From positions 1 to 47,102 of the forward strand of contig JAEUPE010000140.1 of NCBI GenBank assembly GCA_016790435.1: a stretch of DNA of 47,102 nt. The letters are read 5' to 3'. Position 1 is the first letter of the stretch, and each line of letters begins with the position of its first letter. This DNA is from Rubrivivax sp. Its GTDB lineage: Bacteria > Pseudomonadota > Gammaproteobacteria > Burkholderiales > Burkholderiaceae_C. Below the pieces are notes generated by a model that saw nothing but the letters and a program-made list of their open reading frames with translations, was not told where the DNA came from and did no database searches. Shown in pieces: positions 1 to 47,102 of this stretch. The position numbers and the translations under genes are program-made.

Positions 1-2
1 CC

Positions 3-458
3 TCGAAGATCAAGGAACTGCAGAGCCAGGGCCACAAGGTCGGCATGGTCGGCGACGGCATCAACGACGCCCCGGCACTGACGCAGGCCGACGTCGGCTT
101 CGCGATCGGCGCCGGTACCGACGTGGCCATGGAAAGCGCCCAGGTCGTGCTGATGAAGAGCGACCCTTACGACGTCGTCGGCGCGATCGAACTGTCGCGC
201 GCGACGCTGCGCAAGATGCACCAGAACCTGTGGTGGGCGGTGGGCTACAACGTGATCGCCTTCCCGCTCGCCGCCGGCGTGTTCTACCCGTTCACGCTCT
301 CGCCCGAGGTCGCGGCGCTGTCGATGTCCGGCAGCTCGGCCATCGTGGCGATCAATGCGCTGATGCTCAAGCGCACCAAGCTCGCCGGCATCCGCAGCGT
401 GCAGTCCCTGGCCGCCGCCTCGTCGGGCGCGGCGCAGAGCCAGGGTGCGGCGGCCTGA
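3..458 (+). CDS. copA: Cu(I)-exporting P1B-type ATPase, C-terminal fragment
   Basis: This is the 3' end of a gene that begins before the window; the frame is open from base 3. The visible 151 residues start in the P domain and carry the hinge motif [10 protein letters not shown] that closes the phosphorylation site. Then come the last two membrane segments, with YN in the first and MSGSS in the second. YN plus MxxSS is the copper-binding signature of the P1B-1 (CopA) subgroup, so Cu(I) export from the cytoplasm is the likely role. The protein ends in a short Ala/Ser-rich tail. The metal-binding N terminus and the DKTGT site lie outside the window, so only family and metal class can be judged. 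The copper genes further right fit the assignment. Confidence 0.9.
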
Positions 459-524
459 ACTCAGCGCCGCCCGCCGCGCCAGGACGACCTCGACCCCGCC
501 GCGTCGCACCCGCAGGACACCGCG

Positions 525-1853
525 ATGACGACCCCGCATGGCGTGGATCCGAATCGGTCGCTGCAGGCGGCCGGCGGCCTGGGGCGCGCGCAGCTCGCGT
601 GGTTGGCCGCCGGCGTCTTCGTCGTCTCCGCGGGCTACGGCGCGCTGATGCCTTTGCTGCCTGGCTGGCTCGAACCGCTGATGGCGCCAGGGGGCAAGGC
701 CGAGGTGGCGCGCCACGTCGGCCTGTTGAGCGGCGTCTACGCCGGCGGCGTGCTGGTCGGCGCGCCGTTGTGGGGCTTCGCGTCCGATCGCTTTGGCCGC
801 GGCCGCATTCTGGTAGCCGGATTCATCGGCTATGTTGCCAGCCTGCTGCCACTGCTGCGACCGGATTGGATCGGCATGGCCGGCATCTACGGCTTGCGTG
901 CAACTGCCGGCTTCTTCGTCGCCGCCGTCGTGCCGGTGGTGCCTGCGCTGGTGGCCCAGCACACGCCCGAGCAGCAGCGGGCGCGCCGGTTCGCCTGGCT
1001 CGGAGCGATGTCGCTGCTCGGCTTTCTGTTCGGGCCGGCGCTCAACGCGACGGCGGCACCGTTGTCCAGCGCCCTGCAGCGTGCCGGCATCGGTATGCGA
1101 GAGCCGACGGACCTCGTGATCGTGATGTCGGCGGCGCTGGGCGCGCTGATGATGCTGGGGCTGGCGGTCACGCTGCCGCGCGCCGCCGCCCAGGCGCCCG
1201 CGGCGGACAACCCCGTCGACGGCAACGCCGACAGGAAGCGTTCGATCGCGCTGTGGGCGTTGAACGGCGTGGTCATGTTCGTGCTGGCCGGCTTCGAGCT
1301 CGGCATCGTGCTGCAGGGCCAGCAGCACGCGACGCTGTCGTCGCGCGAGATCTCGCTGATGTTCGCGGAGTGCAGCCTCGTGATGCTGGGCATCAACGCG
1401 CTGCTGTTCTTCACCGGGCTGCTCGAGTGGGCTGCCGGCCGGGGCGTCATGGCCGCCGGGCTGGTGCTGGCAACGGTCGGCCTGGCGATGTTGGCCCAGC
1501 ACCGCAGCGACGGCTGGATGTATGTCGGCGTCAGTCTCACGGCCGCGGGCACCGGGCTGGTGTTGCCGACGATCGCCTATCTCGCGGCCGGCGCGTCGCG
1601 GCGCCGTCTCGGCACGACGATGGGCGGCCTGGCCGCCGCCGCAGGCCTGGGCCAGACGCTCGGCTCGGCCGCCGCCGGCTGGCTCTTTGGTGCGGTGGCC
1701 CAGCTCAGCTTCGCCTGGCTCGCACTGCCATTGCTCGCCACGCTGGGCACGCTCCTCGTACGGCCTGCCTGGTGGTCGGCTCGGGAGCTCGCGCCGGTTC
1801 TCGCGCGAACGCCCGCCGATTCATTTGCACGACGACACACCCAGGAGCCATGA
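525..1853 (+). CDS. MFS transporter
   Basis: A 442-residue integral membrane protein with about twelve hydrophobic segments split by a polar loop near residues 225-240, the usual major facilitator layout. The loop after segment 2 reads GFASDRFGRGR (about residues 85-95), matching the MFS G-x-x-x-D-R-x-G-R-R signature. This supports a proton-driven transporter, but the substrate cannot be told. It starts at ATG 525, 66 bases after the copper ATPase, and stops three bases before the next gene, so it probably shares a transcript with the nuclease gene downstream. A drug or metal efflux role is possible from position only. Confidence 0.8.
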   Translation: MTTPHGVDPNRSLQAAGGLGRAQLAWLAAGVFVVSAGYGALMPLLPGWLEPLMAPGGKAEVARHVGLLSGVYAGGVLVGAPLWGFASDRFGRGRILVAGFIGYVASLLPLLRPDWIGMAGIYGLRATAGFFVAAVVPVVPALVAQHTPEQQRARRFAWLGAMSLLGFLFGPALNATAAPLSSALQRAGIGMREPTDLVIVMSAALGALMMLGLAVTLPRAAAQAPAADNPVDGNADRKRSIALWALNGVVMFVLAGFELGIVLQGQQHATLSSREISLMFAECSLVMLGINALLFFTGLLEWAAGRGVMAAGLVLATVGLAMLAQHRSDGWMYVGVSLTAAGTGLVLPTIAYLAAGASRRRLGTTMGGLAAAAGLGQTLGSAAAGWLFGAVAQLSFAWLALPLLATLGTLLVRPAWWSARELAPVLARTPADSFARRHTQEP

Positions 1854-1856
1854 GCC

Positions 1857-3215
1857 ATGCAATTGCAATTCCTCGGCGCCACCGGCACCGTCACCGGCTC
1901 CAAGTACCTGCTGCGGCACGAGGGTACGACCCTGCTGGTCGACTGCGGGCTGTTCCAGGGCTTCAAGCAGCTGCGGCTGCGCAACTGGGCTCCCATGCCG
2001 GTGCCGGCGAGCAGCATCGACGCGATCGTGCTGACGCACGCACACATCGACCACAGCGGCTACGTGCCGTCGCTCGTGCGGCAGGGCTTCGAGGGCAAGG
2101 TCCACTGCTCGCAGGCGACCTTCGACCTGTGCCGCATCCTGTTGCCCGACAGCGGTCACCTGCAGGAGGAGGAAGCCGAGTACGCCAACCGGCACGGCTT
2201 CTCCAAGCACAAGCCGGCGCTCCCCCTCTACAGCCGCGACGACGCCGTGCGCTGCCTGAAGCAGTTCGCGCCCCAACGGTTTCACGCACCCTGGAGCCCG
2301 GCGGCGGGCTTGCAGGCCACGCTCGCACCGTCCGGCCACATGCTTGGCTCGGCCTTCGTGCGCGTGGACAACGGGCAGCGCTCGATCCTCTTTTCCGGCG
2401 ACATCGGCCGGCCGAACGACCTCGTCCTGAAGGCGCCTGAGCAGGTGCCGGGCGCGGACTACGCGGTCGTCGAGTCGACCTACGGCGACCGCTTGCATGA
2501 GGCCAGCGATCCACTGCTCAAGCTCGGCGAGGTCATCAACCGGACCGCGGCGCGCGGCGGCGTGGTGGTGATCCCGGCGTTCGCCGTGGGGCGGGCGCAG
2601 ATCCTCATGTACTGCATCCACCTTCTCAAGCGGCGCGGGACCATCCATCAACTGCCGGTCTACCTCGACAGTCCGATGGCCACGGACGCGACGCGCATCT
2701 ACCACGCCCACCGCGACGAGCACCGCCTCTCCCCCGAGGAATGCGAGGCGATGTGCCACGCGGCGACGGTCGTCAACAAGCCCGAGGACTCGCGCGCGCT
2801 GAGCGCCCGCCGCGGACCGATGGTCATCATCGCCGCGAGCGGCATGGCCACCGGCGGCCGCGTCGTGCACCACCTCAAGGCCTTCGCGCAGGATCGCCGC
2901 AACACCATCCTGTTCGCCGGCTACCAGGCCGGCGGCACGCGCGGCGCAGCGATCTTGCGCGGCGCCGAGTCCGTGCGCATCCACGGCGTCGAGGTGCCGA
3001 TCCGCGCCGAGGTCGCAGCGCTGGACAATCTGTCGGCGCACGCCGACGCGGGCGAAATCCTCCAGTGGCTGCGCGGCTTCGACACCGCGCCGAAGCAGAC
3101 CTTCGTGACGCACGGCGAGCCGGCTGCCGCCGACGCGATGCGATCGCGCATCGAGCACGAATTGGGTTGGCCCTGCCGCGTGCCCGACTACCTCGAGACC
3201 GTGGACCTCGCCTGA
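1857..3215 (+). CDS. MBL-fold beta-CASP RNA nuclease (CPSF/Ysh1-like)
   Basis: A 452-residue metallo-beta-lactamase-fold protein. The zinc motif HAHIDH lies at residues 61-66, with further metal-ligand regions at SGHMLGSAF (about 160) and in the segment LFSGDIGRPNDL. A beta-CASP insertion and a C-terminal RMMBL segment (LSAHADAGE, then VTHGEP) follow. That order is typical of bacterial relatives of the CPSF-73/Ysh1 RNA endo/exonucleases. It starts three bases after the MFS stop and is followed after 12 bases by the phosphorylase gene. Together with the next two genes it could feed nucleotides from RNA breakdown into salvage; that pathway is inferred from gene order and family roles. Confidence 0.85.
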   Translation: MQLQFLGATGTVTGSKYLLRHEGTTLLVDCGLFQGFKQLRLRNWAPMPVPASSIDAIVLTHAHIDHSGYVPSLVRQGFEGKVHCSQATFDLCRILLPDSGHLQEEEAEYANRHGFSKHKPALPLYSRDDAVRCLKQFAPQRFHAPWSPAAGLQATLAPSGHMLGSAFVRVDNGQRSILFSGDIGRPNDLVLKAPEQVPGADYAVVESTYGDRLHEASDPLLKLGEVINRTAARGGVVVIPAFAVGRAQILMYCIHLLKRRGTIHQLPVYLDSPMATDATRIYHAHRDEHRLSPEECEAMCHAATVVNKPEDSRALSARRGPMVIIAASGMATGGRVVHHLKAFAQDRRNTILFAGYQAGGTRGAAILRGAESVRIHGVEVPIRAEVAALDNLSAHADAGEILQWLRGFDTAPKQTFVTHGEPAAADAMRSRIEHELGWPCRVPDYLETVDLA

Positions 3216-3227
3216 GGGCGACAGCAG

Positions 3228-4754
3228 ATGGACCGAGAGCACATGGACCACGCCGCGAACCTGATGCGCGCCCGGCGCGTCGGCGTCGACACCTACCAGG
3301 AGCCGGTCGTCTACATGCGTCAGGACTGCGCCGTTTGCCGCTCCGAGGGCTTCGCGGCGCAGGCGCGACTGCAGCTGACGGTTGGGGATCGAATCGTCGT
3401 GGCGACGCTGAACATCGTTCACGGCGACTGGCTCGCGCGCGGCGAGGCGGGACTGTCGGAGTCGGCCTGGGCGGCGCTTCGCCCGGCTGAGGGCGCGACG
3501 CTGACCGTCTCGCACGCACTGCTGCTCGACTCCCTCAGCCACGTACGCGCCAAGGTGTACGGGCACCGGCTCGATGCCGCCGCCTTTGCTGCGGTGATCA
3601 CGGATGTCGCGGCGGGACGCTATTCCGACCTGCACCTCGCCGCCTTCATCACCGCCTGCGCCGGCGATCGGCTCGACCTCGAGGAGACGGTCGCGCTGAC
3701 GCGCGCGATGGTGGCGGCCGGCGAACGCCTCGACTGGGGCCGCGCAACGGTCGTCGACAAGCATTGCGTCGGCGGCCTGCCCGGCAACCGGACGACGCTG
3801 CTGGTGGTGCCGATCGTCGCTGCCTGCGGGCTGACGATGCCCAAGACCTCGTCGCGCGCCGTCACCTCGCCCGCCGGCACCGCCGATACGATGGAGGTGC
3901 TGGCGCCGGTGAACCTCGACATTGCCACGATGCGCCGCGCCGTCGAGCGCACCGGCGCCTGCATCGTGTGGGGCGGTTCCGTGCGGCTGAGCCCGGCCGA
4001 CGACATACTGATCCGCGTCGCAAGGCCGCTGGACCTCGACAGCGAAGGCCAGCTCGTGGCCTCGGTGCTGTCGAAGAAGGTCGCCGCCGGATCGACGCAT
4101 GTGCTGATCGATCTGCCGGTCGGGCAGACAGCGAAGGTGCGCAGCGTCGAGGCCGCGGACCAGCTCGGGCGCAGGCTTCAGGACGTCGGCCGTGCGATCG
4201 GGCTGCAGGTGGCGCTTCGCATCACCGACGGCCAACAACCGGTCGGGCGCGGCATCGGTCCGGCGCTTGAGGCACGCGACGTGCTGGCCGTGCTGCGACG
4301 GCAGGCCGATGCGCCGGACGACCTTCGGCAACGCGCGCTGCGCCTGGCAGCCGACATCCTCGAGATGGGCGGCGCGGCGCGCGCGGGCGAGGGGCTCAGG
4401 CTGGCGGGCGAGGTCCTTGCCGACGGGCGAGCCTGGGCCACCTTCCGGGCGATCTGCGAGGCCCAGGGCGGCTTGCGCGAGGTCCCCATTGCAGCACACC
4501 GCCAGGCCGTCGTCGCCGGGCGCGCCGGACGTGTCGCCAGCATCGACAACCGCGTGCTGGCGCGTGCCGCGAAGCTGGCCGGCGCACCCCAATCCCCGGC
4601 GGCCGGCATCGACGTTCATGCACGCGTCGGCGACCTAGTGCAGCGCGGACAGCCCTTGTTCACGCTGCACGCGCAGGCGCCGGGTGAGTTGGACTACGCC
4701 CTCCAGTACGTGTCGTCCCGGCCGCCCATCTTCGATCTCACGGAGGCGCCTTGA
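3228..4754 (+). CDS. Thymidine/AMP phosphorylase family protein
   Basis: A 508-residue member of the nucleoside phosphorylase family II. It has the long N-terminal extension (about 90 residues) seen in AMP phosphorylases rather than in classical 440-residue thymidine phosphorylases. The phosphate-binding region DKHCVGGLPGNRTT is at residues 177-190 and the family loop TSPAGTADTMEVL near 217-229. Archaeal relatives convert AMP and phosphate to adenine and ribose 1,5-bisphosphate. Whether this protein prefers nucleoside or nucleotide cannot be decided by eye. Its stop overlaps the TTG start of the PRPP synthetase-like gene (TTGA), which suggests translational coupling and a joint ribose-phosphate task. 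Confidence 0.85.
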   Translation: MDREHMDHAANLMRARRVGVDTYQEPVVYMRQDCAVCRSEGFAAQARLQLTVGDRIVVATLNIVHGDWLARGEAGLSESAWAALRPAEGATLTVSHALLLDSLSHVRAKVYGHRLDAAAFAAVITDVAAGRYSDLHLAAFITACAGDRLDLEETVALTRAMVAAGERLDWGRATVVDKHCVGGLPGNRTTLLVVPIVAACGLTMPKTSSRAVTSPAGTADTMEVLAPVNLDIATMRRAVERTGACIVWGGSVRLSPADDILIRVARPLDLDSEGQLVASVLSKKVAAGSTHVLIDLPVGQTAKVRSVEAADQLGRRLQDVGRAIGLQVALRITDGQQPVGRGIGPALEARDVLAVLRRQADAPDDLRQRALRLAADILEMGGAARAGEGLRLAGEVLADGRAWATFRAICEAQGGLREVPIAAHRQAVVAGRAGRVASIDNRVLARAAKLAGAPQSPAAGIDVHARVGDLVQRGQPLFTLHAQAPGELDYALQYVSSRPPIFDLTEAP

Positions 4755-5652
4755 GGCCGATCGTCTTCCATTGGCCGGGCGACGAGTTGTTCGCCGACCG
4801 CCTGGTACGCGCGCTGCACGCCGAGCGTGCCGGGCTGGAACTGCACCGATTCCCGGACGGCGAGTCGCTGGTGCGGCTGGACACCGACGTGGCCGGTCGC
4901 CCGGTGGTGCTGATTTGCTCGCTGGCGCGTCCAGACGACAAGACGCTGCCCCTGTTGTTCGCGGCTGACGCAGCGCGCGATCTCGGCGCGACGAAGGTGC
5001 TGCTCGCCGCGCCCTATCTGGCCTACTTGCGGCAGGACCGGCGCTTCCACGCCGGCGAGGCCGTGACCTCCCGCACCTATGCGGGCCTGTTGTCGAGCGC
5101 GTTCGATGCACTCGTGACCGTGGACCCGCACCTGCACCGCTACCACGCACTCGACGAGATCTACCGGATCCCGACTCGTGTCGTGCACGCCGCGCCGCTG
5201 ATCGCCCGCTGGATCGCGGCACAGATCGAGCGCCCGCTGCTCATCGGTCCCGATACCGAGAGCGAACAATGGGTCGCCGAAGTCGCGCGCGGCGCCGGTG
5301 CGCCGTACACGGTGCTGCAGAAGATCCGCCGCGGCGACCGCGACGTCGAAGTGAGCCTGCCCGACGTGTCGGCGTGGGCGTGGGTGGACCGCCAGCCGGT
5401 ACTGGTCGACGACATCGTCTCCAGCGCCCGCACGATGGTCCAGGCGGTCGGCAGCGTGCGCCGCGTCGGCCTGCGGCCGCCGGTGTGCGTCGGCGTGCAC
5501 GCGCTGTTCGCGCCCAGCGCCTACGAGGACCTTCTGGCCAGCGGCGCGCACAGGGTCGTGACCTGCGACACCGTGCCCCACGAGTCGAACCAGATCGGCG
5601 TCGTCCAGCCGATGGCGCGGGCAATCGGTGAACTGATAGAGGGAACCGCAAC

Positions 5653-5656
<4 letters not shown>
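4751..5656 (+). CDS. Ribose-phosphate pyrophosphokinase family protein
   Basis: A 301-residue PRPP synthetase-like protein. Visible motifs are the catalytic flexible-loop region RQDRRFHAGEAVTSRTYAGL (residues 94-113), the segment VDPHLHRYH (124-132) and the PRPP-binding loop VLVDDIVSSARTM (217-229). It is shorter and more divergent than housekeeping PrsA (about 315 residues), so it is probably a second, specialised copy. The start is TTG at 4751, overlapping the phosphorylase stop; its own stop overlaps the TTG start of the protease. The expected product is PRPP from ribose 5-phosphate and ATP, but a role in using ribose 1,5-bisphosphate from the neighbouring enzyme is conceivable (inference). 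Confidence 0.85.
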
Positions 5657-6822
<1,166 letters not shown>

Positions 6823-6834
6823 AGCGAGGACCAC

Positions 6835-7380
6835 GTGCTGCAGGCAGCGCTCGAATCCGGCTTGGTGCGCGCGCTGTCGCGCCGTGCCGACAACGGCGCC
6901 TTCCCGCTCGCTGTTGCCGTGGTCGCGCTGGCCGCGACGCTGTCGATGTCGGTCCCCTTTGCCAGCCTGCTGGTGGCGGCGGTACTGATGGCCCCGCGGC
7001 GCTGGGCAGCGATCGCCTTGTGGTCGAGCCTCGGCGCAGCGCTCGGTGCGGCGGTGCTGTACCTGGTCTTCCACCACCTGGGCTGGGCAAAGCTGTTCGA
7101 CGCCTACCCCGACGTCGTGCGCTCTGGGGCCTGGATCGAGGCGACGCGCTGGCTGACGAGCTATGGGGTTGCGTCCCTGCTGCTCATTGCCGCCCTGCCG
7201 CTTCCGTTGACGCCCGCGCTGATGTTCGCGGCGATCTCCCGGCTGCCTGTGGCAGAAGTGCTGCTGGCCCTGTGGATCGGCAAGCTGGCGAAGTATCTGG
7301 TCTACGCATGGATGTCGGCGCGCTTTCCCGAGCGCCTGCTGCACCTGGGGCGGCGACGTTCGGAGGGTGGTGCGCGATGA
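6835..7380 (+). CDS. Small VTT/YqaA-like inner membrane protein
   Basis: A 181-residue hydrophobic protein starting with GTG at 6835, 12 bases after the protease stop and behind a purine-rich GAAGCGAGGA. It has about four membrane segments. The pattern PLPLTPALMFAAISRLPVAE followed by GKLAKYLVYAW resembles the SNARE-associated/VTT fold of YqaA and DedA relatives, which includes lipid scramblases and transport proteins. No catalytic residues can be named. It is probably the last or next-to-last gene of the run that starts at the MFS gene. The family call rests on the motif pattern and is moderate. Confidence 0.55.
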   Translation: MLQAALESGLVRALSRRADNGAFPLAVAVVALAATLSMSVPFASLLVAAVLMAPRRWAAIALWSSLGAALGAAVLYLVFHHLGWAKLFDAYPDVVRSGAWIEATRWLTSYGVASLLLIAALPLPLTPALMFAAISRLPVAEVLLALWIGKLAKYLVYAWMSARFPERLLHLGRRRSEGGAR

Positions 7381-7424
7381 AGGTCCGTTCAATGACGAAG
7401 CGCCCGCGCTCGGGGAGGTGACGG

Positions 7425-8093
7425 ATGTGCTTCTCCGCCGAGGCCAGCTTCATCTCGGGCGCGGGCTTGCTGCTCATAGGCAGCGCCACCATCCGCCGCG
7501 CGCGCAGCCGGTCCGAGCTGCCGTACGCATGGATCCCGACCCTCTTCGGCATCCAACAGTTGCTGGAAGGCGCGCTGTGGCTCACCTTCCCCGACCGGGC
7601 GCCGTTGCTGAACGCCGTATTGACCCATGCCTATTCGCTCTTCTCGCATGTCCTGTGGCCGGTCTACGTGCCGCTGGCGGCGTTGGGCCTGGAGAGCGTG
7701 CGCTGGCGCCGGCGCGTGCTGCTGGCCATCACCATCGTCGGAGCGGGCGTCGGCGTCTACCTGCTCGCCATGCTGATCCGCTTGCCGATCGTGGCCACCG
7801 TGACCGGCGGGCACATCGCCTACGAGTCACCGCACTTCTACGTCCTGGCGACGATGGCGCTGTACCTGCTCGGCACCTGCGCCAGCCTGATGTTTTCGAG
7901 TCACGGCCGCGTCGTCGCGTTCGGGATTGCGGCGTTCGCGTCCGCGGTGGCCGCCTACGCCTTCTACGCGGCCTGGTTCATCTCCGTCTGGTGCTTCTTT
8001 GCCGCGGTGCTCAGCGTAATCGTCTTCCTCTACTTCTTCGGCCCGCGGGAAGTGAAACCGACGGGCGCGCCGTTCCTCCCCCATCACCCCTGA
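7425..8093 (+). CDS. DUF6629-like integral membrane protein
   Basis: A 222-residue protein with about seven membrane segments. It opens with MCFSAEASF, the conserved N-terminal signature I associate with the DUF6629 family, followed by GIQQLLEGALWL near residue 45. GAGGTGACGG directly before the ATG at 7425 provides a ribosome binding site. No enzymatic motif is visible and the function is unknown. It sits between the VTT-like protein and the DUF302 protein, 23 bases before the latter, and is probably cotranscribed with it. Confidence 0.6.
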   Translation: MCFSAEASFISGAGLLLIGSATIRRARSRSELPYAWIPTLFGIQQLLEGALWLTFPDRAPLLNAVLTHAYSLFSHVLWPVYVPLAALGLESVRWRRRVLLAITIVGAGVGVYLLAMLIRLPIVATVTGGHIAYESPHFYVLATMALYLLGTCASLMFSSHGRVVAFGIAAFASAVAAYAFYAAWFISVWCFFAAVLSVIVFLYFFGPREVKPTGAPFLPHHP

Positions 8094-8116
8094 CACGCCA
8101 ACAGGAGATCAAGACC

Positions 8117-8503
8117 ATGGACTACCACTTCAGCAAGACCGTGCCGCTGGACTTCCAGGCCGCGGTGGAGAAGGTCACTGCCGAGCTCAAAGCGCGCGGC
8201 TTCGGCATCCTGACGCAGATCGATGTGCGCCAGACGCTCAAGGCCAAGCTCGACGTGGACTTCCGTCCGTACCTGATCCTGGGCGCCTGCAATCCCCCGT
8301 TCGCCTACAAGGCGCTGCAGGCCGAGGACAAGATCGGCACGATGCTGCCGTGCAACGTCGTCGTGCAGCAGCACGCCGACGGAAAGATCGAGGTGTCAGC
8401 GGTCGATCCGGTGGCGTCGATGGCGGCCATCGAGAACCCGGCGCTCGCTGCGATCGCCGAAGAGGTTCGCGGCCGGCTGCGCCAAGTGGTCGACGCGCTG
8501 TAG
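8117..8503 (+). CDS. DUF302 domain protein
   Basis: A 128-residue soluble protein with the DUF302 pattern: an N-terminal strand-helix segment ending in GFGILTQIDV, then LGACNPPFAYKAL, then MLPCNVVVQQ. The ATG at 8117 was chosen because AGGAGATCAAG lies just upstream and the homologous part begins there; the same frame is open further upstream but overlaps the DUF6629 gene. DUF302 proteins are small and of uncertain function, often found near redox and metal-stress genes. No signal peptide is present, so it should be cytoplasmic. Confidence 0.85.
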   Translation: MDYHFSKTVPLDFQAAVEKVTAELKARGFGILTQIDVRQTLKAKLDVDFRPYLILGACNPPFAYKALQAEDKIGTMLPCNVVVQQHADGKIEVSAVDPVASMAAIENPALAAIAEEVRGRLRQVVDAL

Positions 8504-8591
8504 TCCGAAGCAGATCCGACCCAGGGCGCGGCACGGCCGACACCGTGGGCTGATCGATTCGCTTTCGCTCGTTCAACTCGGCGGCTCAAGA

Positions 8592-9131
8592 ATGGACATA
8601 GCTGCGCATGCCCTCTGGGCCGGTCTTGGCGCCGTGGCCGCGTCACGGCGTTGGCCGATGGGCCGTGCGCCAACCGCTGGTGCCGTGGCGCTGGCCGTGC
8701 TCCCCGACCTGGGGCACCTGATTCCCATCGTCGCATGGTGGCTCGTGGGCACCGGTTCCTGGGAGGCGGTGCGCGGCTACGCGCTGGCCGTGCCAGGCGG
8801 CGAGCCCTGGCTTCCGCCAGAGGTTCAGTTCTGGTCCCATACCCTGCACTGCATCATGCACAGCGCCATCGTGGCGTTGATGCCAACGTTGGCGGCCTGG
8901 GCATGGTGGCGGCATGCACTGATCCCGCTGGCCGGCTGGTGGTCACACATCGTGATCGATGTCTTCACGCACTCCCGGGACTACTACCCGTCACCGGTGC
9001 TCTACCCGATCACACAACGCGGCTTCGACGGCATTGCATGGAACACGCCATGGGTCATGGCGCTCAACTACCTCGCCCTCGCAGTTGTTGCCCTTTGGCT
9101 TCTTTGGCGCTCTCGACGGGACAGGCGTTGA
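8592..9131 (+). CDS. Putative membrane-bound metal-dependent hydrolase (DUF457/YdjM-like)
   Basis: A 179-residue membrane protein with four or five hydrophobic segments. Histidines and acids cluster at segment ends: AVLPDLGHLIP (about 37-47), SHTLHCIMHSAI (about 82-93) and GWWSHIVIDVFTH (about 115-127). The H-x3-D-x2-TH arrangement resembles the DUF457/YdjM group of membrane-bound hydrolases, but I see no closer match. It stands alone, 88 bases after the DUF302 gene and 138 before the TIR gene. Function unknown; the hydrolase suggestion is tentative. Confidence 0.5.
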   Translation: MDIAAHALWAGLGAVAASRRWPMGRAPTAGAVALAVLPDLGHLIPIVAWWLVGTGSWEAVRGYALAVPGGEPWLPPEVQFWSHTLHCIMHSAIVALMPTLAAWAWWRHALIPLAGWWSHIVIDVFTHSRDYYPSPVLYPITQRGFDGIAWNTPWVMALNYLALAVVALWLLWRSRRDRR

Positions 9132-9269
9132 TCCGCCGGGCTCCGGAACTTGCCGACATTCGGCGAGGTCGCGAGCAGGTTGCAGTGATCGCCCGCGGAG
9201 CGATTGTGAGAGGATGCACTGCACCGCGGCGGCGCGCCCGTCGGCCCAACCCAGCCGGGCGCTCGAACC

Positions 9270-11951
9270 TTGACCCACGACGAACCAGCCCATCAGCCTG
9301 CAGGCCGGCATGCCGCTGGCGGGGCACCCCGACTGGATGATCAACCGTCAGCGGCGCCTCGGTTCGACACGTTCATCAGCTTCTGTTCCGCGGATCGTTT
9401 GCAGCCATGGTTCGGCCGCAGCATCGACATCGTCGCCGAACTGAAGACGGCGCTCGAGCGATATCGCCATCCCGGAACAGCGCGCCGAATGCGCGTCTGC
9501 ACCTACGACGAGGACTTCGAACTCGGGCTCGAAGTGCGCAAAGTGATTGCGCAGACCATTGCAGGTTCGGCTTCGGTGGTGCTGTTGAGCGGGCGTGGCG
9601 CCGGGACCAGCGCATTCGTGCGCTTCGAGGTAGACACGGCGCGCGAAGTCCTCGGCGAGGACAAGCTGTTGCCGGCCCTCGTTGACAGAGCACCGTACGA
9701 AGCCTTTCCTGACTTGTTCGCCGTCGATGCGCACGGCGCCGACCTGTCCGCAGTCGGCTGCAAGGATGTGAGATCGTGGCGACGACGCGTCGAACTGGAG
9801 GCGGCCAAGATTGCCGCACGCACATGGGATCTTCCGCTGGCGCGCGTGCGGGACCGCTTCGTTCTGGAGCGTCGCCGCGTGCTGCGCCGGCGCGTCGGAT
9901 CGCTCGTCGTTGCGTTTCTCACGCTCTTGACGGCTGCGGCTGCGGGCTACCATCAATTCAGGCAGAGGCAGTTGACGCGCGAACTTGCAGTGCACCAGCG
10001 ATACGCCTCCGAGATGGCGGCCGTGCAGCGCGCGTGGTCGGCGGGCAATGTCGATGTCGTACGTTCCGCCCTTGCCGGCTGGCAGCACCGCAGCGACGGG
10101 CCGGACCCGCGTTCGTTCGACTGGCGCACCTATGCTCTCGTAGCGACGGCCCAGCGAATGGCGCTTCACGGCGACGAGATGACCTCTCTCGCGGCGGCGC
10201 CAGCGGCACCGCTGTTCGCGTTTGCGACGACAAAGGCGCCTGTCGTGATCTGGGACGCCGAGAAGCGGACGCAGCTCGCGGCCTTGCACCCGGCAACCGT
10301 GGGTTCGCGCTCGGTTGTCTTCGAACCCAACGGCCGCTGGCTGGCCGCGGCGACGGCGTCAGGGATTGTTCGATGGGACTTGGAGGCGAGATCCGAGAGG
10401 ATCGTCGCCGCCCCGGGCGGCGACGCGTTCGTGGTGCTCGTTGCTCTGGACGATCGCGTGCTCGCGGTCACCAAGCGCGGTGATCTCTACGGCTTCGACG
10501 GGTCGACGCCGAAGCTTCGCGGACGGGCCGTGTTCAAGGTCAGCGCAGACTTTCGATTGAGTCGGAGCGGCAGCGGGCGATACCTTGTCGGCCTGGGCGC
10601 CGACGAGAAGGTCCAGGTCGTCGACCTCGAGCGCAGATCGCGGCCGTACGTGCGGCAGATCGATGGGCTGCACGCAAGCCACGAGTTCGCGACGCGCGGA
10701 GAAACCGCGATCTTCGCCGCGGGGGAGCGGCTCGCCGTGCTCGATCTCGCCTCGGGTGTCGTTCGAAACACGCCGCGCCTGACCAATGGTCGCAACCTGA
10801 CGGCCGTCGCGGTGTCGACGGACGGCAAGGCAGTCGCGGCCGGTGACCCGGCCAATGGAGGGGTCGTTCTTTGGCATCCGGGCGAAGCTGGCTCCAACCG
10901 CGAGTGGCGCGATGCCGGCGCGTTGAGAGGCTATAAGGGGTGGGTCCGGGCCATCCGCTTTCTGCCGCGCTCGACGCTGCTCGTGGCCGGCTCCGGAGAT
11001 GGGGGGGTCAGGGTGTGGGATGTGGAGAGAGTCGGCAGGCGTGTGTCGCAGAGCCACCAAGCCGACATTGCTTCGCTCGTATTCGTCGATCACACCCACG
11101 ACGTGGTCTCGCTTGACCGAGACGGGCTGCTGCGCCGGTGGGAAGGCCGCACGCTCGCGCAACGTTGGGCGAGGAACGTCGAGAGCGCAAGCAAGGCGCT
11201 GGCGCTGGGCAGGGAGTTGGTCGCAGTGGCCGGCGATGGTGTCGTGCGCTTCTTTCGCTTGGACGACGGCCGGGAAGTGCGCTCAACTCCAGGGTGGGAA
11301 CCCTTGGCGAGTGGTGTCGACGGCGATCTGCTGGCCTTTCAAGGGACCGGGGACGGGGAAGTGATCGTCGAGGGCCCGGCCGGGTCCCGACATTCATTCC
11401 GTGTCGGACCAGGCGGCGGTAGCAGCCCGATCGACATCACGGCCATAGCCTTCGGTCGACGTGGCGACATACTGCTGATCGCCACCGCCGATGGGCATGT
11501 GCGAGGCTACGACCTGCGCCGTCACCTCTTCGTGTGGACCATCGAAGCACACAAACGAGTCATCCACGCGCTTGCGCTCTCCCCCGACGGAACCTCCTTC
11601 GCGACGGCTTCTTCCGACAGAACCGTCAAGCTCTGGCGCACAGTCGATGGCGCAGAGATAGGCACGCTCCAGGCCGACGCCACCACCGTTGGATCACTTG
11701 CCTTCTCGCCCGACGGAAGAACATTGGTCTCAGGTGCTCAGGACGGCGTCATCAGGATGTGGAACGTCCATGCGCGGTTGGAGACGGTCGCGTTCCATGC
11801 CCACGCACGCGACCTTCATCCAGGCGTGACGGCTCTCGCGTTCTCGGGTGACGGTGCCCACCTGGCTTCAGGTGGCGCCATGGGCACCATGATCGTGTGG
11901 GACGCGGACACACGATCGATCATCCCCGAGCTGGCGCCATCCGCAAGGTAG
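9270..11951 (+). CDS. TIR domain - transmembrane - WD40 repeat protein
   Basis: An 893-residue protein in three parts. Residues 32-150 form a TIR-like domain opening with FDTFISFCSADR, then CTYDEDFELG and SASVVLLSGRGAGTSAFVRFE, where Glu120 occupies the place of the catalytic glutamate in NAD-cleaving TIR domains. A basic stretch leads to one membrane helix at about 209-227. Residues 270-890 hold many WD40-type repeats (clear blades end in VKLWR, IRMWN and MIVWD), enough for two propellers. The start is TTG at 9270, the first usual start codon after an upstream in-frame stop; no strong ribosome site is visible. A sensor-effector role, perhaps in cell defence or signalling, is an inference; no STAND ATPase module is seen. 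Confidence 0.8.
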   Translation: MTHDEPAHQPAGRHAAGGAPRLDDQPSAAPRFDTFISFCSADRLQPWFGRSIDIVAELKTALERYRHPGTARRMRVCTYDEDFELGLEVRKVIAQTIAGSASVVLLSGRGAGTSAFVRFEVDTAREVLGEDKLLPALVDRAPYEAFPDLFAVDAHGADLSAVGCKDVRSWRRRVELEAAKIAARTWDLPLARVRDRFVLERRRVLRRRVGSLVVAFLTLLTAAAAGYHQFRQRQLTRELAVHQRYASEMAAVQRAWSAGNVDVVRSALAGWQHRSDGPDPRSFDWRTYALVATAQRMALHGDEMTSLAAAPAAPLFAFATTKAPVVIWDAEKRTQLAALHPATVGSRSVVFEPNGRWLAAATASGIVRWDLEARSERIVAAPGGDAFVVLVALDDRVLAVTKRGDLYGFDGSTPKLRGRAVFKVSADFRLSRSGSGRYLVGLGADEKVQVVDLERRSRPYVRQIDGLHASHEFATRGETAIFAAGERLAVLDLASGVVRNTPRLTNGRNLTAVAVSTDGKAVAAGDPANGGVVLWHPGEAGSNREWRDAGALRGYKGWVRAIRFLPRSTLLVAGSGDGGVRVWDVERVGRRVSQSHQADIASLVFVDHTHDVVSLDRDGLLRRWEGRTLAQRWARNVESASKALALGRELVAVAGDGVVRFFRLDDGREVRSTPGWEPLASGVDGDLLAFQGTGDGEVIVEGPAGSRHSFRVGPGGGSSPIDITAIAFGRRGDILLIATADGHVRGYDLRRHLFVWTIEAHKRVIHALALSPDGTSFATASSDRTVKLWRTVDGAEIGTLQADATTVGSLAFSPDGRTLVSGAQDGVIRMWNVHARLETVAFHAHARDLHPGVTALAFSGDGAHLASGGAMGTMIVWDADTRSIIPELAPSAR

Positions 11952-12299
11952 CCGGAGCACCGGTCTGCGCCTCCAACATGGCTCGATGCACGGCCCTTCA
12001 GAAGTAGTACTGGCACTGCCCGAGTACTGCATTCGGCATGTGGCGGTACTCGCCCCCCGGGGGACTTCGCCGAACCGTTGCGTCGCAGAGCCCTGACTGC
12101 CAGCACGACGGCCCGGGTACGCGCAGATAACCAAAGCGTAATCAATGCGCTCTGGTAGCCGTCAGCGTGCGGCCCCTAGAGTTGGAACGGTACCACGTGC
12201 TTGCCGCAGGCGCGTTCACGGGCCCGGAAGCGGAACTCACCAAGCCCCAACGGGAACTGATCGCGGCACGCGCCGCACTCCACGCGAAGGAACACACCG
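11952..12299 (+). other. Intergenic region before the cupredoxin operon
   Basis: No convincing gene is visible in these 348 bases. The region contains two AGTACT palindromes about 12 bases apart near 12007-12031 and a CCCCCGGGGG block near 12055. It also holds the candidate metal-response box at 12126-12143, listed separately. The promoter for the cupredoxin gene should lie between that box and 12300. Confidence 0.6.
12126..12143 (+). promoter_or_regulatory. Candidate heavy-metal response regulator box 1
   Basis: The sequence GATAACCAAAGCGTAATC fits GATGAC-N6-GTAATC with one mismatch in the half-sites. It lies 156 bases before the cupredoxin start, in the same orientation to its gene as the three other copies in the window. 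The half-site arrangement resembles CusR/CopR-type boxes. Binding is inferred. Confidence 0.5.
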
Positions 12300-12809
12300 A
12301 TGATCTCGAATCGACGCCGCATCGCCGGCATGCTTGCTGCCCTGGCGTTCGCAGCCTCCGCGGCATGGGCCGGCGGAACACACGGCGACAACCCGGTCGG
12401 CGAGCCCGGCCGTACCGAGCAGGTCACCCGGACCATCAACGTCGACATGACGGACAACATGCGCTTCACGCCGGCCGAGATCTCGGTGCAGCAGGGCGAG
12501 ACGGTCCGTTTCGTGGTCCGCAATTCCGGGGCCGTCAAGCACGAACTCGTGCTGGCCACGCCGGCCGAACTGAAGGAGCACTACGCGATGATGATGAAGA
12601 TGCCCGGCATGGAGCACGCCGACGACAACATGGTCACCGTCGCGCCCGGGCAGACCGGCGAAATCATCTGGCGCTTCACGAAAGCCGGCAAGGTGGACTT
12701 CGCCTGTCTGCAGCCAGGCCACTTCGACGCCGGGATGAAGGGCTTGGTGACCGTCGCGCCGAAGGCGGGTAAGCCCGGGGCCGACGGCCACAGCGGCCAC
12801 AAGCACTAA
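12300..12809 (+). CDS. Periplasmic cupredoxin-domain copper protein
   Basis: A 169-residue secreted protein with a signal peptide (residues 1-24, cut near AWA-GG). The type 1 copper ligands are visible as His81 (KHELV), Cys136 (FACLQPGH), His141 and Met146 (AGM). A Met/His-rich loop, MMMKMPGMEH (about 97-106), and a C-terminal HSGHKH tail could bind extra copper. The protein would carry or buffer copper or electrons in the periplasm. It is followed after 86 bases by a CusF-like gene, and a candidate metal-response box lies upstream. A close paralogue is at 22152-22682, and both share the segment TDNMRFTP. Confidence 0.88.
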   Translation: MISNRRRIAGMLAALAFAASAAWAGGTHGDNPVGEPGRTEQVTRTINVDMTDNMRFTPAEISVQQGETVRFVVRNSGAVKHELVLATPAELKEHYAMMMKMPGMEHADDNMVTVAPGQTGEIIWRFTKAGKVDFACLQPGHFDAGMKGLVTVAPKAGKPGADGHSGHKH

Positions 12810-12895
12810 ATGACGATCGTCACACCGCGGGCGATGACGCACTCGAGCGCACCCTCGAGCCCAGAAGTGCCTGCACAAAACTTGGAGAACCCATC

Positions 12896-13261
12896 ATGAG
12901 AACCCTCAAGCCCACTCTCGTTGCCCTGGCCTTCGCCGCTGCGGCACCCTTCGCGATCACCGCCCACGCCCAGGCCCTGGATCACGGCAAGATGGGTGGC
13001 ATGAACATGCCCGGCATGAAGATAGAGGACATGGGCACCTCGCTGACCGCAGGCGAGGTCCGCAAGATCGACAAGGAAGCCAGGAAGATCACCCTGAAGC
13101 ACGGCGACATCAAGAACCTCGACATGCCGGGGATGACGATGGTGTTCCAGGTGAAGGACGCCGCGCTGCTGGACAAGGTCAAGCCCGGCGACAAGGTGAA
13201 GTTCACGGCCGAGAAGGCCGATGGCGCAATCGCCGTCACGTCGATCGAAGTGCTCAAGTGA
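12896..13261 (+). CDS. CusF-like periplasmic copper-binding protein
   Basis: A 121-residue secreted protein with a signal peptide ending near AHA-QA (residue 25), a Met-rich stretch GKMGGMNMPGMKIEDM and a CusF domain. In CusF the Cu(I) site is His36, Trp44, Met47 and Met49; here the matching positions are His69, Met77, Met80 and Met82 (KHG, then LDMPGMTM). The capping tryptophan is thus replaced by methionine. The protein probably hands copper to an efflux or oxidation system. It lies downstream of the cupredoxin, and a perfect 12-base palindrome, TGACGATCGTCA (12811-12822), sits between the two genes. Two paralogues lie at 20960-21247 and 21296-21637. Confidence 0.88.
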   Translation: MRTLKPTLVALAFAAAAPFAITAHAQALDHGKMGGMNMPGMKIEDMGTSLTAGEVRKIDKEARKITLKHGDIKNLDMPGMTMVFQVKDAALLDKVKPGDKVKFTAEKADGAIAVTSIEVLK

Positions 13262-13350
13262 GGCGACTCACACGCCTGCGGAGCAGCCCGAGTCAAGCAA
13301 GCGCGCCGATCGTGGACGCCACGAAACGCGGACCGACGGGAAGCGGCGCC

Positions 13351-13758
13351 TTATTGCTTCTGCAGGGTGTCAATCAGCGGGCACGACAACTTGCCCCGCC
13401 TCATACGGCAGTCGCGAACGAGGGCGGCCAGCGCCGATTCCATTCGACGTAGATCCTTCAGCTTCTGACGTACATCGGCGAGCTTTGCTTCGGCAAGCCT
13501 TCTCGTCTCGTCACAGTGTGTGCCGTCGTCCAGCTTCAGCAAGCCCGCCACCTCGTCGAGGCTGAAGCCAAGGCGCTGTGCAGCCTTCACGAACCGCACC
13601 CGCGCAACGTCCCTCCCCTCGTAGCGCCGAATGCTGCCGTAGGGCTTGTTCGGCTCCGGCAGCAGCGCGCGTCGCTGGTAGAAGCGCACCGTCTCCACGT
13701 TGACCCCGGCCGCCTTGGCGACGGCCCCGATCGTCATGCCCTGCTGATCGCTGTCCAT
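13351..13758 (-). CDS. merR: MerR, mercury-responsive regulator
   Basis: A 135-residue MerR-family regulator that represses and, with Hg(II), activates the divergent mer genes. The winged helix-turn-helix ([20 protein letters not shown]) is at residues 9-28. The three mercury-binding cysteines are Cys82 (THCDE), Cys117 (RDCRM) and Cys126 (LSCPL), at the same numbers as in Tn501 MerR. I chose the ATG at 13758 over the upstream start at 13818 because the longer form would run through the mer operator and its extra 20 residues do not belong to the family. The gene is divergent from merTPA. Confidence 0.95.
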
Positions 13759-13763
13759 GCCGC

Positions 13764-13794
13764 TTGACTCCGTACATTGGTACGGAATTAAGCT
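13764..13794 (+). promoter_or_regulatory. mer operator-promoter (PmerT)
   Basis: The -35 box TTGACT (13764-13769) and the -10 box TAAGCT (13789-13794) are separated by 19 bases, the over-long spacer typical of MerR-family promoters. Between them lies the perfect dyad TCCGTAC-ATTG-GTACGGA (13769-13786), which closely matches the Tn501/Tn21 MerR site. It drives merTPA to the right and overlaps the merR promoter region. Confidence 0.95.
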
Positions 13795-13830
13795 TACGTC
13801 ATCGTCTCCCCGAAACACCGAGGAAACTGC

Positions 13831-14181
13831 ATGACGGAATCGCCGACTGGGCGTGGCGCGCTTTTCGCCGGTGGGCTGGCCGCCATCCTGGCGTCCACCT
13901 GCTGCCTGGGCCCGCTCGTATTAGTAGCCTTGGGCTTCAGCGGCGCGTGGATCGGCAACCTCACGGCGCTGGAACCCTACCGCCCGCTATTCATCGGCGC
14001 TGCGCTCGTCGCCATGTACTTCGCTTGGCGGCGCATCTATCGGTCTGCGCAGCAGTGCAAGCCGGGCGAGGTGTGCGCGATCCCGCAGGTGCAGTCCAGC
14101 TACAGGGCCGTCTTCTGGTTCGTGGCCGTGTTGGTGCTGATCGCGCTTTCCTTTCCCTATGTCCTTCCACTGTTCTATTGA
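13831..14181 (+). CDS. merT: MerT, mercuric ion transporter
   Basis: A 116-residue inner membrane protein with three hydrophobic segments. The vicinal pair Cys24-Cys25 (ASTCCLG) is in the first segment and Cys76/Cys82 ([10 protein letters not shown]) are in the cytoplasmic loop, numbered as in Tn501 MerT. It takes Hg(II) from MerP and passes it inward to MerA. It is the first gene behind the mer promoter, starting at ATG 13831, and merP follows after 13 bases. Confidence 0.95.
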
Positions 14182-14194
14182 CCAGGAGTGCTCC

Positions 14195-14473
14195 ATGAAG
14201 AAGCTGATCTCGATCGCCGCCCTCGCCGTGTCCGGCGCGGCCGCTGTCCAGGCGGCGCCGCAGACCGTGACGCTGGACGTTTCGGGCATGACCTGCGCGG
14301 CGTGCCCGATCACCGTCAAGAAGGCGATCTCGAAGGTCGACGGCGTGAGCAAGGTCGACGTGAGTTACGAGAAGCGCCACGCCGTCGTGACCTTCGACGA
14401 CGCCAGGGCCAGCGTGCAGAAGCTGACCCGGGCGACCGAAAACGCGGGCTTTCCGTCCACCGTCAAGCGCTGA
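14195..14473 (+). CDS. merP: MerP, periplasmic mercury-binding protein
   Basis: A 92-residue HMA-domain protein with a signal peptide (residues 1-20, cut after VQA-A). The metal motif GMTCAACP has Cys34 and Cys37, equal to Cys14/Cys17 of the mature Tn21-type protein. It binds Hg(II) in the periplasm and delivers it to MerT. The ATG at 14195 is preceded by CCAGGAGTGCTCC; a longer in-frame start at 14159 lies inside merT and would spoil the signal peptide. Confidence 0.95.
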   Translation: MKKLISIAALAVSGAAAVQAAPQTVTLDVSGMTCAACPITVKKAISKVDGVSKVDVSYEKRHAVVTFDDARASVQKLTRATENAGFPSTVKR

Positions 14474-16282
<1,809 letters not shown>

Positions 16283-16598
16283 GAGGTGCGAGGTGTACGT
16301 GAGCGTCGACCTGGAGGCGCAACTAGAGCCAGCCGCCCAAGCGCTCGAACTCGAGCGGCCATGCCGAGGTTTTGCCATGAACGCAACGGGCTCTGACCCT
16401 TCCGGGCCGCACAAACCGCTGCGCGCCTACCTGTGGGCCTTCAGGGCAGGCTCATGACCACTTCATCGGAGCGCCGGTTGGCATGAGTCCGCGCCCGCCC
16501 GTCTCGAAGCAGGCGGGTGAGTGGCATCGATGCCGCGCGGGATCGCTTCGGTGCGGCTCACCTCCCTCTGGCTCGCGCAGGGGCGCATCGCCGGCCCT
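16283..16598 (+). other. Region between merA and the FabI-like gene, no clear gene
   Basis: I see no recognisable gene in these 316 bases. A plus-strand frame running to 16457 overlaps the merA end and has no family features. No merD, merE, transposase or inverted-repeat end was recognised. The region separates plus-strand merA from the minus-strand copper cluster, so it must hold the two convergent transcript ends, but no strong hairpin with a T run is visible. Confidence 0.5.
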
Positions 16599-17378
16599 TC
16601 AGTGGAACACCATGCCTTCGACATGGAAGCCGGCATCGACATGCACCACTTCGCCGGTGATCGCCGAGGCATAGGGGCTGGCCAGCAGCAGCGCCACGCG
16701 CCCGACCTCGCAGCCTTCGACGGTGCGCCGCTGCGGCGACCGCCGAGCCGCCTCGTCAAGCAGTTCGTCGAAGTGCACGATGCCGGACGCCGCGCGCGTG
16801 CGCACCGCACCGGCCGAGATGGCGTTGACACGGATGCCGGCAGGCCCGAGTTCGTGCGCCAGGTAGCGCACCGAGGCCTCGAGCGCCGCCTTCACCGGGC
16901 CCATCACGTTGTAGTGCTCGACGACCTTCTCGGCGCCGTAGTAGCTCACCGTCGTCAAGCTGCCGCCCTCGGTCATCAACGGCTCGGCAAGGCGCGCCAT
17001 GCGGATCAACGAGTGGCAAGACACCAGCATCGCTTCCGCGAAGCCCGCTCCCGAACAGTCGGTCAGACGTCCCTGGAGATCCTCCTTGCGCGCCGATGCG
17101 ATCGAGTGGAAGACGAAGTCCAGCCGCCCCCACCGCTCGCGCAACACAGCGAAGGCCGCCTCGAGCTGCCCGTCCTGCAGCACGTTGCACGGCAGCAGCA
17201 GGGCCTGCACCTCCTCGGCCAGCGGCGCCACGAAGGGCCGGGCTTTCTCGTTGTAGTAGGTCATCGCCAATTCCGCGCCGGCATTGCGGAAGTGCCGGGC
17301 GGCATGCCAGGCGACGCTGTCGGCGTTGGCAACGCCGACCACGAGGCCGCGGCGGCCGGAGAGATCGATGGTTTCCAT
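16599..17378 (-). CDS. FabI-like enoyl-ACP reductase (SDR family)
   Basis: A 259-residue short-chain dehydrogenase of the FabI type. Visible are the divergent nucleotide-binding segment GVANADSVAWH (residues 15-25), the core SIASARKE (92-99) and the catalytic YNVMGPVK with Tyr156 and Lys163; Tyr146 is also present, as in E. coli FabI. I chose ATG 17378, where homology begins, over an upstream start at 17465. It would reduce enoyl-ACP in fatty acid synthesis. Its place at the end of a copper-resistance cluster is unusual; an extra or resistant FabI copy is possible, or it may be a read-through passenger. Confidence 0.8.
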   Translation of the reverse strand: METIDLSGRRGLVVGVANADSVAWHAARHFRNAGAELAMTYYNEKARPFVAPLAEEVQALLLPCNVLQDGQLEAAFAVLRERWGRLDFVFHSIASARKEDLQGRLTDCSGAGFAEAMLVSCHSLIRMARLAEPLMTEGGSLTTVSYYGAEKVVEHYNVMGPVKAALEASVRYLAHELGPAGIRVNAISAGAVRTRAASGIVHFDELLDEAARRSPQRRTVEGCEVGRVALLLASPYASAITGEVVHVDAGFHVEGMVFH

Positions 17379-17424
17379 GCGGTTGTGCAAGGGGTCGTGC
17401 AATCGTTGAAGGGGTGGTTGGGGA

Positions 17425-17661
17425 TTACCGCCGAGATCCGCCCGGCCGATCACCGCCCCCGCCACCCCCGCTGTCGTTGTCCCAGCGGATGACGAGGTAG
17501 AGCAGCATCACGCACAGCGCGAGCAGTCCGTGCTGCCACCAGCCGATGGCGTGGGCGCGGTGCTCTGCGAGCAGGAGGAACAGCGCCACCGCGGCGAAAA
17601 TCCAGAAAATCCATCTGGCCCAGACCCGCGCCGCCGGCCTCAGCTCGTTCGGGACACTCAT
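17425..17661 (-). CDS. Small two-segment membrane protein
   Basis: A 78-residue protein with two hydrophobic stretches (about residues 16-33 and 39-59) and a Gly-rich, basic tail. The pattern LLLAEHRAHAIG after the first helix resembles the neighbouring DUF2933 protein. GGGAGTGCGAG lies before the ATG at 17661, and an in-frame upstream start (17790) would overlap the neighbour. It lies 16 bases after the DUF2933 gene and is probably cotranscribed with it. Function unknown. Confidence 0.6.
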   Translation of the reverse strand: MSVPNELRPAARVWARWIFWIFAAVALFLLLAEHRAHAIGWWQHGLLALCVMLLYLVIRWDNDSGGGGGGDRPGGSRR

Positions 17662-17677
17662 CTCGCACTCCCGGTGT

Positions 17678-18001
17678 TCAATGCTTGTGGCCGACTTGGC
17701 CGCTCGCTGGGGGCTGCTTGGTCGCATCGGACGCGTTGCGATCGGCCGGGCCGCCATCGCCGCCTTGGCCGCTTTGGCCCCCATGGCCACCGTGGCCGGC
17801 GCCGTGCCCGCCGTGGCCGAACAAATGCAGGAGTGGGCAGGCCAGCAGGATCAGGAACGGCAGCAGTTGCCCGATATGGGCGTTGTGGCGGAAGAACAGC
17901 CAGGCCACGGCCGCAGCCAGGCCGAGCCACAACACCCACTGGTTGATCCGGGACCAGTTCAGACCTGGCGGCCGGGTGTCGCGGTGATCGTGCGCATTCA
18001 T
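17678..18001 (-). CDS. DUF2933-family membrane protein
   Basis: A 107-residue protein with two membrane segments (about residues 21-38 and 46-62). It carries the DUF2933 hallmark LLLACPLLHLFGHGGHG, followed by a Gly/His-rich stretch and a terminal GHKH. His-rich tails of this kind also end the cupredoxins and a TolC-neighbour protein in this window, which suggests periplasmic metal contact. DUF2933 genes are commonly seen in heavy-metal clusters; the biochemical role is unknown. Confidence 0.8.
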   Translation of the reverse strand: MNAHDHRDTRPPGLNWSRINQWVLWLGLAAAVAWLFFRHNAHIGQLLPFLILLACPLLHLFGHGGHGAGHGGHGGQSGQGGDGGPADRNASDATKQPPASGQVGHKH

Positions 18002-18040
18002 GTGACGACTCCTCGAGAAGGGTGGCGGCCGGCTGGCGTA

Positions 18041-18328
18041 TCACTGGTTCTTGTGGAACTTCGAGTGGTCGTGGAGCGGCTTGGGCGCCGTCTGGGCCGC
18101 GGAAGCGGAAGCGGCTGGGGCAGCGGGCGGCCGGCACAACACCGACGGTGCGCTCGGCGCATTGCGCTCGGCGCCGTGGTCGTGGCGCCGCATGCTTGGG
18201 CTGCAATTCGTCGGCTGGATAGCTGCGGCGGTCGGCGCCGGCGTGGCAGCGGGAAGGTCCTGCGCGACGACTGCGGCCGAGGAAAGCGCAAGAACTGCTA
18301 ATGATGAGAGGAGAGTGAATGTACGCAT
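18041..18328 (-). CDS. Small secreted protein, Pro/Ala-rich, His-containing tail
   Basis: A 95-residue protein with a signal peptide (MRTFTLLSSLAVLALSSAAVVAQ). The mature part is low-complexity (Pro, Ala, Ser) with CSPSMRRHDHG in the middle and HDHSKFHKNQ at the end. I chose ATG 18328 because the signal peptide starts there. No family is recognised. Position and His content suggest a periplasmic copper-linked role, but that is inference. Confidence 0.6.
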   Translation of the reverse strand: MRTFTLLSSLAVLALSSAAVVAQDLPAATPAPTAAAIQPTNCSPSMRRHDHGAERNAPSAPSVLCRPPAAPAASASAAQTAPKPLHDHSKFHKNQ

Positions 18329-18464
18329 GGCATTGCTCCAGGTGAACAGGTTGAAAGAAGAGGCGAAAACGGCCACCGGTCCGATGCGTGCCCAGCGTGG
18401 GCGCATGACGGCAAACCGGGGCGATGGACGCCACCGCGCTTCCCAGCGCGGGGCGCCGCGGGCG

Positions 18465-18872
18465 CTATAGCGCCAGACGCTGGTAGGCGATACGCAGCGG
18501 GGGACCGCTTCGCCGGTGCGGCGAATCGACTGGCGACCAGCCGCGAGAAGGCGCCCACGACAGTCCAGTCGTCGCGTAGCCCGCGGCGATAACCGGGAAC
18601 GCGGGGTTCGTCGTAGTGTCGTCGGTCAGCTTCAGCTTGGGAGCGCCGATTGATGACTTCTCGCAGAAGTCAAGGCAGTTCGCCTGTCCACGGTCATGGT
18701 CTTCGTCATCGTGATGTGACGAGGCCACCTTGACGACGTCACCGACGGCCGAATGGTGGTGCGTCGACTCGCCGAGCGCACATGCGTGGGCCACCCCCAT
18801 GGCCAAGCCGAACAACCAAACGAGCAGCATCTGGGCTGCCCATCGGCGGAGGTGTCGGCGGTCGCTGAACAT
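18465..18872 (-). CDS. Secreted His/Cys-containing protein of the copper cluster (DUF2946-like)
   Basis: A 135-residue protein with an N-terminal hydrophobic segment (LRRWAAQMLLVWLFGLAMG) and a following ACALGESTHHHS. It also holds SSHHDDEDHDRG and ANCLDFCEKS. His clusters plus a C-x3-C pair resemble the small DUF2946-type proteins found next to copper efflux genes. ATG 18872 was preferred; ATG 18941 would add 23 residues. Function unknown; exposure to the periplasm is likely. Confidence 0.55.
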   Translation of the reverse strand: MFSDRRHLRRWAAQMLLVWLFGLAMGVAHACALGESTHHHSAVGDVVKVASSHHDDEDHDRGQANCLDFCEKSSIGAPKLKLTDDTTTNPAFPVIAAGYATTGLSWAPSRGWSPVDSPHRRSGPPLRIAYQRLAL

Positions 18873-19105
18873 GAAGACGGCGTGTGAAAGGATCTCGCGT
18901 TCGTGCGATTGCAGGATAGAACCTGGCTGCAACGCGTTCATTGATTCGCGTCAACCGCGACTCTGTACCCGACCACGGACTCCGGAGTCTGGCCGCGAGT
19001 CGAAGGCATGCGCGCGCACTGACAAGTCACCAGCTTGGTGCGAGCTGAATCCCAGAAGATCTACCAGTACGGCGCCGGTGCCCCGTCAACTCGAACGGCC
19101 GTTCG

Positions 19106-19489
19106 TCAACGCCGGAGCCTGACGTCGATCCGCACCCGGCTGCTCGACTTGTTGCTCCACATCCAGCAGTAGTCCTCACGGACGGCGACGCGCAAGGTGT
19201 CCTGGCCGGCGCTCACCTGGGCATGTTTGGCCGGGAATTCTGCCGCCTTGCCGACGTGGTAGTGGATGTTGAAGTCCACCGGTGCGGAAGCTTCGAATTC
19301 CCATCGGATGGCGGCACCCGGGTCGAGCTTGCCGCAGACCTCGACGAACTTGCCTGAATCGACGCTGGCACTGTGCACGAATCGCCCATCGGACCCCCAG
19401 GCGATGTCGACGATGTGGCTGGCGGCATCGGCCGGCTGCCCAAGGGCAATGGCAACTGCAGCCGTCAGGGCATACATGTCCTTGTGCAT
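19106..19489 (-). CDS. Secreted GOLD-like beta protein of unknown function
   Basis: A 127-residue protein with a signal peptide (MHKDMYALTAAVAIALGQPADA). The mature part is beta-rich: GKFVEVCGKLDPGAAIRWEF, VDFNIHYHVG, then EDYCWMWSN. This order (core strand, membrane-contact strand, aromatic WMWSN strand) resembles a GOLD/emp24-like fold, but I am not certain. GAGAAGGACCC precedes the ATG at 19489. It lies within the minus-strand copper cluster, behind a small membrane protein gene. Confidence 0.55.
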   Translation of the reverse strand: MHKDMYALTAAVAIALGQPADAASHIVDIAWGSDGRFVHSASVDSGKFVEVCGKLDPGAAIRWEFEASAPVDFNIHYHVGKAAEFPAKHAQVSAGQDTLRVAVREDYCWMWSNKSSSRVRIDVRLRR

Positions 19490-19586
19490 GTCGGGTCCTT
19501 CTCTCGTGGTCGGCAGGAATGGTCGCAAGCGATCGATCGTGCTTCGCATGGAAGCCTCGAGGCAGGCGATCCGGCGTGCGCAAAGA

Positions 19587-19784
19587 TCACCGTCGCTTGC
19601 GTCGTTTGATCTTTACGGGCTTCGTTGAGGCCTGTCGTCCGCCGCCAGGATGCTTGGGGCGGTGCCTCCATCCCAGGAGAAAAGCCAGGCCGACGATGGC
19701 TACGGCGCTCGCCAGACCGCCGACGAGAATCACGCTCAGCGCGTCGTGAGAGAGATTGGGCAGATTCTTGAGCTCGTGTGGCAT
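19587..19784 (-). CDS. Small single-pass membrane protein
   Basis: A 65-residue protein with one hydrophobic segment (about residues 17-38, VILVGGLASAVAIVGLAFLLG) and a strongly basic tail ending KIKRRKRR. It fits the spacing of the minus-strand cluster between the cytochrome c gene and the GOLD-like gene. No family is recognised and it may be a non-conserved peptide. Confidence 0.45.
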   Translation of the reverse strand: MPHELKNLPNLSHDALSVILVGGLASAVAIVGLAFLLGWRHRPKHPGGGRQASTKPVKIKRRKRR

Positions 19785-19906
19785 GGCGTGAGCTCTGCCC
19801 TATCGGGCGGCGCGGCTTTGCGCCCGCACGCAGCGCTCCGCCGCACCACCGCGCCGGAACGTACGTCTGCGCAAGAAAACGGTTCGCATGGGGAGGGCCG
19901 GCCGCC

Positions 19907-20389
19907 TCAGCGCCGCTTCGCCGCGCTGCGGTTCATCTCGTCGTGCTTGGCCCGTATGTCGGCAGGCCACTGGGTCTTGATCCAGGACAGCACGGCGACG
20001 ATTTCCGCATCGCTCAGCACACCTTCGTAGGCAGGCATCGACGACGTGTAGTCCTTCAGCTTGGTGGCCCTCGCGACTCCGAACTTGGTGATCCGGAAGA
20101 GCTGGTCGTCGGCGTGATGCCAAGTGTGGCCACTGGCGTCGTGCGGCGGGGCCGGCAGCCGGCCTGCGGCGTCGCGTTCGCGCCAGTTGGGTTGGCCTTC
20201 GAGCCTGGCGCCATGGCAGTTGGCACAATGGTTTGCATACAGCCGCTGCCCCGAAGCGGCCACGTCGGTGTCGTCGGGCCTCAATTTCGCCCCACCGGAT
20301 CCCGGCGCGAAGGGATCGCCTGCGAGCAGCAACGCAACGATCAGACCCCCGCCAACGGCGGCGACCGTTCGTCGTCGGTTCCACTTCAC
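19907..20389 (-). CDS. Class I c-type cytochrome
   Basis: A 160-residue secreted or anchored protein with one N-terminal hydrophobic segment (residues 8-23). The heme motif CANCHG has Cys55, Cys58 and His59. The likely axial Met118 is in TSSMPAYEG, followed by the C-terminal helix LSDAEIVAVLSWIK. It is a single-heme cytochrome c acting on the periplasmic side. In this cluster it could accept electrons from the multicopper oxidase or cupredoxin partners (inference). It lies 22 bases after the membrane protein gene upstream. Confidence 0.9.
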   Translation of the reverse strand: MKWNRRRTVAAVGGGLIVALLLAGDPFAPGSGGAKLRPDDTDVAASGQRLYANHCANCHGARLEGQPNWRERDAAGRLPAPPHDASGHTWHHADDQLFRITKFGVARATKLKDYTSSMPAYEGVLSDAEIVAVLSWIKTQWPADIRAKHDEMNRSAAKRR

Positions 20390-20411
20390 GCCGTTCCCCC
20401 TCTACGCGCGC

Positions 20412-20963
20412 CTACATCCTCTGGCTCGCCCGAAAGCACTCGCTGGCCGAGTCTCGCGCCAAGCCCCAACTGGCCCGGGCGAGCCACGCCGTGACCGCCG
20501 CAACGAACAAGCACGGCAGCAAGAGGTAGCCCGCGTCGGCACCTCGGAAACCGGCTGCGGCCCCGAATACGAGAAGGGTCCAAAGAAGCGCCTCCGACCA
20601 ACGCCGTGCGTTGTTCAGTTGCACTGCGCTGATGAGGACGCCCGCCACCGCCATGACAGCCAACGACGATGTGGCGTGCTGGTGCGACATGCTCCAAAGG
20701 CCCGCGAAGCCGGACACCACCAACGCGACCAGCGCCAGCGCCGAGATCATCCCGAGCAGACCGGCGACAAGGCACCGCAGCGCTGCGCGCCAACCGTCCA
20801 TGGGTGCCGCAACATCCATTCGCCACAAGAACAGACGGTATGCGGCCGCCGCGGCAGCAGCCAGCAGGACGCATTCGTGCCACGCGAAGCCAGCGGCCGT
20901 GATCGCCGCGACGAGAATGAGGCTTACCAGCCATGCCGCGGAAGTGCCTATCGGAATGCTCAT
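20412..20963 (-). CDS. Integral membrane protein of the copper cluster
   Basis: A 183-residue protein with about five or six membrane segments and few charged residues. Conspicuous residues are His29 and Cys31 (WHECVL) in the second segment region and SMSHQHATS in the middle. Its ATG overlaps the stop of the CusF-like gene upstream (ATGA), so the two are translationally coupled. No family is recognised; a role in copper or electron transfer at the membrane is only suggested by the neighbours. Confidence 0.6.
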   Translation of the reverse strand: MSIPIGTSAAWLVSLILVAAITAAGFAWHECVLLAAAAAAAYRLFLWRMDVAAPMDGWRAALRCLVAGLLGMISALALVALVVSGFAGLWSMSHQHATSSLAVMAVAGVLISAVQLNNARRWSEALLWTLLVFGAAAGFRGADAGYLLLPCLFVAAVTAWLARASWGLARDSASECFRASQRM

Positions 20964-21247
20964 GTCGACTCGATCACAGTGACAACGTACCTATCCCCCT
21001 GGTCGACCGCCTTGAATCGCACCTTGTCGCCTGGCCTCAGCGAATCGAGCAGGATCCAGTCCTTGGTGGCAAACACCATCGTCATCGGCGGCAACGACAG
21101 GCCGGGGACGCCGCCGTGATCCAGCGTGATGCATCCGGCCTCCTTGCCGATCGCGACGACTTCGCCCTCGGCCAGCTCCAAGCGGTCCCGCGCCTGGCGG
21201 GCCTCGGCAGCCCTGACAAGGGCGGCCATCAACTTCTTGCTCAGCAT
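20960..21247 (-). CDS. CusF-domain protein without a clear signal peptide
   Basis: A 95-residue CusF-like protein. The copper-site pattern is His44 (LDHGG) with Leu52, Met55 and Met57 (SLPPMTM), so the CusF tryptophan position holds leucine. The N terminus (MLSKKLMAALVRAAEARQAR) is an amphipathic basic helix and not a normal signal peptide. The protein may be cytoplasmic, or its true start and export may differ. It is coupled by a four-base overlap to the membrane protein downstream and follows another CusF-like gene by 48 bases. Confidence 0.8.
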   Translation of the reverse strand: MLSKKLMAALVRAAEARQARDRLELAEGEVVAIGKEAGCITLDHGGVPGLSLPPMTMVFATKDWILLDSLRPGDKVRFKAVDQGDRYVVTVIEST

Positions 21248-21295
21248 GGCGTGGGGGCCAGCTTCCTGTGCCCGGCGACGCGAAGGTGCTTCCGG

Positions 21296-21637
21296 CTAGC
21301 GCACGACCTGCAGTGCGGTAATCGTGAACTTGCCGTCCTCATTGACCGCCCGGAATTTCACCTTGTCGCCGGCTTTGACCTTGTCGAGCATGGCTTTGTC
21401 GCGCACGACGAAGACCATCGTCATCGCCGGCATGTCCAGACTCTTGATGTCCGCGTGCTTGAGCGTGATCTTGGCCGCCTCGGCGTCAACCTTGCGGACC
21501 TCGCCGTCAGTCATGTCGGTGGCAGCGCCGGCGGCGGCCACTGGATGGTGGCCGGAGTGCTCGTCCGCCTTCTGCTGCGCCTGGGCCGGCGCCGCCATAG
21601 AGATGAGGACAAGAGCGAGGCAAAGCGTGGTCTTCAT
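21296..21637 (-). CDS. CusF-like periplasmic copper-binding protein
   Basis: A 113-residue secreted protein with a signal peptide (cut near AQA-QQ, residue 20) and a His-rich linker (DEHSGHH). Its CusF domain has ligands His61, Met72 and Met74 and Met69 at the tryptophan position (LDMPAMTM). It is very close to the 12896-13261 protein in the domain (TDGEVRKVD and TAGEVRKID; ITLKH in both), which points to duplication. It probably carries Cu(I) in the periplasm. The DUF411 gene lies 18 bases upstream. Confidence 0.88.
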   Translation of the reverse strand: MKTTLCLALVLISMAAPAQAQQKADEHSGHHPVAAAGAATDMTDGEVRKVDAEAAKITLKHADIKSLDMPAMTMVFVVRDKAMLDKVKAGDKVKFRAVNEDGKFTITALQVVR

Positions 21638-21655
21638 GGGGAGTCCTTTCTTGAC

Positions 21656-22177
21656 TCAGCGGTAGGAGCTAAAGATGCGCGTGCTGCCGTCGCGAGCGAC
21701 GAGCAGCACGTCAAACGGATCACGACGAGCCGCGTACTGCGGTCCATCCATTCCCGGCGAGCCCACGGGCATGCCCGGAACGGCCAGTCCGACGGCATCG
21801 GGTGCCTCCTTCAACAGCCGCACCACATCGGCGGCTGGCACATGGCCCTCGATCGCATATCGCCCGACAAGCGCGGTGTGGCAGGAGCCCAGCTTCATCG
21901 GCAACATCAGCCGCTCGCGAACCGCCGTGTTTCCGGTGTCGTGCACCTTGACCCGGAAGCCATGCGCTTGCACGTGATCGATCCAATCCTTGCAGCAGCC
22001 GCAGGTGGGGCTCTTCCAGACCTCCATCGGCACCGGGGCGGGCTGCGCGCGCAACAGGGCCGGAGCGAGAAGCCCGGTCAGGGCTGCCAGTGCGACACCG
22101 CGGCGCGGATGATCGCAGCCCGATTCTGGGGCGGCGAGCGCTGCCGTCCTATCAGTGCTTGTGTCCCGAGTGTCCAT
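21656..22177 (-). CDS. DUF411 family metal-binding protein
   Basis: A 173-residue protein with a hydrophobic signal segment (about residues 27-45, possibly with an upstream Arg pair) followed by the DUF411 domain. That domain opens with VWKSPTCGCCKDWIDHV (Cys59, Cys61, Cys62), then LGSCHTALVG, then EGHVPAADV and PGMPVGSPGM. DUF411 proteins, often named CopG, bind copper through the CxCC-type site and occur in copper clusters. ATG 22177 overlaps the cupredoxin end by 26 bases; ATG 22201 is possible too. Confidence 0.88.
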   Translation of the reverse strand: MDTRDTSTDRTAALAAPESGCDHPRRGVALAALTGLLAPALLRAQPAPVPMEVWKSPTCGCCKDWIDHVQAHGFRVKVHDTGNTAVRERLMLPMKLGSCHTALVGRYAIEGHVPAADVVRLLKEAPDAVGLAVPGMPVGSPGMDGPQYAARRDPFDVLLVARDGSTRIFSSYR

Positions 22178-22682
22178 CACCCGTCGCTCCTGTCGCCGCA
22201 ACGACCTTGATCTTGCCGACCATGCCCGCCTGGTAGTGGCCGGCGATCAGGCATGCGAAGTCGAAGTCGCCCGCCCGATTGAAGTGCCACACGATCTCGC
22301 CGGTCTTGCCCGGCCCGACATGCGCCATGTAGGGTTCGTCGTGCTCCATGTTGGGAAACTTCACCATGAGTGCCGCGTGCTCATCGAGATCCGGCTTGGT
22401 GCCGAGCACGAACTCATGCATCACCTGGCCGGAATTGCGGATGACGAACCTGACCGTCTCTCCCTGACGCACCTCGATTCGATCGGGGGTGAAGCGCATG
22501 TTGTCCGTCATCCCTACTTGGATCACCCTCTTGGCCGCCTTGAGGTCGCCCGCGATGCCCCAGGCCTTCTGCTCCTTCTTGACCGCGCCGGGCTTCTTGC
22601 CGTGGTCTTCGTTGTTGTGTGCCATTGCGGCAGTCCACGCCAGCAGGAGCGCGGCCATGAGCGTGCGTCTGATCGTGTTCAT
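22152..22682 (-). CDS. Periplasmic cupredoxin-domain copper protein
   Basis: A 176-residue secreted protein with a signal peptide (cut near AMA-HN, residue 21). The copper ligands are His89 (MHEFV), Cys144 (FACLIAGH), His149 and Met154 (AGM). The insert LMVKFPNMEHDEPYM and the C-terminal HSGHKH match the paralogue at 12300-12809. ATG 22682 starts the signal peptide; the earlier in-frame ATG at 22733 overlaps the oxidase gene. It lies directly downstream of the multicopper oxidase and may exchange electrons or copper with it. Confidence 0.88.
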   Translation of the reverse strand: MNTIRRTLMAALLLAWTAAMAHNNEDHGKKPGAVKKEQKAWGIAGDLKAAKRVIQVGMTDNMRFTPDRIEVRQGETVRFVIRNSGQVMHEFVLGTKPDLDEHAALMVKFPNMEHDEPYMAHVGPGKTGEIVWHFNRAGDFDFACLIAGHYQAGMVGKIKVVAATGATGDGHSGHKH

Positions 22683-22729
22683 AGGTAGCAGTGCCTTTCT
22701 GGCTGGGGTGAGTGGCAAGAAGTCGGGCT

Positions 22730-24151
22730 TCAATGTTTGTGCTGGGCAGAACCCGCTCCCGGCTTGCGGACCTGGACCTCGGTGTCTTGCGTAGGCTTGG
22801 TCATGAGCGGCATGGAGCCGGTACCTTCTGCCTTGAATCGGGCCGGATCCGGCAGCGCCCCCGTAAATTCATAAGCGACGGTGCCTGGTGGATGCTTGAA
22901 CCACCCCGGGTCGCCGTAGTCGCCGCGCTTCTGCTCCTTGCGCACCTTGACCACGCTGAACATGCCGCCCATGCCCACCGAGCCGAAGGGGCCCCGGCCG
23001 GTCATCATGGCCGCGGTGTTGTCCGGCAGCGGCATCTCCATCTCGGTCATGTCCTTCATGCCGCGCTCGCCCATGACCATGTAGTCGGGCACGAGCTTGG
23101 TGATCTGGCGCACGACGTTGCGGTGGTCCACACCGATCATCGTGGGCACGTCGTGACCCATCGCGTTCATCGTGTGGTGGCTCTTGTGGCAGTGAAAGGC
23201 CCAGTCGCCTTCCTCGTCGGCCAGGAACTCGACCTGCCGCATCTGCCCCACTGCGATGTCCTCGGTCACTTCGAACCTTCGCGTGCTCTTGGGAGTCGGT
23301 CCACCGTCGGTCCCGGTGACGAGGAACTCATGCCCGTGCAGGTGGATCGGGTGGTTCGTCATCGTGAGATTGCCAATGCGGATGCGGACCTTGTCCATGT
23401 GGCGCACGACCAGCGGATCAATGCCCGGGAAGATGCGGCTGTTCCAGCTCCACAGGTTGAAGTCCAGCATCGTCATGATCTTGGGCGTGTAGCTTCCGGG
23501 GTCGATGTCGTAGGCGTTCAGCAGGAAACAGAAGTCGCGGTCGACCTCGTCGATCAGCGGATGCTTGTCTTTGGGATGTGTGATCCAGAAGCCCATCATC
23601 CCCATCGCCATCTGCACCATCTCGTCGGCATGCGGGTGGTACATGAAGGTGCCCGGACGCCGGGCGACGAATTCGTAGACGAAGGTCTTACCCGGAGGAA
23701 TGCCCGGCTGGTTGAGGCCGGTTACTCCATCCATGCCGTTGGGCAGTCGCTGGCCGTGCCAGTGGATGCTGTGCAGCTCGCCGAGCCTGTTGGTGACGAA
23801 GATGCGCACTCGGTCGCCCTCGACCACTTCGATGGTCGGCCCCGGACTCTGCCCGTTGTAGCCCCACAGGTGCGCCTTGAATCCCGGCGCCATCTCGCGC
23901 ACCACGGCCTCGGCCACGAGGTGGAACTCCTTGACACCGTTGTTCATGCGCCAGGGCAGGGTCCAGCCGTTGAGCGTGACCACGGGGTTGTACGGCCGGC
24001 CCGTGTTCGGGACCAGCGGCGGCATCGTGTCCGGTTTGCTCTGAATCACCGGCTCGGGCAATGCCGCCAGCGCGACCTTGCTGACCGCGGCGGTGCCCAT
24101 GGCAGCGGTGGCCGCACCGGCCCCACCCAGGAATTTGCGTCGAGAAACCAT
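22730..24151 (-). CDS. Tat-exported multicopper oxidase
   Basis: A 473-residue multicopper oxidase. A twin-arginine signal (VSRRKFLGG) opens the protein. The copper motifs appear in order: HWHG (130-133), YHPHADE (171-177), HPIHLHGHEF (267-276) and HCHKSHHTM (320-328). The HCH motif links type 1 and type 3 copper through Cys321. A Met-rich C-terminal part (VMGERGMKDMTEMEM) recalls the methionine loops of CopA/CueO-type copper oxidases. The likely role is periplasmic oxidation of Cu(I) to less toxic Cu(II). ATG 24151 was chosen because the Tat signal starts there; the frame stays open upstream into tolC antisense. It lies 26 bases after the TolC-family gene. Confidence 0.92.
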   Translation of the reverse strand: MVSRRKFLGGAGAATAAMGTAAVSKVALAALPEPVIQSKPDTMPPLVPNTGRPYNPVVTLNGWTLPWRMNNGVKEFHLVAEAVVREMAPGFKAHLWGYNGQSPGPTIEVVEGDRVRIFVTNRLGELHSIHWHGQRLPNGMDGVTGLNQPGIPPGKTFVYEFVARRPGTFMYHPHADEMVQMAMGMMGFWITHPKDKHPLIDEVDRDFCFLLNAYDIDPGSYTPKIMTMLDFNLWSWNSRIFPGIDPLVVRHMDKVRIRIGNLTMTNHPIHLHGHEFLVTGTDGGPTPKSTRRFEVTEDIAVGQMRQVEFLADEEGDWAFHCHKSHHTMNAMGHDVPTMIGVDHRNVVRQITKLVPDYMVMGERGMKDMTEMEMPLPDNTAAMMTGRGPFGSVGMGGMFSVVKVRKEQKRGDYGDPGWFKHPPGTVAYEFTGALPDPARFKAEGTGSMPLMTKPTQDTEVQVRKPGAGSAQHKH

Positions 24152-24177
24152 GAATCGAGTTCCTTGGATCGAATGGG

Positions 24178-25629
24178 TCAGTGCGGTACGCCGCCGGCTT
24201 CCATGGCCGGCACGCCCGGGCCAGCCGGCGCAGAGATCGTGGCCTTGCCGATGAGTGCCATGTCGAGCTCGGCTTGCGCGAGCCAGAAGTCGCGCAGTGA
24301 CTCGATGTAAGCGTTGACGCTGACAATCTGCGAACGCGCGTCGGCCAGCAACTCGAAGACGCCGATCAACATGCCGTTGTATCGGAGCAGCTGCTCCTCG
24401 GAGATGCGCTTCTTCAGGGGCACGATCTCGTCGCGGTGGTGGCGCGCGATGTCGTAGGCCGCCCGGTAGTTGCCATAGGCCTCGCGCACTTCCGAGCGGG
24501 CGTTGACAGCGGTCTGGGCCGCCCGGTGCAGCGCCTGCATGTAGATGGCTTCCGCACGGGCGACGCGCGCCCCACCCCAATCGAAGAGCGGTAGTTCGAG
24601 GCTGATTTCCCAGCCCGTCTGGCGCGGTGCATCGTTGAACGAGTTGCGCACCAGACCGAGTTCGAGCACGTTGACGAATCGCGTCGTCCGCGTCAGCCCG
24701 AGATTACGCGCGGTTTGCTCCACGCCAAGCTTGGCCGCCTGGATGTCGAGACGCTGACTCATCGCCGCACGTTCGATGTCGGGTTGGTCGCCAGGCTGTC
24801 CAGGAAGATCCGGCAGCCGTTCAGGGAGTCGAAACTGGACCTGGGCACCCCACAAGCCCAGCAGCCGAATCAGCCGTTCCCGCGATGCGCGCTGCAACTG
24901 ATCGGCGCGCGCCAGGCCCAGTGCCGCGTCGGCGTAGAAACTCTGTTCGCGCGCCCGTGCCAGCTTGTTGAAATTGCCCGCCTGCTCCATGCGCCGCGCC
25001 AACTCGGCACTGGCTTCGGCCGTTTGCTTGACCTGGCGCATGTATCGCACCGCTTCTTCGGCCGCCACCGCCTGGAAGTAGGCCTTGCGGGTGTCGGCCG
25101 CGAGCGACAGCACGTCCATCGCCACATCCCGCTTCACCTGCTCGAACCGGCGGGCCTCCAGTTGCGTGACCACGGGCAGCACCAGGAGCCGCGCGAGGTT
25201 GAAGTGCAGGCTGCGTTCGATTTCTCTCTCGTCGCCTTGTTTCAGCCTTCCAAAGCTGAAGCCCGGGTTCGGAAGACGCCCGGCCTGCACCACCTCGGCT
25301 TCGGTGATGCCGAGGTCCTGAAAGCGCGCCTGCAGGCCGCGGTTGTTCAACAGCGCGATCTGGACGGCATCGTCCATCGTCATCGGCGTTGACAACAGCT
25401 CACCGACCCGGGCTTCGATCGTGTCGACATCGCCCTCGCTGCGAGCCCAGCGCACGTCCTTGCCGAGGCGCTCCTTGACGATTGCTTGCGCCGGCGCCAG
25501 CCCGCCATCAGTGGAGAAGCTTGCACAGCCGCCAAGCAATGCCGCAGCCATGATCACGCTGGACAGGCTCGCGCGGCGTACGCGCGGACCAGCCGCCGTG
25601 CCAGGGTAAGGAAAGCGAGATGGTTTCAT
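24178..25629 (-). CDS. TolC-family outer membrane lipoprotein
   Basis: A 483-residue outer membrane factor. A lipobox, LLGGC (Cys35), predicts a lipid anchor as in CusC-type proteins, and two long coiled OEP repeats follow. Typical family phrases are VQIALLNNRGLQARFQDLGI and ELPLFDWGGARVARAEA. Such proteins form the outer exit duct of RND or ABC efflux pumps. Here no CusA or CusB homologue is in the window, so the partner pump must be elsewhere or the protein has another job. It is upstream of the multicopper oxidase on the same transcript. Confidence 0.88.
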   Translation of the reverse strand: MKPSRFPYPGTAAGPRVRRASLSSVIMAAALLGGCASFSTDGGLAPAQAIVKERLGKDVRWARSEGDVDTIEARVGELLSTPMTMDDAVQIALLNNRGLQARFQDLGITEAEVVQAGRLPNPGFSFGRLKQGDEREIERSLHFNLARLLVLPVVTQLEARRFEQVKRDVAMDVLSLAADTRKAYFQAVAAEEAVRYMRQVKQTAEASAELARRMEQAGNFNKLARAREQSFYADAALGLARADQLQRASRERLIRLLGLWGAQVQFRLPERLPDLPGQPGDQPDIERAAMSQRLDIQAAKLGVEQTARNLGLTRTTRFVNVLELGLVRNSFNDAPRQTGWEISLELPLFDWGGARVARAEAIYMQALHRAAQTAVNARSEVREAYGNYRAAYDIARHHRDEIVPLKKRISEEQLLRYNGMLIGVFELLADARSQIVSVNAYIESLRDFWLAQAELDMALIGKATISAPAGPGVPAMEAGGVPH

Positions 25630-25641
25630 CCGTGCTTGCCC

Positions 25642-26016
25642 TCAGTTCGACTTGTGACCGCGGTGCCCGCCGGCGGCCGGCGGTGGGGCAGCCGCCGGCT
25701 TTGCCGGCGCTGGTGCCGAGGCGGGAGAGCCGGGTGCGGCTGGCGCGGCTGGTGCTTCAGACTGGCTGGCCTCCCGGGCATAGGCACGCCAGCCGCCGAT
25801 GCGGTTGACCGTTTCGTTGGCCTCTTTCCACGACCCCACCGGCTGTTCCGTGTGTCGTTGGTATTGAGTCAACGTCGACCTGAAGACGACCTGCGGCACG
25901 GCGACGGACGCATTCATCGGGTCGGCCTTGGATCGAGACGTGGTCTGAGCAGCAGCCGTCGTGGCGACAACGACCAAGAGCGCCGGCGCAAGCCGGCTGG
26001 CAATCTTGAAGTTCAT
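25642..26016 (-). CDS. Small secreted protein with Pro/Ala-rich His tail
   Basis: A 124-residue protein with a signal peptide (MNFKIASRLAPALLVVVATTAAAQ). A short folded part contains FRSTLTQYQRHTEQPVGSW and NRIGGWRAYA. A long Ala/Pro linker follows, ending in GGHRGHKSN. ATG 26016 starts the signal peptide. It stops 12 bases before the TolC-family gene and is surely in the same operon. Proteins of this shape often precede the outer membrane factor in copper clusters, but no biochemical role is known to me. Confidence 0.7.
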   Translation of the reverse strand: MNFKIASRLAPALLVVVATTAAAQTTSRSKADPMNASVAVPQVVFRSTLTQYQRHTEQPVGSWKEANETVNRIGGWRAYAREASQSEAPAAPAAPGSPASAPAPAKPAAAPPPAAGGHRGHKSN

Positions 26017-26115
26017 GGGATCCTCGCGAGAACCGGGTCGGTTCCGCACCGGAGAGAGGCGCGGACCGACTGGGGCCGCCGCTGCGGCGCGCTCGAGCGC
26101 CGCAGCGGCGGACGA

Positions 26116-26595
26116 TCAGGCGAGGATCAGCCGGGGCGGTCGATGTGGAACGTCGACGACCACGCCGACAAAGCGCGTGTCCTCGAAGGACAAGCCGCAG
26201 GAACGAAGCTCCGCTCGCGGTACGCGCGCGGGCTCGAAGGCCGGTGCCGCTACGGCGCAGCATGGCGCGCATCCGCTGCACTTCAGCTTGGCCGCCTTAC
26301 CGAAGGACTTCGACGAGTCGACGGCCGATTGCTTCGGCGCGTCATCCTGCATCGGCACGTCAGCCGAGCCTTGGTCAGCCTTGGTGACACCTTGCGAACT
26401 GCCGCCGTGGCCAGAAACCATGGCTCGGCCTCCGTCATGGTGCCCAACGGGCCGCGCGGAGTCGGTAGAAACGGCGGTGGCTTTCGCGCCATGATGCCCA
26501 GGACCACATCCGAGCGTGGTCACGGCTGCCACTCCCTTCAACGGGATGACCGCAGCCATGAACCAGATCAGAAGCAGGCGGGCGACACCACGCAT
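26116..26595 (-). CDS. Secreted Cys/His-containing protein of the copper cluster
   Basis: A 159-residue protein with a hydrophobic N terminus (RLLLIWFMAAVIPLKGVAA), His-rich stretches (CGPGHHGAK, VGHHDGG) and a Cys cluster, LKCSGCAPCCAVAAP (about residues 103-117). The pattern resembles the small periplasmic DUF2946-type proteins of copper clusters. No strong ribosome site precedes ATG 26595. It may bind metal; function otherwise unknown. Confidence 0.55.
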   Translation of the reverse strand: MRGVARLLLIWFMAAVIPLKGVAAVTTLGCGPGHHGAKATAVSTDSARPVGHHDGGRAMVSGHGGSSQGVTKADQGSADVPMQDDAPKQSAVDSSKSFGKAAKLKCSGCAPCCAVAAPAFEPARVPRAELRSCGLSFEDTRFVGVVVDVPHRPPRLILA

Positions 26596-26737
26596 ACGGA
26601 AACTTTACCCTAAGCCGGCCGATCGGCGTAACCGAGTCCGCAGGGCATCGGTCACGCGGCGCCGGCCGAGGCGCAGACCATCGCCCCGACCCCCTCGTGG
26701 CCGCGCCATGTAAACCAGCTGCCACCGTCGGCAGTCA

Positions 26738-27244
26738 TCAGCGATGGCTGTGTCTCAGGTTGGAAGCGCTGCTCTGCTGGCTGCCGCGACTGGGTGCCTG
26801 CGCGGCAGTCGCTGCGCTGCCGGGCGATGCCACTCGGGTGGAGTCATCGGCCGGATAGCCGTAGGCGCGAGCGTTGCCGCCATCGCCGCGGACACCCACA
26901 TACACGGCACCGACCTCACCGCCCACGTTCAGCCAGCCATCGGCCGAAACCGGGTTGCGCCTGGCTTGAATCGCTTCGGCCTGGACTTCGGCGCGCGTAC
27001 GCTGGCTCGGCGCGCCGACATACACCCAACCGGCCTCGCCACCGAGCTCCCGCCAGCCGTAGGCGTTGACCGGATTGCGCTTCCACACCGCCAGCTCGTT
27101 GAGCACGTCGGCGCGCGTCTTGGCCGCCGGCATGGCATGTGACGCGCCGCCGGCCTCGGTCGGCGCGGGCGTGAACCCTGTCGTCGCCAGCACCGGCAAC
27201 GAGACGACGCTCAGCACTGCGATGAGACTCGGACGGAACTTCAT
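26738..27244 (-). CDS. DUF4148-like secreted protein with tandem repeat
   Basis: A 168-residue protein with a signal peptide (cut near VLA-TT). It has two copies of one unit of about 40 residues: TRADVLNELAVWKRNPVNAY...LGGEAGWVYVG and TRAEVQAEAIQARRNPVSAD...VGGEVGAVYVG. The R-A-(D/E)-V-x-x-E-L start of each unit is like the DUF4148 pattern common in Burkholderiales. The tail is Ser/Gln-rich and ends LRHSHR. ATG 27244 has AAGGAGTCC before it. It is the first gene after metal box 2. Confidence 0.65.
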   Translation of the reverse strand: MKFRPSLIAVLSVVSLPVLATTGFTPAPTEAGGASHAMPAAKTRADVLNELAVWKRNPVNAYGWRELGGEAGWVYVGAPSQRTRAEVQAEAIQARRNPVSADGWLNVGGEVGAVYVGVRGDGGNARAYGYPADDSTRVASPGSAATAAQAPSRGSQQSSASNLRHSHR

Positions 27245-27356
27245 GATGGACTCCTTGTGACTCGCGGACCACCTCGTGGGCATCCGCAGGTTGCGATGCT
27301 TGGGTGCACCGTGAGATCACTGTAGGAATCCGCGCCGGACGAGGCGCTTGCGAATC

Positions 27357-27374
27357 GATTACAAGTTCGTCATC
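27357..27374 (-). promoter_or_regulatory. Candidate heavy-metal response regulator box 2
   Basis: The plus strand reads GATTACAAGTTCGTCATC. Read towards the minus-strand copper cluster it is GATGAC-N6-GTAATC, matching both half-sites exactly. It lies 112 bases before ATG 27244. The inner bases (TTACAA, then CGTCA) also resemble the CusR consensus TGACAA-NN-TTGTCA. Regulation is inferred. Confidence 0.6.
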
Positions 27375-27383
27375 ACCATTTGC

Positions 27384-27416
27384 CGGGAGCCCCCCGGGCG
27401 AACCCCGGGCGAGACC
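27384..27416 (-). terminator. Possible terminator of the second porin gene
   Basis: Directly behind the porin stop, two CCCCGGG blocks separated by four bases (27397-27414) can fold into a GC-rich hairpin. There is no clear T run, so this is a weak candidate. Confidence 0.3.
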
Positions 27417-27417
27417 G

Positions 27418-28440
27418 CTAGAAGCTATGGCGAACCCCTGCCGCGGCCGAGTTGCCCGTGCTTCTGGCTGTCAGCCGATCGGTCATCAATACGCCGTACA
27501 ACTCGGTGCGCTTCGAGAGCCCGTGCAGGTATCCCGCGCTGAGTGTCCGGTTCGTGGAGGTCGCGACTCCCAGGTCCGCACTCGCATGACCATACTGAAC
27601 GACGAACCGGCCTTGGCGCACGGGCACCGCTAGACCTACGCTGTAGATGTCCGCATCCGTCGACTGGAGTGCATCGGTGGTCACCCTGGTGTACTGGACG
27701 AAGCCCTTCATCGGCCCGAAGTCGTACGAGCCGGCAGCCTGAAGTGCGTCCTGGGACTTCCAGCCCGCGGGAACACCGAACGCTCCGTTCTTGACCTGCT
27801 GCCAGGTTGCGCCTGCGCCGAGCGGGCCGGAGAAGTAGAGCGCACCAAGGCTCGCGTTCCTGCCGGTGGAGCCTGCACTGCCTTCGGCCGCATTGACCGT
27901 CGCGACAAGAGTCAACCCACCGACGCCGGGTGCGGCGTAGCGAATGGAGTTGTTCCAGCCGGTGTCGCCCAGAAACGGCTGACCCGTGCTCGGGATGAAC
28001 ACCTGCCGAATGGCGGGCGAGAAGCCGAACGAGTCACCGAAAGCATTGAATACAAGAGTCGCTACGAAGAGGGGCGTCGTGTTGCGCCCCAAACGCAGGC
28101 CACCCCACCCCCCTCGCAGGCTCACGTACGCATCGCGCGCGAAGAACGAATCGCCGTTGAAGCGACCATTCGTACCTGTGTCCAGCCGCAAGAACTGGGC
28201 GAGTGCGAAGTCGATATGCATCGCCCCACCGAGGTCTTCTGTGCCCGAGATGCTGATGTAGCTCGTCGTCAGCTTGCCGCTGGCTGCCTCCCGGAGTCGT
28301 GGCCTGCCCGCATCCTGGAACGAGCCGACGGACATGTCGACCAAACCCTGCATGCGCACCGAGCCTTGGGCCACGGACCCGCCGGCGCCCACGCAGAGAA
28401 GCAAGGGCACCACGAGCCGCACGATGTGGATGATCTTCAT
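27418..28440 (-). CDS. Burkholderiales-type outer membrane porin
   Basis: A 340-residue beta-barrel protein with a signal peptide (cut near SVA-QG). It has the usual features of gram-negative trimeric porins (Porin_4 type): GLVDMSVG near the start, ISGTEDLGGAMHIDFALAQF, YVSLRGGWGGLRLGRNTTP in the constriction region, and a C-terminal barrel signal ending in Phe (VRHSF). The usual RFGLRG-type segment is altered to SYISISG. It provides diffusion across the outer membrane. It lies 102 bases downstream of a second porin on the same strand and may have arisen by duplication. Confidence 0.85.
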   Translation of the reverse strand: MKIIHIVRLVVPLLLCVGAGGSVAQGSVRMQGLVDMSVGSFQDAGRPRLREAASGKLTTSYISISGTEDLGGAMHIDFALAQFLRLDTGTNGRFNGDSFFARDAYVSLRGGWGGLRLGRNTTPLFVATLVFNAFGDSFGFSPAIRQVFIPSTGQPFLGDTGWNNSIRYAAPGVGGLTLVATVNAAEGSAGSTGRNASLGALYFSGPLGAGATWQQVKNGAFGVPAGWKSQDALQAAGSYDFGPMKGFVQYTRVTTDALQSTDADIYSVGLAVPVRQGRFVVQYGHASADLGVATSTNRTLSAGYLHGLSKRTELYGVLMTDRLTARSTGNSAAAGVRHSF

Positions 28441-28506
28441 GCTGTCTCAAATGCTGGGGAAGAGAGGGTGCGCGCGCGCGGCGCGCCCGCGCTCCTTGAC
28501 GAAGCA

Positions 28507-28536
28507 CCGGTCCCGGCGCTCGCGCGCCGGGACCGG
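28507..28536 (-). terminator. Hairpin terminator after the first porin gene
   Basis: A perfect 12-base inverted repeat, CCGGTCCCGGCG - six bases - CGCCGGGACCGG, lies six bases beyond the porin stop. The stem is very stable. A T run is lacking, but position and strength fit a transcription end between the two porins. Confidence 0.6.
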
Positions 28537-28542
28537 CCGTCC

Positions 28543-29580
28543 TCAGAAGACGTGCCGAACGCCCGCCTCGAACCCCGAGGAAGCTTGGCCACCCAACATC
28601 CCCGTCGGCGGCGCGTACAGAACCGAGCTGCGCGCGGCTCCCTTGTTGGTAACCCGCCCATAGGTCGTGTACATCGCCGTACGCTTGGACAGGTTATGCA
28701 CATACCCGACGCCCAGACGTGTGCTGTCGTCCGCATCGGCGAAGCCCGAGCCGGCAGGACCGCCGGACCGGTCGGCGCGCGTGTAGCCCGCCCTGATCTC
28801 GCCGACCCCAACGACAATGCCTACACCGACTGACAGGTCCTGCGTCTTGCGCGGACTCCAGTCCTTGACGTCGTACAGCGTGTAGAGCGTCGCCGCGCCG
28901 AGCTTGTAGTTGAACATCAGGTTGTAGTTCTTGAAGTCGGGCGCAGTGCCGCCGACTTCGGTCTTTCCGTAGGCGAAGCCGACGTTGACGGGACCGCCCC
29001 CGTAGCCGATGCGACCCCCGATGTACTTGTTGCCGACCACGCCTTCGCCGGCGGCAACTTGCAAGTGCCCGTACAGCCCTCCCGCCGACGGCAGGAAATA
29101 ACCCACCGAGTTATCGGCGCGAAGTACCGTCGTCGCCGGGCTGCCGAGATTCGACCCCGATCCGTAGCTGAAGATCCCGCGCGAGCCGACGCCGACGATG
29201 CCGAACTCGTCCGTGAACGTGTTGTAGGCCGTCGGCGTGTAGTCGCGCCCCAAGCGAAGCTCGCCGAAGCCGCCCGCGAGGCTGACAGTCGCGCGCCGGC
29301 CCCAGAACTTGGTGGTGTCCGCGGTTCCCGTGTCGAGGTTGACCTGGGACTCGAGGTGGAAGCCGGCGCGCAGACCGCCACCCAAGTCTTCGACCCCGCG
29401 AAGACCGAATCGGCTCGTCGTGTTCGAGCCGCTGGCCAACTGCTTCACCGATCCGGCGCTACCGTTCTTGACTTGCCGCGCCGCGGCGTCGACGACGCCG
29501 AACAGCGTGACGGATGACTGCGCGTACGCAGCCGAGGAGATCGCAACGAGCGCAGCGAAAGCGGGCAAGGACTTCTTCAT
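28543..29580 (-). CDS. Burkholderiales-type outer membrane porin
   Basis: A 345-residue porin with a signal peptide (cut near AYA-QS) followed by SVTLFGVVDAA, the classic start of Burkholderiales porins. Then come RFGLRGVEDLGGGLRAGFHL, GELRLGRDYTP and the final barrel strand ending VRHVF. ATG 29580 was chosen because GGAG lies nine bases upstream; ATG 29586 would be only three bases from it. It is a general outer membrane pore, followed by a strong hairpin and then a second, diverged porin. Confidence 0.9.
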   Translation of the reverse strand: MKKSLPAFAALVAISSAAYAQSSVTLFGVVDAAARQVKNGSAGSVKQLASGSNTTSRFGLRGVEDLGGGLRAGFHLESQVNLDTGTADTTKFWGRRATVSLAGGFGELRLGRDYTPTAYNTFTDEFGIVGVGSRGIFSYGSGSNLGSPATTVLRADNSVGYFLPSAGGLYGHLQVAAGEGVVGNKYIGGRIGYGGGPVNVGFAYGKTEVGGTAPDFKNYNLMFNYKLGAATLYTLYDVKDWSPRKTQDLSVGVGIVVGVGEIRAGYTRADRSGGPAGSGFADADDSTRLGVGYVHNLSKRTAMYTTYGRVTNKGAARSSVLYAPPTGMLGGQASSGFEAGVRHVF

Positions 29581-29586
29581 ATGCAT

Positions 29587-30049
29587 TGACTCCGGAGTAG
29601 GACGAGGGAACACCCCACTCCCGAGGTCTCGGCCGGGTTTCTTGCCGCATGGGCAGAGGCGACTCGGGCGGCAGATGACTCGAGAGGTAGAGCGCTGGCC
29701 GCAGCCTAGACACCCAGTCGTCGGGCCACCAGATGACGCTCGGGAAAGAGGGGGGCCGCGCTAGCACCTCCTGCCCAACTTGGGGCAAGGGCGTGTCAAT
29801 CGCCCCACAGCTGCGCTGCTTGAAGGAGCAACTGCCGCGACGTTCGCTGCTGCGACGAACTTGTCACGACGACGGCGCCGGCTCACCGGCGGGCGAGACT
29901 CGAGATGACCGTCCAGTAATGTCTTCGCAAGCGATTGGTCAACCACGCGTTTCTATCGTTCGCTTCGTTCGACAGTGGTGGGCCCCGCTAGCAGTTCCTG
30001 GAACTTCGGCCTGTTGGCGTCGCACCGATGACAAACCAGGGGACGAAAG
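29587..30049 (+). other. Divergent intergenic region between porin and Sel1 gene
   Basis: No gene is supported in these 463 bases. The region serves as the upstream region of both the minus-strand porin and the plus-strand Sel1-repeat gene. It contains metal box 3 (29904-29921) and single GATGAC half-sites near 29732 and 30027. Confidence 0.55.
29904..29921 (+). promoter_or_regulatory. Candidate heavy-metal response regulator box 3
   Basis: GATGACCGTCCAGTAATG matches GATGAC-N6-GTAATC with only the last base changed. It is 128 bases before the Sel1-repeat gene that leads into the first two-component system, in the same orientation as the other boxes. It is also 324 bases from the porin start. 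Confidence 0.5.
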
Positions 30050-31597
30050 ATGCGCAGACAGGACATTCAGCTGCTTTCGAGCGCGCGCCAAGGCGATACG
30101 GTCGCCCGGTGCGAGGTGGCGCGTCGCTACCTGCTGGGCGTGGACGGATTCCCGCGCCACCTCTCGACCGGCCTCGAGTACTTGGCGCATCCATCGATCG
30201 CCGGCACGAGCAAGGCCTCGGCCATCGTTGCCGAGACCCTGCCGCTGCACGAGATCGTTCATCATGATCAGCTTGCTGTGCTTGCGGCTGCGGCACGTGC
30301 CGGCTCGCCAACGGCTCAGGTGAAGTGCGGACTGTGGGCATGTCTCACGAAGCGCGACACGCCCGAGGCACTGGCATGGTTCCGGCTCGCAAGCCAGAGC
30401 GGTGACGTCGCCGCAGGTAACGCGCTGCGATTGCTGAGCCGCTCCTCGAGCGGCGAGCTGCTCGAGGTTCTGCGGGCCCTTGCCGCCTACCCCGGCGTAG
30501 ATCTGCGCGAACTGCTGATGCACGCCATGCGCTGCGCACTGCACGCCCATGATGCCGATCTGCTGGCCGAAGTTCTCGACTGCATGCTCACGCTGCAGCC
30601 GGGAACCCACCCCGTTCTCGCCGACAGCGTGTGCGCCGCGCTGCAGTCTGCACAGAAGATGCCGCGATTCGCTGCAGCCGCTCCTGTCGAGCGGATCGAA
30701 GCGCTTCTCGAGAACTGCGTGCTTCGCGGCAAGGCCGATGCCGCCTTGCTGCTGGGTCGTGCGCTGTGCGGCATCGATCACGGCCCTCTGCGTGCGGTCA
30801 TGCTCGCGACCGCGCAGAACATGCGCAAGGGCGCGGCGCTGCTGCTTCGCGCCGCCGACGCGGGCAAGGACGAGGCGTGGATGCACCTCTATCGTGTTCA
30901 CGCCGACAGTCGGACTTCGGTGGCCAATCCGCAGATGGCTCGCTTCTTCCTCGAGAAGGCGGCCGTCCGCGGCAATGTCGAGGCCCAGCGTCGACTGGGC
31001 GCGCTGACGTTGCGCTCCGCGAGCACGTTGCACGAGTCCGAGCAGGGTATCCACTGGCTGCACCAGGCGGCTCAGCATGGCGACACCAACGCTGCTCGGT
31101 TGCTAGGCTCACTGGTGCTGAAGGTGCCGGGCCTCGACAGCGATGCGGCTATCGTGATCGAGTCCATCCGCCGCGAAGACCCGTGGATGGCCTGCAGACT
31201 TCGGACGGCCCGTGACTTCGGCCTGACGAAACTGGAGGGTCTGAGCGTGGACGTCATCGCCGGGAAGCGCCCTTGGGGGCTGGTGGTCGGGCCGAACCCG
31301 TTTATTGCACAGGTCAAGCTGTCGGCGCCGCGCGCGATTCCGGCCCTGACCGAGGAAGCGGCGCTGAATCTGCGCCGCAGCGCGTCATTCTTCGAGCAGG
31401 CCCGCGAGAGCGGATCGCCGCTCGAAGGGGACCTGCGCAAGCGCTCGGTCAGGCTTCGTCGCCTGTTGGAGCACCATGGCGGCGACGACTCGATGTTCTT
31501 CGCCGAAGCCAGGAGCACGACTCTGGAGATGCTGCGCCTGGGCACGAAGTGGGCGTTTCATGAGAGGCAGCCGCTTCGTGTGGCGCTGGCCGCCTAG
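30050..31597 (+). CDS. Sel1-like repeat (TPR-related) protein
   Basis: A 515-residue, mostly helical protein without a signal peptide. Sel1-type units are visible: GSPTAQVKCGLWACLTKRDTPEA, then GNVEAQRRLGALTLRSAST...WLHQAAQHGDTNAARLLGSLV and others between residues 80 and 370. Such repeats scaffold protein interactions. The last 130 residues (from about 385) are a separate unrecognised helical part. ATG 30050 has AGGGGACGAAAG before it. The gene is 63 bases before the response regulator and may be cotranscribed with it, an unusual companion for a metal-sensing system. Confidence 0.7.
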   Translation: MRRQDIQLLSSARQGDTVARCEVARRYLLGVDGFPRHLSTGLEYLAHPSIAGTSKASAIVAETLPLHEIVHHDQLAVLAAAARAGSPTAQVKCGLWACLTKRDTPEALAWFRLASQSGDVAAGNALRLLSRSSSGELLEVLRALAAYPGVDLRELLMHAMRCALHAHDADLLAEVLDCMLTLQPGTHPVLADSVCAALQSAQKMPRFAAAAPVERIEALLENCVLRGKADAALLLGRALCGIDHGPLRAVMLATAQNMRKGAALLLRAADAGKDEAWMHLYRVHADSRTSVANPQMARFFLEKAAVRGNVEAQRRLGALTLRSASTLHESEQGIHWLHQAAQHGDTNAARLLGSLVLKVPGLDSDAAIVIESIRREDPWMACRLRTARDFGLTKLEGLSVDVIAGKRPWGLVVGPNPFIAQVKLSAPRAIPALTEEAALNLRRSASFFEQARESGSPLEGDLRKRSVRLRRLLEHHGGDDSMFFAEARSTTLEMLRLGTKWAFHERQPLRVALAA

Positions 31598-31660
31598 CCG
31601 ACGCCTGGCCGTTGCGACGGTGGGGCCGCACCTGAAAGCCGACCACGCCCTGAACAACCG

Positions 31661-32368
31661 ATGGCGATGCGAATCCTGGTCGTCGAAGACAACCTCAAGC
31701 TCGCCGGCCACCTGCGCCGCGGGCTTGTGGAGAACGGATTCGCCGTCGATCTTGCGGCCGATGGCATCGAGGGGCGCCGTCTGGCCCTGCAAGGCGAGTA
31801 CGACCTGGTCCTGTTGGACGTCATGCTGCCGGGTCTCGACGGCTTCGCGCTGCTGCAGGCGCTTCGCCACCACAAGGAAACGCCGGTCCTCATGCTAACC
31901 GCCGCAGACAGCGTGCAAGACCGCGTGCGCGGCCTGCACGCCGGCGCCGACGACTACCTCGTCAAGCCCTTCGTCTTCATGGAGCTGTTGGCCCGAATCC
32001 AGGCTGTATTGCGCCGCGGTGGCTCCGCTTCGCATCACGAGCCCGACCGCATGGTGCTGGGCGATCTCGAACTCGACCTGACCCGCCGCCGCGCGCAACG
32101 CGCCGGGGTCCGGCTGGAACTCACGGCGCAGGAGTACACGCTGCTTTCGGTGCTGCTTCGGCACCGCGGTGAGGTACTTTCGCGCGCGGAACTCACCGAG
32201 CAGGTCTGGGACATGAGTTTCGATGGCGACTCCAACGTGGTCGAAGTGGCGATCCGGCGCCTTCGCGCCAAGCTCGACGACCCCTACCCCCGGAAGTTGC
32301 TGCACACCGTTCGCGGCATGGGCTATGTGCTGGAACTGGAACCGCACGCCGAGCGACACCTGCGATGA
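31661..32368 (+). CDS. OmpR-family response regulator, heavy-metal type
   Basis: A 235-residue regulator. The receiver domain has Glu9-Asp10, phospho-acceptor Asp53 (LLDVMLPG) and Lys102 (VKPF). The C-terminal winged helix includes LTAQEYTLLSVLLRHRGEVLSR and VVEVAIRRLRAKLD, ending with RGMGYVLE. This is the CopR/CusR/IrlR type that answers copper or other metals. It overlaps the kinase start by four bases (ATGA), so the pair is coupled. ATG 31661 or 31667 could be the start. Confidence 0.88.
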   Translation: MAMRILVVEDNLKLAGHLRRGLVENGFAVDLAADGIEGRRLALQGEYDLVLLDVMLPGLDGFALLQALRHHKETPVLMLTAADSVQDRVRGLHAGADDYLVKPFVFMELLARIQAVLRRGGSASHHEPDRMVLGDLELDLTRRRAQRAGVRLELTAQEYTLLSVLLRHRGEVLSRAELTEQVWDMSFDGDSNVVEVAIRRLRAKLDDPYPRKLLHTVRGMGYVLELEPHAERHLR

Positions 32369-33720
32369 GCTGCCGCGCGCGATCCATCGCCGCCCGGTTG
32401 ACCCTTGGGCTCGGGCTCATCGCCCTCCTCGTCTTCACGGCAGCCGGTGCCCTCTTGCAGGGTGCCTTTGAACGCGATCTGGTGGCCGCCGATGAGGCCA
32501 CGCTGAGTGGCAAGATCCGCGTTGTGCTGCACTTCATCGACGAAGCCACGCGATCAGGTGACGCCAGCGGGCTGCGCCATCATCTGGATGATCTGCGGAT
32601 TGGCCATGAAGGCTTGCATGTGTGGCTGGTGTCGGCCACGGGGCAGCCGATCTATGGAGATCAGGCGCTTTCCGCCGTTGCCTCGGCCCAGGTCCAGGAA
32701 GTCATTCTGCCGACGTCGTCACTTTGGCCCTCAGGAGTGCTTCGGGTCGCGCAGGACACGGGGCCGCGCGACGATCTGCTGGGCAGGCATCTGATGACCT
32801 TGGTGGCGGTGTGCGCAACCGGCGTGGCAGCCATGGTGGCGCTCAGCTGGCTTGCCATCCGTCGGTGCCTGCGGGTCGTGAGCCGGCTGTCGGGCGAGGC
32901 CGCCTCCATCACACCCCGGTCCCTCGGCATGCGCCTGACCGTGCCTGCGGAGGGTGTCGAGTTGAACGGCCTCGTGCGCGCCTTCAACGATGTGCTCGAC
33001 CGGCTCGAGGAGGCCTATGCGCAGATGAAGGCATTCAACGCCAACGTCGCGCACGAGCTGCGCACGCCCTTGGCCTCGCTGGCCACCGGGGCCCAGGTCG
33101 CCTTGGCCTCGCCTCGATCGAACGAGGAGTTGCGCGAGGCACTCATATCGAATCTGGAAGAGCTCGAACTGCTGAACAGCCTTGTCAGCGACATGCTGTT
33201 CCTGTCACGCGCCGACCAGGGCGATCGCGCCGAGGGTCTGGAGAAGGTGGAACTGGGGTCCGAGGCGGACAAAGCGATTCGCTACTGCGAAGCCATGCTG
33301 CACGAATCCGATCTGGTCGCCGACCGGGTTGGCGAAGCCCCGGCCTTGTGCAACGGCCCGCTGATTCGACGGGCGATCGTCAACCTGCTCACCAATGCCA
33401 TCCGGCATACCCAGGCAAAGGGCCGACTTCGTCTGTGCATCGATGCCTCGACGGAGTCCGTGCGCCTATGGGTGGGCAACCCGGGGGAGCCCCTCGCTCA
33501 TCACGTGCGGGCGCAGATGTTCGATCGCTTCTACCGCGGCGATGCCTCGCGATCGCGCCACCAGCCCGGCCACGGACTCGGCCTGGCGATCGTTGCCGCG
33601 ATTGCGCGCATGCATGGGGGAACGGTGTTTGTCGTCCATGCCGACGGCGAGAACCGGGTGGGTTTCACGCTGCCGACACTCGTCGCCGACGCGAGTTCGG
33701 ACGGACCGCCACCGGCATGA
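32365..33720 (+). CDS. Heavy-metal sensor histidine kinase (CusS-like)
   Basis: A 451-residue kinase. A first membrane helix lies at about residues 11-32, a periplasmic sensor of about 110 residues follows, and a second helix lies at 144-164, then a HAMP linker. The HisKA box is [11 protein letters not shown] with His230. The ATPase domain shows NLLTNAIRHT (N box), RFYRGDASR and [18 protein letters not shown]. The architecture matches CusS/CopS kinases that sense periplasmic copper or silver. It is translated with the regulator in front. It ends 19 bases from the end of the opposing kinase at 33740. Confidence 0.9.
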   Translation: MSCRARSIAARLTLGLGLIALLVFTAAGALLQGAFERDLVAADEATLSGKIRVVLHFIDEATRSGDASGLRHHLDDLRIGHEGLHVWLVSATGQPIYGDQALSAVASAQVQEVILPTSSLWPSGVLRVAQDTGPRDDLLGRHLMTLVAVCATGVAAMVALSWLAIRRCLRVVSRLSGEAASITPRSLGMRLTVPAEGVELNGLVRAFNDVLDRLEEAYAQMKAFNANVAHELRTPLASLATGAQVALASPRSNEELREALISNLEELELLNSLVSDMLFLSRADQGDRAEGLEKVELGSEADKAIRYCEAMLHESDLVADRVGEAPALCNGPLIRRAIVNLLTNAIRHTQAKGRLRLCIDASTESVRLWVGNPGEPLAHHVRAQMFDRFYRGDASRSRHQPGHGLGLAIVAAIARMHGGTVFVVHADGENRVGFTLPTLVADASSDGPPPA

Positions 33721-33739
33721 GCGCGGCCATCACCGGGCG

Positions 33740-35107
33740 CTACGCGAAAGGCTCGGCCGATGGCACGTGCAAGCCGATCGACGTGACCCCACGATCGGAC
33801 TGAGCGAACGGCTCGCCACGATGCATGCGGGCAATCGCCGCAACGATCGCCAATCCGAGGCCATAGTTGGCGCCGGACCGCCGCCGAGATCGATCCACTC
33901 GGTAGAAGCGATCGAACAGCTTTGGAAGGTGTTCCGCGTCGATCAGCGGGCCTTCATTGACCACCGAGATCCTCACCTGACCCGGCAACGCCTCGATCTG
34001 CACCCTGACCACCGACCCCGGCGTTGCGTACCGCGTCGCATTGCTGAGCAGGTTCGAGAGGGCGCGCCTGATCAGCGAAATGTCGAACAGCCCTGCCGCA
34101 TCGCCTTGGCAGACCGCCGTCAGATTGCGCTCAAGCAACGCAGCCTCGTGATAGTCGACGATCTCGTGCAAAGCGGCGCACAGGCTGTCGACCCTCTCGC
34201 GCCGCGCGGGCGCACCACGATCGGCCTGGGAGAGAAAGAGCATGTCGTTCACGATGACGGCCAGCCGCCTCAGGTCTTCCAGGTTGGCGGCAATCACCTC
34301 GCGCAATTCGTCGGCGGGACGATCACGCTGCAACGCCAACTCGCTCGAGCCGATCAGCGTGGTCAACGGAGTGCGAAGTTCGTGCGCCACGTCGGCATTG
34401 AAGCCCTCGAGTTGCGCGTAGGCCTGCTCCACGCGTGTCAGCAGGTCGTTGAACCGCTGAACCAGTGGCGTCAACTCCTGCGGTTGACCCGATCCATCCA
34501 GGCGCAGCCCGGCTCGGTCGAGTGCCATCGACTCGACCTGCGACGACAACCGACGCACAGGGCGAAGGCCCCGAGCCACGAGCATGTACCCCGTGACGCC
34601 GACGATTCCGGCACCGGCGAGCGAAGCCACGACCAAGGTGACTCCGAGGCGCCACAACAACGCGTCGTCGCGGCCAACATCCAGCGTGAGGTCCACCATC
34701 ACCCGACCTACGGGACTCGACGGCCAGGTGTCCTGCCAATGGATGGCTCTGAGTCGCGCGTCGTTGGACGACACCCGACGGGTCCGGGCCGGCGCGAAGA
34801 GGACCTGCCCAGCTAAGGTTCTGACCGTCAGCGCCATGTCCTCGTGCCCGACCAGGAAGTCATCGAGCTTGTGTCGGAGTTCGGTCAAGTCGGCCGCCTC
34901 CGCGGTCTCGGACAGCGCGTGTCGGATGACGTCCGTCTTGACTTGGAGCTCTTCCTTCTGCCGGCTTTGCAGGACCCAGTAGCTGACTGCGATCACGGTG
35001 GTGGACACCAGCAGGGCCACCAGCAGGCCCTGAAGCGCCAACCAGGTCGACAGCCGCCGACCGACCGAGGGTGCGCGCCTCCCGGGCCCGTGGGCAGGCG
35101 GGCTCAC
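33740..35107 (-). CDS. Heavy-metal sensor histidine kinase (CusS-like), second copy
   Basis: A 455-residue kinase with helices at about 24-46 and 154-176, a periplasmic sensor between them, and a HAMP linker. The HisKA box is [11 protein letters not shown] with His242; the N box is [10 protein letters not shown], with [13 protein letters not shown] and [14 protein letters not shown] following. I chose the GTG at 35107, which overlaps the regulator stop (GTGA), because the longer frame runs deep into the regulator gene. The sensor domain shares the HHLDDLRIGHEG-like pattern ([12 protein letters not shown]) with the first kinase, so the two are paralogues. Confidence 0.88.
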
Positions 35108-35790
35108 TCTTGCCGCCGCTCCAGCACGTAGCCCATGCCGCGCACCGTGTGCAGCAACTTGGACTCGAACGGCTCGTCGAGTTTGCTGCGCAGTCGCCGC
35201 ACGGCCACCTCGACGACATTCGTGTCGCTGTCGAAGTTGATGTCCCACACCTGCTCCGCGAGCACGGTGCGCGTCAGCACTTCCCCGCGGCGGCGCAATA
35301 GAAGGACGAGGAGGTTGAATTCCTTGGGCGTGAGTTCCAGGCGCTTGCCGGCGCGCGTGGCCCTGCGGCGAGCGAGGTCCACCTCCAGATCGTCCAATCG
35401 GAGGAGGGTGGCCCCCTGGGAGTCGCCTCCGGAAGCGCCTCGCCGAAGCAGCGCCTGAACGCGGGCAAGGAGCTCGGAGAAGGAGAACGGCTTGCCCAGG
35501 TAGTCGTCCGCGCCTTCGGTCAGCCCTTTCACCCGGTCTTCGACCGCGTCGCGCGCGGTCAACATCAGGACCGGTGTCTTGCGCCTCGACCGCAGCGAGG
35601 CCAAGACCTCGAAGCCGTCTTTGCCCGGAAGCATCACATCCAGAATGACGAGGTCGTAGCTTCCTTCGACTGCGAAGTGGAGCCCGTCGATGCCGTCGTG
35701 CGCCAAGTCGACCACATATCCGCTCTCCGACAGCCCCTTTCGCAGGTAGTCTGCCAGCCTCACTTCATCTTCGACAACGAGGATTCGCAT
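35104..35790 (-). CDS. OmpR-family response regulator, heavy-metal type, second copy
   Basis: A 228-residue regulator with phospho-acceptor Asp51 (ILDVMLPG) and Lys100 (LGKPF). The winged helix carries [22 protein letters not shown] and [17 protein letters not shown], ending [12 protein letters not shown]. It belongs to the CopR/CzcR/IrlR group and is a close paralogue of the 31661-32368 regulator. It is coupled to the kinase by a four-base overlap. Metal box 4 lies 34 bases before its ATG, which fits autoregulation. Confidence 0.9.
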
Positions 35791-35824
35791 TCCCGCGATT
35801 CTGTGCCATGGACTGTCGGCCGAG

Positions 35825-35842
35825 GATTACGGTTTGGTCATC
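35825..35842 (-). promoter_or_regulatory. Candidate heavy-metal response regulator box 4
   Basis: The plus strand reads GATTACGGTTTGGTCATC. Towards the regulator gene it is GATGAC-N6-GTAATC, an exact match to both half-sites. It differs from box 2 in only four of 18 positions, all within the spacer. It is 34 bases before the response regulator start and so probably overlaps its promoter. Confidence 0.6.
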
Positions 35843-35951
35843 TTCTTGCTCCGCGCAGGCCTGGCCGGGCGTGGCCCACAAGTCGCTGAGGTGAGGGGAA
35901 GCGCCATGTTCCCCGCCCTGTGCCGGGACCTGATCGGGCCGTCGCGCGTGG

Positions 35952-36224
35952 CTACGTACCGAGCGCCCGCGCGAGGGCGAGTTCGAGCAGCTCGCTCTGG
36001 TTGAGCGGCGTGATGTCGGCCACGACGGTACGGTCCGGGCGAGCGCGGCCCAAGACCGGGAAGTGGTCGATCGGAACAAGCGGGGCGCTCACATCAACTG
36101 CGCCGAGTGGGATGGCGGTGTCAAACATCGGACCTTCGTACGCTCCGATCGCGCTCACAGATTCCTTGGCATCGACTACGTGAACGTGCACACTCCCGCG
36201 CCCGATGCGCCAACAGCCGCACAC
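35952..36224 (-). CDS. Doubtful small gene or gene remnant
   Basis: A frame of 90 codons with a plausible protein-like second half (PIDHFPVLGRARPDRTVVAD, then LNQSELLELALARALG) and GC-rich third positions like the real genes around it. The first 20 residues look non-coding, no ribosome site is seen, and it overlaps the open upstream part of the integrase frame. I do not recognise a family. It may be the 3' end of a gene broken during island assembly. Confidence 0.25.
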   Translation of the reverse strand: MCGCWRIGRGSVHVHVVDAKESVSAIGAYEGPMFDTAIPLGAVDVSAPLVPIDHFPVLGRARPDRTVVADITPLNQSELLELALARALGT

Positions 36225-36296
36225 TTGGACGATCTCGCCACCCTTGAGGTCGAGGGCAGCCCCGCCGATATCCGTGGCTTTTGGGGGTTGTTGCTC

Positions 36297-37265
36297 ATGA
36301 GCTCAGCCACGCGATCTCTCGGCTGGCTCTGCGAGGAGTACCTGCGCTTCAAGGTGCTCGCACCTGAGTCCTGCAAGCGCTATCGGCTCAGCGCCACAAA
36401 CCTGGCCCGCCAGATGCATGGCGCCAAAGCGGATCCGACCAGCGTGCCGCTTCAGTCCATCACGGCGGACGTGTTGATCGCCTTTCGCGACGACTGTCGT
36501 CGGCGGATGAGGCCGGCCAGCGTCAACACTGAGCGCCGACATCTCTCGACCATGCTGAACTTCGCCTGCCGGCAGGGTTGTCTGGAGCGCAATCCGTACC
36601 GCGAAGTGCCGTCCATCCCGACTCCGCAAACCGAACCGAAGGCGTTGGCGAAGAAAGAGATGTTCCAGTTCCTTGAGTTTCTCGAATCTGGCCGGCGGCT
36701 TGATTCGCGAGGTCGAAGCGTGGACGTCATTCCCCCTCAGTGGTTCTGGCTTGCGGTTCTGAGGACCTTCTACTTCACCGGGATGCGCAAGCGGCAGCTG
36801 CTGGGCTTGCATTGGAACGACATCTCGCTGACCGAGGAGACCATTCTTCTCCGCTCGGACACGAGCAAGACCCGCAGGGAGTGGCGCGTTCCGCTGCCGC
36901 CGGCCCTGGCGCCGGACCTGATGAATCTGATGCGCGAGACGCAGCGCATCGTGGGGAACGACCTGGATGGCAGGCAGGTGTTCTGTCTGCCGCTGTTCAG
37001 CGCTTGGTCAGGAGCATTCGTGTCGCGCGAGATGAGGGCGCACAACCTGGACGGCTTCTTTCGGCGGCTGCGCAAGCACCTGCCGGCGTCGATGCCTCGA
37101 ATCAGCGCGCATCGAATCCGCCACACGACGGCGACCATCCTTGCCAACGCGGTGCCCAACCTCAAGGTGGTTCAGCAGCAGCTTGGGCACACGTCGATCT
37201 CGACGACCTACGGCTACGTGCATCCGGATCTCAACGCGATGCGCGATGCGTTGGGGGCCTTGTAG
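36297..37265 (+). CDS. Tyrosine-type site-specific integrase
   Basis: A 322-residue tyrosine recombinase. An N-terminal core-binding domain spans about residues 5-95. The catalytic residues are visible: Arg164 (TGMRKRQLL), Lys191 (SKTRREWRVPL), His272 and Arg275 (AHRIRHT), His298 (LGHTS) and Tyr307 (TTYGYVH). I chose ATG 36297, with GGGGGTTG before it, because the core-binding domain begins just after it; the frame is open back to 36063. It lies about 200 bases from the tRNA-Lys fragment, which is its likely attachment site, and probably inserted the metal-resistance island. Confidence 0.88.
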   Translation: MSSATRSLGWLCEEYLRFKVLAPESCKRYRLSATNLARQMHGAKADPTSVPLQSITADVLIAFRDDCRRRMRPASVNTERRHLSTMLNFACRQGCLERNPYREVPSIPTPQTEPKALAKKEMFQFLEFLESGRRLDSRGRSVDVIPPQWFWLAVLRTFYFTGMRKRQLLGLHWNDISLTEETILLRSDTSKTRREWRVPLPPALAPDLMNLMRETQRIVGNDLDGRQVFCLPLFSAWSGAFVSREMRAHNLDGFFRRLRKHLPASMPRISAHRIRHTTATILANAVPNLKVVQQQLGHTSISTTYGYVHPDLNAMRDALGAL

Positions 37266-37267
37266 CC

Positions 37268-37294
37268 GGCAAGCTGCGGTCTGACCAGCTTGCC
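37268..37294 (+). terminator. Hairpin behind the integrase gene
   Basis: A perfect nine-base inverted repeat, GGCAAGCTG - nine bases - CAGCTTGCC, begins two bases after the integrase stop. It lacks a following T run, so it may act as a terminator or as an arm-type site for the integrase. Confidence 0.5.
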
Positions 37295-37460
37295 AACAGC
37301 TGCGTCAAAGGCTAGCGCCCCCTCATTCGAACGGGCACGCTGCTCGGTATGCCAGGCCGCGCTTTGACTGCGTCCTGCTACTGCGGGCACAATCCGGCCC
37401 GTGGGGTATGCAAAAGCAGTCTCAGCCGATCTGAACTCTGAGCCCCCTTCGAAGGTTGGA

Positions 37461-37509
37461 CGGACTCTTAATCCGTTGGTCGCAGGTTCGAATCCTGCAG
37501 GGCCCACCA
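37461..37509 (+). other. attachment site: 3' fragment of tRNA-Lys(CTT)
   Basis: The 49 bases run from the anticodon stem to the encoded CCA end. They hold the stem-loop CGGA-CTCTTAA-TCCG with anticodon CTT, the variable loop, the T arm GCAGG-TTCGAAT-CCTGC, the acceptor strand AGGGCCC, A and CCA. The 5' half of the tRNA (GGGCCCT start and D arm) is missing; the bases before 37461 do not pair with the acceptor strand. This is the duplicated 3' end expected where an integrase used tRNA-Lys as target. The intact gene should lie at the other end of the element, to the left of this window. Confidence 0.85.
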
Positions 37510-37707
37510 ACACTTCCTCGGGGATTGCCCCGAGGAGCTGGGCCCCGGCCGTCGCAGGTCAGCACTCAGTTCGTTGGGCCGTCTCGCCTTCTGGCCGCCT
37601 CTCTGGCGCGCACGACCACCGGCTGCGGCCGGCAAAGCTGCGCGCCGCCGCTTGACCACCCTCGCGTCGACTGCGAGCGCCCCAGGGCGCCCCTATCCTC
37701 CCGGCTC

Positions 37708-38091
37708 ATGAACGCACCCGAACGGCACGACTACCTCGTGCTCTCCCGCGGCCAGTGGGACCGCGGTCTCTCGCCGCAGGTCATCCAGGCCGCCATCGAC
37801 GCCTTCTACGCCTGGTACGACCGCCTGCTCGAGGAAGGCAAGGTGTTACCGGGGCAGCGCCTGGCGCGCGAAGGCAAGCTCGTCTCGCGCGAGCGGGTCG
37901 TGGACGGCCCGTTCTCCGAAGCCAAGGAGGTGATCGGCGGCTACTGGTTCTTCCGCGCCTCCAGCCTCGACGAGGCAGCGGCGCTGGCGGCGCAGAACCC
38001 CTGCCTGGCCTGCGGGCTGAGCTTCGAGGTGCGCCCGGTCGAGCTCGTGCGCGCAAACGCCTTCGCGCGCACCAACGAAACGCCTGACTGA
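37708..38091 (+). CDS. YCII-related (YciI-like) domain protein
   Basis: A 127-residue protein with the YCII pattern used in many sigma-factor-linked and stress proteins: YLVLSRGQWDRGLSPQVI, YAWYDRLLEEGKVLPGQRL, VVDGPFSEAKEVIGGYWFF, LDEAAALAAQNPCLACGLSFEVRPV. The conserved GPFSEAKE and GYW parts identify the family. ATG 37708 begins the domain; the frame is open further upstream across the tRNA fragment, which is not coding. It is the first backbone gene right of the attachment site. The exact reaction is unknown. Confidence 0.85.
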   Translation: MNAPERHDYLVLSRGQWDRGLSPQVIQAAIDAFYAWYDRLLEEGKVLPGQRLAREGKLVSRERVVDGPFSEAKEVIGGYWFFRASSLDEAAALAAQNPCLACGLSFEVRPVELVRANAFARTNETPD

Positions 38092-38146
38092 ACTCGGGCC
38101 GCCAGCGGCGAGCCGGGGTCGAGCGCCCCGTACCTCGCGCGGCGCA

Positions 38147-38158
38147 TTGCATCTGCAA
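38147..38158 (+). promoter_or_regulatory. TTGCA-N2-TGCAA palindrome, copy 1
   Basis: TTGCATCTGCAA lies 57 bases before the OmpR-type regulator gene. The same palindrome is found upstream of the DUF2917 gene and the lone receiver gene. A CTGAAA follows 26 bases later. Confidence 0.5.
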
Positions 38159-38215
38159 CATTCGCGGCCGGTCCAGCAACCTGGCTGAAATGGGCGCTGC
38201 CAAGCATCGCCTGCC

Positions 38216-39028
38216 ATGCTGACCTTCGTCGACCCCGCCGCCACCTCCGTTGCCGCGCACTCAGCGATGCGCAGCACCGAGGCCTCGATACCACCGAGCA
38301 CCCAGATCGTGCCGCACGTGCTGGCACTGGACGACGATGCGTCCATCCGGGGCCTGCTCACCGACTACCTGCGCGACAACGACCTGCGCTGCACGGCCGT
38401 CGACAGCGGCCGAGCCTTCGACGCCGTGCTCGCGCGCGAAACCATCGACCTCGTCATCCTCGACCTGCGCCTGCCCGGCGAGGACGACGGCTTGGCCATC
38501 GCGCGCCGCCTGCGGGCGTCTTCGGCGATCCCCATCCTCATGCTGACCGGCCGCGCCGACGAGGCCGACCGCGTGATGGGCCTGGAGCTGGGCGCCGACG
38601 ACTACCTTACCAAGCCCTTCAGCCCGCGCGAGCTGCTGGCGCGCATCCGCGCGCTGCTGCGGCGCGCGCAGGCCCAGGCCACGGTGGCCGACGCCCTGGC
38701 GCGCGTGCGCGCTTACCGCTTCGGGCCCTGGGAGCTGAACGTGCCGCTGCGCCGCCTGCGCGCCACCGACGGGCGCCAGGTCGAACTGACGAACGGCGAA
38801 TTCAGCCTGCTCGCCGCGTTCGTCTCGGCGCCGCAGCGCGTGCTCTCGCGCGAGCGACTGCTGGACCTCTCGCGCCTGCACAACGCCGAGGTCTACGACC
38901 GCTCGATCGACGTGCAGATCCTGCGCCTGCGCCGCAAGATCGAAGCCGACCCCGCGCGGCCGCAGTTCATCAAGACCGAGCGCGGCAGCGGCTACCTCTT
39001 CGACATGGCCGTCGAAGTGGTGCGTTAG
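38216..39028 (+). CDS. OmpR-family response regulator
   Basis: A 270-residue regulator with a receiver domain (Asp39-Asp41 acidic pocket, phospho-acceptor Asp83 in LDLRLPGED, Lys133 in TKPF). A winged helix follows: LTNGEFSLLAAFVSAPQRVLSR and YDRSIDVQILRLRRKIE, ending ERGSGYLF. It is the OmpR/TorR-like type. The first 30 residues are not conserved, so ATG 38267 is also possible. No kinase gene is adjacent; the large hybrid kinase at 41568 may or may not be its partner. It is preceded by palindrome copy 1. Confidence 0.88.
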   Translation: MLTFVDPAATSVAAHSAMRSTEASIPPSTQIVPHVLALDDDASIRGLLTDYLRDNDLRCTAVDSGRAFDAVLARETIDLVILDLRLPGEDDGLAIARRLRASSAIPILMLTGRADEADRVMGLELGADDYLTKPFSPRELLARIRALLRRAQAQATVADALARVRAYRFGPWELNVPLRRLRATDGRQVELTNGEFSLLAAFVSAPQRVLSRERLLDLSRLHNAEVYDRSIDVQILRLRRKIEADPARPQFIKTERGSGYLFDMAVEVVR

Positions 39029-39080
39029 CGCCGTCCCTCGCCTCCCCGCGCCGGAGCCGGCGCCGGTTCGCGCCCCGCGG

Positions 39081-39092
39081 TTGCATCTGCAA
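39081..39092 (+). promoter_or_regulatory. TTGCA-N2-TGCAA palindrome, copy 2
   Basis: TTGCATCTGCAA, identical to copy 1, lies 86 bases before the DUF2917 gene. CTGAAA follows after 16 bases. Confidence 0.5.
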
Positions 39093-39178
39093 CGCCGCCG
39101 GGCCCCTGCTGAAAGCGCGCGGCAACGTGCCGGGCGGATCGTGCCTCCAGTCGAGTCCCTCGACATGGAAGGACGGTC

Positions 39179-39694
39179 ATGACGAACCCGCACGATCTTT
39201 CGCTGACGCCGCTGGCCCGGCACGCGTTGTTGTCCCTGCAGGGCGGCAGCGGCAAGGGCGTGGGCGTCTTCAGCGGCCTCGTCTGGATCACCGAAGACGG
39301 TGGGCCGGACGACCACGTGCTCGGCCCCGGCGACAGCATGGTCCTGCGTCGGCCGGGCCTGGCAATCGTCGAGGCCCTGCAGGACTCGCAGGTGATCCTG
39401 TTCGACACCGGCGCCGCGCGCAGGCACGCGGCCGGCGCCGAACCCCTGCGCACCTCGGCGCATGCCGTGCCCGGCTCTCGGTACGCCTGCGGCCCGGCCA
39501 CCGGAGCCGGCGAGGCGCCACGGCTGAGCCTGGCCGAGTACGAGCGCATCGCGCGCGAGCTGCGCCGGCAGGCGATGGCCGACGCCGTGCACCGGCTCCT
39601 GCAGGCGCTGGGCAGAATGTTCTCGCCGCCCGCCACGCAGCCAGCCCCGCCGCGGCCCAGGCGCCCGGACCTGACGTTGCAGCCGCAGCGCTGA
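39179..39694 (+). CDS. DUF2917 domain protein
   Basis: A 171-residue protein. The first 80 residues show the DUF2917 pattern, SGLVWITEDGGPDDHVLGPGDSMVL, a small beta-sandwich common in Burkholderiales. The C-terminal part contains a helix, YERIARELRRQAMADAVHRL, and a Pro-rich tail. ATG 39179 has GGAAGGACGGTC before it. Function is unknown. It precedes the GNAT gene by 20 bases and could be cotranscribed with it. Confidence 0.8.
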   Translation: MTNPHDLSLTPLARHALLSLQGGSGKGVGVFSGLVWITEDGGPDDHVLGPGDSMVLRRPGLAIVEALQDSQVILFDTGAARRHAAGAEPLRTSAHAVPGSRYACGPATGAGEAPRLSLAEYERIARELRRQAMADAVHRLLQALGRMFSPPATQPAPPRPRRPDLTLQPQR

Positions 39695-39714
39695 GCCGGC
39701 TCGGCGAGACAATC

Positions 39715-40278
39715 ATGTGGCCGCGCGCCGCGACGAACACTGCGGCGCATCCAGCGCGGATGGCCGCATTGAGCGTGCGTCCATTGCGCCGCGGCGAGTC
39801 CGCCAGCCTGCGCGCCTTCTTCAGCGCGCTCTCGCCGGCAGCACGCCGCTGGCGCTTCCACGGCGCGGTGAACGAATTGCCTTCGGCCTGGATCGAGCGC
39901 CTGGCGCACCCCGACCCGCACAGCGAAGCGGCCGTGCTCGCCGAGGCCACCGAGGGGGACGAGGCACGCCCGGTCGGCGAGGCCCGCTACGTCGCCGACG
40001 GCGCCGCGCCGGGCACGCGCGAGCTGGCCGTCGTCGTGGCCGACGGCTGGCAGGGGCGCGGTGTTGGCACCGCCTTGCTTCACGCCCTCGAGCAGGCCGC
40101 GCGCCGGCAGGGCGTGCAGCGGCTCTTCGGCGATGTACAGCGCGACAACCTGGCGATGCTGGCGCTGGCCGGGCGCGCCGGCTTCGAGACGAGTGGGCAC
40201 CCGACCGATCCGACTCTGGTGCGCATCGCCAAGCAACTGGCCGACGCCACGGCGCCGGCCTCTGGGCGCGGCCGCTGA
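39715..40278 (+). CDS. GNAT family N-acetyltransferase
   Basis: A 187-residue acetyltransferase. The acetyl-CoA-binding motif A is clear: ELAVVVADGWQGRGVGTALL (Q-G-R-G-V-G near residues 111-116). Motif B follows with GDVQRDNLAMLALAGRAGFE. The front part, SVRPLRRGESASLRAFFSAL, is typical of the RimI/YjdJ-like GNAT group. The substrate is unknown. ATG 39715 was chosen because the domain begins there; the frame is open far upstream through the DUF2917 gene in another frame. Confidence 0.85.
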   Translation: MWPRAATNTAAHPARMAALSVRPLRRGESASLRAFFSALSPAARRWRFHGAVNELPSAWIERLAHPDPHSEAAVLAEATEGDEARPVGEARYVADGAAPGTRELAVVVADGWQGRGVGTALLHALEQAARRQGVQRLFGDVQRDNLAMLALAGRAGFETSGHPTDPTLVRIAKQLADATAPASGRGR

Positions 40279-40309
40279 GACGGCGACCGGACCTGCAACG
40301 CTCGACCCA

Positions 40310-40776
40310 TCAGCGCGGCAGCGGCACCGCCCAGGCCAACCGCGACCACGTGCGGCGCCAGCCCCGCACCCAGCGCTCGACCTGCGAGCTGCGCGGCGTC
40401 CCGTTCAATGCCCACTGCACGAAGTGCTCGCAGTTGTTGGTCCAGAAGCGGTAGCGGTCCTCGCCCAGGCGCGTGCGCGCTCGCGCCACGGCCGCGGTGC
40501 CAGCGAAGGCCGGCGTCGCATGGACCTGCGCGAGCACGCCACGGCCGCGTGCGAAACGGGCCAGGCTCACCTCCTCGACGGGCCCGCGCCGGAAGAGGCG
40601 GCTGAAACCGGCGTAGTGGATGACGCGGCCCTGGCCGGCATAGAGCCCGTGATGCTGGTAGCCCCGGCGGGGCGAGACGAGGTGCGTGCCGGGCGCCCAG
40701 TCGCCACCATCGCGCTCGTCGCCAGCGTCGCCGGGCGGCTGATGGGCCTGATCCTCGATTGCACGTTGGCTTGCAC
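40310..40776 (-). CDS. LRAT-family (NlpC/P60-like) protein, start or frame disrupted
   Basis: The minus strand encodes a lecithin retinol acyltransferase-like domain: GTHLVSPRRGYQHHGLYAGQ, then GRVIHYAG with the catalytic His region, and FWTNNCEHFVQWALNG with the nucleophile Cys. The frame carrying it (40310-40837) has no ATG, GTG or TTG before GTG 40570, which lies after the first motif. A GTG at 40776 has an excellent ribosome site (GAGGGG, six bases spacing) but in another frame. Either one base is missing or extra between 40776 and 40690, or an unusual start codon is used. Bacterial relatives act on lipids or peptides; the role here is unknown. Confidence 0.6.
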
Positions 40777-40977
40777 GGTGTTCCCCTCGAGGTGTTGTCT
40801 CGTTGTCGCCCGCATGGCAGCTGCGGGCTGTCCGAGTTCACAGGTTCGCTGCCGTGCATCGCACGGGGATTGCATCGCCCCTGTCAGGCATCACAAGTGA
40901 AACGACTCAGGCGCGCGCGGACGTGCGGGTGCGTGCGGGTCCGGGCCGGTGCGCTGAGGCACCTCCAGGCGCGTTCA

Positions 40978-40989
40978 TTGCAAATGCAA
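40978..40989 (+). promoter_or_regulatory. TTGCA-N2-TGCAA palindrome, copy 3
   Basis: TTGCAAATGCAA, with symmetric flanks (CA before, TG after), lies 73 bases before the lone receiver gene. CTGAAA follows after 15 bases, almost as in copy 2. Confidence 0.5.
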
Positions 40990-41062
40990 TGCGCGAGCGC
41001 AGGCCTGAAACCGGGCGGCAGCGCAGCAAGGCCACCATGAGCGCCATGCAAGCAGGTGCGCC

Positions 41063-41530
41063 ATGACCACCGCGCCTGAGGCGCCACGCCCGGAAGAGGC
41101 TCCGGTCGACCCCGGTTCCGACCCGGCGCGCCCGCCGCCGTCGCGGCGGCATGTGCTGCTCGTCGACGCCGACCCTCTGCTGGCCCGCCTGATCGAGGAA
41201 TGGCTGGCCCCCGAGGGCCTGTCCGTATTGACGACGCCGGTGGTGGCCATGGCCGCCGCCTGCTGCCTCGTCATCGTCGACCTGCCGTATCCCCGCCGCA
41301 CGGGCTTAGACTCGATCCGCGAGGTCGCTTCGCGCCACCCGGGGGTTCCGATCATCGCCCTCTCGCCCACCATCTTCGCCAGCGTCGACGCGTGCGGTAC
41401 CGTGTCGCGTTCGCTCGGCGTCGACTGCGTGCTCGCCAAGCCCACTTCGCGCGACCGGTTGTTGGGCGCCGTGCGGCGGTTCGCCGCCGACGGCGCGGTC
41501 GGTCGCTCGGTCGGTCGCGCAACCGGCTGA
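41063..41530 (+). CDS. Stand-alone response regulator receiver protein
   Basis: A 155-residue protein with a Pro-rich N terminus (30 residues) and one receiver domain: VLLVDADPLLARLIEEWL with acidic Asp35/Asp37, Asp73 (IVDLPYP) as the phospho-acceptor and Lys126 (LAKPTSR). There is no output domain. It ends 37 bases before the large hybrid kinase and is probably its partner or part of a phosphorelay with it. Palindrome copy 3 precedes it. Confidence 0.8.
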   Translation: MTTAPEAPRPEEAPVDPGSDPARPPPSRRHVLLVDADPLLARLIEEWLAPEGLSVLTTPVVAMAAACCLVIVDLPYPRRTGLDSIREVASRHPGVPIIALSPTIFASVDACGTVSRSLGVDCVLAKPTSRDRLLGAVRRFAADGAVGRSVGRATG

Positions 41531-41567
41531 GCCGCGGGTCCAGCGGTCCGTCGAGCGTTCGTCCGAG

Positions 41568-47024
<5,457 letters not shown>

Positions 47025-47102
47025 GGGTTGGTCTTGCGGCGACTTGTTCGCTGCTGCTTTCGCTTCGGCGGGCGACTGGCTGCAGTCGGAGCAGGCCGGG
47101 TC

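Follow-up and report, generated by a model that had tools for sequence, protein, structure and literature searches.

Putative CusR/CopR/AgrR-type operators upstream of copper genes and two sensor systems in Rubrivivax sp.

Four copies of an imperfect palindrome in a 47,102-nucleotide stretch of Rubrivivax sp. DNA (the whole of which is called the window below) are very probably operators of response regulators (RRs) of the OmpR/PhoB family, heavy-metal subfamily (CusR/CopR/AgrR type); judged from the sequence, the most likely regulators are the two encoded in the window itself, RR1 and RR2. The evidence comes from the sequence, position, and promoter register of the boxes, from their distribution in the genome, and from matching cases in some relatives and two characterised systems. 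A motif scan of the window confirms the coordinates and orientations of all four sites of the original prediction, with the GTAAT half gene-proximal in each, and the genes behind them are those described there, i.e., cupredoxin and CusF, the copper cluster, Sel1 with an RR and a kinase, and a second RR with a kinase (Table 1).

Table 1. Boxes, −10-like elements, and associated genes in the window.
Feature	Coordinates	Strand	Description
Box 1	12126-12143	+	GATAACcaaagcGTAATC / GATAACCAAAGCGTAATC; 1 mismatch to core; 5' of cupredoxin/CusF genes
−10-like TAGAGT, box 1	12177-12182	+	34 nt past 16-bp core
Cupredoxin	12300-12809	+	Copper-bind, Cupredoxin_1 family matches
CusF-like periplasmic copper-binding protein	12896-13261	+	CusF_Ec match
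Remaining copper cluster	18041-26595	-	OEP outer-membrane protein, multicopper oxidase, cupredoxin, DUF411 protein, two CusF-like proteins, cytochrome c, small family-less proteins
DUF4148 small protein, copper cluster gene 1	26738-27283	-	PF13663 (26741-27283), 38 bits vs. gathering score 27
−10-like TACAGT, box 2	27319-27324	-	exactly 33 nt past core
Box 2	27357-27374	-	GATGACgaacttGTAATC / GATGACGAACTTGTAATC; 0 mismatches; 5' of leftward copper cluster
Box 3	29904-29921	+	GATGACcgtccaGTAATG / GATGACCGTCCAGTAATG; 1 mismatch to GATGAC-N6-GTAATC; 5' of Sel1-RR1-HK1
−10-like TATCGT, box 3	29954-29959	+	exactly 33 nt past core
Sel1-repeat protein, gene 1 of presumed operon	30050-31597	+	PF08238
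RR1, heavy-metal subfamily	31661-32368	+	TIGR01387, 294.3 bits vs. cut-off 279.2
Heavy-metal sensor kinase HK1	32365-33720	+	TIGR01386, 349.2 bits vs. cut-off 292.55
Heavy-metal sensor kinase HK2	33740-35248	-	TIGR01386, 341.2 bits vs. cut-off 292.55
RR2, heavy-metal subfamily	35104-35790	-	TIGR01387, 326.9 bits vs. cut-off 279.2
−10-like CAGAAT, box 4	35798-35803	-	22 nt past core
Box 4	35825-35842	-	GATGACcaaaccGTAATC / GATGACCAAACCGTAATC; 0 mismatches; 5' of RR2; centre 43.5 bp from A of ATG

Boxes with at most one mismatch number four in the window, against a mean of 0.095 and a maximum of 2 in 200 dinucleotide shuffles of it, and each of the 15 other spacer lengths in the range 0–15 yields at most one site. 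The site is an imperfect palindrome, GATKAC-N6-GTMATC, and at 27357 and 35825 the other strand also matches, with two mismatches; hence, the common direction of the four boxes amounts to a weak asymmetry. In the genome as a whole, boxes with unequal halves (1–4, C50, and C258) all have GTAAT on the side of the presumed target gene. A strict box direction is rejected given a locus in a family genome (L167), where ATTAC is the distal half and GTCAT the proximal half of two boxes followed by TACAGT at +33. The 16-bp core, ATKAC-N6-GTMAT, is exact in boxes 2, 3, and 4 and has one mismatch in box 1.

The −10-like elements show a preferred register. Of 30 oriented cores in the genome, 8 have a TANNNT that starts exactly at +33, and the remaining 54 offsets combined account for 2. 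Against this, box 1 has one mismatch and its −10 is displaced by one base, the two DUF4148 boxes elsewhere in the genome (C50, C115) lack a good −10 at this offset, and the −10 at +22 in C258 is weak. In the mechanism that we infer, including binding, metal specificity, operon extents, start sites, and cross-regulation, copper (or silver) would be detected by a sensor kinase, and an RR dimer would then occupy the 16-bp palindrome and recruit RNA polymerase to a promoter whose −10 resembles TANNNT. In effector operons, this element would begin 33–34 nt past the core, with the box centred between about −53 and −56 relative to the start; for RR2, it would begin 22 nt past the core, with the centre at about −43. 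The two registers would be 11 bp apart, approximately one helical turn. The RR2 register would provide positive autoregulation, probably with a leaderless mRNA: given the −10 of box 4, transcription should start at the RR2 ATG or next to it, and such an mRNA is predicted because box 4 is as far from this ATG as the autoregulatory agrR box (see below), centred at about −43.5, is from its start site. For boxes 1 to 4 in turn, the predicted starts are about 12189–12191, 27310–27312, 29966–29968, and 35789–35791.

Both regulators fall below the 420-bit cut-off of the CusR equivalog NF007346 (RR1, 251.9 bits; RR2, 277.5 bits), hence neither is classed as CusR itself. The closest relative of RR2 is the RR of a Rubrivivax MAG (84%). 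The long open reading frame of HK2 overlaps RR2, and its actual start is probably further in. A stretch F-D-x-D/E-x-N-V-V/I, which we take to be the recognition helix, is common to RR1, RR2, the RR of pMOL30, and two further genomic RRs above the cut-off. Since a box is present at both sensor pairs and the DNA-recognition stretch is shared, cross-regulation is probable, and a single cross-wired circuit of both sensor systems seems plausible. Alternatively, boxes of the known CusR/CopR type might serve two insulated circuits, RR2 acting on some and RR1 on others, perhaps in response to different metals, with no single regulon; we consider this possible, but doubtful. It is at odds with the near identity of RR1 and RR2 in the presumed recognition helix and with the likeness of box 3, upstream of RR1, to box 2 in register and in TTCGCAAGCG just beyond the box; on the other hand, the lower family score of RR1 (294 vs. 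327 bits), its 65% identity to RR2, and the middle six bases, which vary between the four boxes, would fit insulation. The characterised systems point both ways: AgrR of Cupriavidus metallidurans left the prsQ1 region unbound at concentrations binding its other targets (PMC7380067), whereas a single recognition sequence is reported for E. coli CusR and HprR (PMC9302797).

The multicopper oxidase of the copper cluster has a Pfam match and is under the TIGR01480 cut-off. The mer operon between boxes 1 and 2 (MerR, MerT, and MerA from family matches, MerP by eye) is excluded from the regulon because it has its own MerR; the exact 16-bp core at 14618, inside merA, is without TANNNT at +33. In the divergent porin promoter region (29614–30049, minus strand), the sites found at up to three mismatches, box 3 aside, have two or three, and none of them has a −10 at +33; with no fitting box, the porins are excluded as well. 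When plasmids were searched with a 24-kb part of the window, the records listed (20 of 2500) matched only the merA part, and an RNA family search gave one tRNA at curated thresholds. It is improbable that the boxes answer mainly to another metal (silver, zinc/cadmium) instead of copper: the TIGR01387 and TIGR01386 names cover zinc/cadmium, silver, and copper systems, and AgrR, a regulator linked to silver resistance, binds czc promoters too (PMC7380067), but the products of the box-bearing operons include cupredoxins, CusF proteins, a multicopper oxidase, and, in the second metal cluster of the genome (C152), two CopK proteins.

A genome scan with the exact core shows concentration in metal clusters. 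Across 5.39 Mb, the scan finds 15 places, 9 of them in the window contig (C32) and C152, which make up 1.9% of the genome (P 1.5e-12); without the three window boxes behind the motif, 6 of 12 places are in these two contigs (P 4e-8). Outside them, the N6 excess is weak (6 places, P 0.08). Among the matches listed (56 places; all but the last few of 105 oriented rows), any other spacer from 0 to 14 gives at most 8 places, compared to 15 for N6. Rather than being equally frequent in coding regions, 12 of the 15 exact cores are 5' of a gene start and three (merA, C172, C275) are in coding frames, by the ORF calls made in this analysis. The genome has seven DUF4148 genes, three of them with the exact core upstream; the heavy-metal RR of C152 has no exact core upstream. 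Outside the window, genes were called by a simple codon-position score; family tests covered CopK, DUF4148, DUF3141, and the RRs of this genome, and names were given by eye on C152 to the pump, oxidase, DUF411, and cytochrome genes and in other genomes to those for RRs, kinases, pumps, and porins. As the assembly is 80.8% complete, some regulon members may be missing.

Recurrence in relatives is limited. Among 80 RR2 relatives, the 300 nt 5' of the RR contain an exact core in only 3 and a core with one mismatch in four more; at L038, L040, and L083, the RR2 homologue has an exact box 34–35 nt ahead of its ATG. At the Pseudomonas loci, the exact core is absent from the whole fetched flank. At 30 loci from 60 family genomes, with 62 oriented cores, TANNNT is seen at +33 in two cases, at +32 in two, and elsewhere between offsets 10 and 54 in nine; given this scatter, most exact cores there look like background. 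Family-genome clusters were chosen for closely spaced boxes, a selection favouring the operator reading. The notion that the boxes are chance palindromes whose repetition is meaningless might draw on this background and on the 3 of 15 cores within coding frames, but, contradicted by the shuffles, the spacer control, the fixed −10 register, and the metal-cluster concentration in the genome itself, it can be practically dismissed.

The unusual part of the locus is a rare presumed operon, Sel1–RR–kinase, behind the same box. Two of 399 genomes match the Sel1 protein at E 1e-30, one being the window's own; in the other, both Sel1 genes keep a degenerate box followed by TANNNT at +33, and each has a porin-like gene in divergent orientation. 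We tentatively suggest, at rather long odds, that Sel1–RR1–HK1 might be a three-part metal sensor, divergent from the porin genes, in which the Sel1 protein would be an added partner of a CopRS-type pair, the whole slaved to the copper regulator via box 3. A parallel for the partner role is ExoR, a Sel1 protein acting on ChvGI. Among the matches listed for the literature on Sel1 with copper two-component operons and on "cop box" names, the Sel1–RR–kinase arrangement was not recognised.

The predicted likeness to CusR/CopR-type boxes is upheld by the presence of this box type 5' of copper genes and both two-component systems, the metal-cluster concentration, and the fixed promoter register. The consensus is not, as had been supposed, particular to this locus: written as the palindrome ATKAC-N6-GTMAT, it is close to the AgrR box (PMC7380067) and matches the E. 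coli CusR/HprR box, CATTACAAAATTGTAATG (PMC9302797). At E. coli cusC (fetched cusR–cusC region), the box ATGACAATTTTGTCAT is followed by TAAAGT at +33, the register being as in the window; the differences are in the gene set and in the scores of the window RRs, under the CusR equivalog cut-off.

In the pMOL30 cop1 cluster of C. metallidurans CH34, a motif lies about 50 bp 5' of most cop start sites, including that of copR1 (PMC7563307). The copA box, CTGTCCGGAATGTAAT, has TACTCT at +33, again in the window register, and is 55.5 bp from the start site 191,243 (PMC7563307), but it is two mismatches off the window core. The exact core was not found in the 30-kb pMOL30 stretch, and among its 66 oriented sites with at most two mismatches, +33 has two matches, no commoner than +17 and +42 (two each). 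A 78-aa pMOL30 protein, taken as CopQ from gene order, has no Pfam match, and the available part of PMC7380067 does not use the name DUF4148 for CopQ/PrsQ. Of the two papers listed for DUF4148 with copper, PMC13037405 and PMC11719878, the former shows no motif or binding site in its available part.

As E. coli cusC, pMOL30 copA, and this GC-rich genome share the operator and its register, the box with a −10 at +33 makes a more discriminating search rule than the box by itself. The rule links DUF4148, CopK, a DUF3141 protein, cytochrome c, and the Sel1-containing sensor operon to the metal response, giving testable functions for unknown genes; it confirms and extends a known operator type and introduces no new principle.

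The AgrR box of C. metallidurans NA4 is a footprinted 16-bp imperfect inverted repeat, ATKACANNNNTGTMAT, and AgrR targets agrR, a small CopQ-like periplasmic protein, cop genes, and a porin (PMC7380067). The window boxes are likewise 16-bp inverted repeats with the promoter-proximal half better conserved, and the window genes match the AgrR targets in kind (PMC7380067). However, at three window promoters the box is shifted upstream by about 10 bp relative to the −43.5 of agrR, and the inner A...T of ATKACA...TGTMAT is mostly missing (neither base in boxes 1, 3, and 4; T only in box 2); as the strict AgrR box requires this pair, the window boxes are assigned to the wider CusR/CopR/AgrR operator type.

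The four predicted GATGAC-N6-GTAATC boxes were all reproduced in position, strand, and mismatch level. At up to one mismatch the pattern has four matches in the window, against a mean of 0.095 and never more than two in 200 dinucleotide shuffles; among spacers 0–15 at this level, only spacer 6 gives more than one match. Written as GATKAC-N6-GTMATC, the motif forms an imperfect palindrome; therefore the common direction of the four boxes, correct in itself, carries less weight than the original prediction gave it. Both response regulators of the window, RR1 and RR2, score above the curated TIGR01387 cut-off, and their sensor kinases, HK1 and HK2, above that of TIGR01386 (heavy-metal families); neither RR reaches the CusR equivalog cut-off in family-model scoring. 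Between boxes 1 and 2 lies a mer operon that encodes a MerR of its own.

Boxes and neighboring features of the window (offsets of −10-like elements in nt past the core)
Feature	Position	Strand	−10-like element	Genes or content
Large protein	9270–11951			WD40-like repeats, possible TIR-like N-terminal part (from sequence reading)
Box 1 (one mismatch from core)	12126–12143	+	TAGAGT, +34	Upstream of cupredoxin and CusF genes
Box 2	27357–27374	−	TACAGT, +33	Upstream of leftward cluster: DUF4148 protein (first gene); further OEP protein, multicopper oxidase, cupredoxin, DUF411 protein, two CusF proteins, cytochrome c
Box 3	29904–29921	+	TATCGT, +33	Upstream of Sel1-RR1-HK1
Sel1 gene	30050–31597			Sel1-repeat protein; first gene of presumed RR operon, divergent from porin gene
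A of RR2 ATG	35790
Box 4	35825–35842	−	CAGAAT, +22	Upstream of RR2-HK2
Integrase gene and tRNA	36063–37506			Tyrosine recombinase; faced by far side of box 4

The exact 16-bp core, ATKACN6GTMAT, occurs at 15 places in the 5.39-Mb draft genome (80.8% complete): four on the window contig, C32 (boxes 2, 3, and 4, and one within merA), five on contig C152, and one each on C3, C50, C115, C172, C258, and C275. The association with metal genes expected by the original prediction is seen as a concentration in the metal contigs C32 and C152, which make up 1.9% of the genome and hold 9 of the 15 places (P = 1.5e-12); when the three window boxes that prompted the motif are set aside, the count is 6 of 12 (P = 4e-8). 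Coding frames contain three cores: those on C172 and C275, and the merA one, which counts among the nine. On C50 and C115 the core stands before a DUF4148 gene, and on C258 before a further heavy-metal RR gene. Overall, the core directly precedes 3/7 DUF4148 genes and 2/4 RRs over the cut-off; for RR1 it lies before Sel1, the first gene of the presumed operon, and the heavy-metal RR of C152 has no exact core directly upstream. Among the 56 places listed for ATGACN{0,14}GTMAT, which cover nearly all of its 105 oriented matches, 15 have spacer N6 and at most eight any other; the stricter GATGACN{0,14}GTMATC yields five places at N6 and at most two at each other spacer. With C32 and C152 left out, N6 stands out only weakly (6 places, P = 0.08); the genome-wide signal therefore comes mostly from these two metal clusters.

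C152 appears to be another metal cluster of this genome, with one heavy-metal RR and two CopK proteins by family test, and two CBA-type efflux pumps, a multicopper oxidase, and a DUF411 protein by eye. Its boxes (L016–L018) face CopK genes (two boxes), a DUF3141 gene, a cytochrome c gene, and the gene of a small secreted protein that is followed by an efflux pump (one box each).

A TANNNT element is found at exactly +33 in 8 of the 30 oriented cores of this genome; two further matches occur across the remaining 54 offsets in the range 5–59. The eight are boxes 2 and 3, the C3 core (TAGCGT), and all five C152 cores (TAGCCT once, TAGACT and TAGAGT twice each). The C258 core has a weak GAGGAT at +22, and no good −10 is seen in this register for C50 and C115. 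The boxes of C115, C258, and C50 (L003, L005, L014), without a +33 element, have a GTTCGG stretch in common directly after the box, on C258 at the side away from its RR. The C3 box with its element (L118, 1501–2107) precedes the gene of a small secreted protein that is built of VPLSGVPMREATVRLGYDR-like repeats and has no Pfam match; this gene adjoins a MerR-type regulator gene.

The center of box 4 and the A of the RR2 ATG are 43.5 bp apart. Because AgrR of Cupriavidus metallidurans has the same distance from its own box to its start site (PMC7380067), RR2 transcription probably starts at or next to the ATG; the positions of box and −10 predict a leaderless mRNA. In three RR2 relatives (L038, L040, L083) the exact box is kept 34–35 nt before the ATG, with TAGAGT on the opposite strand at +33 in L038 and L040 and one base nearer in L083; here two divergent promoters seem to share a single box. 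No such −10 was found on the far side of box 4; the integrase gene and tRNA facing it suggest an island edge where the relatives have a divergent operon or promoter.

Among 80 RR2 relatives in named genomes, three have an exact core in the 300 nt before the RR, and four others a one-mismatch core; five carry an exact core somewhere in the flank that was fetched, and none of these five is from Pseudomonas. At least one exact core occurs in 59 of 60 family genomes, own genome included. In 30 fetched family loci (62 oriented cores), TANNNT is at +33 in two, at +32 in two, and at other offsets of 10–54 nine times; most exact cores there look like background. Four family stretches, chosen for closely spaced boxes, a choice favoring the reading, show TANNNT at +33 in one direction for 7/9 exact cores: in G003 TACAGT before a DUF4148 gene adjoining an RR and kinase (second core without); in G052 TACAGT at four cores (one without); in G022 TAGACT at two, of which one precedes an efflux operon.

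The Sel1 protein is uncommon: among 399 genomes of the order, two have a match at E 1e-30 (own and one other). The other genome has two copies (L170, L171). As in the window, both are divergent from a porin-like gene, and before each copy stands a degenerate core (one and two mismatches) that has TANNNT at +33. One copy is followed by an RR-like gene; behind the second, none was found by a simple string test. The Sel1 arrangement is the only part of the locus that we regard as unusual.

A stretch that we take to be the recognition helix is almost the same in RR1, RR2, the RRs of C258 and C152, and the RR of C. metallidurans plasmid pMOL30. Since, in addition, one common recognition sequence is reported for Escherichia coli CusR and HprR (PMC9302797), cross-regulation between the RR1-HK1 and RR2-HK2 pairs is plausible. 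Contrary to the original prediction, the consensus is not particular to this locus: it is close to the footprinted AgrR box ATKACANNNNTGTMAT of C. metallidurans (PMC7380067) and matches the CusR/HprR box of E. coli (PMC9302797). The inner A...T of the AgrR box is mostly missing from the window boxes, which are therefore assigned to the wider operator type, not to strict AgrR boxes. In the remainder of the 30-kb pMOL30 stretch there is no exact core, and 66 oriented sites at up to two mismatches give two matches at +33, the same as at +17 and +42; the core does not single out a register there. The pMOL30 copA box itself, CTGTCCGGAATGTAAT, has two mismatches to the core and TACTCT at +33, its center being 55.5 bp upstream of the start site 191,243, said to be checked by 5' RACE (PMC7563307). 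The E. coli cusR-cusC region contains one exact core, ATGACAATTTTGTCAT, with TAAAGT at +33 on the cusC side and TACTCT at +32 on the cusR side. Both cusC and copA agree with boxes 2 and 3 in the +33 register, and by sequence the window boxes look functional and are very probably operators of the known CusR/CopR/AgrR type.
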